Shown: piece after piece, positions 1 to 64,000 of the stretch
Position numbering within the stretch: the stretch's first letter is position 1
How the letters are laid out: each line of letters opens with the position of its first letter
From: Onthophagus taurus
Taxonomy: Eukaryota > Arthropoda > Insecta > Coleoptera > Scarabaeidae
Reading direction: 5' to 3'
Length of the DNA stretch: 64,000 bases
Assembly: GCF_036711975.1 (NCBI RefSeq)
Contig: NC_091971.1
Span: 33,110,081-33,174,080, forward strand
Position numbers and translations under genes: made by a program
The notes under the pieces: model-generated
The model's input: the letters and a program-made list of their open reading frames with translations, nothing else
Database searches by the model: none
Told to the model about the DNA's origin: nothing

Positions 1-236
1 TTTTGGGTTTATAGTTTACTGTTTATAGTTTATTGTTATTTTCTCGTTTACTTTAGTGTTAGTTAAGTTTATGTAAAGTTTTATAAACAATGGGTAAGTA
101 CATACACCCAGAAAGGAAAGATGGTTGTCGCAAAAACCTATCACTTAGTACTCGAAGACGTTCTCGAAAAAGGAGTAATAGACGATAATAATTTACGATA
201 TATATTTTTGTAAAAGCTAAATTCCCATTTTTATAG

Positions 237-3200
237 TACGAGCCGGACGACAGAAAATTCAATTGAAAAATGTGTTCCATCTGATAGGTAAGTTAATTTT
301 TATTAATTTAATTTAAAAAGAATAAATCAACAGTAAAAATTGTTTTGAAAATGTTTATATTAGTTGTATCAACACAGACGAAAACAATACATTATTTGAA
401 ACGATACCATGCGGTGATGAGACAAATAATATAAATGATGCAAAATTATACGGTCGTCGAATATTTGACATAAAAAGTTTATTAGACCAAATACTGACAG
501 TTGGGAATAATCATGAACCTTTTAACTGCAACATAACTAACATGAAATTTATAAAGGAGTCAAGGGAAGGGCTTAGGAGCTCATTTCTTTTACAATGTAC
601 TATGTGCGGGATACAAAAGGAGCTTTACACAGAAGAAAGCAAAGAGTCTATTGACATAAACTCTGCTGCTGTTTTTGGAAGTATATCTGTCGGTACCGGA
701 TATACACAGACAGAACAATTATTGTTATGTATGGATATACCATTTATGTCAATAAAAACATTCCAAAAATATCAAGAAACGGTAAGTGATAAAATCAGGG
801 ATGAAGCATGGCAGTCTATGAAGAACGCAGGTGAAGAAGAATGTAATTTAGCCAAAGCTTCAGGAGAAGTAAACAAAGACGGAATTCCAATGATAACCGT
901 AATTGCGGATGGTGTCTGGTGTAAACGCTCATACAATGTCAATTACGACGCATCGTCCGGAGTTGTACTGCAAATAGTTGTGTGTACAGGGTGATTCAAG
1001 CCACCCGTATATTCAATTTTTTTTAAACGGATCTAACTAAATAGTTGAAACAAAAAATTATCGAGAAATAAAAATACGTTTATTATAATTTTTTAAGAAC
1101 CATTTCATTATTAAACTGGTGACAGCTGTGTAGCCAAGTTTTCAAATAAACTAGTCTGTACAAGTGATCTAAATCACCCTATACATATTATATTCCACAA
1201 GAATACTATCATAATTATTATGTTTTCAGGGTTGTATCATAGGCCAAAAACAGGAAAAGTATTATATATAGGTGTTAAAAATAAATATTGCTGTATCTGT
1301 GCCCAAGCTAAAGAACAAAGTCAAGACGCTAAACCGCATAAGTGTTTTAAAAATTATTCTGGTACATCAACATCCATGGAAGCAGACATTATTACCGAAG
1401 GATTTAAAAGTAGTTTGACTGTGCATAATTTAATTTATAATAAATTAGTAGGTGATGGCGACAGTAGCGTATATAAAAAATTATTAATATCGAAACCATA
1501 CGGTAACTTGTTAGTGCAAAAGGTTGAATGCCGAAATCATCTGCTACGAAACTTCTCAACAAAGCTGCGGGATATAGCATGTAAGCAACAGCCTTTTTGT
1601 AATAATGTTTGAAACTTAGTAGTATTAAAATTTTGATTGAAGATAGTGGAAACATCAATACAATTAATTCCATAATTATTATTGTGTAAATCTGTATAAT
1701 ATAACTTCTTCCCAATCATACAACGTGAAAATTGATAACTTTGTTGTATTGTTGGTAGTGAAAATGTGTCCCTTTCACCATAAATTTAATAATACTTATA
1801 TTTATAATAATAATTTAATAATTTTTCAAATTTCTTCTGCACCGATTAATTTTGGTATGACATGATAATCTATGGTTAATAAATCGGGGAAAAAAATAGA
1901 TTGAATTGACACAATGAGAACCTTTAACATATTGACAAAAATTAAGTGTGTCAATTCAATTGTTTATCAATTGAATTATATTATTGTTTTTCAATTGTTC
2001 ATGTCTGTTAACTAACTGCCAATGTGCTACTTAAACAAATAATACATACCAACAGTTATGAATTTTTTCTTAACTTTGTATAAACACTAATATAAATGAT
2101 TTTTTAGTACGGAAGCGAAGCAATTCAAAAAATATTCCAGTGTCACCTTTCCTGCGAAATCAACTTCGAGAGAAATCGCTTCGAATGCGAATTTGCATAA
2201 CCAAAGTAGTACGCCATAGAATAAACGAAAACATAACATTTGAAGAAAAAATGAAACTTTTAAGTGAAGACATTTCAAATTGCCCTTCGCATGTATTTGG
2301 AGAACATTCAAAATGTAGGGAAATTGGGTATTTTGAATGTAAGAACACGGAGGAAGAAAGAAATTTAGTACCGGATACGAAGAATTGCGGTTTATACGAC
2401 GATATGATTTGCTTAAACCGATTAATACAAAATGTTAGCAGTTTGTTATTGAATATGAACACTAATCGAGCAGAACATTATAATAGCATCGTATGCAAAT
2501 TCATTGGAGGGAAACGAATAAATTTTTCTAGAAGAGGGTCTTATCAAACGAGATGTGAAGCTTCTGCACTATCGTTCAATTCGCAAGAATCGTATTACGA
2601 TACAATGTACCGATCGCTATCACATAGAGAAGAAAGCTCGATTCTGATTCAAAAACATCGATCAAGAATTCTTCGACAACGACAGTTACAGCAAAATCGA
2701 AAACGTCGTCATTATGGTGCTGTAGATAATGATAGCAATTTGGTTACAAGTGACATTTCAAACGAAGACTACAAAAGAAAGAAAGCAGAATTTATTGCAA
2801 ACTTACAGGATGGATGTGTCAATAGAAATAAAACCGAAATTCTTAGCAGAGGCCAAAGAACCAATCACAACTGGATCCAGGAAAGGTCTTTGAGCCTAAC
2901 TGCATCGAGGTTTGGTGAAGTGTGTAAGATGAGGAATAGTACATCTTGCATAAATAAAGTAAAATCCATCTTGTATTCGAAATTTGCTGGAAACAATACC
3001 ACTAAATATGGCCAAGACCATGAATGGCTTGCAGTAAAAGAATTCGAAAAGAAATATAACTTGTCAGTAAACTCTTGCGGGCTATTTCTCCACAAGGAGT
3101 ATGGATTCTTAGCTGCAAGTCCAGATGGAGTAGTTGAAAACGAAGACGCCACTGTAGAGGTGAAGTGTCCAGCAAATTCAAAAAATTTACATCCATTCGA

Positions 3201-3616
3201 AGCAATAAACCAAAAAATAATTACATTTGCTTTCATAAATGATAGCGGAAATTTTCAGTTGCATCGAAAGCATAATTATTATTATCAAGTACAGAGTCAA
3301 CTTGAAATAGCAGACCGCGAAAAATGTTATTTTGTATGTTGGACATCCAAAGGCTTCGAAGTAGAAGTAAAAATTTCGTAGAAAAGACAAGTTTGGGAAC
3401 TCCTCGAATTTCGTTTTTTATTGATTAATAATAAATAAAATTGTTTATTATAATTTTTTTTACGTTTCAGATATACAGGGATCGTACTTTTTGGAAAACT
3501 ATGTTTCAAATATTAAATTTTTTTTTTTCAATTGTTTATTACCTGGGTTAATTGATCCAAGGCTTCCAAGAGGTTTGCAAATACGGGACCCACAAAGAAA
3601 ACTTTGTGAAAAATAA
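237..3616 (+). pseudogene. Spliced Mutator-like transposase / YqaJ nuclease fusion gene, probably decaying
   Basis: Read as spliced exons at about 237-287, 364-983, 1230-1580, 2108-3366 and 3471-3616. Intron 1581-2107 (GTAAGC...AG) joins in phase 1. Intron 3367-3470 (GTAAAA...CAG) joins in phase 0. A GTAAGT donor at 288 joins exon 364 in phase 2. The first half carries ADGVWCKRSYN (DGxW is the first acidic site of Mutator-like DDE transposases) and a YCCIC cysteine pair. The second half carries FLAASPDGVV and TVEVKCP, the Asp and ExK catalytic motifs of YqaJ/lambda-exonuclease-like nucleases. This pairing is familiar from uncharacterised arthropod genes of transposon origin. In the last exon (DRTFW...NCLLPGLIDPRLPRG) the frame is broken by one base in the poly-T run near 3,520; an assembly error there would restore a complete gene. 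The upstream ATG at 90 could begin it, but its donor does not join in phase, so the 5' end is uncertain. Short ORFs on the other strand are shadows. Confidence 0.6.
987..1181. mobile_element. Small TA-flanked inverted-repeat element (MITE) inside an intron
   Basis: The ends CAGGGTGATT and AATCACCCT are imperfect inverted repeats flanked by TA on both sides (985-986 and 1182-1183), as expected of a non-autonomous mariner/Tc1-type insertion of about 195 bp. It sits between two exons of the Mutator/YqaJ gene, so it explains most of the intron's length. It has no coding capacity. Confidence 0.55.
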
Positions 3617-4408
3617 AACTCACAGGTTGTGAAAATGTTTTTTTTTGGTATTGTTTCCATTTAAAAAAACAAAATAGAACCATTTTCCGAAAAAACTAAA
3701 ATTGATAAATAATTTTTCATGCAAAAATATTTAGGCTAATAAAAAATAAAAATTGATATATATGGCTCATGTTTAGAAGCGGGGATGATTGGATGAAGGG
3801 TGAGCCTCAACTGAAAAGAAGAGCCTGGTACATGAGAGACCCCAAAGATAGCCTTATGCTGGAAAACACTTCCAGGACACAGACAAGCGAAAAGTATGAT
3901 AACTCTGTCGCAAAAGAAAGTCAAAGAAGTTTCATGCCTTAGCAAAAAGAACCTAAGGTCGCTCTCTGGTTTCCTGATCGGCCATACACCCCTAAAATAC
4001 CACAACCGAGAAACCAAGACACGTATATAAGATTGTTTATGTACAATTAAGTTATTAAATTTTGTATTTCAACTTTGTAGCTACCTCCGCTTTCAACTAA
4101 AATTACCTACACGGTTGTTCTGAATCACTTGCATATCAAACGAGCACATAATAATAAAAGAAAAGATGTAATTGATAAATTTTGTACCAAACTTTTCACA
4201 TTCCATCTATTGCGACTATGTCCCCTTCAATATAAAATGTATTTATAAATGTTATTTTATAAACAAATAAATAATATAATATTATTTCACTCCCCAAAAT
4301 TGTTTATTGTATTTGCGATTGATTTTTGCCTTACACTGAATTACAAATCCACAATCTTAGATGTCCTCGTCTTTCTCTAATTTCTCTGTTAAAAAAATTA
4401 ATATTGTA
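3617..4408. other. AT-rich subtelomeric stretch without a recognisable gene
   Basis: Nothing here resembles a gene or known repeat family. A weak polyadenylation-like AATAAA overlaps the end of the preceding gene near 3,612. The stretch runs straight into the first TTGGG units with no poly(A) tract, so this looks like the junction between chromosome-specific DNA and telomeric DNA. Confidence 0.5.
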
Positions 4409-4520
4409 TTGGGTTGGGTTGGGTTGGGTTGGGTTGGGTTGGGTTGTGTTGGGTTGTGTTGTGTTGGGTTGGGTTGGGTTGGGTTGGGTTTGGTTGGGTT
4501 GGGTTGGGTTGGGTTGGGTT
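4409..4520 (+). repeat. Innermost telomeric tract, TTGGG with TTGTG variants
   Basis: About 22 units in the same orientation as the chromosome end. It contains true substitutions (GTTGTGTTGGG near 4,445-4,465 and one GGTTTGG), unlike every later tract, and it lacks a poly(A) at its left edge. This is the oldest, degenerating telomeric DNA in the window. Confidence 0.95.
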
Positions 4521-5124
4521 TTCCTCAGGGGCCCAGTGAGTTACTGGGTACGGGCTTAGCGAACCCGAGGCCGCCTGAGCTCGAGGAGCATACCTCGTTA
4601 AAAAACGGGTCCGGCTGGCCCGGCCGGTAGCACCCCACAAAGGGCTCCTTGCCTGGGACACAGGTGAAGTGGGGAGGACCAGCAAGAAGATGTTGCCTAT
4701 TCCGGTACGGCTCCGGACTGTTGTGACGTGTTATGTAATGTTTTATGTTACGTGTTATGTGCATGTCCGATCGGCGTGCATGTAGGCGAACCTGGGAGTG
4801 CTTTGGAACTGGATGGCTTGCAACCGGACAGGAAAGAGGCTGATGTGAGTTTACTCTGCCGAAGGAACGTCTCGTGAGCGTCAGGGACCGGCCCCTTCGG
4901 GACCCCGATCGGGTAGTCCTATATGGATGGATGGATCGGAGCCACCATTGCACCAGGCGAGTATGTATCCGTCCGTGTATTCCGGGATACATTAAGCGGT
5001 GGTCAGGCCCCACGGAACTGGGGTAGAGGATTTCGGCCAGATGGTCGTATCCTTGAGGGTATACCCGTTCTTGACCTTTACCGGCCCGCCTCTTATAGGA
5101 CGATGCGCCGGCTAAAACAAGACC
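4521..5124 (+). promoter_or_regulatory. E1 5' UTR with structured RNA module
   Basis: Contains hairpins CCCAGT/ACTGGG (about 4,531-4,547) and CGGG/CCCG around a CTTAGCGAA loop (about 4,551-4,567), then the shared module at 4,582-4,636, then CCTG/CAGG. The second half (about 4,838-5,115) is shared with E3 only: GATGTGAGTTTACTCTGCCG, a GGCCCCTTCGGGACC segment, CTGGGGTAG and the GATGCGCCGG run-in to the ORF1 start. I infer a role in promoter function, translation or RNP assembly. Confidence 0.65.
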
Positions 5125-6807
5125 ATGGTGAATAAAGATGCAACAAAACCGGAAGGGTGTGGAAAGGAGAGAGAAGCAAGTGGAGCTAAAAGTATAGAAA
5201 ATACCAGCAAGCTTAGGAAGATGTTTACGCATGCTAGGAGTAACTCTCTAGGGGGTGAATATAAGAAAAGAAAGATAACAGATAGTCTTGTGGAAGTTAC
5301 CGATGTAGAAGATCCATACAATCAACAGTTAAGCTCAGAGGTGTTCGTTATAAAAGAAGCATTAGACGCAATTACAAAATTAACGAAGGATTTGAGTGGG
5401 TGGATGGAAAACAACACAAGAAGAGAAGTTAAGGATTTGACACAGAGACTCGAAAGACAGGTGGAAGTAATTAACAGACAGTCTATAAAGGATTGGTTAG
5501 ATAGACACAAATATGAAAAAATACAGAAAATGACGTTTGATGTGGATGTACAGACACAATCTGATACCAGAGAGATTGCTACACAGACAAAGGACTGGAC
5601 GAAGTTGCAAACGCTGAAGCAAATGGACAGCTATGAAGAATGGCTTGCAGTTAAAGATGAGGATTGGGAAGACGAATTGTACACAAACACGGAAATTAAG
5701 AGTGGAAATCCCATAAAAGCAGAGGACAATGTAATAAAGATAATCGTAGTGGAGCCCGAAGATGTTGAAATGGAAAAAGGGATACAGAGGGTATTCAGAG
5801 ATAGATACCCGGAAATATCCATGATCAAGGATGATTTTGGATTTGTAGAACAAAACTACAAAATAGGAACAAAGAAGGGAATGGAGGAGGGAAGGAGAAA
5901 AGTTGTTAAATTTAAATATGATGGAACGGAGAAGGACATGTATGGAAAGGTGGTAGAGTTAAAAAGAGAAACACAAACAGAAAGGGAATTGGGAATACAT
6001 ATGATAAACAAATTGCCAATCGAAGTGTTTAGAAAAATGATTGAGGCTATCTTTCATGGGTTGGAGACTAGAGTTTATATTTACGGGACGCCCGCGTCTA
6101 ATAAGGCTAATACAGATGGTAAAGGAAGAACTAGCTACGCCTTGGTTGTGGGGAAAGGAGATAAGACGTTTAAGGAGGCAGTCAAAGATATCAGAGGAGT
6201 GCTTGGTGCCCCAGAAATAAGGGACTCAATCAGAGGTATAAGCAGCACAAAGGATGGGAAAGTGCTAGTAACAACAGATAAGGACAATGAAGTTCTAAAG
6301 AAAGCGCAGGAGGCGATACAAAAAATGTCTGACGATCAAATAGAGGTAAGGAGATTAGGTGAGCAAAATGAAGTGCTGTTTATTAATGGGATGGATGCGT
6401 CGATAGAAAAGGAAGATGTTCGAGGTGTACTAAATGAGACACTGGGGCGAGACAACTCTGGCTTGCAGCTGAGCGATCTGAGACCCCGTAGAAATGGTAC
6501 TCAAGCTATTACAGTCACAATGGGTAGCAAGGAGGCGCAAAAACTGATAAAGATGGGGGTCATAAAAATAGGCCTTACCAGATGTAGCATAGAGAAAAGA
6601 ATCAAAATGAACAGATGCTTTCGATGCTGGGAGTATAATCATACAGCCAAGGAATGTAAGGCTACGGATAGATCGAAGCTGTGTAAAAAGGAAGAGGCGT
6701 GTCCGCTTTGTAACATGACAGGCCATAAATCAGGTACTGGGAAGTGTAAAATATTTAATGAGGCACTCACCGCTGCAAGAAGATCCATACGCAAACGCAA
6801 TGGATAA
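5125..6807 (+). CDS. E1 ORF1, Gag-like nucleic-acid-binding protein, one zinc knuckle missing
   Basis: 560 residues. ATG in a good context (GACCATGG). Order of parts: a serine/basic patch RSNSLGG followed by KKRK (likely nuclear localisation); a coiled-coil-like segment around residues 90-130 with NNTRREVKD; a TQT motif (EIATQTKDW); a conserved central region (NTEIKSGNPIK, DDFGFVEQNYK); and C-terminal knuckles at about 498-541. The first CCHC (CFRCWEYNHTAKEC) and the last (CPLCNMTGHKSGTGKC) are present. The middle knuckle found in E2 and E3 is deleted in frame between SKLC and KKEEAC. In R1-clade elements this protein binds element RNA and brings the RNP to the target. It overlaps ORF2 by 8 nt (ATGGATAA). 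Confidence 0.85.
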   Translation: MVNKDATKPEGCGKEREASGAKSIENTSKLRKMFTHARSNSLGGEYKKRKITDSLVEVTDVEDPYNQQLSSEVFVIKEALDAITKLTKDLSGWMENNTRREVKDLTQRLERQVEVINRQSIKDWLDRHKYEKIQKMTFDVDVQTQSDTREIATQTKDWTKLQTLKQMDSYEEWLAVKDEDWEDELYTNTEIKSGNPIKAEDNVIKIIVVEPEDVEMEKGIQRVFRDRYPEISMIKDDFGFVEQNYKIGTKKGMEEGRRKVVKFKYDGTEKDMYGKVVELKRETQTERELGIHMINKLPIEVFRKMIEAIFHGLETRVYIYGTPASNKANTDGKGRTSYALVVGKGDKTFKEAVKDIRGVLGAPEIRDSIRGISSTKDGKVLVTTDKDNEVLKKAQEAIQKMSDDQIEVRRLGEQNEVLFINGMDASIEKEDVRGVLNETLGRDNSGLQLSDLRPRRNGTQAITVTMGSKEAQKLIKMGVIKIGLTRCSIEKRIKMNRCFRCWEYNHTAKECKATDRSKLCKKEEACPLCNMTGHKSGTGKCKIFNEALTAARRSIRKRNG

Positions 6808-8340
6808 GTACGATGGAGGGAGGAACGTTAGAATATTACAACTGAATTTTAACAGATCATATGTTGCGCAGGAGTTAATTATGCGAACAGTATCGAAGGA
6901 GAATATTTCGATAATTATTGGCTGTGAACCGAATGTACGGTATCCAAATGATTTCTGTGATATAAACTGTGATACTTTTATTAATGTGTATGGAGACTGT
7001 GTTGTGACTGACCGGGTCGTCGGAGTTGGGTATGTCTGTGTTGTGCTGGAGTCCTTTGCTGTCGTGTCTTGTTATTTCTCACCGAATGGAAACATTCTGG
7101 ATTTCGAAACGCTGCTATATAATATGGAGCTTATAATAAAAAATATAGGAAAGCCGGTAATTGTTGGTGGTGACTTGAACGCCAAAACTACGGTGATTGG
7201 ATCGAACACAATAAACCATAGGGGGAAATTGCTTGAAGACTGGCTCTCCTCTGTCAACCTGGTAGTATTAAATGAGGGAGGAACCCCGACCTTCGTGGGA
7301 GCGAGAGGTACGTCCGTAGTGGACTTTACCGCCGTGTCTGAGAGTTTACGGGATAAAGCCTCAGGATGGAGAGTGGAGGAGGAAGAAGAAAATCTGAGCG
7401 ACCACCGGACGATAAGATTTGACATCAGAAACTCTCTCTATACCGCCGTGGTTGCGGTGGCGCGGGGTTGGTATACGAACGAAATGTCTTTAAAGAAATA
7501 TGCCGAGTCGTGCGTTGAACTTTTCGCGAGAAACGAAGAAATTACCCCCGAAACAGTGCTGCAAAGGATTAGGGACAAATGTAACAGCTTGCTAGATAAG
7601 AAACCGTCAAGTATGCGAAATAGAGCGCCGGTATATTGGTGGAACACGGAAATTGCAGAAAAACGACGGCAATGTATAAAATTAAGAAGAACTATCACGA
7701 GGGCTAGGAAGAGAAGTGGCGATGAGCGAATGGAAGAATATACAACCAATTATAAGGCGGCTAAACATGCGATGAGGTTGGCGATAAAGAGGAGTAAAGA
7801 AGGGAAATGGAAAGAATTGTTGACGGAACTGAACGATGACGTATGGGGAAAGGCATATTGGATTGTGACTAGAAAATTCAAGATGCGGAGGAGAGGTCAG
7901 GTGGAGGAAAGAGAGGTGAAAAGACAGGTGGAGAAACTATTCCCTGGGCATGAGAAAATAGAGTGGAATATGGAAAACATAGTAAATAGTGCTATTCCTG
8001 AAATAAGTAAGAAGGAACTTATTGAGGCGGCGGGGAAACTAAACAAACGAAAGGCACCAGGCCCGGATGGCGTGACAGCTGAAATCCTGCTGGCCACAGT
8101 TGAAGGTAATCAAGAGGCGTTTGCAGAAATGTACAACGGGTGCTTAAAGGCTGGAGAGTTCCCTAAAGCGTGGAAAGTGGCGAAACTTGCGTTGATAGAG
8201 AAACCCAGAAAAGATGAATTACATGAAACCACGTATAGACCTATATGTATGTGTAACACCATGGGGAAACTGATGGAGATAATCATTAGGGAGAGACTGC
8301 ACGTGGAGATAGAAGAAAAAGGCCTCCTCGAAGAAAAAGG
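6800..8340 (+). pseudogene. E1 ORF2, endonuclease and partial reverse transcriptase, cut by telomere repeats
   Basis: About 513 residues survive. APE-type endonuclease: QLNFNRS at the N-terminus, GGDLNAK near residue 122, SDH near 199. The RT begins at APGPDG (about 418) and runs through ALIEKP and the YRPICMCNTMGK block to EEIEEKGLL-like sequence, where DNA changes to TTGGG. The YADD box, the rest of the RT and the C-terminal CCHC are gone. The frame stays open through the TTGGG units (WVGLG) into the next 5' UTR, stopping at 8,488, but that tail is fortuitous. The start chosen is ATG 6,800, inside the last codons of ORF1. Confidence 0.85.
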
Positions 8341-8367
8341 TTGGGTTGGGTTGGGTTGGGTTGGGTT
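8341..8367 (+). repeat. TTGGG tract between E1 and E2
   Basis: Five perfect units plus TT. No poly(A) precedes it: the repeat abuts broken E1 coding sequence, which fits repeat addition to a broken end. It ends ...GGGTT at the E2 5' end. Confidence 0.95.
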
Positions 8368-8711
8368 CCCCGCAGGGGCCTGGGATGATCCCAGGTACGG
8401 GTTTTGCGAACCCGCGGTGCCCGAGCTGGAGGAGCATACCTCCTTAAAAAACTGGGGTCCATCTGGCCCGGATGGTAGCACCCCATAAGGGTACCCGCCT
8501 GGGTTTACAGGCGGAGGAGCACACCTCCTTAAAAAAGCTGGGGTCGCGTGGTCCCGGGCGACAATACTCCATGTAATGCCCCTGCCCGGTTGCAGGGAGC
8601 ACGGGATTAAGTGTTGATTCAGTGTTTATGTGTGTGAAGTTTCGTTGGTAAGTGTATACCTGCCAGTAGGTCTAAAATGGGGCGTAAAGAAGGCGCCTGA
8701 CATCTCTAAAA
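8368..8711 (+). promoter_or_regulatory. E2 5' UTR with two copies of the RNA module
   Basis: Starts CCCCGCAGGGG (a CCCC/GGGG hairpin). Then CCTGGG/CCCAGG, CGGG/CCCG with the GCGAA loop, module a (8,428-8,484), CGCCTG/CAGGCG, and module b (8,513-8,571). Just upstream of the start is TACCTGCCAGTAGGT, able to pair ACCT with AGGT, then GGCGTAAAGAAGGCGCCTGACATCT, a run-in shared with E6, E7 and E8. Confidence 0.7.
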
Positions 8712-8726
8712 ATGGTTTATGGATGA
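8712..8726 (+). promoter_or_regulatory. Four-codon upstream ORF overlapping the E2 ORF1 start
   Basis: ATG GTT TAT GGA TGA. The ORF1 ATG (8,719) lies inside it in another frame, and the uORF stop overlaps the second ORF1 codons. The same arrangement occurs in E8 and, modified, in E6 and E7, so it is likely to tune ORF1 initiation. Confidence 0.55.
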
Positions 8727-10914
8727 AAAGCCAAAAGCCTCGGATGGGCCCGCCGGCCAAGTAGAGTCGCGGGCTACACGTGGGGAGGGGTCGACCACAC
8801 GCGATTATGTAGACCACTTTATACAGGGCTCTGCCAGCCGGAGCGAAGAGGAGCACGTCTTTAGACGCAGCAGCCTCATTGGCCGCTCACCAACCAAGTC
8901 GGCCAAACATGAAGCGGAATCAACTGATGCCCGCAGAGACACTAAGGGAGAAGAGACGTCGTCTGAAGAATCGAGAGAGTCGGACGATGACTTAGACCAG
9001 ACGTTTATATCGGCCGAAGGGTATGAGATGCCGACAGAAGAGAAAGGAGGGGTGATAGACTTAATAGGCCCGGAAAAGACGAAGCAATATAGTCAGTTGA
9101 CTTTTTCGCCTTTGGCGGATTTGGAAGACGATACACCACCGAGAGTAAGAAGCTGGTCGTTCGGTAGCGGAGCGGCGAGGCAGGCAAGTATTGAGGAAAT
9201 AATGACTAGAGAGAGCAAGAAAAGAAAAATAATACAGCGTGGAAGTGAGGAGGAGAAAGAAGGAATGAAGGGAGAAGTCAGAAGGGAGGAGGAGGAAGTG
9301 AAGATGCCTACGAAAAAGACAATGAGAGAGAGAAATAAAGAGAGCTTAGGGTACAAAGAACGAGGAGGAGAACAAACAACGGCAGATACTAGGAGAAAGC
9401 AAGCAAAAGAATTGCAGAAGACAGCGAGAGGAATAACGGAGCTGATAAAGGTATTGAGGAAAAATGTTGAGCAAAACACCAAGAGGGAAATAAAGGAAGC
9501 GGTTGTGGAACTGGAAAGGATGGGAGAGGTACTGGAAAGAGTAGAGATTAAGGAGCTAATAAAAGAAATAGGAAACAGCGGACAACCACACGAAGACGGG
9601 AAATCAAGTCAAACCAACCTGCCATCGCGCACTAAGGAAATAGCCACTCAAACGATAGACGAGAAAGTGCTGCAAATAATACGTACAGAGGACTATAATG
9701 TATGGAAAGAGATGAATGACAAAGAATGGGAGGAGGATTTGTACACAAACACCGAAATTAGAGTGGGGAATCCTATAAAGTCACCCGATAATATTGTCAA
9801 AGTGGTAGTGTTGGAACCGGAAGATGCCCAGATGGAAAGGGGTATGCAGAAGGCATATCGAGAGAGATATCCAGAACTCTTACAAATTTCAGACGATTTT
9901 GGCTTTGTGGAGCAAAACTATAAAGTGGGATCCAGGGGCCGTATGGAGGAGGGAAGAAGGAAAATAGTTAAGTTTGGGTATGATGGCACTGAAGAGGACA
10001 TGTTTAGAAAATTGGTGATGTGTAAAACTGAAGTAGAGAACGATAAGGAGGTCGCAATACATCTTATCAATAAAGTCTCATTGGAGGTATATAGAAAGAT
10101 GATTGAAAGTATATTTCATTCTTCAGAGACCAAGGTGTATATCTACACAACAGCCATAACCGGTAAAGCAGATACCGCGACAAGGATAAGGAAAAGCTAT
10201 GCGTTGATAGTAGAGAAAGGAGACCGATCTTTTAAGGAATCGGTTAAACAGATAAGACAGGCACTGGGAGGAAAGGATATCAAAAATGCGATCAAAAGTG
10301 TACGAAGTACTAAAGATGGGAAAGTCCTTATCACAACAGACAGAAATGAGAGTATCATTAAGAAAGCTCAAGAAGCTATACGGACCATGCCTGGAGAAAA
10401 GGCCCAGGTAAGAATAGTAGGGGAAGAAAAGGAGACTCTGCATATTAGGGGCATGGATGCCAGTACGGATAACATGGAGATCGTGGAGGCTATAGAAACA
10501 ACTCTGGGAGAACCTAATATAGACCTGTATACAAGTGAGCTTAGACCAATGAAAAGCAATACGCAAGCCGTTACCGTAACTTTGGATAAAAAAAAGGCAG
10601 ATATACTTCTGAAGACAGGGCGTATAAAGATAGGGCTTACGAGGTGTAGAATTGAAAAAAGAATTAAATTAGAGAGGTGTTTTAGATGCTGGGATTACGG
10701 CCACACAGCAAGGGATTGTAAAGGAATTGATAGATCCAAGTTCTGCTTTAAGTGTGGAAATGATGATCATGAGCAACAAGCCTGCAAAAATAAGGAGGCA
10801 TGTCCTCTCTGTGAATCGGAGGGACATAGGGCTGGGACGGGAAAGTGTAAAGTTTTTATAACGGCACTGTCCTCAGCTAGAAAAGAAGAACAGCGTAAAT
10901 CCAATGGCGAATGA
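8719..10914 (+). CDS. E2 ORF1, Gag-like protein with three zinc knuckles
   Basis: 731 residues. The N-terminal extension (KASDGPAGQ, FRRSSLIGRSP, DLDQTFISAE, RVRSWSFGSG, then KKRK) matches E8 closely, and E6 and E7 more loosely. The segment QNTKREIKEAVVELER looks helical/coiled-coil. A TQT motif (EIATQTID) precedes the conserved middle (NTEIRVGNPIK, DDFGFVEQNYKVG). The C-terminus has three CCHC knuckles at about 654-710: CFRCWDYGHTARDC, CFKCGNDDHEQQAC and CPLC...GHRAGTGKC. The second half matches E1 and E3, so the gene is a junction of two lineages. Role: RNA binding and targeting of the RNP to telomeric repeats (known for the family). It overlaps ORF2 by 11 nt. Confidence 0.88.
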   Translation: MDEKPKASDGPAGQVESRATRGEGSTTRDYVDHFIQGSASRSEEEHVFRRSSLIGRSPTKSAKHEAESTDARRDTKGEETSSEESRESDDDLDQTFISAEGYEMPTEEKGGVIDLIGPEKTKQYSQLTFSPLADLEDDTPPRVRSWSFGSGAARQASIEEIMTRESKKRKIIQRGSEEEKEGMKGEVRREEEEVKMPTKKTMRERNKESLGYKERGGEQTTADTRRKQAKELQKTARGITELIKVLRKNVEQNTKREIKEAVVELERMGEVLERVEIKELIKEIGNSGQPHEDGKSSQTNLPSRTKEIATQTIDEKVLQIIRTEDYNVWKEMNDKEWEEDLYTNTEIRVGNPIKSPDNIVKVVVLEPEDAQMERGMQKAYRERYPELLQISDDFGFVEQNYKVGSRGRMEEGRRKIVKFGYDGTEEDMFRKLVMCKTEVENDKEVAIHLINKVSLEVYRKMIESIFHSSETKVYIYTTAITGKADTATRIRKSYALIVEKGDRSFKESVKQIRQALGGKDIKNAIKSVRSTKDGKVLITTDRNESIIKKAQEAIRTMPGEKAQVRIVGEEKETLHIRGMDASTDNMEIVEAIETTLGEPNIDLYTSELRPMKSNTQAVTVTLDKKKADILLKTGRIKIGLTRCRIEKRIKLERCFRCWDYGHTARDCKGIDRSKFCFKCGNDDHEQQACKNKEACPLCESEGHRAGTGKCKVFITALSSARKEEQRKSNGE

Positions 10915-13861
10915 GGAAAGAATACTTAGGGTAGCCCAACTCAACTTTAACAGAGTGAGAATCGCGCATGACTTGATGACGAAAACTGTTAATGACGAAA
11001 AAATAGACGTGATTATTGGCTGTGAGCAGAATAAAAAACTGAAGGCTGTGCATTACTGTGATATAAATTGTGATAGTTTTATAAATATATATTGTGACGT
11101 GCAAGTTTTAGAATGTTTTAAAGGAGAAGGTTTTGTTGGGGTGGAATTGAATACGATGGTGATGGTTTCTTGTTATTTCTCCCCGAATGGGCAAATAGAT
11201 GATTTTGAAGAACTGTTATATTCTATGGAGTCACTAATCAGAGGGAAAGGGAAGAAAGTGCTGATCGGTGGAGATTTGAACGCTAAAATGACTTTGCTGG
11301 GCTCTGGGTGTAGTAATGTGAGAGGAGAAAGGCTGGAAGAATGGCTAGCGAGGAACAATCTGGTGGTGGTTAACGAGTTTAATATACCTACTTTTGTAGG
11401 GACGACCGGACACTCGATTATAGACGTTACTATTGTCTCAGAGGGGCTGAGTAGTAGTGTCGTGGGATGGAAGGTTATGGATGAGGAGAACATGAGTGAT
11501 CATAGAACCATTAAATTTGAAATAAAGCGGAAATGTGATAAGGAAGAGAAAGAACCGACAAATTATAGGTGGCATATTACTCACGCGCAGATGTTAAAAT
11601 ATGAGGTAGAAAGTCGAAATTTATTTTCGAAAGACGAAGAGGTAACACCCGAACTCATGTTAAGTAAGATTGCAAACAAATGTGACCAGGTCTTTGGAAA
11701 TAGATCGGTTATACAGTATAAGAGGCAGCCAGCGTATTGGTGGAATGACATCATTGCAGAGGCTCGGCGATCATGCAACAAACTTAGAAGGGAAATCACA
11801 AGATCGAGAAAAAGATTTGGACAAAACACCTATATAGACGAGCTAATCAAAAGATACAAAGGAAGAAAGCAAGAACTTAAGAGGGAAATAAGAAAGAGTA
11901 AAACGGAGAAGTGGAACGCACTTAGGAAGCAATTGGATGAGGACGTCTGGGGAAAAGCATACAAGATAGTGACCAACAAGCTAAGACTTAAAAAAAGAAC
12001 GCCGATTGAAGAATCAGAAGTCCTAAAGCAGATCGATAAGCTTTTTCCAAAACACGAAAAGGTGAGTTGGGAAAAGGGACTGAGACCGAGCGAAGAAGGC
12101 CAATTAATAGATGTGGAGGAATTGTGTGAGGCTGTTAACTGCGTTAGAAGGAAGAAAGCTCCCGGGCCCGACGGTATTACACCGGATATCCTGATTTCAA
12201 CAGTAACCGGAAATAAGAAGGCATTTGTAGACCTGTATAATGGATGCTTAAAGAAGAGCATATTTCCAAGAATCTGGAAGGTTGCTAAGCTGGCACTAAT
12301 TGAGAAGCCAAAAAAGAAAGTAACGGATCTAGCATCTTATAGACCAATTTGCATGTGCAATACACTGGGCAAACTGTTCGAACTTGAAATTAGAGGACGA
12401 CTCCAGCAAGAGATTGAGCAGAAAACACTATTGCACGAAGAACAATACGGATTCCGGAAGGGGAGATCAACAATACAGGCTATGCAAAGGCTGCAGGGTA
12501 CTGTGAGTGAAATTAAAATAAAGGCGTATCAACACCGGCAGAGCTGCGTCGTGGTGATGATAGATGTGGAAAATGCTTTTAATTCCGCTCCGTGGAAGGG
12601 AATAGTGAAGGCAATGAAAAGGGGAGGGGTAAGCGCATATCTAATTGAGATTGTGCAATCGTATCTGTCAGATCGATATATAATGGCCCCAAATGGAGAC
12701 AGAATAGAGGTAACAAGTGGGGTACCACAGGGATCAATTCTGGGCCCCACTTTGTGGAATTTATTTTATGATGAGGTGTTGAGGACGAAGGTGGAGGACG
12801 GAGTTCAACTGATTGCATATGCCGATGACCTGGCTATAGTGGTAAGGGCTAAGGACAGGCAACAGCTGGAAGACAGGGCAACGTACGCTACTACTCGGAT
12901 AATTGAAAAGTTATCAAATATGGGGTTGAGGGTAGCGACAGCAAAGACAGAAATGGTTCTTCTGCAGGGGAGGAGAAAGATTAGGCAATTGTCGATTAAT
13001 ATAGGGGACAACATAATACTAAGCGCACCATATGCTAAATACTTGGGCGTATATATTGCTAAAGACATGACAATGACCAAGCATGTCCGTGAGATCGCAA
13101 TGAAAGCGTCATATATGTCTAATCTGTTAAGGAAACTTATGCCAAACGTAGGTGGACCCAGAGCTAGTAAAAGAAAGCTGATTGCCTCGGCGGCGGTATC
13201 GGTGATTTTGTATGCGACGCCCATATGGGCAGAGGCCCTGAAATACAGGAAGTACTTGGCAATGCTGGTAGGAGTTAATAGAAAGTTGGCTCTGGGAATT
13301 ATATCGGCGTATCGTACCGTGTCGGCTGAGGCTGCGGAAGTCATTGCGGGTACTCCCCCAATTGATCTGCTAGTGAGGGAAAGAAACCTGCTGTACGAAA
13401 GAGGTAGAGAAGCGGCGGTTGAACTTAGAAAGGAGACAGTGAAGCTATGGCAAGAGAGATGGGAGAAGTATGGAGGTTGGGCCAAGGCGATGATACCGAA
13501 TGTTGAGAGTTGGATAGATAGAAAGTGGGGAGAAACGGATTACTACCTCACACAGGCCTTGACGGGTCACGGAGTTTTCGGTAGCTATCTACTGGACATA
13601 GGGAAAGCGGAAACCCAGGAATGCTGGTTCTGTGGAGAAGTAGACTCACCAGACCACACGCTGTTTATATGTCGATATTTTGATGCAGAAAGAGTGAGGT
13701 GTGAATTAGAGTGTGGGGTGAGAGTCGATAAAGGCAACGCGGTGACACAGATGTTGGAAAGTGAGGCGAAATGGCAGGCAGTGGCGACGCTATTTAGAAA
13801 TATATTGAAGTGTAAGGAAGAGACCGAGAGGGAGTTGGAACGCATTGCCGAGTTTCACTGA
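10904..13861 (+). CDS. E2 ORF2, endonuclease / reverse transcriptase
   Basis: 985 residues, full length for the family and uninterrupted. APE-type endonuclease: QLNFNR at residues 12-17, GGDLNAK near 122, SDH near 198. RT: APGPDG near 418, MIDVENAFNSAPW (motif A Asp), GVPQGSILGP, YADD near 637, YLGVY. C-terminal CCHC-type motif CWFCGEV...HTLFIC near 906. The enzyme nicks telomeric DNA and primes reverse transcription at the nick. The start codon lies inside the ORF1 terminus (ATGGCGAATGA), which suggests coupled reinitiation as reported for Bombyx SART1. Confidence 0.93.
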   Translation: MANEERILRVAQLNFNRVRIAHDLMTKTVNDEKIDVIIGCEQNKKLKAVHYCDINCDSFINIYCDVQVLECFKGEGFVGVELNTMVMVSCYFSPNGQIDDFEELLYSMESLIRGKGKKVLIGGDLNAKMTLLGSGCSNVRGERLEEWLARNNLVVVNEFNIPTFVGTTGHSIIDVTIVSEGLSSSVVGWKVMDEENMSDHRTIKFEIKRKCDKEEKEPTNYRWHITHAQMLKYEVESRNLFSKDEEVTPELMLSKIANKCDQVFGNRSVIQYKRQPAYWWNDIIAEARRSCNKLRREITRSRKRFGQNTYIDELIKRYKGRKQELKREIRKSKTEKWNALRKQLDEDVWGKAYKIVTNKLRLKKRTPIEESEVLKQIDKLFPKHEKVSWEKGLRPSEEGQLIDVEELCEAVNCVRRKKAPGPDGITPDILISTVTGNKKAFVDLYNGCLKKSIFPRIWKVAKLALIEKPKKKVTDLASYRPICMCNTLGKLFELEIRGRLQQEIEQKTLLHEEQYGFRKGRSTIQAMQRLQGTVSEIKIKAYQHRQSCVVVMIDVENAFNSAPWKGIVKAMKRGGVSAYLIEIVQSYLSDRYIMAPNGDRIEVTSGVPQGSILGPTLWNLFYDEVLRTKVEDGVQLIAYADDLAIVVRAKDRQQLEDRATYATTRIIEKLSNMGLRVATAKTEMVLLQGRRKIRQLSINIGDNIILSAPYAKYLGVYIAKDMTMTKHVREIAMKASYMSNLLRKLMPNVGGPRASKRKLIASAAVSVILYATPIWAEALKYRKYLAMLVGVNRKLALGIISAYRTVSAEAAEVIAGTPPIDLLVRERNLLYERGREAAVELRKETVKLWQERWEKYGGWAKAMIPNVESWIDRKWGETDYYLTQALTGHGVFGSYLLDIGKAETQECWFCGEVDSPDHTLFICRYFDAERVRCELECGVRVDKGNAVTQMLESEAKWQAVATLFRNILKCKEETERELERIAEFH

Positions 13862-14525
13862 GAGAGCCCGGTTAAGGAAGACTACAAGGAGGGGGGTGAA
13901 CTCCCCTCTCATCCAGGTATGTTTCTTATTACAACTATTTCAAGAAAGTAATTGGATTCCTTTTATTCTTTTTTTTTGTTTGAATGGGCCGGAGGCATGG
14001 AGAGATTCCTGTGCTGAATTTTACAGAGGGGAGAAGAGGAAGAGATGAGGGGGGCTCTCCCCCTCACCCAGGTAGGAAATATTTAAAAATTATTTCAAAA
14101 AATTTATTCTTTCTTTGTCACCCATAACGCCTGTCGGCTGCCTGGGGTGAGGTGAAAAAAGGAAGGAGGATGAGCAGGAGAGGAAGAAGGGAAGAGGGTG
14201 GTGAAGTAGATAGGAAGAGGAACTAAGGGGGAATATTTTCCCCCGCACCCAGGTACGAGTGAAATAAAAATCATTTCAAAAAATAAATTTTGCCTTTGTT
14301 ATACACATGACCGCATTGGACGGGACGGGAGGAGGAGAAAGAGGAAAAAACGAAGGAAACTCCGAAGTAATGCCCTATGGGCGGTTCCGGAGAAGACGAG
14401 GAAAGGGGTTTTTTAGTGGGTCGGGGTAAATGACTCCAACCCCACACTATCTGGCCGCCCATCACCACAGGCCAGATGTCTGGTTAGCAGATTTTTCCCC
14501 AACCTCGTTAAAAAAAAAAAAAAAA
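13862..14525 (+). promoter_or_regulatory. E2 3' UTR: three divergent tandem modules, type A tail, poly(A)
   Basis: Three repeats, roughly 165-180 bp apart, each with a G-run/C-run hairpin followed by CCCAGGTAYG-like sequence and ATTTCAAAA: about 13,891-13,960, 14,047-14,105 and 14,227-14,285. The terminal tail (about 14,380-14,509) has GTTCCGGAGAAGACGAGG, AGTGGGTCGGGG pairing with a downstream CCAACCCCACACT, and TCTGGCC pairing with GGCCAGA, then TTTTTCCCC and poly(A) 14,510-14,525. The tail is probably the RT recognition structure. Confidence 0.75.
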
Positions 14526-14560
14526 GGGTTGGGTTGGGTTGGGTTGGGTTGGGTTGGGTT
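14526..14560 (+). repeat. TTGGG tract between E2 and E3
   Basis: Seven perfect units in the phase GGGTT..., directly after the E2 poly(A) and ending ...GGGTT at the E3 5' end. Confidence 0.97.
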
Positions 14561-15118
14561 CCCCTCAGGGGCCTAGTGTGATCACGGGGTACGGGCTTAG
14601 CGAACCCGAGGTACCTGAGCTCGAGGAGCACACCTCGTTAAAAAACCGGGGTCCGCCTGGCCCGGACGGTAGTACCCTGTAGGGCACCTGCCTGGGTTAC
14701 AGGTGAAGATTTTGGAAGGCCGGCAGAATTCCGGAGTTGTGTAGTCCTTGTAAGTGTGTAATAAATGTTCAGTGTAATGACCGACGCGTCTGGGGAGAAT
14801 CGGGGAGTGCTTGCTGGCCAGTGGCTTGCTTCGGCTGTTGGTTTTTGCGGGCTGATGTGAGTTTACTCTGCCGAAGAGGATTCCACGTCGTGTTCAGGTG
14901 CCGGCCCCTTCGGGACCTGGGTCGGGTAGTGGGCATTGGGTGAGGAGGGTCGGGACTCCTCATCGATACGGGCGAGTGCCTACCGTCTGGTATCCGGGTA
15001 GGTTAAGCGGCGACTGGGCCTCAGGGAACTGGGGTAGGGGTCACGACCCCGAGGGTACACCCGTTCCTGGTCATGCCGGCCCGCCCCTCTGCCCACGATG
15101 CGCCGGTAAACTGGAAGG
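14561..15118 (+). promoter_or_regulatory. E3 5' UTR with structured RNA module
   Basis: CCCC/GGGG, CCTAGTG/CACGGGG (with one mismatch), CGGG/CCCG with the CTTAGCGAA loop, then the module at 14,622-14,677 and CCTG/CAGG. The distal half (about 14,852-15,112) is collinear with E1: GATGTGAGTTTACTCTGCCG, GGCCCCTTCGGGACC, GGTTAAGCGGCG, CTGGGGTAGGGG, GATGCGCCGG. Confidence 0.65.
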
Positions 15119-16807
15119 ATGTCAACTTTAAGAAGCACAGACAAAGAGGATATGGGAAGGAAAAATGATGGAGGTAATGAAGAGAACAGAGAGAAGGTCT
15201 CACAATTGAGGAGAATGTATGGGCACAATAGGAGTAGCTCCCTAACTGGTGAAGTGAAGAAAAGGAAGGTACACGACACGTCCATAGAAAAAGTGGATCA
15301 AGAAGGACAGGTGTATAAAATGAGAGAAAGCCCGGAATGCCTCCTTTTGGAAGAAAGTCTGGACATGGTCAAAAAGCTAGTTAAAAACTTACAATCGTAT
15401 ATTGAACAAAATACGAAAAGGGAGATTAAGGAGACTACTACCAAATTGACTAGGCAAATGGACGCTCTTGATAGGGATTCAATAAAGCAATGGCTGAAGA
15501 AACTGAGATATGAACCAGCCGAGAAAATGGTATTTGACGCGGACACGCAAACGGACAGACGGTCTAATACATCTACCAGAGAGATGGGGACCCAAACAAT
15601 TGGGGACGAAGTCGTCTATTTGGAAAGTGAGGTCGAAACCTACGAGGACTGGGAGATGATAGGGGATGCGACCTGGGAGGAAGAATCGTTTCGGAATACC
15701 GAAATTAAGAAGGGAAGTCCGTTAAATGCAAAGGTGGGAACAGTAATGGTAGTGATTGTGGACCCTTCGGATGAACCTATGGAGAAGGGTATTCAGGGGA
15801 AATTCAGAGAGAGATTCCCGGAATTAGGAGAGATAAATGATGAAATAGGTGTGGTCGAACAGGAATGTAAAATAAGGATAAAGGACCAGGTGGAAAAGAG
15901 GAACAGGAAAATTATTAAGTTATTTTACGATAACACGGATAGAGGTCTCTTCCAGAGAATTAAAGACCTAAGGCAAGAAACGGACGGAGTAGAATGGATT
16001 GCTATCCATAAGATGAGAAATATGGACACTACAAAATTCAGAAAGATGATAGAGAGCGTGTTCCACTCGTCAGGGACTAAGGTGATTATATACACTCCGG
16101 AATCGGAGATAGAAGCGACGAAAGGGCAACCGAAGCGGAAAACGTATGCGTTAATCGTCGAAAGTAAGGAGAAAACCTTTACGGAAACGCTAAAAGGAGT
16201 AAAGGAGACGTTAAAGAAGGAGAAGATTGGTGAGGGAATTAGAGGCATCAAGAGTACTAGAAACGGTAAGGTACTTATTACCATAGAAAAAGATGGTGAT
16301 GCAATTAATAAGATAAGTGATGACGATACTGAGATCATTCACGTTAGAGGTATGGATGCATTGGTGAAAGAGGAAGAGATCCGCGAAGCTATTGCTGATG
16401 CCCTGGGAGGAGAGGAACATGGTTTAGAGATGGGTAAACTGAGACCGATGAAGGGAGAGATGAAGGCGATCACCATCAAGTTAGACAAAAAAGGAGCGGA
16501 AACCCTACTAAGGAAAAGACAATTGAAGATTGGCTTTATAAGTTGCGAATTGGACAAGCGAATAGAGGTACTAAAATGCTTTAAATGTTGGGGATATGGC
16601 CATACAAACAAGGATTGTAAGGGAGCAGATAGAACTAAACTGTGTTATAAATGTGGGGAAACAGACCATGGTGTGAAAGACTGCCCAAATGAAGAATCGT
16701 GCCCTATGTGCAAAGCTAAAGGACACAAGGCAGGATCGGGTAAGTGCAGAATATTCAAGGAAGCACTTACTGTAGCTAGAAGAGCCACCCGCAAGCGCAA
16801 TGTATAG
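15119..16807 (+). CDS. E3 ORF1, Gag-like protein with three zinc knuckles
   Basis: 562 residues. N-terminal RSSSLTGE with KKRK; coiled-coil-like segment with QNTKREIKETT; two TQT sites (DADTQTDR and EMGTQTIG); conserved middle (NTEIKKGSPL); and three CCHC knuckles at about 487-543 (CFKCWGYGHTNKDC, CYKCGETDHGVKDC, CPMC...GHKAGSGKC). It lacks the ASDGxAGQ N-terminal block of E2 and E6-E8 and is collinear with E1. It overlaps ORF2 by 8 nt (ATGTATAG). Expected to package element RNA with ORF2 protein. Confidence 0.88.
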   Translation: MSTLRSTDKEDMGRKNDGGNEENREKVSQLRRMYGHNRSSSLTGEVKKRKVHDTSIEKVDQEGQVYKMRESPECLLLEESLDMVKKLVKNLQSYIEQNTKREIKETTTKLTRQMDALDRDSIKQWLKKLRYEPAEKMVFDADTQTDRRSNTSTREMGTQTIGDEVVYLESEVETYEDWEMIGDATWEEESFRNTEIKKGSPLNAKVGTVMVVIVDPSDEPMEKGIQGKFRERFPELGEINDEIGVVEQECKIRIKDQVEKRNRKIIKLFYDNTDRGLFQRIKDLRQETDGVEWIAIHKMRNMDTTKFRKMIESVFHSSGTKVIIYTPESEIEATKGQPKRKTYALIVESKEKTFTETLKGVKETLKKEKIGEGIRGIKSTRNGKVLITIEKDGDAINKISDDDTEIIHVRGMDALVKEEEIREAIADALGGEEHGLEMGKLRPMKGEMKAITIKLDKKGAETLLRKRQLKIGFISCELDKRIEVLKCFKCWGYGHTNKDCKGADRTKLCYKCGETDHGVKDCPNEESCPMCKAKGHKAGSGKCRIFKEALTVARRATRKRNV

Positions 16808-19760
16808 AAGCTTAGATAGGAAGATTAAGGTTGCCCAGTTAAATTTTAATAGGGTATATGCGGCGCATGAGATGATGGAGAGGAGGGTTAAGGAGGATGG
16901 GATCCAGGTGATAATCGGCTGTGAGCAGAATAAGCGGTGCAGGACAATACAATACTGTGATAAGAACTGTGATACTTTTATTAATTTATATGGTGAATGT
17001 CTTGTGATGGATTGGCGTGCCGGGAATGGTTTTGTTTGTGTGGTGTTGCCGGATTTTATGATTGTGTCATGTTATTTCTCGCCAAATGGTAGTCGCTCAG
17101 ACTTTGAAAGGCTACTCTATGACATTGATTTGGTAACTAGGCGTATACAAAAGCCCAAAATCATTGGGGGTGATCTTAATGCCAAATCCGTTGTAATTGG
17201 CTCCTCGAACGTAAACGAAAGAGGTAGAATTCTCGAAGAGTGGCTGTCCTCTACTGGAGATATGGTTGTAATAAATGAGGGAAATATCCCGACGTTCATG
17301 GCTGCAAGAGGTGCCTCAGTAATTGATTTTACTGCAGTGTCCATCGTATTGCGGAACAAAGTGCAAGGCTGGAGGGTGGAGGAGGATGATGAAAATCTAA
17401 GTGATCATCGTACAATTAGGTTCGAAATTATAAGTGCTACCCATACAGAAGAGACTGCGGAGAAGCAGGGATGGCATGCGAACGAAATTTCGATGAAGAG
17501 ATATGCCGAATTGTGTGTGGATCTATTCAAGGAAGAAGAAACAGTATCACCCGAGAGTATGCTACAAAAGATTATAGAAAAATGTAATGTCGCATTGGTT
17601 AAAAAGAAATTAAATAGGAACTGGAAGCCAATGTACTGGTGGAACGAGGAAATTGCAAGTAGACGGAGGGAGTGTGTAAGATCAAGGAGGATGTTTACAA
17701 GATCAAGAAGAAGATGCGATGAAACTGAGACAAGTACATGTTGGGATACGTATAGGGAGGCTAAGAAGAGATTGAAGTTGGAAATAGAGAAGAGTAAAGA
17801 AAAAAAATGGAAGGAATTGCTATTGGAACTGAATGACAATGTATGGGGCAAAGCCTATGGTATAATCACAAGGAAATTCAATCTGAGAAAGGAAAGACAG
17901 CTTGGCGAAAGAGAGGTCAAGGAACAAATTAGGAAATTATTCCCAAAACACGAGCTCGTGGAATGGGATGACAACGGTGGAGGGGAGATTGAGAATGCTC
18001 CGGAAGTTGAATTGGAAGAACTGATTGATGCGGTGGGCAAGATTAGGAAGCGGAAAGCTCCAGGGCCTGACGGGATTTCACCAGAGATACTTATAGCCAC
18101 AGTAACGGGTAATCAACAGGCTTTCTTGAAAATGTATAGGAATTGCCTTCAGAGTGGGATCTTTCCTGATGCGTGGAAGGTAGCAAGGCTGGTTCTGATT
18201 GAGAAGCCGAAGAAAAAGCCCGACGACACCTCAACGTTTAGGCCGATCTGCCTGGGTAACACCATGGGAAAACTCTTCGAAATGATAATCAGAAACAGAC
18301 TTCACGAAGAGATCGAAGAGAAGGGTCTTCTACATGACGATCAGTATGGTTTTCGGAAGGGCAGATCGACTATCCAAGCGATACAAAGGGTGCAAGGAAT
18401 TGTAGAAGAATTAAAAAAGAAAAGCTACACGCATAGGGAATGCTGCGTATTGGTTTTGCTAGACATTGAAAACGCCTTTAACTCGGCTCCTTGGCGAGAA
18501 ATGATAGATGCTTTGAAAAGAGGAGGGATTAGCGATTACCTTATAAGGATAATCCAGTCCTATTTTACCAACCGATATATTATAGCGCCAGGGGAGAAAT
18601 ATATCCAGATATCGAGCGGCGTTCCACAGGGTTCAATCCTGGGCCCTACGCTGTGGAATGTATACTACGACAGTGTTCTGCGAATTGAAGTAGAAGAGGG
18701 AGTAACCCTAGTGGCATATGCGGACGACCTCGCGGTGTTAGTGAAGGGGAAGGATAGAATACAGTTAGAAGACAAAACAGCATGGGCGGTAGGAAAGGTT
18801 ATCAGGAAGCTACAAGAGATGAAACTCAAGGTAGCAACAGTAAAGACGGAGATGGTCCTCCTGCAGGGGAGAAGAAGGGTTAGAGATATAGAGGTGGAGA
18901 TAGCGGGGACAGTGGTGAAGAGTGTGAGTAGGGTCAGGTATTTGGGAGTGTATCTGAATAAGGACCTATCTATGACCAGTCACGTGTTGGAGGTTTCAAG
19001 AAAGGCGACGATAATGACAAATGTGCTCCTGAGACTAATGCCAAACGTAGGGGGGCCCAGAGCCAGTAAGCGAAAGTTGATTGCTGGAGCGGCGATTTCA
19101 GTCATTTTGTACGCAGCACCGACGTGGAAGAAAGCTCTTAGATACAAACATTATAGAAATGTTTTGCAGTCGGTGAACAGAAAATTGTGTATCGGAATAA
19201 CGTCGGCCTATAGAACAGTGTCAGCAGAGGGAGTGGGGGTCATAGCGGGGGTTCCACCGATAGACCTGCTGGTGGAAGAGAGAAGCTCCCTGTATGCACG
19301 GAACTGCGGAACTAAGACGGAGAGACGACATAAACTGATGGAGGATTGGAGCCTGAGGTGGGACAATAATCAGGGTTGGACCAAAGTAATGATCCCGGAT
19401 TTGAGGGCGTGGATGGATAGGGCGTGGGGAGAAGTCGATCACTTCACTACCCAGGCGCTGACGGGCCACGGAGTGTTCGGTGTCTACCTCAAAACAATCG
19501 GGAAAACGAAGACTGACGGATGCTGGTTCTGTGAGGAAGTGGATACGGTGGAGCACACGCTGTTTGGTTGCGGGAGGTTTGAGGCCGAGAGGGAGGACTG
19601 TGGAAGAAAATGCGGCGAGCGGCCGAGCGTGGACAATGTGGGAAGGCTCATGCTTGCAACCGAGAGAAACTGGAACGCAATTATTGAAATGTTCGGCAAA
19701 ATCATAAGATGCAAGATTGTGGTTGAGTATGAGAAGGAGTCGGAAGGATCAAAGGGCTAA
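16800..19760 (+). CDS. E3 ORF2, endonuclease / reverse transcriptase
   Basis: 986 residues and open throughout. QLNFNR at the N-terminus, GGDLNAK near residue 122 and SDH near 200 mark the APE-type nuclease. APGPDG near 419, LLDIENAFNSAPW, GVPQGSILGP and YADD near 639 mark the RT. A CWFCEEV...HTLFGC motif lies near 907. All visible catalytic residues are kept, so this is a candidate active copy. It is closest to E2. Start chosen at the ATG that overlaps the ORF1 stop. Confidence 0.93.
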   Translation: MYRSLDRKIKVAQLNFNRVYAAHEMMERRVKEDGIQVIIGCEQNKRCRTIQYCDKNCDTFINLYGECLVMDWRAGNGFVCVVLPDFMIVSCYFSPNGSRSDFERLLYDIDLVTRRIQKPKIIGGDLNAKSVVIGSSNVNERGRILEEWLSSTGDMVVINEGNIPTFMAARGASVIDFTAVSIVLRNKVQGWRVEEDDENLSDHRTIRFEIISATHTEETAEKQGWHANEISMKRYAELCVDLFKEEETVSPESMLQKIIEKCNVALVKKKLNRNWKPMYWWNEEIASRRRECVRSRRMFTRSRRRCDETETSTCWDTYREAKKRLKLEIEKSKEKKWKELLLELNDNVWGKAYGIITRKFNLRKERQLGEREVKEQIRKLFPKHELVEWDDNGGGEIENAPEVELEELIDAVGKIRKRKAPGPDGISPEILIATVTGNQQAFLKMYRNCLQSGIFPDAWKVARLVLIEKPKKKPDDTSTFRPICLGNTMGKLFEMIIRNRLHEEIEEKGLLHDDQYGFRKGRSTIQAIQRVQGIVEELKKKSYTHRECCVLVLLDIENAFNSAPWREMIDALKRGGISDYLIRIIQSYFTNRYIIAPGEKYIQISSGVPQGSILGPTLWNVYYDSVLRIEVEEGVTLVAYADDLAVLVKGKDRIQLEDKTAWAVGKVIRKLQEMKLKVATVKTEMVLLQGRRRVRDIEVEIAGTVVKSVSRVRYLGVYLNKDLSMTSHVLEVSRKATIMTNVLLRLMPNVGGPRASKRKLIAGAAISVILYAAPTWKKALRYKHYRNVLQSVNRKLCIGITSAYRTVSAEGVGVIAGVPPIDLLVEERSSLYARNCGTKTERRHKLMEDWSLRWDNNQGWTKVMIPDLRAWMDRAWGEVDHFTTQALTGHGVFGVYLKTIGKTKTDGCWFCEEVDTVEHTLFGCGRFEAEREDCGRKCGERPSVDNVGRLMLATERNWNAIIEMFGKIIRCKIVVEYEKESEGSKG

Positions 19761-20179
19761 ACAGAAGAGATATAAATGGAGGAAGCGGACATAAGAGGGG
19801 GAATGGTTTTTCCCCCTCTTTCCAGGTATGAACGGTAAGTTGTATTGATGCAAAAAGATTAATAGATAACTTTTGTCCACATGAAATACTGCGAATGTGA
19901 GACGATTGGAGAAGAAGGCAGTTAACAGGCATGAAATGTTTGGCAAAATCATAAGATGCAAGATTGTGGTTGAGTATGAGAAGGAGTCGGAGGGATCAAA
20001 GGGCTAAACAGAAGAGATACAAGTGGAGGAAGCGGACATAAGAGGGGGAATGGCTTTTTCCCCCTCTTTCCAGGTATGAACGGTAAGTTGTATTGATGCA
20101 AAAAGATTAATAGATATGTTTGTCCACATGAAATACTGCGAATGCGAGACGATTGGAGAAGAAGGCAGTTAGCAAACAT
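19686..20179 (+). repeat. Tandem duplication of the E3 ORF2 end and proximal 3' UTR
   Basis: Two copies with a period of 247 bp: GAAATGTTYGGCAAAATCAT starts at 19,686 and again at 19,933. The unit includes the last about 75 bp of ORF2, the stop, a GAGGGGG/CCCCCTC hairpin, CCAGGTATGAACGG and the following AT-rich stretch. The second copy cannot be translated as part of ORF2. Confidence 0.85.
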
Positions 20180-20252
20180 CTCCGAAGAAATACCTTCTGG
20201 GTGGTTCCAGAGAAGACGAGGACAGGGGTTAAAAAAAAAAAAAAAAAAAAAA
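19761..20252 (+). promoter_or_regulatory. E3 3' UTR with shortened tail and poly(A)
   Basis: After the duplicated modules comes GGTTCCAGAGAAGACGAGG followed by ACAGGGGTT and 22 A residues (20,231-20,252). Homologous tails in E2, E5 and E9 continue for about 130 nt through two stems. E3 was therefore polyadenylated early or primed internally, yet it still carries a normal A|GGGTT telomeric junction. Confidence 0.75.
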
Positions 20253-20282
20253 GGGTTGGGTTGGGTTGGGTTGGGTTGGGTT
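20253..20282 (+). repeat. TTGGG tract between E3 and E4
   Basis: Six perfect units beginning GGGTT after poly(A) and ending GGGTT at the truncated E4. Confidence 0.97.
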
Positions 20283-20284
20283 AC

Positions 20285-20419
20285 GATGAAGACAAGAAAG
20301 GGGAAAAGGAGGAAGATCTACAATTTAAGAAGGTTGTAGGGAAGAGGACAGGGAACAAAGAGAGCAGAAAGGACACTCAAGGTATCTCAAAGCTCTCCCC
20401 GACTAGACAGACAAAATGA
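20285..20419 (+). pseudogene. E4 ORF1 C-terminal remnant
   Basis: 44 residues (DEDKKGEKEEDLQFKK...SPTRQTK) identical or nearly so to the last residues of E8 ORF1. No knuckles remain. Its TGA overlaps the ORF2 ATG (ATGA). Confidence 0.85.
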
Positions 20420-23400
20420 AACCATTAAAGATCATGCAGCTCAACAATAGCAATAGGAGATGGGACACCCACGATCTCCTGGAAGCAGAAGCTCAGCATA
20501 GAGGGACCGATATATTGATTGGACAAGAGCCGAATGTAAGGAAAGCGCAGAAACTCAAAACGGACAAAAGAGGAGACGCATTTATTCAAATATGTACGAC
20601 TTCAATAACACCAAAGAACTGGGAAGTTGGGGATGGCTTTCTTGGGGTATACCTGGAAAACCTCACTTTGTGGTCAGTCTATTTCTCTCCAAACAGATTG
20701 GATACAGATTTCGAAGAGCTGCTTGACGATTTGGAAACAAAAGTAAGGGCAAGTTATAAACCAGCTGTGATATGTGGAGATTTTAACGCGAGGACGAGAA
20801 TGGCGGGAGACGTTAGACATAACCGAAGAGGTCAATTGTTGGAGGAATGGATGGCAAAAAATAGACTGATACTGGTAAATGCGTATGGAATAACAACGTA
20901 TAGGGGACCCAGAGGATCCTCAGTAATAGACTTGACACTGATATCAGAATATATGGCGAATTCAGTCGTGAACTGGGAAGTGAGGGAAGACGCTGAAATG
21001 CTAAGTGACCATGTCCTTGTATCCTTGTCAATTGCAACAACCATTCAGGCTACTGAAAGGATAAAGAAAACTGTAGGTTGGAAGGTTACAGATGAGAAGT
21101 TAAGTCTACTACGAGAAAATTTCAAGAATAACCCCCGAAAAGATTTAACCCCGGAATCTCTCATAGAAAGAATCACCAACGCATGCAACAAAACGTTCAA
21201 AAGTAGATCAGCTGGCAATAAGGGTAGGCAACCGAAATATTGGTGGACACAGGAGATAGCGGAAGCAAGGAGAAAATGTATCAAAAAGCGAAGAGAGATG
21301 CAAAGAGGAAACAGAGGGGGAACAGACAGAAACAGCAATAGCGAGAAAAGGCAACAATATAGAAAAGCAAAGAAAGATCTCTCAATGATGATTAAAAAGT
21401 CGAAAGAGCAGAAGTGGAAGGACCTATGTAGTGAACTAGAACAAGATGTCTGGGGCACTGCATACCAGATTTTAACAAAGAGGCTGGGCACAAGGGGCAT
21501 CGGACAACTAGGTGAGGACACAATCAACAACCAGTATAGCAAACTCTTCCCCATAGTAACAGAAGAAATAGATAGAGTAGAATTACCATTAACGATACAA
21601 AAAAAGGATGAACCATTCAGCAAAGAAGAGTTAAAGTTGACTCTTGGACAGTTAAAACCAAAGAAGGCTCCAGGAAATGATAAGATAACCAACGAAGTCC
21701 TTAAAGCGTGTGTCGAAGCGGACCCAGATGTCTTTCTACAGGTCTTCAACGGCTGTTTGGAGACTGGATGTTTCCCGGATGTTTGGAAGGAAGCTAAGCT
21801 ACTGCTAATAGAAAAACCTTTAAAACCTGGTCAAACACAATCCTATCGACCCTTATGTCTTTTAAGCGTTGTGGGAAAGCTGCTCGAAAGACTGATCAAT
21901 AAGAGATTGATGGATCAGTTGGAAACCACTGGAGCAGTAAGCGACTGTCAGTTCGCATACAGAAAAGGAAGGGGAACGGTAGACGCGATAATGTCAGTAA
22001 TAGATAGAATATCACTTACCAATAGGGGTTTTAGCGTGATGATATTAATAGATGTCAAAAACGCATTCAATTCGGTCCCATGGAGAGAGGTGAGGAAAGC
22101 GTTGAGAGAAGCAAAAGTAACGACACCAATAAGAAGTTTGTTAAACACATACCTATCACAGAGGAAAATCCTGCTACAAAATGAAAAATGGCGACAAATG
22201 AGTTGCGGAGTACCACAAGGCTCAGTGATTGGAGGCACACTATGGAACCTATATTACAATAGAGTCCTTATCCTTGAACAGGAAGAGGGAGTTAGTGTGG
22301 TGGGATATGCCGATGACCTCGCTTTGGTGGTAGAAGGTAGAACACCTGAGATAGTAACCGAAAAGGCTGAGTACTCGATAAAAAGAGTTGCGGAATGCCT
22401 AGTAAGTATGGGTCTCCAAATGGAAGAATCGAAGACAGAGATCGTAATTCTGGAAGGTCGGAGGAAGTTTGATAAAATCACCATCAAGATAGGTGACACA
22501 ACGGTATCGAGTGAAAGGTCTATAAAATACCTTGGTGTGATCTTAGACAAGGGTTTACGAATGACGACACATATAAGAACCATATGTGAAAAGGCAGCTC
22601 ACATGCAAAATGTCTTGGCGAGACTAATGCCAAGGATAGGGGGCCCGTCGCAAAGGAAAAGAAGGTTGCTAGCATCGACGATATGCTCTGTAATACTTTA
22701 TGCAGCCCCTGCGTGGGAGGGAGTAATAAAACATAAAAAGTACAAGAACATCATTCGAAGTATTGAACGTAAATGTACCATAGCGATTACGGCGGCGTAC
22801 CGAACCGTAGCAACTGATGCGGCGGGAGCCCTGGCGGGATGCCCACCCCTGGACCTCCTCATATCAGAAAGAGCGAAGAACTGGAAGAACAAGGGCAGCA
22901 CAAAGAAAGAAGTACACATTGAAATGTTGGAGAAGTGGCAGTCCAGGTGGAGGAATTACACAGGCTGGAGCAGCGTGTTCATCAGCGATGTTGTAGCGTG
23001 GCAAGAAAAGGGCCCGCCTACAGACTATTACGTAACGCAGGCAATTACCGGACACGGCAGTTTTGGAAGCTATCTGAGAAAAATAAAAAAACTAGAATCG
23101 GATATGTGTTGGTTTGGGTGCGCCGTACCTGACACCCCTGAACATACGATTTTTGGCTGCTCAAGGTTTGACAGAGAAAGAAAGATGGTGGAACTGCAGA
23201 TAAACCGAAAAATAACGAAAAACACCGTAGCGGAAATCCTAGTAGAAGGGGAAAAAAGGGCTGAGTTGTTGGTAAGCTTTCTGAGGCAAACCATGAAAAC
23301 GAAGGATGCAGAAGAACAAGAAATGAAGAGAAAGAAGAGAGAGGAAGAAGAAAATGGAAGCAACAGAGACTGCAGCGAGGAGGAACGAGAGGGGGCGACC

Positions 23401-23472
23401 CCTCTCATCAGCCGGGTACGTAATCCACAATATACATTTCAAAAAGTTAATGTTTTTCTTTTTCCTCAATAA
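20416..23472 (+). CDS. E4 ORF2, endonuclease / reverse transcriptase
   Basis: 1,018 residues. GDFNAR and SDH in the nuclease, APGND, IDVKNAFNSVPW, GVPQGSVIGG and YADD in the RT, and C-terminal CWFGCAV...HTIFGC. Same lineage as E6, E8 and E9, where the first cysteine pair is spaced CxxxC instead of CxxC. Two differences from E8 stand out. The N-terminal Q-x-N...R motif reads QLNNSNRR against QFNCNRR (one extra codon). At the C-terminus a one-base difference in a G-run changes the last residues from GDPSHQPGT to a longer tail. The extra residue lies at a motif that normally contributes to the nuclease active site. Confidence 0.9.
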   Translation: MKPLKIMQLNNSNRRWDTHDLLEAEAQHRGTDILIGQEPNVRKAQKLKTDKRGDAFIQICTTSITPKNWEVGDGFLGVYLENLTLWSVYFSPNRLDTDFEELLDDLETKVRASYKPAVICGDFNARTRMAGDVRHNRRGQLLEEWMAKNRLILVNAYGITTYRGPRGSSVIDLTLISEYMANSVVNWEVREDAEMLSDHVLVSLSIATTIQATERIKKTVGWKVTDEKLSLLRENFKNNPRKDLTPESLIERITNACNKTFKSRSAGNKGRQPKYWWTQEIAEARRKCIKKRREMQRGNRGGTDRNSNSEKRQQYRKAKKDLSMMIKKSKEQKWKDLCSELEQDVWGTAYQILTKRLGTRGIGQLGEDTINNQYSKLFPIVTEEIDRVELPLTIQKKDEPFSKEELKLTLGQLKPKKAPGNDKITNEVLKACVEADPDVFLQVFNGCLETGCFPDVWKEAKLLLIEKPLKPGQTQSYRPLCLLSVVGKLLERLINKRLMDQLETTGAVSDCQFAYRKGRGTVDAIMSVIDRISLTNRGFSVMILIDVKNAFNSVPWREVRKALREAKVTTPIRSLLNTYLSQRKILLQNEKWRQMSCGVPQGSVIGGTLWNLYYNRVLILEQEEGVSVVGYADDLALVVEGRTPEIVTEKAEYSIKRVAECLVSMGLQMEESKTEIVILEGRRKFDKITIKIGDTTVSSERSIKYLGVILDKGLRMTTHIRTICEKAAHMQNVLARLMPRIGGPSQRKRRLLASTICSVILYAAPAWEGVIKHKKYKNIIRSIERKCTIAITAAYRTVATDAAGALAGCPPLDLLISERAKNWKNKGSTKKEVHIEMLEKWQSRWRNYTGWSSVFISDVVAWQEKGPPTDYYVTQAITGHGSFGSYLRKIKKLESDMCWFGCAVPDTPEHTIFGCSRFDRERKMVELQINRKITKNTVAEILVEGEKRAELLVSFLRQTMKTKDAEEQEMKRKKREEEENGSNRDCSEEEREGATPLISRVRNPQYTFQKVNVFLFPQ

Positions 23473-23785
23473 TGATAACGAGAGCGGATGCCTGGAAATG
23501 GAGAAGAAGCGGTGCAGCGAGAGGGGACCTGACTGAAGAAGAAGGAGAACGATGGATAAGAAGAGGAACGAGAGAGGGGGCCGACCCCTCTCATCAGCCG
23601 GGTACGTAATCCACAATATACATTTCAAAAAGTTAATGGTTTTTTTTTTTCCTCAATAACGATAACGAGAGCGGATGCCTGGAAATGGAGAAAAGCGGTG
23701 CAGCGAGAGGGGACCAGACTGAAGAAGAAGGAGAACGATGGATAAGAAGAGGAACGAGAGAGGGGCTTGCCCCTCTCAACCGGGA
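23381..23785 (+). repeat. Tandem 3' UTR modules of E4 (period 183-186 bp)
   Basis: Units start with AGGAACGAGAG at 23,381, 23,564 and 23,750 (the third partial). Each has GAGAGGGG-loop-CCCCTCTC and CCGGGTACGTAATCC then CATTTCAAAAAG. The first unit overlaps the end of ORF2. E8 has one unit fewer. Confidence 0.9.
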
Positions 23786-24093
23786 GGAGTGGAAATGGTA
23801 TGGAAGAGAGAGGAGAGTGAGACGACCAAACGGAGTGTTTTCAACAAATGAGGTTCAAGTTTTTCACGAAGAAAGATGTATGAAGAGAAGTTGTGTTATT
23901 TTTTATTGTTTTGCTCTGATGTAATGCCAAGTGGCGGTTCCGGAGTAGGAAGAGGGGGGGGTTTTTAGTGGGTAGTCTTGGGGCTAGAGATAGTCCCACA
24001 CTCCCGGCCGAAGTACTGAAGTTCCATCATTCTAAACATCTGAGGCGCCAACAGTAGGCCGGGGTGCGCAACGCATTTTCCCCTCCTCTGCGC

Positions 24094-24130
<37 letters not shown>
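23473..24130 (+). promoter_or_regulatory. E4 3' UTR with type B tail and poly(A)
   Basis: The tail (about 23,930-24,094) reads GCGGTTCCGGAG, TTTTTAGTGGGTAG pairing with TAGTCCCACACT, CCCGGCC pairing with GGCCGGGG, and GCGCCAACAG. It ends ATTTTCCCCTCC-TCTGCGCC and poly(A) 24,095-24,130. It matches the E7 tail, although the E4 and E7 ORF2 proteins belong to different lineages. Confidence 0.75.
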
Positions 24131-24133
<3 letters not shown>

Positions 24134-24145
24134 TTGGGTTGGGTT
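24131..24145 (+). repeat. Three-unit TTGGG tract after E4
   Basis: GGGTTGGGTTGGGTT, then non-telomeric DNA. The right edge again falls after TT, the phase of every other 5' junction. Confidence 0.93.
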
Positions 24146-24430
24146 AGTTCGGGATTGAGCGTGAACGCGTGAACACGTCGGTGCAACGAGCTCCGTTAAA
24201 ACCGGACATAGATGGTTGAAAAGCAACGGTACAATCTGGGCAAAGGGTTCAGACGTTTTTGTGAGGGTTCAACCATCCGTGGCGAGTGGTTTTTTGTTTT
24301 GTTTAGTGAATTTTAGTGAACAAATAAGCGACAAAAACGTTTTCGCGGCGTGACAGTTCGTGCTTTCCGGAAGCGTCACAGGACCCAATACGGGCTGGTG
24401 AAAGGACACAACACCCTCGAGGTGCAAAGG
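24146..24430 (+). other. Unknown GC-balanced leader segment, possible 5' end of E5
   Basis: Starts exactly at a TT| telomeric boundary. It contains a perfect 10-bp inverted repeat GATGGTTGAA (24,211) / TTCAACCATC (24,268) and ends in a donor-like AAAGGTAGGACT near 24,428. No match to the 5' UTRs of the other elements is visible, and there is no ORF of note. It may be the 5' UTR of a divergent element or an exon of a captured transcript. Confidence 0.35.
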
Positions 24431-25417
24431 TAGGACTCTTGAAAATATTAAGAGGATAACCTATTAGCAAAAACAACGAATACCATTTTATTCAGCCATC
24501 GTTTAAAATTTTTGTATGTTTGTTACATCAAAATTTCTATTTTTTTATATAGTTTTTAGTGATGCATTTAGTTTTTTCAAAAAATGTCGCGTAACGTTTC
24601 TAAAATCACGTTATAAAAAATTTTTAAAAACGGAATGCATCACGAGGTAGTGGAATGTAAAGTAAATCATATTTAAAGAGTTCAATTTTTTTATTAAATG
24701 CGGCAAATTTAAATAAAATGGGTTTAAAACGTGTAGTCCGTTTTGATTGCTTGTGGAGTATAAATACGGCAACATCGCAAATATTGCTCTGTCCGAAACA
24801 TTGCCCGAGACATAGTGGAGCTCGGTATTCTCAGTAACCGAGACGTCGGCGTAGTGTCTCCCAAGAAAAACAAACCTGAAGCGATTAATATTTTCGGATA
24901 GATCAAAAAATTTGTATATCATTAATTTAAATTTAAACATTTAATTTACGTAGAATGCAAAACAATGTCTAAATGTGGCAATACATTTTTAATAATGAGA
25001 ATATTTGCACAATTATCTGATCATCTACTATTAGATTAATTATTAAAATAAATACAAAATAAAAATATAAAGAAGCACCAAAGGTATATTTTAAAATAAA
25101 TAATACAATATAAATAATAAAAAAATATATTAACTCATAAAAAACTAAAAATTTTCTTAATAACAATTTTTAAATTTTTTCAAATATTTTCTGATATAAG
25201 GGTACTAAAATTTTACATCATCGTAAAGAGAAAAACAATCTCTATCAAATGAGCCTAACGAAAGGGTACACTGCCATTTAAAAAAATTCAAGTGTTATTC
25301 ATTGCTCATTTGTTTTCTGAAATATAAACAATTGAATGCTGTCTTATTATGGCAAATAAAATATTAAACAACTTTTGTATAAAATGTTTTTTTATAAAGT
25401 CAACATTTACCGAGATA
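24431..25417. other. AT-rich stretch, nothing recognisable
   Basis: Strongly AT-rich with no supported ORF, repeat or RNA gene. Short minus-strand ORFs here are low-complexity and look fortuitous. Confidence 0.5.
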
Positions 25418-26548
25418 TACCGGGTGTCCCTCAAAAGTGGCTCCCCCCATATTTTTCTTTATTATTGGTGATATAAGAAAACCATTTGGAATGCATAGTT
25501 AGGGTGCTAAAACGGATTATTACGACATGAAATCATTCTTTTTGTACTTCCGGTTATACCGGATGTGAGTACTAATTTCGCTATTTTTTTAAATCTAATT
25601 TTTTTTTCTTCAGTTGGGTTGATAGTATAATTTCACATAACTTTTACTTGAAAAAATAGTAGCTAGGTTAATAGTATAAACTACGTTATGTCCCTCTTGA
25701 CTTGCTATTTCTCGAGCAGTGATCACTGCTATGCTTTAGTCAGTGGTTCTTTTTTAATAATGGTGTAAATTAACAGTTGTATTAAATTAGTTTTAAAAGA
25801 AAAACGCGATCAAACAATTAAGTTTAATTCAATTATTTTTGATTTTTTATTTTTTCTTTATTTTTTGTTCTTTTACACTAAATGTTCTGTAGCTGATAGA
25901 AACTTACAATGTCCATTATACATTATAATTTGGATTGTTTACTTTATTTTGGTTAAAACCTCTCCAATCACCTGACCTCACTCACACCTTTAGATTCTTT
26001 TTATGGGGCAAAATCAAAAATGAGCTGTATAATACACCAGTAAGGTCTCGTGAGGTATTAGAAAATAAATCGAGGTAGAAATTGTATTACCTAAATATCT
26101 CCGCAGGAATAACGTCGAGTCGTTAGATCGACAATACGCAAGATACAATTATGTCAAAATCGAGGCGGGAGCATTTTGAAACTTTAGAAAATTAGTTTTT
26201 TTGAACTTACAATTGAATTAAATTTAATTGTTGGATAGCGTTTTTCTTTTAAAACTAATTTAATACAACTGTTAATTTACACCATTATTAAAAAAAAACC
26301 ACTAACTAAAGCATAGCAGTGATCACTGCTCGAGGAATAGCAAATCAAGAGGGACATAACGTAGTTTGTACTATTAACCTAGCTACTATGCGTCAAAAGT
26401 TGCAATACATTTTCCGAAGGTACTAAAATGTTAAAAAATAACGAAAATAATTTTTTTTTTCAAAAATTATAAGCGATCGTGAAAATTTTTTCAAGTAAAA
26501 GTTATGTGAAATTATACTGTCTACCCACTTTTGAAGGACACCCGGTAT
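25418..26548. mobile_element. Fold-back TIR element with mariner-like transposase relic
   Basis: Ends TACCGGGTGTCCCTCAAAAG and its complement (26,525-26,548). Long inverted arms (about 25,618-25,850 against 26,205-26,515) share CTACGTTATGTCCCTCTTGA and the 16-bp palindrome AGCAGTGATCACTGCT (25,715 and 26,315). The centre (about 25,960-26,070) retains a decayed SPDL...PLDFFLWG-like stretch, the third catalytic Asp region of mariner-type transposases. The right arm carries an extra stretch of roughly 100 bp (about 26,391-26,490). Non-autonomous today. Confidence 0.7.
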
Positions 26549-26682
26549 ACTATATTCCATAAATAATGGGCACCCTATATAAAAATATATGGTGTTTCTG
26601 TAAGTGGTGGCATAATTTCAACCACATATACTGCTAGGAGCAAAAATTATGACAGCTAGTCTAAACATTTTTAATCTTTAAA

Positions 26683-28105
26683 TACAGGTTGATTTATTAG
26701 CTCACCATCAAACTTTGACATATGATAGCTAATCCAATTACCAAAAAAAAAATGTTAATGAACATATATCCTATTTCAATTATTTACGAAATTATAACAC
26801 TTTAAAGTTTTCTGCAGCGAATTTATTAATAGTCAGTAAAATCAAACATTCAACAAAAACAAAGTTGTCATTGTAATATATCAGTTTGCTGTAAGGTTTA
26901 ATTATTACATACAAGAAGAAACTCAAAATGTACGCTTATAGCACTGAAGAGTATGCTGATATAATTTTCGTGTATTTTTTTTGCAATTGAAACGGTCGAC
27001 AATCAGTATCAGAATATCAAGAAAGATTTCCACAGCGTCATTTGCCATATTATTCAGTTTTTAGCGATTCTTTCAGAAGACTTTGAGAAACAGGTAATCC
27101 TATTCGACCGCATGTAGTTAATGTAGCGGACGAAGAAGCTGTAATTAATGCTGTCATTGATAATCCTTCCATCAATACTCGAAGAATAGCACACAACATA
27201 CATGTAAGTCAACATTTTGCATGGCGCGTATTGAATCGACAAGTCCTTCATCCGTATCGTAAACAGAACGTTCAAGCTCTACAGCCAGGAGATAATCAGC
27301 AACGGTTAGCATTTTGTGAATGGTTATTGTAGTAACATGCCCAAAATAATGACTTCATTTCAAATGATCGCTGGACAGATGAATCATGTTTTACACGAGA
27401 TGGTATAAATAATTACCATAATGAACATATCTGGGCATTACAAAATCTGCATGCGATTAGACCAAGGAAATTTCAACAACGTTTCAGCATCAACGTTTGG
27501 GGTGGATTATTTAACAACAATTTACTAGGTTTGCATGTACTTGATGGGCGTTTGAACGCTGTAAACTACAGATTTTTTTGAACAACACACTTTTCGATTT
27601 ACTTGAAGATATACCTCTTAATGTATGTAATTCAAAATATGTGGTACCAGCACGATGATGCCCCCCTCAGTGGTTAAATCAATATTTTCCAAACAAGTGG
27701 ATTGGTAATGGTCCATTTGCTTGGCTACCTAGATCCCCCGACCTTAATCCATTGGATTTCTACTTATTGGGTCATATGATACAAATTGTGTATCAAGTGG
27801 AAATTAACACACGAAAACAGTCATTAAACAGAATACAGATGGCTGCTACTGGAACAAGAAATCAACCAAACATTTTAATTCGGCTAACTCCTTCTTCAGA
27901 AGGAGTCTATTTTGAACAATATTTGTAATATTTATGTGTTTTAAAAATAATGTAGCAGTTAATTATGATATAAAAATGAAAACTTTAAAGTGTTATAATT
28001 TCGTAATTAATTAAAATAGGACATATGTTCATTAACATTTTTTTTTGTAATTGGATTAGCTATCATATGTCAAAGTTTGATGGTGAGCTGATAAATCACC
28101 CTGTA
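26683..28105. mobile_element. Mariner/Tc1-superfamily transposon with about 130-bp inverted repeats
   Basis: The left end TACAGGTTGATTTATTAGCT (26,683-26,812) is the inverse of the right end (27,978-28,105, finishing ATAAATCACCCTGTA), with a few mismatches. The pair encloses a broken transposase gene. TA flanks both ends. Confidence 0.82.
26928..27930 (+). pseudogene. Decayed mariner-type transposase
   Basis: Starts MYAYSTEEYADI. Continuous fragments include an N-terminal helix-turn-helix-like stretch (NPSINTRRIAHNIHVS, then WRVLNRQVLHPYR), RWTDESCF with the first catalytic Asp, HIWALQNLH, INVWGGL, a QHDDAP block with the second Asp, and WLPRSPDLNPLDFYLLG with the third. It is broken by several stops and frame changes, including TAA/TGA in the first 150 bp and a shift just after HDDAP. 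It is dead, and much more decayed than the retrotransposons on either side. Confidence 0.8.
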
Positions 28106-29500
28106 TAAATCAATAAATGGCTAAGGTATAGATTATCTGTAATAATTTTAATGATTTGTCATATACAGATAAAATTTGGTATACTGTGTAATTTTATAAT
28201 GAGGAATCTGATAAGATCGGCATCCACCAACATCCCTTTTCGTGAACATATATAATTTTAACTAACAATTGATAATAATGAAATACTAGCAATAACAGCT
28301 ATGTTCCAAAAAGCGGCCCCGACTCGTATTGAAATGCATTCAACTAAGAATAAAATCAACGTCGCTGATTGTCGAGAAATTACCCGACAATCGGACAGTC
28401 ACGCCAGCCCGATCGAGTACACATGGAGCGGTGTTGCCGCATTAAGCGTGTTCACGAGGGAATCTCGTTTCGAATTTTTCGCCAGCTAGGTAGGCCTCTT
28501 AATCTAGCGATTTATAGAGATAAATCCGAGTTTCGGGTATTTTTCGATCTTGCGAAAGTTTACGTAAAATATGACGCCGGGCGGGCTAGTGCGCGTGCGC
28601 GACCCTTGAGTGGACGTCGTGTGTCATCCGTCTCGCGAGCTCAAACTTTAGTTCGGCTTCGGCCACCGCACGAGCGGGAGGGCTGTTGCCGGGCGCTTCC
28701 AGGAGCGTGCGCAATAGATCACGTTTTAAGGTGGCCGTTCAATTTACTTGGGTTCTAAAAACTGATAAAAAAATTTGTATAGTTCCTTCTCTGATTTGTA
28801 GAGGTCGCAAAGTGTTTGGTTTAGCATCTTTAAAATACAGATGTTTCGCTTCTACTGAAAAGTGAGACAGAAACACATCGACTATTGTATAGACGTGTTT
28901 TTATACCGCTACGACCGGCCGATTATTTGTCATCGTATTATGAAAAGTGTTGGTATAGAAAAATATATTAAGGCTGTAGTCTCAGGGCTGAAAATTTAAT
29001 TCCAACAGAACGCGTTTACCGTTTGATATAGCCAAAATACTTTCAAATAAAAAATGCATAGAAAGACGAACTCTACGGCCGCACGGTGAGATATTTAGAT
29101 AATTGTTGATAATAACGTAGATAAAGAAGGGATTTAAGAGTTTCGAAACCGAGTTCTTGGTGCCGTGGTTTTTTTCCGGTTACTTTTTATGCATACATTT
29201 TTTTGATTTTTTTTAGTATAAATGAGTTGTATTGAAATTTCCCACGTTAAGAATATTCTAATTTCTTCCCTAATTTCGATTTAGCCCCGAACCCAAAGGG
29301 CGTATGGCGTGGCAAAACAGTTTGTGCGAGCGGTCTGTTTATTATATTGCATCTTTTACTATCTTATCATATTTTTCGACCATTTCGTATGAATAGCGTT
29401 TTTTGAACTGCTTTAAAATAAAATTATATAAGTAGCTGAAGCTTAATACTAAATAAATGTATAACTACTAAATTAGGCCCGCTATTGAACTACTAGTAGA
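28106..29500. other. Unassigned DNA with a CpG-rich patch
   Basis: Mostly AT-rich, but about 28,300-28,740 is GC- and CpG-rich (ACGCCGGGCGGGCTAG, GTGCGCGTGCGCGAC). The open frames there (62 and 129 codons) have no recognisable motif and I do not call them. The patch could be a promoter or exon carried from elsewhere in the genome. Confidence 0.35.
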
Positions 29501-29750
29501 CAGTGATGGGCGTTGGGTAAATACCCGGCGGGTAGGTATGTATTTATAAAATGGGTATTTATCCGGGTATTTACCCCAGCCCAAGATAAATACCCAAACA
29601 GTACCTACGTATAAAAATGATACAAGTAAAAATATAACAGATACGGAAAAAAACGAGAGCAAGATGATGAAATAGACATTGAAGACGAGGAATTGTCAAC
29701 GATCGAAGACGTATTATCATCAAACAAATCTGCCGTAATTTAGATTATCA
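29501..29750 (+). mobile_element. Possible hAT-type transposon end
   Basis: CAGTGATGGGCG at 29,501 resembles hAT terminal repeats and follows an 8-bp sequence CTAGTAGA that could be one target-site copy. GGGTATTTA-type subterminal repeats follow, and a short open frame (DDEIDIEDEELSTIEDVL...) ends at a stop near 29,744. Similar AAATACCC motifs recur near 30,140-30,215, but I could not find a matching right end. Confidence 0.35.
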
Positions 29751-29794
29751 AGTTATTATGATTAAAACTTAATATATTATTTAACGTTTATTGT

Positions 29795-30100
29795 TTCGTT
29801 CAGAATCAGTTTCATCTCTCTAAGGCTATCCGAAATAAGGACTATATCATCTGCGTAGCGCAAATTACTTAGGTATTTGCCATCAATGTTTATGCTTTTT
29901 GGGTCCAATTCAGTTGTTTAAATGCTCTCTCCAGGATTGTGATGAACAATTTGGGTTCAACATTGTATCACCTTATCTTACCCCACGACCTATGGTACTT
30001 TTATGCAATTCTACCGTCATTGTAGCATTCTTGTAAATGCTATAAATATGTTTGGTGTATCGATAATCGACTCTGCATTCTTGAAGTGGTTGCAAAACTG
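29795..30100 (-). mobile_element. Fragment of an RTE-like non-LTR reverse transcriptase
   Basis: On the minus strand the fragment reads KSTIGRGVR, then a stop and a shift, then LNWTQKS, GKYLSNLRYADDIVLISDS, an RT motif C with the preceding GRGVRQGD block. It is short and broken, and inserted in the opposite orientation to the telomeric elements. Assignment to the RTE group rests on the GRGVR block and is tentative; the YADD box makes RT certain. Confidence 0.72.
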
Positions 30101-31640
30101 CCATCAACTCAATTTGAATAAAATTTTATAAATACCTCTAAATACCCATCTTGGGTAAATACCCCCGTATATATATTCAGGGAATCTTCCCTTGAAAATA
30201 AATACCCGGGTATTTAACAAAACTGACCTAGAACTAGAAACTTTCGAAATTGTTTCTGAAGAAGGTTGCAACATGGCATCCGAAACGTTAAAATTTTTTT
30301 CAAAAAACGCACAGCTTAACCCAAAAGTTTCTACTTTTAGGTCTAGTGCTAGATCTAGTTTTAGTTTAATTAACACCGTGAAAGCCTTCGTACTTATAAT
30401 TAAAAGTATCCTAAAAAATAGGATACCGCACTAGGAGTTTAGCCATTAGATACAAAATACCCTTGATATAATAATAAAAGTAAAGATTCAGCCGTTTCTT
30501 GATCTTGCTCTATTAAAATTGTTGTTCGTATAACATCACATTGAAAGAATAGGGACCTTTTCGGTATTTCTGTTTTTGACCATCGCTACTCACAATTATC
30601 TATTAATAAATTAATTTTGTCTATTATTTTGTACAATTGTCTAAATCTTAACTATGTACAATTTATGGGTAAATTTGTTATCAATATTTGTTATAAATAA
30701 CTATTTTTAATTGCAGTACAATACCGCGTTTTACATACAATTTTTGATTTGTGTTCATCTGCATAATCCACAAAATTACCAAAATCCTTGTTCTATTAGA
30801 TAATTACTGATGAAGACCCCACTTACTGTTCACGTCTTTTTAAACGTTTTATAAAAAAAACGGGTAATATAAACATATTCAATTCAAACGGATTACTTGG
30901 GCAGAAGACAAATAAACAGATTAAGAACAGCAAAAAATCTATTGTTCGTTATCTGTAAAAAGCTCTCTGTCTCGGTATTCCCCACCGAGAAATAAGCTCC
31001 GTTTTCTTGCTTCCGAACGTCCGTCTCTTCGGCCCCTCAGAAACTGTGTGACCATGAGACTGAAGCACATTTATTTGCAAAGGGCATCTATATTTAATAT
31101 TTTATTCGAAAGGATTAATTGCCCAAAATTGTTAACTGTTATATATTTGATGATTGATGATACACTGATAAAAACGGTATTAAAATTCCTTATAGGATGT
31201 TGTAAAAACCACAGTAAACGTATATTTGCAGTACTATGTAATAATTTTAATATGTTCCCTCTATGAGACGATTGACAAAGTTTTAAAATGTCTTAATTTA
31301 CCGATTTTAGGTAGATTCCTTTACGCAATCTAGTGAAGTTTAAGTATATTGAGGAAATCGCACATTTTCACTTGGTGCAGCTTCCCGTGATAATGACAAA
31401 TTTTCTGCACTTGTACTAGCGTGGAATCTATTCCTATGATACATGTGCAAAAAATGACACCTTTGTTCTCCCGTTTAAGTGTATAATTTTCACATAAATC
31501 GCATTTATACGAAGTCGTTTTTATGGCAAAGTTTAGCAATTTTTTGTGATTAACATCCTAATTATTTTACAACAAAAAATACGTCATTTTGTACAGAAAT
31601 ATGTTAACAACAATCATATGTATTTAACTTTGAATAAAGA
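30101..31640. other. AT-rich stretch without recognisable genes
   Basis: Contains GGGTATTT repeats to about 30,215 and a short open frame (FEIVSEEGCNMASETLK, about 30,230-30,430) with no assigned function. The remainder is low-complexity AT-rich DNA. Confidence 0.45.
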
Positions 31641-31772
31641 TATGAGAGAAAGCCGGGAAGCTGCACCGAGTGAATCAGTGTCGGTTCATATAAAAATCGC
31701 CATTGAACGGCGGCCTTAACAGCTAGAAACGTTGTCTTTTTTTATGCTATTTAAATAAACTATTAAAGAGAA

Positions 31773-33699
31773 ATGGCAGATAGTCAGAGTAGGGAATTTG
31801 TCGTCTCCCCAAGAGAAGTAGACGAAAAAGAGATAAGAGAGGGAAGAAAAAAATATTTTAAATCACCCGAGAGGGCGTTTAAAAAGAACAAGGATGACAG
31901 GGAGACAACTGGGAAGGGAGCAATGCTGAAACAAAAAAAAGTTAAAAGCACCGCAGACGCAATGCGGGAATTAGTCATAAAAGCGGAAGATATACAAACT
32001 ATGATCCAGCAAAATACAGCCGTACCGATGAAGGCAGCAATTAAGGAAATTAATGCAATGGTGAAAAGGTTACAAAAAATTCAAGGAGAGGAAATGAAGG
32101 AAACAGATAAAAAAATTTTGATGATGGAAGAAAAAATGATTACTATGGAGGAAAAAATAGAGGAACTTAGTAAGGGAGGAAGGAGTGACGCTAGAAATAG
32201 AATAGAGATGGCGACACAAACTACAGAAAGCTTCAGGGAAGAAAATCCGCTAGTAATGAAATACTTTAACGAAGAGAGAAACGCAGATAAATTCCTGAAA
32301 ATTATGGGAGAAAAATGGAATGAGGATAGATATGTCAAAACAGAATGGTCCAATAAATATGATATTAGTACTGAAACTACACAAAACATAATTATCAGCA
32401 TAAAAGCTGAAAATGAAAAGATCCGTGAAAACGAAAATGTTAAACGGCTACTAGATTATGAATTAGGGGAAAAGATAATAGGAGAGGAAAAACTAAATGA
32501 CGGACAATGGATAAAAATCAAGCAAGGGACCACCATAACAAGATGTACTAGTGAAGAAAGCAAAGAAGATAATAAGAACATCTATGTAATTGGAGTAAGA
32601 GGTGAGCAATACGAGGAAGATGGAAAGACAATTATAACAAAAGAAAACTATGTAGGAACTGAGTACATAATAAGAGACATCTGTAAAAATGAAGCAAAAA
32701 AAATAGTCTTTATGCATGAAGGACCTAGGGACGAATACCTAAGAAAACTGATGGAATATATGTATAAATAAAGAAAATGCACTGCAAATTGTAATGATCG
32801 CAAAACATTCAGCAGACAACACCTATGCTAAAGTCTTGGGTAGAGGTCCGACCCAAAAGGGACCAAAACAAAATATGAAACGACATAATGAACAAAGGCA
32901 TATCGAAATAAAACTACTCGGAACAGAAACATATGAAAATTCCCTTAAAGAACTTAAAAAAGGAATAAAAATAGATGACAAAGAAATTAAAATAGATGCG
33001 GTATATAAAACAAACTTAGGCAACATGAGAATAAATATAACAGAGAAAAAACCAGGAGCGGGAGAGAGTTTTAAACAACAAGCAGCAAGAATACTGCAAA
33101 ATAAAGCTGAAACAAGAGAGGCAATGGGAAGAACAGCAACGTTGTTTGTACGTGACCTGGATATAACATCGAACACGGAAGAGGTAAAGGAGGCGATTGA
33201 AAGAGAAGTTGGTAAATCACTAGAGGAAAATACGTACAGAATAAACATTTTCAAGGACAAGAAAAGACAAGACAAAATGATAGCAGCCGTGACGTTAAAC
33301 AGAAGGCATGCAGCGATGATACTGGATAAAGGAACCATAAAACTAGACTGGACCAGATGCCGAGTGCACGAAATGATTACACCTGACAGATGCTACAAAT
33401 GCGGAGAACTAGGGCATTTAGCGAAAGCATGTGAAAATAATAAAACTGAAAAAATGCAAGTATGCAACAAATGCCAGAAACCGGGACACAAGATGGGTGA
33501 CTGCAGGGAGAAAAGCTACTGCAGGGATTGTAAAGTTGAGGGACATATGTCAAACAGTATGATGTGTCCAATGTACAGAGAAGAGGTTCAAAGAATGATA
33601 GAGAGGAAGAAGAATGCAACGCTGAAATCGACAACTAATAAAGACAGCAAACAAAGAGACAAAACAGGAGACCCGGCTGAGCTGGCAGAAACCAACTAA
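31773..33699 (+). pseudogene. E5 ORF1, Gag-like protein broken by one frameshift
   Basis: The first part, 31,773-32,771 (332 codons), begins MADSQSREFVVSPREVDEKE and holds KYFKSPERAFKK, a helical stretch with QNTAVPMKAAIKE, and the TQT motif (EMATQTTES). It ends after MEYMYK at a TAA. The protein continues in the next frame (INKENALQIVMIAKHSADN...), open to 33,699, so a one-base indel near 32,760 explains the break. The second part has three knuckles: CYKCGELGHLAKAC, CNKCQKPGHKMGDC and CRDC...GHMSNSMMC. The stop is 6 nt before the ORF2 ATG. This is the most divergent ORF1 in the array. Confidence 0.82.
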
Positions 33700-33705
33700 A
33701 AAGAA

Positions 33706-36639
33706 ATGGATATTACAGTAAAAATAATACAAGCCAACGTAAACAGAAGCTTAGAAGCCATTAACCTACTGGAAAGGCACGTGAGAGACAGAAAAATAGA
33801 TATGTTAATAATCTTGGAACCAAATAAGAAAAAAATCGAGAGGGGGGGTTGGTATAAGAACAGCGACGGAGATGTAGCTATGAAAGTTTTTAACAACGAC
33901 ATTAAGATAAATGATTGGATGGAAGATAAGGGATATCTGGTACTGGTGACAAATGTAGGAGTCTGGGTGGGATGTTATTTGACCCCAAATGAAAGCATAG
34001 CGGACTTTGACGAGAAATTGTACAATTTGGGAAAAGATGTCGATAGTTTCAGGGGAAAAGAAATAATCATAGCAGGAGATTTCAACGCTAAACATAGCCA
34101 CTGGGGATCGAAGAGGGAGAACGAGAGAGGCAGGATGCTTTGGGAATGGATGGCAGAGAGGGACATGATGGTTGTAAATAGAGGGGATAGACCTACCTGG
34201 AAGAGAGGAAGACAGGAATCCATAATCGATCTAACAATATGTAAAAGCACACAAATCGCAGCTTTCGAAGAATGGAGAGTGGAAGAAGAAGACGAAAACC
34301 TAAGCGACCACAACAACATCTATTTTAGAGTCAAATTGAACTACAAGAGAGAACCGTGTAGCACAACTAGCGAGGGCAGATGGACAAGAAAAGAGAAACT
34401 AATAGAAAAGTTTGGAAAAACACTACACGTAAATTGTAAGAAAATGTGTGAAATCACACCAGAAACTTTAACAGAAGCAACGACTAACACATGCAATTCT
34501 GTATATGGAAGAAGGAAAAAGATGAAAATGATTACAGGAAGATTGTATTGGTGGAATGAAGATGTGAAAAAGGCAAGAGAAATTGTAAACAGGTGCAGAC
34601 GTGTGCTAACCAGGGGGCGCGGAAATGGCGGTTCACCAGAGGAGCTCACAAGATGGGAAAGAGAATATGAAGAGACTAGAAGGCAATACAGAAAGGAAAT
34701 TAAAAATGCTAAAAAGAAGGCATGGAGAGATTTGTGCGACGAGTTAGAGAACGATGTCTGGGGGAATGCCTACAGAATTGCAGTGAAAAAAACAAAAAAC
34801 ATAAGCAAAACAATCCTGGAGGAGGAAAAGTTAGTTGAGGTGATCAGGGAATTATTTCCGGAAGGGAATGATAGCACGGGGAAAGTGGAAAGACCGGCGA
34901 AAATAGACGATAAGGTCACGGAAGATGAAGTGAGAAGGATTGCGAGCGAGATGAATAGCAAAAGAGCACCCGGCCCGGACGGCATAACGCCCGAAATAAT
35001 GAAAGACGTGGTCAAAATTGTAGCTAAAGAAATGACCAAGATGTATGACAAACTGCTGAATAATAATAGATTTCCCAAAATATAGAAAGAGGGCACGCTT
35101 GTACTAATAGAAAAAGGCAATCCAAAAGAAAAGAAATATAGACCGCTATGCTTGCTAAACTGTTTCGGCAAGTTATACGAGGGCATTATTAAAGCAAGAG
35201 TGCTGAGAGAATTGGAGATGGGTGAAGGACTTGCTGCACACCAATATGGATTTACAAAAGGGAAATCCACTGTAAACGCTATAGAGGAGGTACTAAAGAG
35301 TGCGGAAGAAACAGAAAAATTCAATAGGGGGAAAAAGAAGATGTGTTTGCTGATTACCATTGACGTTAGAAACGCATTTGGAACGGCTACTTGGAGCGGA
35401 ATAATAGAAGCAATGAAATCAAAGGGAATAAAAGAAGGACTGGTAAACGTAATCAAAGAATACCTGTCCGAAAGAGAGATAGTGTACGAGGGAAGAAGAT
35501 ATAAAATAACGAGGGGTATCCCTCAGGGATCAGTGCTCGGACCAACACTATGGAATATATACTTCGACCGAATCGTCAGGTCGCAAGAGGGAAATGATAA
35601 TATAAGGATAATCGCATACGCGGACGACCTTGCGTTGATTATAACCGGATGGAGCGAAGATGAGATCAAGGACCTAGCACATCGGACGATGAAACATATA
35701 TCGTATATGATGAATAATATTGGACTGGAAATGGCACCAAAAAAAACTGAAGCCGTACTGCTGAAGAGCAGAAAAACAAAATGCGAGATGGAGCTAAAGG
35801 TCGGAAACTGCAACGTAAAGACAGGTCAAGCCATTAAGTACCTGGGGGTGATGGTTGGAAAGGATGGAAGGTGGGGCGAACACATTAAATACGTTGTACA
35901 AAAGACCCAAAAAACAACTAGGTCGCTGTACAGGATCATGGGTGCAACGTATGGCCCCAGTCAAGAAAAACGTAAAATGATCGGAATGGTTATATGGTCA
36001 CAAATTTTATACGCCTGTAGAGCCTGGAGAGACGCGATAAAAGTGAAGAAAAATGTCGAGCAACTCACGAAAGTTCAGAGAGGAGTCCTGATAAGAGTCA
36101 CCAGCGCATACAGGACTACGTCAAATGCCGCACTACAACTATTGGGAGATATGCCCCCGCTAGACTTATATATAAAAAAAAGGCTGGGCCAAAGCAAGAA
36201 TGAGACCGAGGACAGTACAGAAGCGGAGTGGCAAAAGAGATGGGAAAGTAACCCAGAAGTCGCAGCCTGGACCAAGAGACTGGTGCCAAATATAGCGGTG
36301 TGGCTGAACCGGAAATGGGGCGAATCCAACTACTACATTAGCCAATATATCGGTGGCCATGGGTGTTTTAAGAGCTACCTTCATAAATACAAACGAGCCG
36401 AGGACGATACGTGTAGCTATTGCGAAAGAACCGACGACGCTGAACACACGTTCTTCCGATGTGATAGATGGGAGGCTGCAAGAACGATAATGGAGAGGAA
36501 GGTGAACAGTCGAATTACCCCCGAAAACTGTATAAAGACAATGGTTGAAAGTGAGAAAAACTGGGTGGCGATGGAAGATTTCGTCAGAGAGGTCGTGACA
36601 ACGAAGGAGAGGGAGGAGAGAGAAGAGAGGGGGGCTTAA
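33706..36639 (+). pseudogene. E5 ORF2, endonuclease / reverse transcriptase with one in-frame stop
   Basis: 977 codons in one frame with a single TAG at 35,083-35,085. E7 has TGG (PKIWKEGKLVLIEKG) at that site, so one base change inactivated it. GDFNAK near residue 123, SDH near 199, APGPDG near 421, DVRNAFGTATW, GIPQGSVLGP, YADD near 637, and a C-terminal CSYCERT...HTFFRC near 902. All other catalytic residues remain. A lone stop in such a long frame points to recent death, in contrast to the heavily decayed transposons upstream. Confidence 0.88.
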
Positions 36640-37075
36640 CACAGGCCCCCCCTCTGCCAGTGTTTTGATGTTGATTTTATGAGCGAGTTGGTTGACGGAG
36701 AGAATCAGGAGTATCAAAAGAAGGAAAAAGAAAAAGAAACGGAAGGGGAGAAGAAGAAGAGAGGGGCGCCTGTCCAGCCCCTCAGTCAGGTACGCTAAAG
36801 TAATGAATTTTTTTAAAAGTTAAGACGTATTTTTTGTTTTTCTCGGGTACCGAGAGACGATGAAGGAAGAGCATGCGATCGTCGCACGGATGGAAGATTG
36901 TAACTCCGAAGAAAACTCGCGAGAGTGTTCCGGAGAAGACGAGGAAAGGGGTTTTTAGTGGGTCGGGGTCTTTAACCCCAACCCCACACTATCTGGCCGT
37001 CCAACACCACAGGCCAGATGTCTGTTCGCAGATTTTCCCCAACCTCGTTAAAAAAAAAAAAAAAAAAAAAAAAAA
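36640..37075 (+). promoter_or_regulatory. E5 3' UTR with type A tail and poly(A)
   Basis: Two G-run/C-run hairpins: GAGGGGGGCTT...CCCCCCCTC at the ORF2 stop, and GAGGGGCG...CCCCTC near 36,760 followed by AGTCAGGTACGC. The tail GTTCCGGAGAAGACGAGG, AGTGGGTCGGGG/CCCCAACCCCACACT and TCTGGCC/GGCCAGA matches E2 and E9. Poly(A) 37,050-37,075. Confidence 0.75.
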
Positions 37076-37100
37076 GGGTTGGGTTGGGTTGGGTTGGGTT
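37076..37100 (+). repeat. TTGGG tract between E5 and E6
   Basis: Five perfect units, GGGTT phase at both edges. Confidence 0.97.
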
Positions 37101-37464
37101 CCGCCCCCGGGCTTAGCCCGGGGGATGGGGGTGGCTCCCCCAATCGGACGCGTCCCCAGGTGGCGGATAGGGGAAAGCTCACTGCGCATGCATTGCACAT
37201 AGCGTGCGCAGGGGGTACCGGGGAAATAAAATACCCGGCGCGGACCAAAAGCCAAGGAGGAGCATACCACCTTAAAAAAGCTGGGGGCCGTGTGATCCCG
37301 GACGGCAGTACCCCATGATTAGCCCCTGTCTGGAGTCACGGGGGACACGGGAATAAGTGTTTAGTGTTTCAATGTGAGTGTAGTCTAACAGTGCAGTGTT
37401 GTGAGTGTATACCTGCCGGTAGGTGAAAAACGGGGCGTAACCTAGGCGCCTGACATCTGGAAAT
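37101..37464 (+). promoter_or_regulatory. E6 5' UTR, GC-rich hairpins and RNA module
   Basis: A perfect 9-bp hairpin at 37,104-37,124 (loop TTA), GGGGG/CCCCC next to it, and CTGCGCATGC (37,182) pairing with GCGTGCGCAG (37,202). The shared module is at 37,254-37,314. The start run-in has TACCTGCCGGTAGGT and GGCGCCTGACATCT as in E2 and E8. Confidence 0.65.
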
Positions 37465-37476
37465 ATGGTTTATTGA
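37465..37476 (+). promoter_or_regulatory. Three-codon upstream ORF joined TGATG to E6 ORF1
   Basis: ATG GTT TAT TGA, whose stop shares its A with the ORF1 ATG. This is a termination-reinitiation layout, homologous to the uORFs of E2 and E8 but shortened by one codon. Confidence 0.5.
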
Positions 37477-39785
37477 TGAATAAATATCAAGATGCCTCGG
37501 ATGGGTCTGCCGGCCAAGCAGCGCCGCAGACTACGCAGGGAGAGCGGTCGACTCCTTGTGATTATTTAGACCAAACGACATCGGGCCCTGAAGAGAAGGG
37601 TTACGAAGCCCAGGAACAAATAGTGTTCAGAAGAAGTAATATGATTGCACGATCACCACCAGTGATAACAAGGCCTGAAGCAATAGCGTTGGAATCAGAA
37701 GAAGACCTTGATCAGACGTTTGTATCGGCAGAAGAGTTGGAAACACCTACGAGCAGTAGCACAAGCCTAAAGAGCTCTGAGTCTACAATTCATGCAAGAA
37801 GCGTAAATTTGCAATTATTGACAGATCTAGAAAGCTTGACACCAGCAAGAGTAAGGAGCTGGTCTCTCGATAGTGGCGTAACCAAACAACCGAATATAGA
37901 TGCTGCGACGGGAAGAGACGTTAAGAAAAGAAAGAGGGTTCAAAGAGGAAGCGAAGACGAGACAGAAATAGTAGACAAAAGAACTGGAAATGAGGAAGCC
38001 AAAGTGTTCGAAAAAACAATAAACACTCTGCTTAAACTAGTGGAAGAATTAAAAAACAATGAAGATAGAAACACGAAGAGAGAAATCAAGAGTATTATTA
38101 AAAGAATGGAAAGGGAAGCAGATACATTGAGAAGACAAGATTTGAAAGAATGGATAGAGATACAGATCGATACAGGCAAAAGCACACGGGAAGTAAAAAA
38201 GAAAGAAACACGAGAAATTGAGACACAGACCGAGAGTGAATATGAGAGGGAATTGCAGAGAAGGCAAATAGAAAGAAATAGAATACAAAAAGCAAATTTG
38301 TATGAGGACTGGGAAGAAACAAAAAATTTAGACTGGCAAGAAAATGATTTTAAAAGCGCTGTGATAATGGAAGGAAACCCGATATGGCAGAACAAGGAAA
38401 TGACTAAAATTGTTATGGTTGAACCTGATGACAAGCAGATGGAAAAAGGAATACAATTACAGTTTAAGAGAGCGTATCCAATGTTAGAAGAATTAAATGG
38501 GGAGTATGAAGAACTAGAAATGATAACAATGACCAAAGCAAAGGGGAAGGAGAACAAGAGAAGAGAAAGAATAATAAAGGTAAATGTAGGAAAAACAAAA
38601 TACGAAACATGGATGAATTTAAAGAGCATAAAAGAAAATTTGAGAGATGAAAGAGAAATAGCTTTACATCACCTTAAGAATATGAGGTTAAAAGAACTTA
38701 GAACTATGGTAGAAATAATCTTTAGAAACGTGGAAGTACGAGTGAACATATACACAACCAGTGGTAAAAAGCAAGAGGAGAAGGAAACAATGAAGGATAT
38801 ACATAAAACAAACACCAGGAAGACCTATGCTCTAATAGTCGAAACAAATAATAAATCATTTGAAGAATCAGTGATGAATATTAAAAAAGCTATGGAGGGT
38901 AGAAAGGAAATAGAAGCAATAGAGAGTATAAGAAAGACAAGAGATGGGAAGGTATTAATAACAACAAAAAAAGATAAGAATTCCACTAAAACAATAGAAA
39001 AGATACTTAGTAATGATAGAGAACAGAGAGTTACCACTAGAGGGCTGATAGAGGGTAACAGGCGGATTTACCTTAACATAAAGGGTATGGAGGTGACAAC
39101 AACCAGAGAAGAGGTTATAGAGGCTTTGAAGGCGAAAATTGGCAAAACAACAGATGAAACTCCTAGAATAGGAGATTTGAGACCATATGCCCAGAGCAGA
39201 CAGGCGGTAACAGCTGAGGTCGATCAAAAGACAGCCGAGAAACTGATGGAAGACAGTAGCATCAGAATAGGACTCGCCCTATGTAATATAGAGCAAAGAG
39301 CTAAAATAACAAAATGCTTGAGATGCTGGTCACCATCGCACCTGGTAAGGGACTGCAACGGCGAGGACAGAAGAAATTGGTGTTACAATTGTGGAGGACA
39401 AGACCATTTAGCCAAGGAATGTAAAAGTGATCCCAAATGCCCAGACTGTAAAACAGAGGGACATAGTGCGGGCACGGGAAGATGTCCAATATATAGCAAA
39501 TATCTTCAAAAACTTAGAAGTGAAGGCAAAGACAATAAACAGCAAATTAAGAAGACCAATGAATCACATGACAAAGAAACAAATAAGTTAGAACCGAAAA
39601 GAACTGATGCGAAAGAAGTAGTTACCGAAAAACCTCTAGAAACAGAACAAATGGACACAGACACAAATAAACAGCAGGAACAAAAAGACGACTTCAAGAT
39701 GGTAGCGAAAGGCAAAAAAGGGAAGAGAAAAGGAAGGACCGCGGAGAACATCCAGGAAACCTCCCCCGAAGTCCCAAGAAAATAG
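37476..39785 (+). CDS. E6 ORF1, Gag-like protein with three zinc knuckles and basic tail
   Basis: 769 residues from the ATG at 37,476; the TTG just before it would add one. N-terminal blocks DASDGSAGQ, FRRSNMIARSP, DLDQTFVSAEELE and RVRSWSLDSG with KKRK; coiled-coil-like RNTKREIKSIIKRMER; TQT motif (EIETQTES); and three knuckles near 615-671 (CLRCWSPSHLVRDC, CYNCGGQDHLAKEC, CPDC...GHSAGTGRC). A lysine-rich tail of about 100 residues follows, as in E7 and E8 but not E1-E3. Stop TAG lies 2 nt before the ORF2 ATG. Proposed role: RNA chaperone and RNP protein. Confidence 0.88.
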   Translation: MNKYQDASDGSAGQAAPQTTQGERSTPCDYLDQTTSGPEEKGYEAQEQIVFRRSNMIARSPPVITRPEAIALESEEDLDQTFVSAEELETPTSSSTSLKSSESTIHARSVNLQLLTDLESLTPARVRSWSLDSGVTKQPNIDAATGRDVKKRKRVQRGSEDETEIVDKRTGNEEAKVFEKTINTLLKLVEELKNNEDRNTKREIKSIIKRMEREADTLRRQDLKEWIEIQIDTGKSTREVKKKETREIETQTESEYERELQRRQIERNRIQKANLYEDWEETKNLDWQENDFKSAVIMEGNPIWQNKEMTKIVMVEPDDKQMEKGIQLQFKRAYPMLEELNGEYEELEMITMTKAKGKENKRRERIIKVNVGKTKYETWMNLKSIKENLRDEREIALHHLKNMRLKELRTMVEIIFRNVEVRVNIYTTSGKKQEEKETMKDIHKTNTRKTYALIVETNNKSFEESVMNIKKAMEGRKEIEAIESIRKTRDGKVLITTKKDKNSTKTIEKILSNDREQRVTTRGLIEGNRRIYLNIKGMEVTTTREEVIEALKAKIGKTTDETPRIGDLRPYAQSRQAVTAEVDQKTAEKLMEDSSIRIGLALCNIEQRAKITKCLRCWSPSHLVRDCNGEDRRNWCYNCGGQDHLAKECKSDPKCPDCKTEGHSAGTGRCPIYSKYLQKLRSEGKDNKQQIKKTNESHDKETNKLEPKRTDAKEVVTEKPLETEQMDTDTNKQQEQKDDFKMVAKGKKGKRKGRTAENIQETSPEVPRK

Positions 39786-39787
39786 AA

Positions 39788-42736
39788 ATGAGAATAATGC
39801 AACTCAACTGCAATAGGAGATGGAACGCCATGGATCTCCTAGAAGCTATAACAAGAGAGCGAAAAGTAGACCTAATTGTAGGACAAGAGCCGAATAAGAG
39901 GAGAGCGCAGCGTCTACAGACAGACCTCGACGACGACTGCTTCATCCAGATAGGGCAAAAGCTTGGAAGACCTGTAGCCTGGAAAAGAGGAAAGGGGTAT
40001 GTAACGGTGGAGTTGCAGAAGTGGACGGTCACCTCCGTATACTTCTCGCCTAACGATTCAGATGAAAATTTCGAACAACTCTTAGATGTCCTTGAAGCAG
40101 ACATCAGAAGAACGAGTAAACCGGTAATAGTAGCGGGAGACTTTAATGCCAGAATGCACATAGCGGGCGATACGATAAACAATAAGAGAGGACGCCTCCT
40201 AGAAGAGTGGATTGCTAAAACCCGGTTGGTACTACTAAACACGGGGTCAACACCTACGTTCAACGGCCATAGGGGATCCTCGGTAATCGACCTGACTCTC
40301 GTAAGTGAGACACTAACAGCAAAAGTAACAGAGTGGAAAGTTGAAGAACAAATAGAAACGTTAAGTGACCATAGTCCAATCGTCTTTAACATTACGAACG
40401 CGTTAGACACGAAACGTGTTGAAAACGAATCGAGGAGGTGGCGAATTACAGAAGGAGGACTAAGAACACTGGGAAAGATCTTTTACGAAAAGACAAAAGA
40501 CATATCGAGCGGAGACCCAATACAACTATCCAGAGAGATCACCGAAGCATGTGATAGAGTATTTAAAAAGAAGTACTGTGGCACGGGGTGGAGAGAACCA
40601 GTCTACTGGTGGGATGACCATGTAGCCCAGGCTAGATCTGAATGCATAACGAAAAGAAGAAAGATGCAAAGAACGAGACGAAGGCATCATTGTAGTACCG
40701 AAGAACAAGAGACCGCGAAGGAAGAGTACAGATTGGCACGAAAAGAGCTAACCAAGATAATAAAGCGCAACAAGGAGAAGAAGTGGAAAAGCCTCTGCGA
40801 AGAACTAGAGGAGAATATATGGGGAACGGCCTACCAGATCGCGACGAAAAGAATGAAATTAGGAGCAAGAGAGAAGCTAGATCTCAAAACGGTCGAAGAG
40901 CAATTCGAAAAGTTATTCCCAAGAGCACGAGAGGATGAAGGATACGTAATAAATTACGAGGATAGTAACCAACGACTGGAGATGTTCACCGAAGAAGAAC
41001 TGAAGAATAGCGTAAGCCAACTTAAGAAAAGAAAAGCACCGGGAGAAGACGGTATAACCAACGAGATCATAAAGATATGCACAACTGCGAACCCTAAGGT
41101 CTTTTTGAACACGTACAATGAATGCTGGGCAAAAGGCATATTCCCACGGATATGGAAAAGAGCAACTCTGGTGTTGATCGAGAAACCGAAGAAACCGGAA
41201 ACAGGACAGTCTTACAGACCTCTCTGCCTTCTGAGTGTAGTGGGGAAGATTCTCGAGAAGTTGATCAACGAAAGGATGATGGCCGAGATAAAGGAGAGAA
41301 ATTTGTTAAACGAAAAACAATATGGATACAGGAAGGGGAGAAGTACAGTGGACGCAGTAATGTCGATTGTTGAAAATGTGAAAGAAGGAAGGAAAGTGTC
41401 CCTGAAAAACAGAGGATACTGCGTCATGATCCTGCTAGATATTAGGAACGCGTTCAATTCCGCACCATGGACAGAAATAAATAGAGCACTGGAGAGGAAA
41501 GGCTTCTCGACAGGAATTAAAAGGATAATAAAATCCTATTTGTCGGATAGACGAATAATACTACCGGGAGGAAGAGAAGAAAAAATGTCATGCGGAGTCC
41601 CACAAGGTTCGGTGATTGGAGGAACGCTCTGGAATGTCTTTTACGACCAGGTGCTGGAGATTAGGGTAGAAAAGGGCGTCTCGCTCGTGGCCTATGCTGA
41701 CGATCTAGCGGTCATTGTCAAGGCAAAATCCAAAGAGGAAGTTAAAGATAACGCCGAATACTGCGTCCAGGTAATAAAAGAAAAGCTGAGTGAAATAGGC
41801 CTGCAGTTGGCGGAAGAAAAAACAGAAATGGTCATCCTCGAGGGAAGGAGAAAGTTGAAAACGATGGAGATCACAGTAGGCCGGCAAACTATTAAGAACT
41901 CGCGGTCGGTAAAGTACCTCGGAGTCTACGTGGATCAGAATATGCGCATGACCGAACACGTCAGGAAAGTTGCCGAGAAAGCCAGCAAAGTCTGCAACGT
42001 TTTATCGCGTCTGATGCCTAGAAAAGGAGGCCCAAGCCACGCGCGTAGAAACCTATTGGCCACTGTAATCAGATCGGTAACGTTATATGGAGCCCCTGTA
42101 TGGGAAAGCGCGCTCAGATTCAAGAAATACGCCAAGATACTAAGACTTATCGAAAGAAGAACGGCGATAAGCGCGACATCTGCATACCGTACGGTAGCGA
42201 CAGAAGCTGCGAGCGCACTGGCCGGACATCCGCCAATGGACTTACTGGTATGGGAGCGAAGCAGGAACTGGGAGACGAGAGGAGAAAACGCAGAAATAAA
42301 CAAAGAGAGCATGTTTGAAAAGTGGCAACAGAGGTGGAACGAGTACGGAGGCTGGGCGAAGACGTTCATAAAGAGTGTGAGAGACTGGAAGGAGAAGGGA
42401 CCCCGAGTGGATTATTACACCACTCAAGCTATAACGGGGCACGGTGTGTACGCCGAATATCTCAAGAAAATCAAGAAGATTGAATCCGATATCTGTTGGT
42501 TCGGGTGTCGGGAGTCAGACACTCCCAGACACACAATATTTAAATGTGCACGTTTTGAGAGGGAAAGGGCAACAATGAACGTAGAACTGGAACATTCAGT
42601 CACAGAAGAAAATGTTGCAGACCTGATCATGAAGGATGAAAAACACCAGAACATCATAATGAGATACCTCAGAGAAGTCATGCAAGCGAAAGATGCAGAA
42701 GAGAGGAGAAGGGAGGACGAAGAGGAGAGTTCATGA
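39788..42736 (+). CDS. E6 ORF2, endonuclease / reverse transcriptase
   Basis: 982 residues, open throughout. QLNCNRRW at the N-terminus, GDFNAR near 116 and SDH near 193 (endonuclease); APGEDG near 415, LLDIRNAFNSAPW, GVPQGSVIGG and YADD near 635 (RT); C-terminal CWFGCRE...HTIFKC near 902. Lineage of E4, E8 and E9. All catalytic positions visible to me are kept; a candidate active copy. Confidence 0.93.
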   Translation: MRIMQLNCNRRWNAMDLLEAITRERKVDLIVGQEPNKRRAQRLQTDLDDDCFIQIGQKLGRPVAWKRGKGYVTVELQKWTVTSVYFSPNDSDENFEQLLDVLEADIRRTSKPVIVAGDFNARMHIAGDTINNKRGRLLEEWIAKTRLVLLNTGSTPTFNGHRGSSVIDLTLVSETLTAKVTEWKVEEQIETLSDHSPIVFNITNALDTKRVENESRRWRITEGGLRTLGKIFYEKTKDISSGDPIQLSREITEACDRVFKKKYCGTGWREPVYWWDDHVAQARSECITKRRKMQRTRRRHHCSTEEQETAKEEYRLARKELTKIIKRNKEKKWKSLCEELEENIWGTAYQIATKRMKLGAREKLDLKTVEEQFEKLFPRAREDEGYVINYEDSNQRLEMFTEEELKNSVSQLKKRKAPGEDGITNEIIKICTTANPKVFLNTYNECWAKGIFPRIWKRATLVLIEKPKKPETGQSYRPLCLLSVVGKILEKLINERMMAEIKERNLLNEKQYGYRKGRSTVDAVMSIVENVKEGRKVSLKNRGYCVMILLDIRNAFNSAPWTEINRALERKGFSTGIKRIIKSYLSDRRIILPGGREEKMSCGVPQGSVIGGTLWNVFYDQVLEIRVEKGVSLVAYADDLAVIVKAKSKEEVKDNAEYCVQVIKEKLSEIGLQLAEEKTEMVILEGRRKLKTMEITVGRQTIKNSRSVKYLGVYVDQNMRMTEHVRKVAEKASKVCNVLSRLMPRKGGPSHARRNLLATVIRSVTLYGAPVWESALRFKKYAKILRLIERRTAISATSAYRTVATEAASALAGHPPMDLLVWERSRNWETRGENAEINKESMFEKWQQRWNEYGGWAKTFIKSVRDWKEKGPRVDYYTTQAITGHGVYAEYLKKIKKIESDICWFGCRESDTPRHTIFKCARFERERATMNVELEHSVTEENVADLIMKDEKHQNIIMRYLREVMQAKDAEERRREDEEESS

Positions 42737-42933
42737 TAAAGGATAGCATACCCCGATGAAATGCCCCGATGGGCGGATTCCGGGAAGAGAGGGGGAAGGG
42801 TTTTAGTCGGTCGGCAACCCAAGAGGGAAGCCAACCCGACACTATCCGGCCGCATGACAACTTAGGCCGGGTGTCTGTTAACAGATTTCCTAATCCCCTC
42901 TATAATAAAAAAAAAAAAAAAAAAAAAAAAAAA
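42737..42933 (+). promoter_or_regulatory. E6 3' UTR, short divergent type A tail and poly(A)
   Basis: Only about 170 nt before poly(A) (42,907-42,933). It has GCGGATTCCGGG, AGTCGGTCGGC pairing with GCCAACCCGACACT, and TCCGGCC pairing with GGCCGGG. Compared with E2 the stem sequences differ but pairing is kept. No AGGTAYG tandem modules. Confidence 0.7.
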
Positions 42934-42958
42934 GGGTTGGGTTGGGTTGGGTTGGGTT
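42934..42958 (+). repeat. TTGGG tract between E6 and E7
   Basis: Five perfect units, GGGTT phase. Confidence 0.97.
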
Positions 42959-43222
42959 CCCCGCAGGGGCCCAGTTGATACTGGGTACGGGTGTAGCGAA
43001 CCCGCGGCACCCTAGCCAGAGGAGCCAACCTCTTTAAAAAACTGGGGTCCATCTGGCCCGGATGGTAGCACCCCATAAGGGCTCCCACCTGGGAAACAGG
43101 TGAAGAATTTTGGGAACACCGGTACAGCTCCGGGAAAAATTGTGTCGTCCGATTTTATGTGCCTGCCGGATAGGATTAAAACGGAGCGCAAGGTAGACGC
43201 TTGACATCTCCACAAATGGTTA
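42959..43222 (+). promoter_or_regulatory. E7 5' UTR with RNA module and upstream ATG
   Basis: CCCC/GGGG, CCCAGT/ACTGGG, CGGG/CCCG with GTGTAGCGAA loop, module 43,018-43,074, CACCTG/CAGGTG. An upstream ATG at 43,216 (ATGGTTAATGGACAG) opens a 24-codon frame to 43,287 overlapping ORF1. In E2 and E8 the same uORF stops after four codons. Confidence 0.65.
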
Positions 43223-45574
43223 ATGGACAGAAAACCAAAAGCCTCGGATGGGTCTGCCGGCCAAACAGCGCCGCAGACCACGCGTGAAGGAGAGTCGACT
43301 TCGCGTGATTATGAAGACTCGAAGATACTAGGCCCTGCTAGCCGGGGTAAAGAGGGTTTACAAGCGTTCAGACGTAGCACCCTCCTGGGCAGATCACCAC
43401 CGCAGACGCCCACACCAACAACCGACGAGTTCCAGACTCCAGATGAAGAAGAGAGTATAGTTAAAACCGTCAAGAAAGTACCAACGATTACTAAGACAAA
43501 AACGACTGAAACAAGATGGGAACCCACCCTGGAGGAAAACACACCGACCAGAATTAGAAGTTGGTCTATGGGGAGCGACCCAATAGAACTGACAGAAATG
43601 CCGAATTTAGAAGTAAAGAAAAGAAAAAGAGGACCCATAGAAGGAAAAGAAGCGAGGTGTGATCAGGCAAAAATCCTAGAAGAAGCAATTGGAAAGATGA
43701 TAGAACAAATAGGAATATTAAGGAAAAATGTGGAACAAAACACAAAGAGAGAAATCAAGGAAGCTGCAGGAAAGATGAAAAAAATTGCGGAAATCATGGA
43801 CCGACAGGAGATGAGAGAATGGATAGGTAGCCACAAAACCGGACAGGTTAACACCCGGGCGACGCAAACGGAACTAGAGGAGATGAAGGAAGAAGAGGAG
43901 GAAAGAACAAAAAGAGAAAAGATAAGAAAAGCAGACACTTTCGAAGAATGGATGGAGGTTGCGAAATGGAAATGGGAAGAGCAATACTTCAAAAATACTA
44001 GCATCGTAGAGGGAAACCCAATATGGCAGGGAAAGAACAAAGCAAGAGTGGTGCTAGTCGAGCCAGATGACGCAAGCATGGAGAAGAGCATCCAATCACA
44101 ATACAAGAGAGTTTATCCCATACTGGAGGAAATAGAAGGCAACTGCGAGGAGGTGGAGATGACAAAAATTATAAAGACGGGGGGTGCAAAGAGAGAAGAA
44201 AGAGAGGTGATAGTGAAGGCCACAGCTGGTGAAACAGAGAGAGAATTGTGGGAAAACCTTAACAAGATACGAGAGAAGTTAAGAAAAGAAGTAACTATAG
44301 CAATCCATCACATAAGAAGTATGTCACTACACAGACTCAGAACAATGATAGAAGTTATATTTAGAAAAGAAACAAGTAAGGTAGAGATCTATACAACGGC
44401 AAAGAAACAAGAGGAAGAGGAAATGCTAAACAAGAATGGCGGTGCGGAAAAGAAAAGTAAAAGAGCAACTTACGCTCTTGTGATGGAAAGCAAAGGGAAG
44501 ACGTATGACCAAAAGATAATGGATATAAAGAGCCAGATGAAGGGTAAAAAGGTAGTAGAAATTATTGAGGAAATAAGAGAGACTAGAGACGGACGGGTTC
44601 TGATTATAACAAAAAACGATGAGACGGGCGTAAAAGAGCTGCAGAAGATCCTAACAGAAAAAGAGGGACAGAGAGTAACAAAGGGTGAGAAAAGGGGTGA
44701 GAGAGGAAAGATAATAAACATAAAGGGCATGACTCCGGCAACGGAAATATATGAGGTTGAAGAGGCGATAAGATTAGTAATTGGAGCGAAAGCAGAATGT
44801 AAACTGAGCACGCTAAGGCCATACGCTGGATGCATGAGAGCTATTACAGTAGTGACAAGCAAAGAGGGAGCGGAATTACTCATAAGAAATAGAAGATTAA
44901 GGGTGGGCTTGACAATGTGCCAAGTAGAAGTGAGAGAGGAAATAAAGAAGTGCAACAGATGCTGGTCTCCAACACACCTGGCTAAAGAGTGCACCAAAGA
45001 GGACAGAAGAACCTGGTGCTACAAATGCGGAGAACGTGGGCACCAAACAGGTGAATGCAAGAATGAACCAAAATGTCCAGACTGCCAAATTACCGGACAC
45101 AGAGCAAGTACGGGGGCGTGCCCAATTTATAGGGAAACGGTCAAGAAAATGAAGAGAACGGGAGCAATAGAGGATAAACCAGAAGCCGTGGAACACAAAC
45201 TGATTAAAGCCGCGAGACAGGAAACGACACGGAGACAGGATAAAACGATGGAGGAGGAAGGCAAGGCGAAGGAAAAAGAGGGACCTCCGGAGGAAGCTCG
45301 GGAGAGGGACCAAAGGGAAATAGAAGTAGAAAGAAAGGAGAGTATCGGCAATGAACATCAAAAACAAGATAAACAGATGGTGGAAAGGCAACAAGAAATG
45401 AAGAATTTCGAGAAGGTTACTAGACGGAAGAAAAGAAAAAAGAAGGAAGGAAGTTCTGAAGGCCAAAGCTCTACAGAATCAGGTTCTCCGAACGAGCCGA
45501 TCAGAAACCGATACCTGAGAGCAATAAATCGTGATGCCCAAGAAAATCAAAGTACTACAACTCAACGTAAATAG
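43223..45574 (+). CDS. E7 ORF1, Gag-like protein with three zinc knuckles
   Basis: 783 residues. KASDGSAGQ, FRRSTLLGRSP and RIRSWSMGSD with KKRK; QNTKREIKEAAGKMKK; TQT motif (TRATQTELEE); a conserved middle region (EGNPIWQGKN); three knuckles near 577-633 (CNRCWSPTHLAKEC, CYKCGERGHQTGEC, CPDC...GHRASTGAC); then a charged tail of 150 residues with RRKKRKKK. The DLDQTF block of E2, E6 and E8 is missing. The last 41 bases overlap ORF2, the longest overlap in the array. Expected to bind element RNA. Confidence 0.88.
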   Translation: MDRKPKASDGSAGQTAPQTTREGESTSRDYEDSKILGPASRGKEGLQAFRRSTLLGRSPPQTPTPTTDEFQTPDEEESIVKTVKKVPTITKTKTTETRWEPTLEENTPTRIRSWSMGSDPIELTEMPNLEVKKRKRGPIEGKEARCDQAKILEEAIGKMIEQIGILRKNVEQNTKREIKEAAGKMKKIAEIMDRQEMREWIGSHKTGQVNTRATQTELEEMKEEEEERTKREKIRKADTFEEWMEVAKWKWEEQYFKNTSIVEGNPIWQGKNKARVVLVEPDDASMEKSIQSQYKRVYPILEEIEGNCEEVEMTKIIKTGGAKREEREVIVKATAGETERELWENLNKIREKLRKEVTIAIHHIRSMSLHRLRTMIEVIFRKETSKVEIYTTAKKQEEEEMLNKNGGAEKKSKRATYALVMESKGKTYDQKIMDIKSQMKGKKVVEIIEEIRETRDGRVLIITKNDETGVKELQKILTEKEGQRVTKGEKRGERGKIINIKGMTPATEIYEVEEAIRLVIGAKAECKLSTLRPYAGCMRAITVVTSKEGAELLIRNRRLRVGLTMCQVEVREEIKKCNRCWSPTHLAKECTKEDRRTWCYKCGERGHQTGECKNEPKCPDCQITGHRASTGACPIYRETVKKMKRTGAIEDKPEAVEHKLIKAARQETTRRQDKTMEEEGKAKEKEGPPEEARERDQREIEVERKESIGNEHQKQDKQMVERQQEMKNFEKVTRRKKRKKKEGSSEGQSSTESGSPNEPIRNRYLRAINRDAQENQSTTTQRK

Positions 45575-48464
45575 ATCAACGGAGGCTATGAACCTCATGG
45601 AGAGACAGGCAGTTACGACGCGGACTGACCTAGCAATAATTTCGGAACCGAATAAGAGAAAGATTGAGATGGGTGGATGGTTTAAAAATAGTGATGGGGA
45701 TGTTGCAATAAAAATTTGGAACCAGGATATCAAGGTTAACAAATGGATGGAGGGAAATGGATATTTGGCGCTGGCGACTAACGTGGGACTTCTGGTGGGA
45801 TGCTATCTGACTCCAAACGAAACAATCATGGAATTCGACAGAAAGCTGAGTGACTTGGGAAGAAGTGTGGATGGGTTCAGAGAAAGAGAAATTGTAATGG
45901 CTGGAGACTTTAATGCTAAACACAACCACTGGGGATCAAAGAGAGAGGACGAGAGAGGCAGGATGGTTTGGGAATGGATGGCGGAGAGGGACATGGTTGC
46001 GGTAAATAGAGGGGACAGACCGACTTGGAAAAGGGGAAGTCAGGAGTCCATAATAGACCTGACAATTTGCAGGAGCACACAAATTAATAATTTTGAGAAA
46101 TGGCGAGTGGAGGAGGAGGAGGAAAACCTCAGCGACCACCAAAGCATATACTTCAGCGTCAGAATGCATCACAAAAGAGAACCCTGTAGAACAAATAGCG
46201 AGGGCAGATGGAAAAGAAAGCAGGAATTCGTCAAAAAATTTGAAGAAATTCTGCATAAAGAGTGTCTGAAAAGGCGCAAAATGACCCCAGAAACACTAAC
46301 AGAGGCAACTACAAAAGCATGCAACGTGGCCTATGGAAAAAGAAGAAAGACCAGGATTGAAACAGGAAGGTTATACTGGTGGAACGAGGAGGTAAAGAAG
46401 GCAAGGCAGAGGGTAAATAAGTGCAGACGAGTTGCAACAAGAGGAAGCAGAAGCGGCGGTGCGCCGAGAGAGCTGGAGGGACTGGAGACTGAATACAGGG
46501 AAGCAAAGAGACAATATAGAAGGGAAATTAAAAGGGCAAAGAAAAGAGCATGGAGAAATCTGTGTAACGAGTTGGAGACTGATGTTTGGGGGGATGCCTA
46601 CAGGATAGCGCTGAAAAGGACGAAAAACATATGTAAAGTTGTCCTCGACGAAGTTGAAGTAGTGAACGTAATCAAAGAACTCTTTCCTGATGGGGAGGAC
46701 AGCACGTGGAAGATAAAAAGGCTGGCAAAAATAGAGAGAGAGGTGACGGAAGAGGAAGTGAGAGAGACCGCTGAAGGCATAAAAAGTAAAAGAGCACCGG
46801 GTCCTGATGGCTTAACACCGGAGGTGATGAAAGATGTCGTGAAGCTGGAAGCAAAAAAACTGGCAAAAATGTATGATCAACTGCTGAGAGAAAATAGATT
46901 TCCCAAGATATGGAAGGAGGGAAAACTTGTGCTGATAGAAAAGGGCGATCCAAAGAATAAAAAGTTCAGACCGCTGTGCTTACTGAACTGTTTCGGAAAG
47001 CTGTATGAGGGATTGATTAGAACGAGACTGCTGGAAGAACTGGAAGCAGGGGGAGGACTCGCAGAGCACCAATATGGTTTCACCCAGGGAAAATCCACCG
47101 AAATAGCTGTAGGAGAAGTGCTAAAGAGAGCAGACGCCACGGAGAAGTTTAACAGAGGAAAAAAAAGGAAGTGCTTGCTGATCACTATCGACGTTAAGAA
47201 CGCGTTTGGTACGGCGACCTGGGGTAAAATCATAGAGGAAATGGAAGAGAAGGGAATTACGGAAGGATTGATTAACGTTATAAAGGAATATCTATCCGAA
47301 AGACAAGTGATATACGAGGGAGGAAGATATGGAATAAAAAGAGGAATTCCGCAAGGGTCAGTACTCGGTCCTACTTTATGGAACATCTATTTCGACAAGA
47401 TTGTGAGATCGCAGGAAGGGAAGGACAATGTAGACATAATAGCGTATGCGGATGACCTAGCATTGGTCATTACAGGATGGAAAGATGAAGAACTTACGGA
47501 AGTCGCACACCGAACGCTAGAGCACATAGCACACATGATGAAGGGATTGGGTTTGGAAATGGCGCCGGAAAAGACAGAGGCGGTGCTACTAAAGAGCAGG
47601 AAGACAAAGACCGAATTAGAATTGAAAGTGGGAAACTGTAGTATAAGAACAGGACAAGCGATCAAGTACTTGGGGGTAATGCTGGGGAAGGACGTAAGAT
47701 GGCGTGAACACATCAGATATGTCGTACAGAAAGCCCAAAACACAACTAGGGCATTATACAGAGTTATGGGAGCGACGTATGGACCCAGCATAGAAAAGCG
47801 CAAGATGATAGGTGCGGTTATATGGGCGCAGGTTTTTTATGCGTGCCGAGCATGGAGGGACGCCCTGAAGACCAAACGGAACGTAGAACAACTTACGAAA
47901 ATACAGAGAGCAGTCATGATAAGAATAACGAGCGCGTACAGGACCACGTCGAATGCAGCATTGCAAGTACTTGGGGATATGCCACCGATCGACCTATACG
48001 TGAAGAAGAGATTGGACCGGAACGTGGGCGAGACCAGAGACCTCATCGATAGAGAGTGGCAACGGAGATGGGAGAGCACCAAAGATGTTGCGAGATGGAC
48101 AAAGAGATTGGTGCCCGTTTTATCTGTGTGGCTGAAGCGAGATTGGGGCGAGACGAACTATTATATGAGCCAGTTTATGGGGGGACACGGGTGCTTCAGA
48201 AGTTATTTGCACAAGTATAAGAGAGCCTCCGACGACCGATGCATGTACTGCGATATGGAGGACGACGTAGAACACACGTTCTTCCAGTGTAGTAGGTGGG
48301 AAGACCTTCGAATGGAAATGGAGAGAAAGGTGGAAAAAAGGTTGACTCCAGAAAACTGCGTACAGACCATGATAGAGAGTGAAAGTAATTGGGCAACAGT
48401 GCAGAAATACATCAGAGAGGTTGTCAGCACAAAGGAGAAAGAGGAGAGACGAGAAAAGATATAG
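45534..48464 (+). CDS. E7 ORF2, endonuclease / reverse transcriptase
   Basis: 976 residues from ATG 45,534, which lies inside ORF1. QLNVNRS, GDFNAK near 123, SDH near 199; APGPDG near 420, IDVKNAFGTATW, GIPQGSVLGP, YADD near 636; C-terminal CMYCDME...HTFFQC near 902. Motif A reads NAFGTATW and PRPLCLLNCFGK-type spacing is used, as in E5 but unlike the NAFNSxPW of the other lineages. Open and complete; a candidate active copy. Confidence 0.93.
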   Translation: MPKKIKVLQLNVNRSTEAMNLMERQAVTTRTDLAIISEPNKRKIEMGGWFKNSDGDVAIKIWNQDIKVNKWMEGNGYLALATNVGLLVGCYLTPNETIMEFDRKLSDLGRSVDGFREREIVMAGDFNAKHNHWGSKREDERGRMVWEWMAERDMVAVNRGDRPTWKRGSQESIIDLTICRSTQINNFEKWRVEEEEENLSDHQSIYFSVRMHHKREPCRTNSEGRWKRKQEFVKKFEEILHKECLKRRKMTPETLTEATTKACNVAYGKRRKTRIETGRLYWWNEEVKKARQRVNKCRRVATRGSRSGGAPRELEGLETEYREAKRQYRREIKRAKKRAWRNLCNELETDVWGDAYRIALKRTKNICKVVLDEVEVVNVIKELFPDGEDSTWKIKRLAKIEREVTEEEVRETAEGIKSKRAPGPDGLTPEVMKDVVKLEAKKLAKMYDQLLRENRFPKIWKEGKLVLIEKGDPKNKKFRPLCLLNCFGKLYEGLIRTRLLEELEAGGGLAEHQYGFTQGKSTEIAVGEVLKRADATEKFNRGKKRKCLLITIDVKNAFGTATWGKIIEEMEEKGITEGLINVIKEYLSERQVIYEGGRYGIKRGIPQGSVLGPTLWNIYFDKIVRSQEGKDNVDIIAYADDLALVITGWKDEELTEVAHRTLEHIAHMMKGLGLEMAPEKTEAVLLKSRKTKTELELKVGNCSIRTGQAIKYLGVMLGKDVRWREHIRYVVQKAQNTTRALYRVMGATYGPSIEKRKMIGAVIWAQVFYACRAWRDALKTKRNVEQLTKIQRAVMIRITSAYRTTSNAALQVLGDMPPIDLYVKKRLDRNVGETRDLIDREWQRRWESTKDVARWTKRLVPVLSVWLKRDWGETNYYMSQFMGGHGCFRSYLHKYKRASDDRCMYCDMEDDVEHTFFQCSRWEDLRMEMERKVEKRLTPENCVQTMIESESNWATVQKYIREVVSTKEKEERREKI

Positions 48465-48677
48465 AAATGGTAAGCCGCCTGTGCGATGGTAAAAACCCGT
48501 GAGGGTAGTTCCGCGCAGGAGAGAGGCAGGAAAAAAAGGGGGGGGTTTTTAGTGGGTAGATGAGGGGCTGTCATTAGTCCCACACTCCCGGCCGAAGAAC
48601 AACATCTACTTCTTACAACAACTTTTTAAAGCGCCAACAGTAGGCCGGGGTGCATAACACATTTTCCCCTCCCCAGC

Positions 48678-48710
<33 letters not shown>
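48465..48710 (+). promoter_or_regulatory. E7 3' UTR with type B tail and poly(A)
   Basis: Short. AGTTCCGCG, a G-run then TTTTTAGTGGGTAG pairing with TAGTCCCACACT, CCCGGCC pairing with GGCCGGGG, GCGCCAACAG and ATTTTCCCCTCCCCAGCGC, then poly(A) 48,680-48,710. It is nearly the E4 tail. No AGGTAYG modules. Confidence 0.75.
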
Positions 48711-48713
<3 letters not shown>

Positions 48714-48765
48714 TTGGGTTGGGTTGGGTTGGGTTGGGTTGGGTTGGGTTGGGTTGGGTTGGGTT
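48711..48765 (+). repeat. TTGGG tract between E7 and E8
   Basis: Eleven perfect units, the longest tract between elements. Confidence 0.97.
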
Positions 48766-49117
48766 TCCCTCAGGGGCCCAGTGAGGAGTCACTGGGTACG
48801 GACTTAGCGAACCCGAGGCCGCCTGAGCTCGAGGAGCATACCTCGTTAAAAAACTGGGGTCCGGCTGGCCCGGCCGGTAGCACCCCACAAGGGTACCCAC
48901 CTGGGTTTACAGGTGGAGGAGCAAACCTCCTAAAAAAACTGGGGTCGCGTAGTCCCGGGCGACAATACCCCACGCAAAGTCCCTGCCGGGATGCAGGGAG
49001 CACGGGATAGTGTTTGGTGTTTAGTGTAATATGGCGTAGCAGTGTAGTCCTCTGTGAGTGTATACCTGCCGGTAGGTTAAAAACGGGGCGTAACCTAGGC
49101 GCCTGACATCTGGAACA
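48766..49117 (+). promoter_or_regulatory. E8 5' UTR with two copies of the RNA module
   Basis: CCCAGTGA...TCACTGGG, CGGACTTAGCGAACCCG, module a 48,830-48,886, CACCTG/CAGGTG, module b 48,915-48,972. The run-in with TACCTGCCGGTAGGT and GGCGCCTGACATCT matches E2 and E6. Confidence 0.7.
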
Positions 49118-49132
49118 ATGGTTAATGGATGA
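49118..49132 (+). promoter_or_regulatory. Four-codon upstream ORF overlapping the E8 ORF1 start
   Basis: ATG GTT AAT GGA TGA, with the ORF1 ATG (49,125) inside in another frame. Same layout as E2. Confidence 0.55.
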
Positions 49133-51740
49133 AAAGCCAGAAGCCTCGGATGGGCCCGCCGGCCAAACAGTGTCGCGGGCTACGCATGGGGAGGGGTCGA
49201 CCCCGCGTGATTACACAGACTACTGCATACAGGGCTCTGCAAGCCAGAGCATAGAGGGCTACGTGTTTAGACGTAGCACCCTCATTGGCCGCTCTCCAAC
49301 TAGGTCGGCCGAACGAAAAGAAGAAGCATCGAGTAATCAAGGAAATACGGAGAAGGAGTTAACAGCGTCTGAAGAATCTGAGGAGCCAGACACTGATCTA
49401 GACCAGACGTTTGTATCTGCCGAGGAACTAGAAACCAAGACGAGTGTGGGAGAGAAAATGATTGATCTGGTTAGCCCCGAAAAATCGAAGCAATACAATC
49501 AACTAGTATTTCCAAGCTTAGACGATTTAGAAGAAAATACACCTTTAAGGATGAGAAGCTGGTCTCTCGATGGTGGAGTGCTGAGACAGATGAGTATGGA
49601 GGAGGAGACGAATAGGGAGAGTAAGAAGAGGAAGATGGTACAGCGTGGAAGCGAAGAGGAGAGAGAGGAAGTAGAGGAAGACACCAGTATGGAGGGAGGA
49701 ATAAAAATGCCCACAAAAAAAACAAACAGAGAAAGAATGGAAGAAAGCTTAAAGAATAAAGAGCAAAGAAGAGTACAGACTGAAATAAAGACGAATATCA
49801 CAGAGGAACAACAAAAAATTAATAAACGAGGGAGCGAAGACGAAAAGAGAGAAGTAGATAAGATAGATAGAGAGAAGGAGGAACAGGAAATAAGGAAACG
49901 TGCCAAAAAAGTGGATAACAGTATAGAAGAAATGTTGAATCTGGTGAAAGTCCTCCGAAAGCACACCGAACAAAATACCAAAAGAGAAATTAAAGATACG
50001 GTAAAAAAAATGGAAAGATTGGCGGTGGTACTAGGTAGCAAAGAAACGAAAGAACTGCTAACATATGAAGGAACCAGAATAAAGCCGGGGGATGTAAAGG
50101 AGATGAAAACACAAGCAACACAAACAGAAAGAGAGAAGGATAGCGATGAGAGAGAAAGGAAGGAGCGAATGGAAAAAATAAGAAACGCGAGATCATTCAA
50201 GGAGTGGGAACAGGTAGTAGAACTAGAGTGGGAAGAAGGAAATTATGAAGTGACCAAGATAATAGAGGGAAACCCAGTGTGGCAGCAGGAAATAGATACA
50301 AGGGTGGTAATGATTGAGCCAGAAGATATAGAAATGGAAAGAGGCATACAGCGTCAATATAAAAAAGCGTATCCAATACTCGAAGAACTGAAAGAAGAAT
50401 GCGAAGACGTGGAAATGAGGAAGACGATGAAGGTGAGAGGGGAGAAAAGAGAAATAAGAGAAAGAATAATAAAAATACGAACAGGAAGAACAGAGAAAGA
50501 GATTTGGCAGACTTTAATCACCATAAGGAAAAAATCCGAAGGAGAGAGGGAAATTGCGATGCACCACATAACGGGAATAACATTAAAGAAGCTAAGGACA
50601 ATGACGGATATTATATTTAAGACATCGAAAACAACAGTAAAGATTTACACGACGTTAGCAAGAAGGCAGGAAGAAGAAAAAGACAAACGAAGTAGAGCGT
50701 TAAAAGAGGGCAGTGAGGGAAAAAAGAGCGAAAGAGCAACGTACGCCCTGATACTGCAGAGCGAAGGACCGCAAAGAACCTATGAAGAAATGGTGAAAGA
50801 TATTAAAATACAGATGAAGGGAAGAAAAGAAACAGAACTGATAGAGGGGATAAGACAGACAAGGGATGGAAGGGTGCTGATAACAACGAAAAAAGATAAG
50901 GAAGGAACAAAGGCGATACAGAAAATTCTGGAAGAACAAAAAGGACAGAAAGTAACGGAGGGAGGAGCAAAAAGCAGAAACACAATAATAAACCTGAAAG
51001 GAATGGATATAGCAACAGAGATGGCAGAGGTGGAACAAGCGATTAGAAAGAGTGCTGGAAGTGGTGTAGAGTTTAAAATGAGCAACTTTAGGCCATATGC
51101 GAAATGTATGCGAGCGATAACGATCGAAATAGGTAAAGAGGGAGCAGAATGCCTTATGAAGCAAAAGAGAATAAGGGTTGGGTTAACTATGTGCCAGGTC
51201 GAAAAGCGAAAACTGATAAGGAGATGTGTGAGATGCTGGTCCACGTCGCATCTTGTTAAAGATTGCACTGGAGAAGATCGAAGCAACAGGTGTTTTAATT
51301 GTGGTGAAAGAGGGCACCAGGCCAAGGAGTGTACTAGTGAAAAGAAATGCCTGGATTGTGGAATGATAGGGCACAGCGTAGGTGCGAGGGAATGCCCAAC
51401 AAAAAATAAAGGACCATGGGAAAGAAAGGTGGAAAAAAGAGCGATACCGACACTAGACAAACAACAGAGAGATATCGAAGAAAGAAGAGATCAGAATAGA
51501 GAAGAAAGCGATGAGATGGAGGTAAAACGACAAGCAGAGATTACTGAACAACGAAACGAAAAAGAAAAGAGAGTGGAGGAAGAACAACACGAGCAAAGAG
51601 TAAACGATGAAGACAAGAAAGGGAAAAAGGAGGAAGATCTACAATTTAAGAAGGTTGTAGGGAAGAGGACAGGGAACAAAGAGAGCAAAAAGGACACTCA
51701 AGGTATCTCAAAGCTCTCCCCGACTAGACAGACAAAATGA
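49125..51740 (+). CDS. E8 ORF1, Gag-like protein, longest of the array
   Basis: 871 residues. EASDGPAGQ, FRRSTLIGRSP, DLDQTFVSAEELE and RMRSWSLDGG with KKRK, all close to E2; a long charged insert; QNTKREIKDTVKKMER; TQT motif (TQATQTERE); conserved middle (EGNPVWQQE); three knuckles near 701-757 (CVRCWSTSHLVKDC, CFNCGERGHQAKEC, then CLDC...GHSVGAREC); and a highly charged tail ending SPTRQTK. The stop overlaps the ORF2 start as ATGA. E4 keeps only the last 44 residues of this protein. Confidence 0.88.
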   Translation: MDEKPEASDGPAGQTVSRATHGEGSTPRDYTDYCIQGSASQSIEGYVFRRSTLIGRSPTRSAERKEEASSNQGNTEKELTASEESEEPDTDLDQTFVSAEELETKTSVGEKMIDLVSPEKSKQYNQLVFPSLDDLEENTPLRMRSWSLDGGVLRQMSMEEETNRESKKRKMVQRGSEEEREEVEEDTSMEGGIKMPTKKTNRERMEESLKNKEQRRVQTEIKTNITEEQQKINKRGSEDEKREVDKIDREKEEQEIRKRAKKVDNSIEEMLNLVKVLRKHTEQNTKREIKDTVKKMERLAVVLGSKETKELLTYEGTRIKPGDVKEMKTQATQTEREKDSDERERKERMEKIRNARSFKEWEQVVELEWEEGNYEVTKIIEGNPVWQQEIDTRVVMIEPEDIEMERGIQRQYKKAYPILEELKEECEDVEMRKTMKVRGEKREIRERIIKIRTGRTEKEIWQTLITIRKKSEGEREIAMHHITGITLKKLRTMTDIIFKTSKTTVKIYTTLARRQEEEKDKRSRALKEGSEGKKSERATYALILQSEGPQRTYEEMVKDIKIQMKGRKETELIEGIRQTRDGRVLITTKKDKEGTKAIQKILEEQKGQKVTEGGAKSRNTIINLKGMDIATEMAEVEQAIRKSAGSGVEFKMSNFRPYAKCMRAITIEIGKEGAECLMKQKRIRVGLTMCQVEKRKLIRRCVRCWSTSHLVKDCTGEDRSNRCFNCGERGHQAKECTSEKKCLDCGMIGHSVGARECPTKNKGPWERKVEKRAIPTLDKQQRDIEERRDQNREESDEMEVKRQAEITEQRNEKEKRVEEEQHEQRVNDEDKKGKKEEDLQFKKVVGKRTGNKESKKDTQGISKLSPTRQTK

Positions 51741-54700
51741 AACCATTAAAGATCATGCAGTTCAACTGCAATAGGAGATGGGACACCCACGATCTCCTGG
51801 AAGCAGAAGCTCAGCATAGAGGGACCGATATATTGATTGGACAAGAGCCGAATGTAAGGAAAGCGCAGAAACTCAAAACGGACAAAAGAGGAGACGCATT
51901 TATTCAAATATGTACGACTTCAATAACACCAAAGAACTGGGAAGTTGGGGATGGCTTTCTTGGGGTATACCTGGAAAACCTCACTTTGTGGTCAGTCTAT
52001 TTCTCTCCAAACAGATTGGATACAGATTTCGAAGAGCTGCTTGACGATTTGGAAACAAAAGTAAGGGCAAGTTATAAACCAGCTGTGATATGTGGAGATT
52101 TTAACGCGAGGACGAGAATGGCGGGAGACGTTAGACATAACCGAAGAGGTCAATTGTTGGAGGAATGGATGGCAAAAAATAGACTGATACTGGTAAATGC
52201 GTATGGAATAACAACGTATAGGGGACCCAGAGGATCCTCAGTAATAGACTTGACACTGATATCAGAATATATGGCGAATTCAGTCGTGAACTGGGAGGTG
52301 AGGGAAGACGCTGAAATGCTAAGTGACCATGTCCTTGTATCCTTGTCAATTGCAACAACCATTCAGGCTACTGAAAGGATAAAGAAAACTGTAGGTTGGA
52401 AGGTTACAGATGAGAAGTTAAGTCTACTACGAGAAAATTTCAAGAATAACCCCCGAAAAGATTTAACCCCGGAATCTCTCATAGAAAGAATCACCAACGC
52501 ATGCAACAAAACGTTCAAAAGTAGATCAGCTGGCAATAAGGGTAGGCAACCGAAATATTGGTGGACACAGGAGATAGCGGAAGCAAGGAGAAAATGTATC
52601 AAAAAGCGAAGAGAGATGCAAAGAGGAAACAGAGGGGGAACAGACAGAAACAGCAATAGCGAGAAAAGGCAACAATATAGAAAAGCAAAGAAAGATCTCT
52701 CAATGATGATTAAAAAGTCGAAAGAGCAGAAGTGGAAGGACCTATGTAGTGAACTAGAACAAGATGTCTGGGGCACTGCATACCAGATTTTAACAAAGAG
52801 GCTGGGCACAAGGGGCATCGGACAACTAGATGAGGACACAATCAACAACCAGTATAGCAAACTCTTCCCCATAGTAACAGAAGAAATAGATAGAGTAGAA
52901 TTACCATTAACGATACAAAAAAAGGATGAACCATTCAGCAAAGAAGAGTTAAAGTTGACTCTTGGACAGTTAAAACAAAAGAAGGCTCCAGGAAATGATA
53001 AGATAACCAACGAAGTCCTTAAAGCGTGTGTCGAAGCGGACCCAGATGTCTTTCTACAGGTCTTCAACGGCTGTTTGGAGACTGGATGTTTCCCGGATGT
53101 TTGGAAGGAAGCTAAGCTACTGCTAATAGAAAAACCTTTAAAACCTGGTCAAACACAATCCTATCGACCCTTATGTCTTTTAAGCGTTGTGGGAAAGCTG
53201 CTCGAAAGACTGATCAATAAGAGATTGATGGATCAGTTGGAAACCACTGGAGCAGTAAGCGACTGTCAGTTCGCATACAGAAAAGGAAGGGGAACGGTAG
53301 ACGCGATAATGTCAGTAATAGATAGAATATCACTTACCAATAGGGGTTTTAGCGTGATGATATTAATAGATGTCAAAAACGCATTCAATTCGGTCCCATG
53401 GAGAGAGGTGAGGAAAGCGTTGAGAGAAGCAAAAGTAACGACACCAATAAGAAGTTTGTTAAACACATACCTATCACAGAGGAAAATCCTGCTACAAAAT
53501 GAAAAATGGCGACAAATGAGTTGCGGAGTACCACAAGGCTCAGTGATTGGAGGCACACTATGGAACCTATATTACAATAGAGTCCTTATCCTTGAACAGG
53601 AAGAGGGAGTTAGTGTGGTGGGATATGCCGATGACCTCGCTTTGGTGGTAGAAGGTAGAACACCTGAGATAGTAACCGAAAAGGCTGAGTACTCGATAAA
53701 AAGAGTTGCGGAATGCCTAGTAAGTATGGGTCTCCAAATGGAAGAATCGAAGACAGAGATCGTAATTCTGGAAGGTCGGAGGAAGTTTGATAAAATCACC
53801 ATCAAGATAGGTGACACAACGGTATCGAGTGAAAGGTCTATAAAATACCTTGGTGTGATCTTAGACAAGGGTTTACGAATGACGACACATATAAGAACCA
53901 TATGTGAAAAGGCAGCTCACATGCAAAATGTCTTGGCGAGACTAATGCCAAGGATAGGGGGCCCGTCGCAAAGGAAAAGAAGGTTGCTAGCATCGACGAT
54001 ATGCTCTGTAATACTTTATGCAGCCCCTGCGTGGGAGGGAGTAATAAAACATAAAAAGTACAAGAACATCATTCGAAGTATTGAACGTAAATGTACCATA
54101 GCGATTACGGCGGCGTACCGAACCGTAGCAACTGATGCGGCGGGAGCCCTGGCGGGATGCCCACCCCTGGACCTCCTCATATCAGAAAGAGCGAAGAACT
54201 GGAAGAACAAGGGCAGCACAAAGAAAGAAGTACACATTGAAATGTTGGAGAAGTGGCAGTCCAGGTGGAGGAATTACACAGGCTGGAGCAGCGTGTTCAT
54301 CAGCGATGTTGTAGCGTGGCAAGAAAAGGGCCCGCCTACAGACTATTACGTAACGCAGGCAATTACCGGACACGGCAGTTTTGGAAGCTATCTGAGAAAA
54401 ATAAAAAAACTAGAATCGGATATGTGTTGGTTTGGGTGCGCCGTACCAGACACCCCTGAACATACGATTTTTGGCTGCTCAAGGTTTGACAGAGAAAGAA
54501 AGATGGTGGAACTGCAGATAAACCGAAAAATAACGAAAAACACCGTAGCGGAAATCCTAGTAGAAGGGGAAAAAAGGGCTGAGTTGTTGGTAAGTTTTCT
54601 GAGGCAAACCATGAAAACGAAGGATGCAGAAGAACAAGAAATGAAGAGAAAGAAGAGAGAGGAAGAAGAAAATGGAAGCAACAGAGACTGCAGCGAGGAG

Positions 54701-54742
54701 GAACGAGAGGGGGGCGACCCCTCTCATCAGCCGGGTACGTAA
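51737..54742 (+). CDS. E8 ORF2, endonuclease / reverse transcriptase
   Basis: 1,001 residues, open. QFNCNRRW, GDFNAR near 119, SDH near 194; APGND near 416, IDVKNAFNSVPW, GVPQGSVIGG, YADD near 629; CWFGCAV...HTIFGC near 896. Nearly identical to E4. Differences I can see include G/D (near 21,512 and 52,830), P/Q (near 21,659 and 52,977), two or three silent changes and the N-terminal extra codon of E4. The ATGA overlap with ORF1 is the shortest coupling junction in the array. Confidence 0.93.
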   Translation: MKPLKIMQFNCNRRWDTHDLLEAEAQHRGTDILIGQEPNVRKAQKLKTDKRGDAFIQICTTSITPKNWEVGDGFLGVYLENLTLWSVYFSPNRLDTDFEELLDDLETKVRASYKPAVICGDFNARTRMAGDVRHNRRGQLLEEWMAKNRLILVNAYGITTYRGPRGSSVIDLTLISEYMANSVVNWEVREDAEMLSDHVLVSLSIATTIQATERIKKTVGWKVTDEKLSLLRENFKNNPRKDLTPESLIERITNACNKTFKSRSAGNKGRQPKYWWTQEIAEARRKCIKKRREMQRGNRGGTDRNSNSEKRQQYRKAKKDLSMMIKKSKEQKWKDLCSELEQDVWGTAYQILTKRLGTRGIGQLDEDTINNQYSKLFPIVTEEIDRVELPLTIQKKDEPFSKEELKLTLGQLKQKKAPGNDKITNEVLKACVEADPDVFLQVFNGCLETGCFPDVWKEAKLLLIEKPLKPGQTQSYRPLCLLSVVGKLLERLINKRLMDQLETTGAVSDCQFAYRKGRGTVDAIMSVIDRISLTNRGFSVMILIDVKNAFNSVPWREVRKALREAKVTTPIRSLLNTYLSQRKILLQNEKWRQMSCGVPQGSVIGGTLWNLYYNRVLILEQEEGVSVVGYADDLALVVEGRTPEIVTEKAEYSIKRVAECLVSMGLQMEESKTEIVILEGRRKFDKITIKIGDTTVSSERSIKYLGVILDKGLRMTTHIRTICEKAAHMQNVLARLMPRIGGPSQRKRRLLASTICSVILYAAPAWEGVIKHKKYKNIIRSIERKCTIAITAAYRTVATDAAGALAGCPPLDLLISERAKNWKNKGSTKKEVHIEMLEKWQSRWRNYTGWSSVFISDVVAWQEKGPPTDYYVTQAITGHGSFGSYLRKIKKLESDMCWFGCAVPDTPEHTIFGCSRFDRERKMVELQINRKITKNTVAEILVEGEKRAELLVSFLRQTMKTKDAEEQEMKRKKREEEENGSNRDCSEEEREGGDPSHQPGT

Positions 54743-54968
54743 TCCACAATATACATTTCAAAAAGTTAATGGTTTTTTTTTTTCCTCAATAACGATAACG
54801 AGAGCGGATGCCTGGAAATGGAGAAAAGCGGTGCAGCGAGAGGGGACCAGACTGAAGAAGAAGGAGAACGATGGATAAGAAGAGGAACGAGAGAGGGGCT
54901 TGCCCCTCTCAACCGGGGGGACCTCTTGAACCTCAACAAATGAGGTTCAAGTTTTTCACGAAGAAAGA
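54743..54968 (+). promoter_or_regulatory. E8 truncated 3' UTR ending in a fold-back junction
   Basis: One full module (GAGAGGGG/CCCCTCTC, CCGGGTACGTAATCC, CATTTCAAAAAG) and part of a second up to CCCCTCTCAACCGGG. Then a short non-homologous patch makes TTGAACCTCA-ACAAA-TGAGGTTCAA, a perfect 10-bp hairpin at 54,926-54,950. In E4 only the right arm exists. Confidence 0.8.
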
Positions 54969-54971
54969 TGG

Positions 54972-56384
54972 AAGGGTAGGGGTACGGTAGATGCTGTGAT
55001 GGCTGTCCTACATCAAAAAAGAGAACAACAGAAAACTTCCTTAACACATAGAGGCCTCTCTATAATGGTAATGCTAGATATAAGAAATGCATTTAACTCA
55101 GCACCGTGGGGAAAGATAATGGAGGCGATGGAGGAGGGAAGATTCTCAAAGGGAATAAAAAGAATTGTTAGATCATATCTCTCAGAAAGGAAGATAATAC
55201 TTCCAGGAGGAAGAGAAGAGAGTATGACATGTGGTGTACCTCAAGGTTCAGTCATAGGAGCGACGCTATGGAACGTTTTCTATGATAGCGTTCTGAGATT
55301 GAAAATGGAGGAAGGCGTATCTACGATCGCATATGCTGATGATTTGGCAGTGATAGTAAAAGCGAAAACACCAGAAGCGATAAAAGACAAGGCGGAGTAT
55401 TGCATACAAAGAATTGCAGAAAAGATGAGAGATTTGGGACTGGAAATGGCGGAGGAGAAGTCAGAGATTGTTATTTTGGAAGGCAGAAGGAAAATGAAGA
55501 GCATTGAGATAAGAGTTGGGAAGGAAATGATAAAGAGCTCGCAAGCAGTGAAATATCTGGGGGTGTACCTAGATAAAGATTTACGTATGACCGAGCACGT
55601 GAAGAAAGTTGCAGAGAAGGCGAGCCTGGTGTATAGGAACTTGTCACGCCTAATGCCGAAGAAGGGAGGTCCGAGACAGGCGAGGAGAAGATTGTTGGGA
55701 ACCGTGGTGAGATCCATAACTTTGTATGCAGCTCCAGCGTGGGAGATAACTATGAAAAACAAGAAATATGTTGGAATAATAAGAACAATAGAAAGAAAGA
55801 CTTCCATTAGCATAACATCAGCGTATAGAACGGTCTCTACTGAGGCGGCAGGAGCGTTGGCGGGGCATCCACCAATGCATCTGTTGGCCTGGGAACGAAG
55901 TAGGAATTGGGAAGAGAAAGGGAAGAATAAGACGCAGAATAGACAGACACTGGGGGAGAAATGGCAGGAAAGATGGAGCAAATATACAGGCTGGGCAAAA
56001 AATTTCATAAGAGATGTTAGAGAATGGCAACAAAAAGGGCCAGAAACAGATTATTATACAACACAAGCCATAACGGGCCACGGAATTTTTGCAGCATACT
56101 TAAAAAATATAAAGAAGGTGAAGTCGGATATTTGCTGGTTTGGATGCGGAAAGCGAGACACTCCAAACCACACGCTCTTTGAATGCAATAAGTTCGAAAA
56201 AGACCGTAAAGATACGGAGGCCATCATCGGAAGAAAACTACGAGTTGACACCGTAGCAGAATTATTGACTGGAGACGAGGAAGAAAGAGAAGCAGTGATG
56301 AGCTTTTTGCGAGGGGTCATGATGGAGAAGGAGATGGAAGAGAGGAGAAGAGAGAAGGAATTCAGTGGGAGAGAAGAGGAATAG
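54972..56384 (+). pseudogene. E9 ORF2 fragment: distal reverse transcriptase and C-terminus
   Basis: About 470 residues: KGRGTVDAVMAVL, LDIRNAFNSAPW (motif A), GVPQGSVIGAT, YADD (near 55,331), YLGVYLDKD, ITSAYRTV, ITGHG, and C-terminal CWFGCGK...HTLFEC. The endonuclease and N-terminal RT are absent. Upstream codons in frame (TNEVQVFHEER) come from the E8 3' UTR, not from the element. Lineage of E6, E8 and E4, but clearly diverged from E8. Confidence 0.88.
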
Positions 56385-56684
56385 GGGAGGCATATTGCCT
56401 CCCCGAGCCGGGTATGTATAGTACAATGACATTTAAAAAATTGAACGAAATTTTGTTTTCATGAGACCCGAAAGAGAGTGGGAATGAGCACCTATGCCCG
56501 GAGTCTCCGAAGAAATGCGCAAGCGGTTCCGGAGAGAGATAGAAGACGAGGAAAGGGGTTTTTTAGTGGGTCGGGGCCTTTAGCCCCAACCCCACACTAT
56601 CTGGCCGCCCAACACCCCAGGCCAGATGTCTGTTTGCAGATTTTTCCCCAATCTCGTTAAAAAAAAAAAAAAAAAAAAAAAAAA
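56385..56684 (+). promoter_or_regulatory. E9 3' UTR with type A tail and poly(A)
   Basis: Hairpin GGGGAGGC...GCCTCCCC next to the ORF2 stop, GGGTATGTATAG and ACATTTAAAAAA module, then GGTTCCGGAG, GACGAGGAAAGGGG, AGTGGGTCGGGG/CCCCAACCCCACACT, TCTGGCC/GGCCAGA and poly(A) 56,659-56,684. Matches E2 and E5. Confidence 0.75.
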
Positions 56685-59600
56685 GGGTTGGGTTGGGTTG
56701 GGTTGGGTTGGGTTGGGTTGGGTTGGGTTGGGTTGGGTTGGGTTGGGTTGGGTTGGGTTGGGTTGGGTTGGGTTGGGTTGGGTTGGGTTGGGTTGGGTTG
56801 GGTTGGGTTGGGTTGGGTTGGGTTGGGTTGGGTTGGGTTGGGTTGGGTTGGGTTGGGTTGGGTTGGGTTGGGTTGGGTTGGGTTGGGTTGGGTTGGGTTG
56901 GGTTGGGTTGGGTTGGGTTGGGTTGGGTTGGGTTGGGTTGGGTTGGGTTGGGTTGGGTTGGGTTGGGTTGGGTTGGGTTGGGTTGGGTTGGGTTGGGTTG
57001 GGTTGGGTTGGGTTGGGTTGGGTTGGGTTGGGTTGGGTTGGGTTGGGTTGGGTTGGGTTGGGTTGGGTTGGGTTGGGTTGGGTTGGGTTGGGTTGGGTTG
57101 GGTTGGGTTGGGTTGGGTTGGGTTGGGTTGGGTTGGGTTGGGTTGGGTTGGGTTGGGTTGGGTTGGGTTGGGTTGGGTTGGGTTGGGTTGGGTTGGGTTG
57201 GGTTGGGTTGGGTTGGGTTGGGTTGGGTTGGGTTGGGTTGGGTTGGGTTGGGTTGGGTTGGGTTGGGTTGGGTTGGGTTGGGTTGGGTTGGGTTGGGTTG
57301 GGTTGGGTTGGGTTGGGTTGGGTTGGGTTGGGTTGGGTTGGGTTGGGTTGGGTTGGGTTGGGTTGGGTTGGGTTGGGTTGGGTTGGGTTGGGTTGGGTTG
57401 GGTTGGGTTGGGTTGGGTTGGGTTGGGTTGGGTTGGGTTGGGTTGGGTTGGGTTGGGTTGGGTTGGGTTGGGTTGGGTTGGGTTGGGTTGGGTTGGGTTG
57501 GGTTGGGTTGGGTTGGGTTGGGTTGGGTTGGGTTGGGTTGGGTTGGGTTGGGTTGGGTTGGGTTGGGTTGGGTTGGGTTGGGTTGGGTTGGGTTGGGTTG
57601 GGTTGGGTTGGGTTGGGTTGGGTTGGGTTGGGTTGGTTGGGTTGGGTTGGGTTGGGTTGGGTTGGGTTGGGTTGGGTTGGGTTGGGTTGGGTTGGGTTGG
57701 GTTGGGTTGGGTTGGGTTGGGTTGGGTTGGGTTGGGTTGGGTTGGGTTGGGTTGGGTTGGGTTGGGTTGGGTTGGGTTGGGTTGGGTTGGGTTGGGTTGG
57801 GTTGGGTTGGGTTGGGTTGGGTTGGGTTGGGTTGGGTTGGGTTGGGTTGGGTTGGGTTGGGTTGGGTTGGGTTGGGTTGGGTTGGGTTGGGTTGGGTTGG
57901 GTTGGGTTGGGTTGGGTTGGGTTGGGTTGGGTTGGGTTGGGTTGGGTTGGGTTGGGTTGGGTTTGGGTTGGGTTGGGTTGGGTTGGGTTGGGTTGGGTTG
58001 GGTTGGGTTGGGTTGGGTTGGGTTGGGTTGGGTTGGGTTGGGTTGGGTTGGGTTGGGTTGGGTTGGGTTGGGTTGGGTTGGGTTGGGTTGGGTTGGGTTG
58101 GGTTGGGTTGGGTTGGGTTGGGTTGGGTTGGGTTGGGTTGGGTTGGGTTTGGGTTGGGTTGGGTTGGGTTGGGTTGGGTTGGGTTGGGTTGGGTTGGGTT
58201 GGGTTGGGTTGGGTTGGGTTGGGTTGGGTTGGGTTGGGTTGGGTTGGGTTGGGTTGGGTTGGGTTGGGTTGGGTTGGGTTGGGTTGGGTTGGGTTGGGTT
58301 GGGTTGGGTTGGGTTGGGTTGGGTTGGGTTGGGTTGGGTTGGGTTGGGTTGGGTTGGGTTGGGTTGGGTTGGGTTGGGTTGGGTTGGGTTGGGTTGGGTT
58401 GGGTTGGGTTGGGTTGGGTTGGGTTGGGTTGGGTTGGGTTGGGTTGGGTTGGGTTGGGTTGGGTTGGGTTGGGTTGGGTTGGGTTGGGTTGGGTTGGGTT
58501 GGGTTGGGTTGGGTTGGGTTGGGTTGGGTTGGGTTGGGTTGGGTTGGGTTGGGTTGGGTTGGGTTGGGTTGGGTTGGGTTGGGTTGGGTTGGGTTGGTTG
58601 GGTTGGGTTGGGTTGGGTTGGGTTGGGTTGGGTTGGGTTGGGTTGGGTTGGGTTTGGGTTGGGTTGGGTTGGGTTGGGTTGGGTTGGGTTGGGTTGGGTT
58701 GGGTTGGGTTGGGTTGGGTTGGGTTGGGTTGGGTTGGGTTGGGTTGGGTTGGGTTGGGTTGGGTTGGGTTGGGTTGGGTTGGGTTGGGTTGGGTTGGGTT
58801 GGGTTGGGTTGGGTTGGGTTGGGTTGGGTTGGGTTGGGTTGGGTTGGGTTGGGTTGGGTTGGGTTGGGTTGGGTTGGGTTGGGTTGGGTTGGGTTGGGTT
58901 GGGTTGGGTTGGGTTGGGTTGGGTTGGGTTGGGTTGGTTGGGTTGGGTTGGGTTGGGGTTGGGTTGGGTTGGGTTGGGTTGGGTTGGGTTGGGTTGGGTT
59001 TGGGTTGGGTTGGGTTGGGTTGGGTTGGGTTGGGTTTGGGTTGGGTTGGGTTGGGTTGGGTTGGGTTGGGTTGGGTTGGGTTGGGTTGGGTTGGGTTGGG
59101 TTGGGTTGGGTTGGGTTGGGTTGGGTTGGGTTGGGTTGGGTTGGGTTGGGTTGGGTTGGGTTGGGTTGGGTTGGGTTGGGTTGGGTTGGGTTGGGTTTGG
59201 GTTGGGTTGGGTTGGGTTGGGTTGGGTTGGGTTGGGTTGGGTTGGGTTGGGTTGGGTTGGGTTGGGTTGGGTTGGGTTGGGTTGGGTTGGGTTGGGTTTG
59301 GGTTGGGTTTGGGTTGGGTTGGGTTGGGTTGGGTTGGGTTGGGTTGGGTTGGGTTGGGTTGGGTTGGGTTGGGTTGGGTTGGGGTTGGGTTGGGTTGGGT
59401 TGGGTTGGGTTGGGTTGGGGTTGGGTTGGGTTGGGTTGGGTTGGGTTGGGTTGGGTTGGGTTGGGTTGGGTTGGGTTGGGTTGGGTTGGGTTGGGTTGGG
59501 TTGGGTTGGGTTGGGTTGGGTTGGGTTGGGTTGGGTTGGGGTTGGGTTGGGTTGGGTTGGGTTGGGTTGGGTTGGGTTGGGTTGGGTTGGGTTGGGTTGG

Positions 59601-62600
59601 GTTGGGTTGGGTTGGGTTGGGTTGGGTTGGGTTGGGTTGGGTTGGGTTGGGTTGGGTTGGGTTGGGTTGGGTTGGGTTGGGTTGGGTTGGGTTGGGTTGG
59701 GTTGGGTTGGGTTGGGTTGGGTTGGGTTGGGTTGGGTTGGGTTGGGTTGGGTTGGGTTGGGTTGGGTTGGGTTGGGTTGGGTTGGGTTGGGTTGGGTTGG
59801 GTTGGGTTGGGTTGGGTTGGGTTGGGTTGGGTTGGGTTGGGTTGGGTTGGGTTGGGTTGGGTTGGGTTGGGTTGGGTTGGGTTGGGTTGGGTTGGGTTGG
59901 GTTGGGTTGGGTTGGGTTGGGTTGGGTTGGGTTGGGTTGGGTTGGGTTTGGGTTGGGTTGGGTTGGGTTGGGTTGGGTTGGGTTGGGTTGGGTTGGGTTG
60001 GGTTGGGTTGGGTTGGGTTGGGTTGGGTTGGGTTGGGTTGGGTTGGGTTGGGTTGGGTTGGGTTGGGTTGGGTTTGGGTTGGGTTGGGTTGGGTTGGGTT
60101 GGGTTGGGTTGGGTTGGGTTGGGTTGGGTTGGGTTGGGTTGGGTTGGGTTGGGTTGGGTTGGGTTGGGTTGGGTTGGGTTGGGTTGGGTTGGGTTGGGTT
60201 GGGTTGGGTTGGGTTGGGTTGGGTTGGGTTGGGTTGGGTTGGGTTGGGTTGGGTTGGGTTGGGGTTGGGTGGGTTGGGTTGGGTTGGGTTGGGTTGGGTT
60301 GGGTTTGGGTTGGGTTGGGTTGGGTTGGGTTGGGTTGGGTTGGGTTGGGTTGGGTTGGGTTGGGTTGGGTTGGGTTGGGTTGGGTTGGGTTGGGTTGGGT
60401 TGGGTTGGGTTGGGTTGGGTTGGGTTGGGTTGGGTTGGGTTGGGTTGGGTTGGGTTGGGTTGGGTTGGGTTGGGTTGGGGTTGGGTTGGGTTGGGTTGGG
60501 TTGGGTTGGGTTGGGTTGGGTTGGGTTGGGTTGGGTTGGGTTGGGTTGGGTTGGGTTGGGTTGGGTTGGGTTGGGTTGGGTTGGGTTGGGTTGGGTTGGG
60601 TTGGGTTGGGTTGGGTTGGGTTGGGTTGGGTTGGGTTGGGTTGGGTTGGGTTGGGTTGGGTTGGGTTGGGTTGGGTTGGGTTGGGTTGGGTTGGGTTGGG
60701 TTGGGTTGGGTTGGGTTGGGTTGGGTTGGGTTGGGTTGGGTTGGGTTGGGTTGGGTTGGGTTGGGTTGGGTTGGGTTGGGTTGGGTTGGGTTGGGTTGGG
60801 TTGGGTTGGGTTGGGTTGGGTTGGGTTGGGTTGGGTTGGGTTGGGTTGGGTTGGTTGGGTTGGGTTGGGTTGGGTTGGGTTGGGTTGGGTTGGGTTGGGT
60901 TGGGTTGGGTTGGGTTGGGTTGGGTTGGGTTGGGTTGGGTTGGGTTGGGTTGGGTTGGGTTGGGTTGGGTTGGGTTGGGTTGGGTTGGGTTGGGTTGGGT
61001 TGGGTTGGGTTGGGTTGGGTTGGGTTGGGTTGGGTTGGGTTGGGTTTGGGTTGGGTTGGGTTGGGTTGGGTTGGGTTGGGTTGGGTTGGGGTTGGGTTGG
61101 GTTGGGTTGGGTTGGGTTGGGTTGGGTTGGGTTGGGTTGGGTTGGGTTGGGTTGGGTTGGGTTGGGTTGGGTTGGGTTGGGTTGGGTTGGGTTGGGTTGG
61201 GTTGGGTTGGGTTGGGTTGGGTTGGGTTGGGTTGGGTTGGGTTGGGTTGGGTTGGGTTGGGTTGGGTTGGGTTGGGTTGGGTTGGGTTGGGTTGGGTTGG
61301 GTTGGGTTGGGTTGGGTTGGGTTGGGTTGGGTTGGGTTGGGTTGGGTTGGGTTGGGTTGGGTTGGGTTGGGTTGGGTTGGGTTGGGTTGGGTTGGGTTGG
61401 GTTGGGTTGGGTTGGGTTGGGTTGGGTTGGGTTGGGTTGGGTTGGGTTGGGTTGGGTTGGGTTGGGTTGGGTTGGGTTGGGTTGGGTTGGGTTGGTTGGG
61501 TTGGGTTGGGTTGGGTTGGGTTGGGTTGGGTTGGGTTGGGTTGGGTTGGGTTGGGTTGGGTTGGGTTGGGTTGGGTTGGGTTGGGTTGGGTTGGGTTGGG
61601 TTGGGTTGGGTTGGGTTGGGTTGGGTTGGGTTGGGTTGGGTTGGGTTGGGTTGGGTTGGGTTGGGTTGGGTTTGGGTTGGGTTGGGTTGGGTTGGGTTGG
61701 GTTGGGTTGGGTTGGGTTGGGTTGGGTTGGGTTGGGTTGGGTTGGGTTGGGTTGGGTTGGGTTGGGTTGGGTTGGGTTGGGTTGGGTTGGGTTGGGTTGG
61801 GTTGGGTTGGGTTGGGTTGGGTTGGGTTGGGTTGGGTTGGGTTGGGTTGGGTTGGGTTGGGTTGGGTTGGGTTGGGTTGGGTTGGGTTGGGTTGGGTTGG
61901 GTTGGGTTGGGTTGGGTTGGGTTGGGTTGGGTTGGGTTGGGTTGGGTTGGGTTGGGTTGGGTTGGGTTGGGTTGGGTTGGGTTGGGTTGGGTTGGGTTGG
62001 GTTGGGTTGGGTTGGGTTGGGTTGGGTTGGGTTGGGTTGGGTTGGGTTGGGGTTGGGTTGGGTTGGGTTGGGTTGGGTTGGGTTGGGTTGGGTTGGGTTG
62101 GGTTGGGTTGGGTTTGGGTTGGGTTGGGTTGGGTTGGGTTGGGTTGGGTTGGGTTGGGTTGGGTTGGGTTGGGTTGGGTTGGGTTGGGTTGGGTTGGGTT
62201 GGGTTGGGTTGGGTTGGGTTGGGTTGGGTTGGGTTGGGTTGGGTTGGGTTGGGTTGGGTTGGGTTGGGTTGGGTTGGGTTGGGTTGGGTTGGGTTGGGTT
62301 GGGTTGGGTTGGGTTGGGTTGGGTTGGGTTGGGGTTGGGTTGGGTTGGGTTGGGTTGGGTTGGGTTGGGTTGGGTTGGGTTGGGTTGGGTTGGGTTGGGT
62401 TGGGTTGGGTTGGGTTGGGTTGGGTTGGGTTGGGTTGGGTTGGGTTGGGTTGGGTTGGGTTGGGTTGGGTTGGGTTGGGTTGGGTTGGGTTGGGTTGGGT
62501 TGGGTTGGGTTGGGTTGGGTTGGGTTGGGTTGGGTTGGGTTGGGTTGGGTTGGGTTGGGTTGGGTTGGGTTGGGTTGGGTTGGGTTGGGTTTGGGTTGGG

Positions 62601-64000: not shown

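Follow-up and report, generated by a model that had tools for sequence, protein, structure and literature searches.

A covarying 5′ leader shared by SART-like telomere retrotransposon families of Onthophagus taurus

Telomeric elements of the window

The window, a stretch of 64,000 nucleotides of the Onthophagus taurus contig NC_091971.1, ends with the contig itself in a terminal (TTGGG)n telomere (56685..64000, + strand). Upstream of this, inside shorter arrays, lie retrotransposons. The first-pass annotation had placed eight copies of a multi-hairpin RNA module in 5′ UTRs, and all eight were recovered where it had put them, as matches with at most three mismatches; 100 shuffles gave a mean of 0.27 matches and a maximum of two. 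Every copy sits in the 5′ UTR of a SART-like retrotransposon that lies inserted in a (TTGGG)n telomere. The sense strand of the elements is the G-rich strand of the telomere repeat, and GGGTTGGG follows all seven window runs of at least 13 A, so that on that strand poly(A) leads into G-rich telomere repeats.

The Pfam domains RVT_1 and Exo_endo_phos_2, corresponding to the reverse transcriptase and endonuclease of SART-like elements, were found in each of the three ORF2s scanned; the ORF2 of element E1 is a 576-aa fragment. Among five scanned ORF1s, zf-CCHC was seen in those at 37473, 15119 and 49125, above the Pfam cut-off only in the last, and was not detected in those at 5125 and 8719. By eye, much the same 3′ UTR ends three elements. 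The elements can be classed as SART-like telomere-specific non-LTR retrotransposons by their ORF2 domains and poly(A)/telomere context.

Architecture of the leader

The modules of the first-pass annotation belong to a larger unit, of which it had missed the first domain (D0) and a pseudoknot before ORF1 (D3). The first base of an element is the start of D0, a domain of 61–66 nt, which is followed by module M1 alone or by two modules. In all eight elements used for trees, D0 directly follows telomere repeats. Three telomere repeats are likewise kept immediately upstream of L011, a leader at an internal place in the genome, and four occur about 28 nt upstream of the weak D0 match of L013. Within M1, the order is hairpin I, A-linker, clamp with hairpin II, and hairpin III. 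The covariance models R1, R2 and R3 represent M1, M2 and D0, respectively; most window copies also served as training copies, which applies to every score of these three models below except where another source is named.

All leader features lie on the + strand. In E1, D0 runs from the telomere junction (4519..4581; R3, 83.2 bits) into M1 (4579..4667; R1, 94.5 bits), with hairpin I at 4582. E2 carries a CCGC/GCGG variant of D0 (8366..8427; 86.8 bits), M1 (8425..8514; 111.7 bits) and a tandem second copy, M2 (8510..8613; R2, 119.9 bits), in which UCCCG in the hairpin II loop is able to pair with CGGGA 3′ of hairpin III. E3 has D0 (14559..14621; 81.5 bits) and M1 (14619..14706; 100 bits, with the near-identical copy L006 in training). 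The CCGC/GCGG variant recurs in E6 (42957..43017; 74.1 bits), ahead of M1 (43015..43103; 108.6 bits). E7 has the full series of D0 (48764..48829; 79.7 bits), M1 (48827..48916; 111.5 bits) and M2 (48912..49012; 109.7 bits). R3 thus found D0 in five window leaders out of six. The sixth element, E5, has neither D0 nor M1; it starts with a distinct 5′ leader in which R3 found no match (37099..37252), part of which recurs at 11 internal genome places (56–65 bits), and its sole module copy is an M2 (37253..37359; 115.5 bits).

D3 is a small covarying pseudoknot just 5′ of the ORF1 start, seen in 10 of 14 copies. In the window it occurs in E2 (8659..8707, AG/CU type), E5 (37412..37460, CC/GG), E6 (43162..43211, GG/CC) and E7 (49065..49113, CC/GG). 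No D3 came to light in E1, E3/E10 and L012, E10 being covered only via E3, and these four have no row in the D3 alignment. D0 and M1 cannot, therefore, depend on D3.

A genome-wide search (290.8 Mb) matched the pattern AGGAGCNNACCNCNTNAAAAAA at 13 places and its reversed control at none. Two weak model matches, L046 and L055, were dismissed by eye as chance: the former lies in coding-like sequence, and the latter has no clamp and runs antisense to a nearby ORF2. An 18-base pattern gave 14 bacterial matches, taken as chance from pattern length alone. At four viral-contig matches to a 17-base pattern, models R1–R3 found nothing, and a D0 pattern had no match in viral contigs.

Covariation and known folds

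In an alignment of 11 leaders, 93.0% of 430 cells are paired and 12 of 40 pairs change on both sides. Shuffled 3′ letters and slid partners also support the pairing, and in a simulation on the leader tree none of 500 runs was as high as observed, on each of three measures. Some copies were kept out of the alignments: A4 omits L007, L008 and L015, each equal to L006 or barely different from it; L068 and L070 are absent from A5, having been found after it was built and before it was searched again; and L068, L010 and L013, with no M1 or no clear D0, were left out of A7. Folding energy is ordinary in seven of ten stretches (z ≤ −2 in only three), and the case for structure rests on covariation. 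Coding does not explain the conservation, because every + frame has at least two stops between element start and ORF1 in all six window elements with a leader. Selection on the structure of the leader RNA, as had been proposed at first reading, is supported by the shuffles, the slid partners and the simulation, and by the D3 column-pair scan.

The closing pair of hairpin I does change together (C-G, G-C and A-U), and the hairpin is shared, but the copy at 37,254 has a mismatch in it and, across the alignments, two-sided variation is limited to one of the hairpin's five pairs. The reported changes in the clamp (U-A/C-G and G-C/A-U/G-U) and in hairpin II (G-C/A-U/G-U and G-C/U-A) were confirmed. 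Those in hairpin III (G-U/A-U/G-C) are also real, although the hairpins III of M1 and M2, formerly taken together, are two different hairpins. In D3, whose rows were picked by motif, the helix that links the hairpin loop to the strand preceding ORF1 has just two pairs; both are standard in all ten copies, with three types each. An exhaustive scan of the first nine copies found five of 1844 column pairs to covary perfectly, the loop helix alone giving two stacked pairs. In E9, found after that scan, both D3 helices are kept, and the stem shows a compensatory change from C-G to G-C.

The M2 pseudoknot UCCCG/CGGGA is present in five of five copies, with one double change, in L013. Three short helices, less clear, compete with one another. 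One would join AGGGG of D0 to the strand that follows GAGG (81.8% of cells, with a single double change; 8–91% of shuffles reached the observed length). Another would join the hairpin II loop to AGGGC (88.5%, double changes absent), and in the last AGGGC would pair with the post-GAGG strand (90.3%, all changes one-sided). A PreQ1-like pseudoknot, joining AGC in the loop to GCU 3′ of the A-linker, can be drawn by eye in some copies, not in L006 or L013; the PreQ1-I riboswitch model (RF00522) reached 14 bits (E 3.4) against a gathering score of 39, and this candidate was rejected. No Rfam family fits the leader at gathering or relaxed thresholds, the 2 and 6 matches at relaxed thresholds all falling below gathering scores, which agrees with the original failure to recognise a named family and places the leader outside all Rfam families.

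Probable exchange, putative function and related systems

Over the first 125–128 nt, gaps excluded, leaders that are 96–98% identical precede ORF2 proteins that are only 30–44% identical; over the longer stretches of gapped blastn, the leaders of E1, E7, E8 and E9 are 85–94% identical, below that range. For elements outside the window, adjacency decided which leader was assigned to which ORF2. The leader and ORF2 trees are in conflict, although the ORF2 tree does not clearly reject {E2,E6} (AU test, p 0.113) despite a likelihood difference of 299, in a test whose groups were chosen with the identity table already in view. The match ends with the end of hairpin III in 13 of 21 comparisons. Because near-identical leaders head divergent ORF2s, the trees conflict and the match ends with hairpin III, the leader appears to be a cassette that families have exchanged. 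The pair-preserving changes first attributed to different lineages thus hold for leader lineages but not for element lineages. The route of exchange would most likely be template switching during reverse transcription, or recombination of neighbouring telomere copies. With divergent proteins behind it, the leader further suggests that the 5′ ends of a telomeric array can follow an evolutionary course separate from that of the genes downstream.

Since the leader would serve elements whose proteins differ greatly, it probably has a reader common to the families, most plausibly the host translation machinery. Simple scanning would meet the upstream AUGs, of which a raw count of 3–15 lies from the first base of the element to the listed ORF1 start in all six window elements with a leader. 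Our tentative preference is that the leader recruits ribosomes near the AUG, perhaps with added protection of the 5′ end. Ribosomes would enter the heavily structured RNA close to the ORF1 AUG, bypassing ordinary scanning, and the compact 5′ end would also slow exonuclease decay. Several observations weigh against recruitment: some copies show no D3, the D3 loop helix is short and its rows were picked by motif, folding energies are mostly ordinary, E5 stands without D0 and M1, and a stable fold at the extreme 5′ end might just as well act in RNA stability or in binding a protein. Any IRES-like activity is putative, the observed feature being structure before the ORF1 start. A broader picture, possible but doubtful, is that of one RNA cassette serving a community of telomere retrotransposon families, giving ORF1 a non-canonical translation and being swapped like viral IRESs, with the 5′ end evolving as a mobile part.

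It is rather unlikely that the fold serves 5′-end definition or protection only, blocking 5′–3′ exonucleases or marking the RNA 5′ end with translation unaffected, a role also put forward for the ribozyme fold at the 5′ end of R2. The direct contact of D0 with telomere repeats speaks for it, as does R2-based insertion, where the best templates have a stable HDV-like 5′ fold and RNA decay from the 5′ end is suggested to be limiting (PMC11331408); D3 at the ORF1 start and the tandem second module are left unexplained. Less probable still is a signal that the elements' own ORF1 or ORF2 protein would bind or use in packaging, common to the families as they mobilise one another. SART1Bm proteins recognise their 3′ UTR in trans (PMC7265360), and the 3′ UTR common to three elements fits such a signal; nevertheless, a host reader common to the families seems more plausible than binding of near-identical leaders by ORF2s so divergent.

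The exact 5′ position next to telomere repeats, on the G-rich strand, and the precedents of R2 and Pr77 would suit a self-cleaving ribozyme, of known or unknown class, freeing the element from a telomeric co-transcript. This nonetheless seems improbable. No Rfam ribozyme, the HDV-type families included, matched at gathering or relaxed thresholds; a scan for the HDV nested double pseudoknot (P1-P2-P3 with C before P2′) had no hits in seven leaders and L073, using our own descriptor with no positive control, and shuffles averaged more in seven of these eight. Telomere repeats are also kept upstream of L011 and L013, which old telomeric insertions may explain as well. Non-LTR elements commonly require a promoter within their own 5′ end, but that the leader is a DNA-level promoter only, with pairing as a by-product, is very improbable given the compensatory changes across helices against a tree-based null; a promoter may coexist with the fold.

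Ribosome recruitment, as the preferred reading, touches a subject that seems little studied in telomere-targeted retrotransposons, as does RNA protection. The short leader, with its clear covariation and divergent proteins behind it, is a clearly delimited target for probing and for reporter assays.

Among known systems, viral IRESs exchanged between virus families are likewise structured 5′ cassettes evolving apart from the coding region (PMC7354566); these drive internal initiation, whereas such a role of the present leader is putative. SART1 of Bombyx mori shares the telomere target and the order 5′ UTR, ORF1, ORF2 (RT and EN), 3′ UTR and poly(A), and a folded 5′ leader or leader exchange is not part of the description in the portion of PMC7265360 used here; its poly(A) is followed by G-rich repeats, as in a search template given in PMC12564400. 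R2 is also a site-specific non-LTR element with folded RNA, its 5′ HDV-like fold having been proposed as a shield of the 5′ end (PMC11331408) and its protein binding pseudoknotted RNA (PMC12222951); in contrast, it has one ORF and a 28S rDNA target, and no HDV topology was found in the present leader. A further relative in form is the Pr77 hallmark of the trypanosomatid L1Tc/ingi retrotransposons, a conserved folded 5′-terminal sequence of 77 nt common to several retroelements and sometimes present in two tandem copies (SIDER2; PMC4035085). Pr77 is both an HDV-like ribozyme, a fold not found here, and an internal promoter. Its ribozymes are read as inheritance from a common ancestor, whereas the leader and ORF2 trees of the beetle elements disagree.

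Telomeric setting and anatomy of the leader

The window is the distal end, 64 kb long, of a contig of 33.17 Mb; the whole genome measures 290.8 Mb. It is closed by 7.3 kb of (TTGGG)n, a telomeric repeat described from several insect orders (PMC12564400, PMC8233369). Seven elements (E1-E7) lie head to tail within short TTGGG arrays, most with an ORF1 and an ORF2 containing EN/RT; E2 interrupts E1. Each of the seven long A runs is followed by GGGTTGGG. This is the SART orientation, an A run followed by G-rich repeats, according to the search template quoted in PMC12564400. E4 lacks its 5′ part, leader included, and its first base directly follows TTGGG repeats. The ORF2 proteins of E4 (20416-23472) and E7 (51737-54742) are 99% identical, which suggests that E4 is a recent 5′-truncated insertion. 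The 413-aa ORF at 2140-3381, next to the telomeric array, encodes a YqaJ viral recombinase domain.

The leader begins with D0, a domain of 61-66 nt whose first base directly follows the telomere repeats. Its outer pairing (CCUC with GAGG, or CCGC with GCGG) encloses hairpin h1, which covaries strongly, together with a conserved GUACGG..UUAGCGAA. The module then runs through hairpin I, a UUAAAAAA linker, a GGGG/CCCC clamp closing hairpin II, and hairpin III. The second module, M2, is a tandem copy of the first (M1) in E2, E7 and E8, and the sole copy in E5 and at the genomic locus L013. In 5/5 M2 copies the loop of hairpin II (UCCCG) is able to base-pair with a CGGGA 3′ of hairpin III, as UCCUG/CAGGA in L013.

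The eight module copies reported by the first-pass annotation are real, as a motif re-search of the window recovered them. Genome-wide, a pattern search gave 13 matches (E1, E2 twice, E3, E5, E6, E7 twice, E10, two in E8, the L007 copy and L013) and none in the reversed control; the module is nearly confined to these telomeric elements. DNA searches with three queries found 15, 11 and 21 places among the matches listed, many of them repeat finds of one copy or matches to a different part of a query, and added leader copies at L011, L012, L013, L068 and L070. Outside model training, L070 still matches (D0 48.8 bits, M1 42.8 bits), as does the D0 of L068 (34.8 bits); that of L013 reaches only 17.1 bits.

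Selection on RNA structure

RNAalifold predicts 47 pairs from eight leaders, with compensatory changes in 12. Paired cells make up 95.4% of the M1 alignment (nine rows; double changes in 5/25 pairs), 94.6% for M2 (five rows; 5/26) and 93.3% for D0 (ten rows; 6/15). The whole-leader alignment of 11 rows, which takes in the diverged L012 and L070, is 93.0% paired, against 32-48% with slid partners. Since kinship can mimic covariation, 500 alignments without structure were simulated along the leader tree, rooted on the E8 row. Simulated paired cells averaged 85.5% (maximum 92.6). Double changes were observed in 12/40 pairs and 32 cells; the simulated alignments had on average 3.8 such pairs, at most 11, and 5.0 such cells, at most 18. 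No simulation reached the observed value on any of the three measures, which bears out the compensatory changes noted at first reading. An alternative fold with other short helices is nearly equal (92.6% paired, 12 pairs with double changes), and three competing candidate short helices claim the same G- and C-rich strands. Folding energies are ordinary (z <= -2 in 3/10 stretches).

A pseudoknot, D3, lies upstream of the ORF1 start in E2, E5, E6, E7, E8, L011, L013, L068 and L070. Two loop nucleotides of a hairpin pair here with two nucleotides that lie a few bases 5′ of the AUGs at the ORF1 start. This loop helix occurs as CC/GG, GG/CC, GC/GC or AG/CU and is paired at both positions in 9/9 rows. 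In an exhaustive scan of 1844 usable column pairs, five covary perfectly and the loop helix is the only two-pair stack among them. It is a short helix, however, in rows that were selected for carrying the motif. E9, added later, keeps the loop helix with one G-U pair in the alignment, and its stem is changed from GGCG/CGCC to GGGG/CCCC. With E9 included, 4/9 pairs show double changes, and 0/500 shuffles attained the covariation score. E1, E3 and L012 showed no D3, and E10 is assumed to resemble E3.

The short frame AUG GUU AAU/UAU GGA UGA occurs at 49118-49132 (E7) and 8712-8726 (E2). It begins 7 bases 5′ of the listed ORF1 AUG (49125 and 8719, respectively) and overlaps ORF1 in another frame; variants occur in several other elements.

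Probable exchange of leaders between families

The leaders of E1, E7 and two elements on contig C11, E8 and E9, are 96-98% identical over their first 125-128 nt, gaps excluded (85-94% over longer stretches by gapped blastn), while their ORF2 proteins share 30-44% identity. The leader tree unites E2 with E6, and E1, E7, E8 and E9 together (support 82/87 for the latter); in the ORF2 tree one group holds E1, E2, E3 and E10 (an element on contig C16) and another holds E6, E8 and E9. Leader data reject the ORF2 groups {E1,E2,E3,E10} (p-AU 0.0005) and {E6,E8,E9} (p-AU 0.0017), and ORF2 data reject the leader group {E1,E7,E8,E9} (p-AU 0.0001). The group {E2,E6} is not formally rejected by ORF2 data (p-AU 0.113). 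In 13/21 pairwise 5′ UTR comparisons, the leader match stops at 149-159 nt, the end of hairpin III; in the other eight it stops elsewhere, continues, or is listed solely as a match between M2 and M1. The leaders of E2, E7 and E8 match beyond this point. Because the trees conflict and the match mostly ends with hairpin III, D0+M1 behaves as a cassette, probably one exchanged between families.

E5 carries a different leader. Part of it (GCGTCCCCAGGTGGCGGATAGGGG; 37138-37186, and L073) recurs at 11 internal genome places among the matches listed, with 82-93% identity. E9, at L048 (C11:5300-8800, minus strand), has a D0+M1 leader, then repeats, then another 5′ UTR with D3; by eye, the repeats look like 3′ UTR repeats. 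Judged from this order, the E9 5′ region is a visible mosaic. Three elements end in much the same 3′ UTR (TTTTAGTGGGTCGGGG...CCCCACACTATCTGGCC; 14340-14509, 36880-37049 and 56489-56658), and 3′ ends may also be exchanged.

Possible function and known parallels

Coding by the leader is excluded because every frame contains stops. Its place ahead of such dissimilar proteins suggests either that a host factor common to the families reads it or that the fold has a role of its own. Translation may begin without scanning, judging by D3 at the ORF1 start and by the 3-15 upstream AUGs per element in six elements. The leader may also protect the 5′ end, as has been proposed for R2 (PMC11331408), given that it sits exactly at that end and folds compactly. 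An HDV-type ribozyme is not supported; neither Rfam nor our own topology scan, run without a positive control, placed the leader in that class.

In the titles and opening abstract lines of the papers listed from the open literature, no structured or exchanged 5′ leader was found for telomere-specific elements. The nearest known ideas to an exchanged folded leader are Pr77 and the exchange of viral IRESs.
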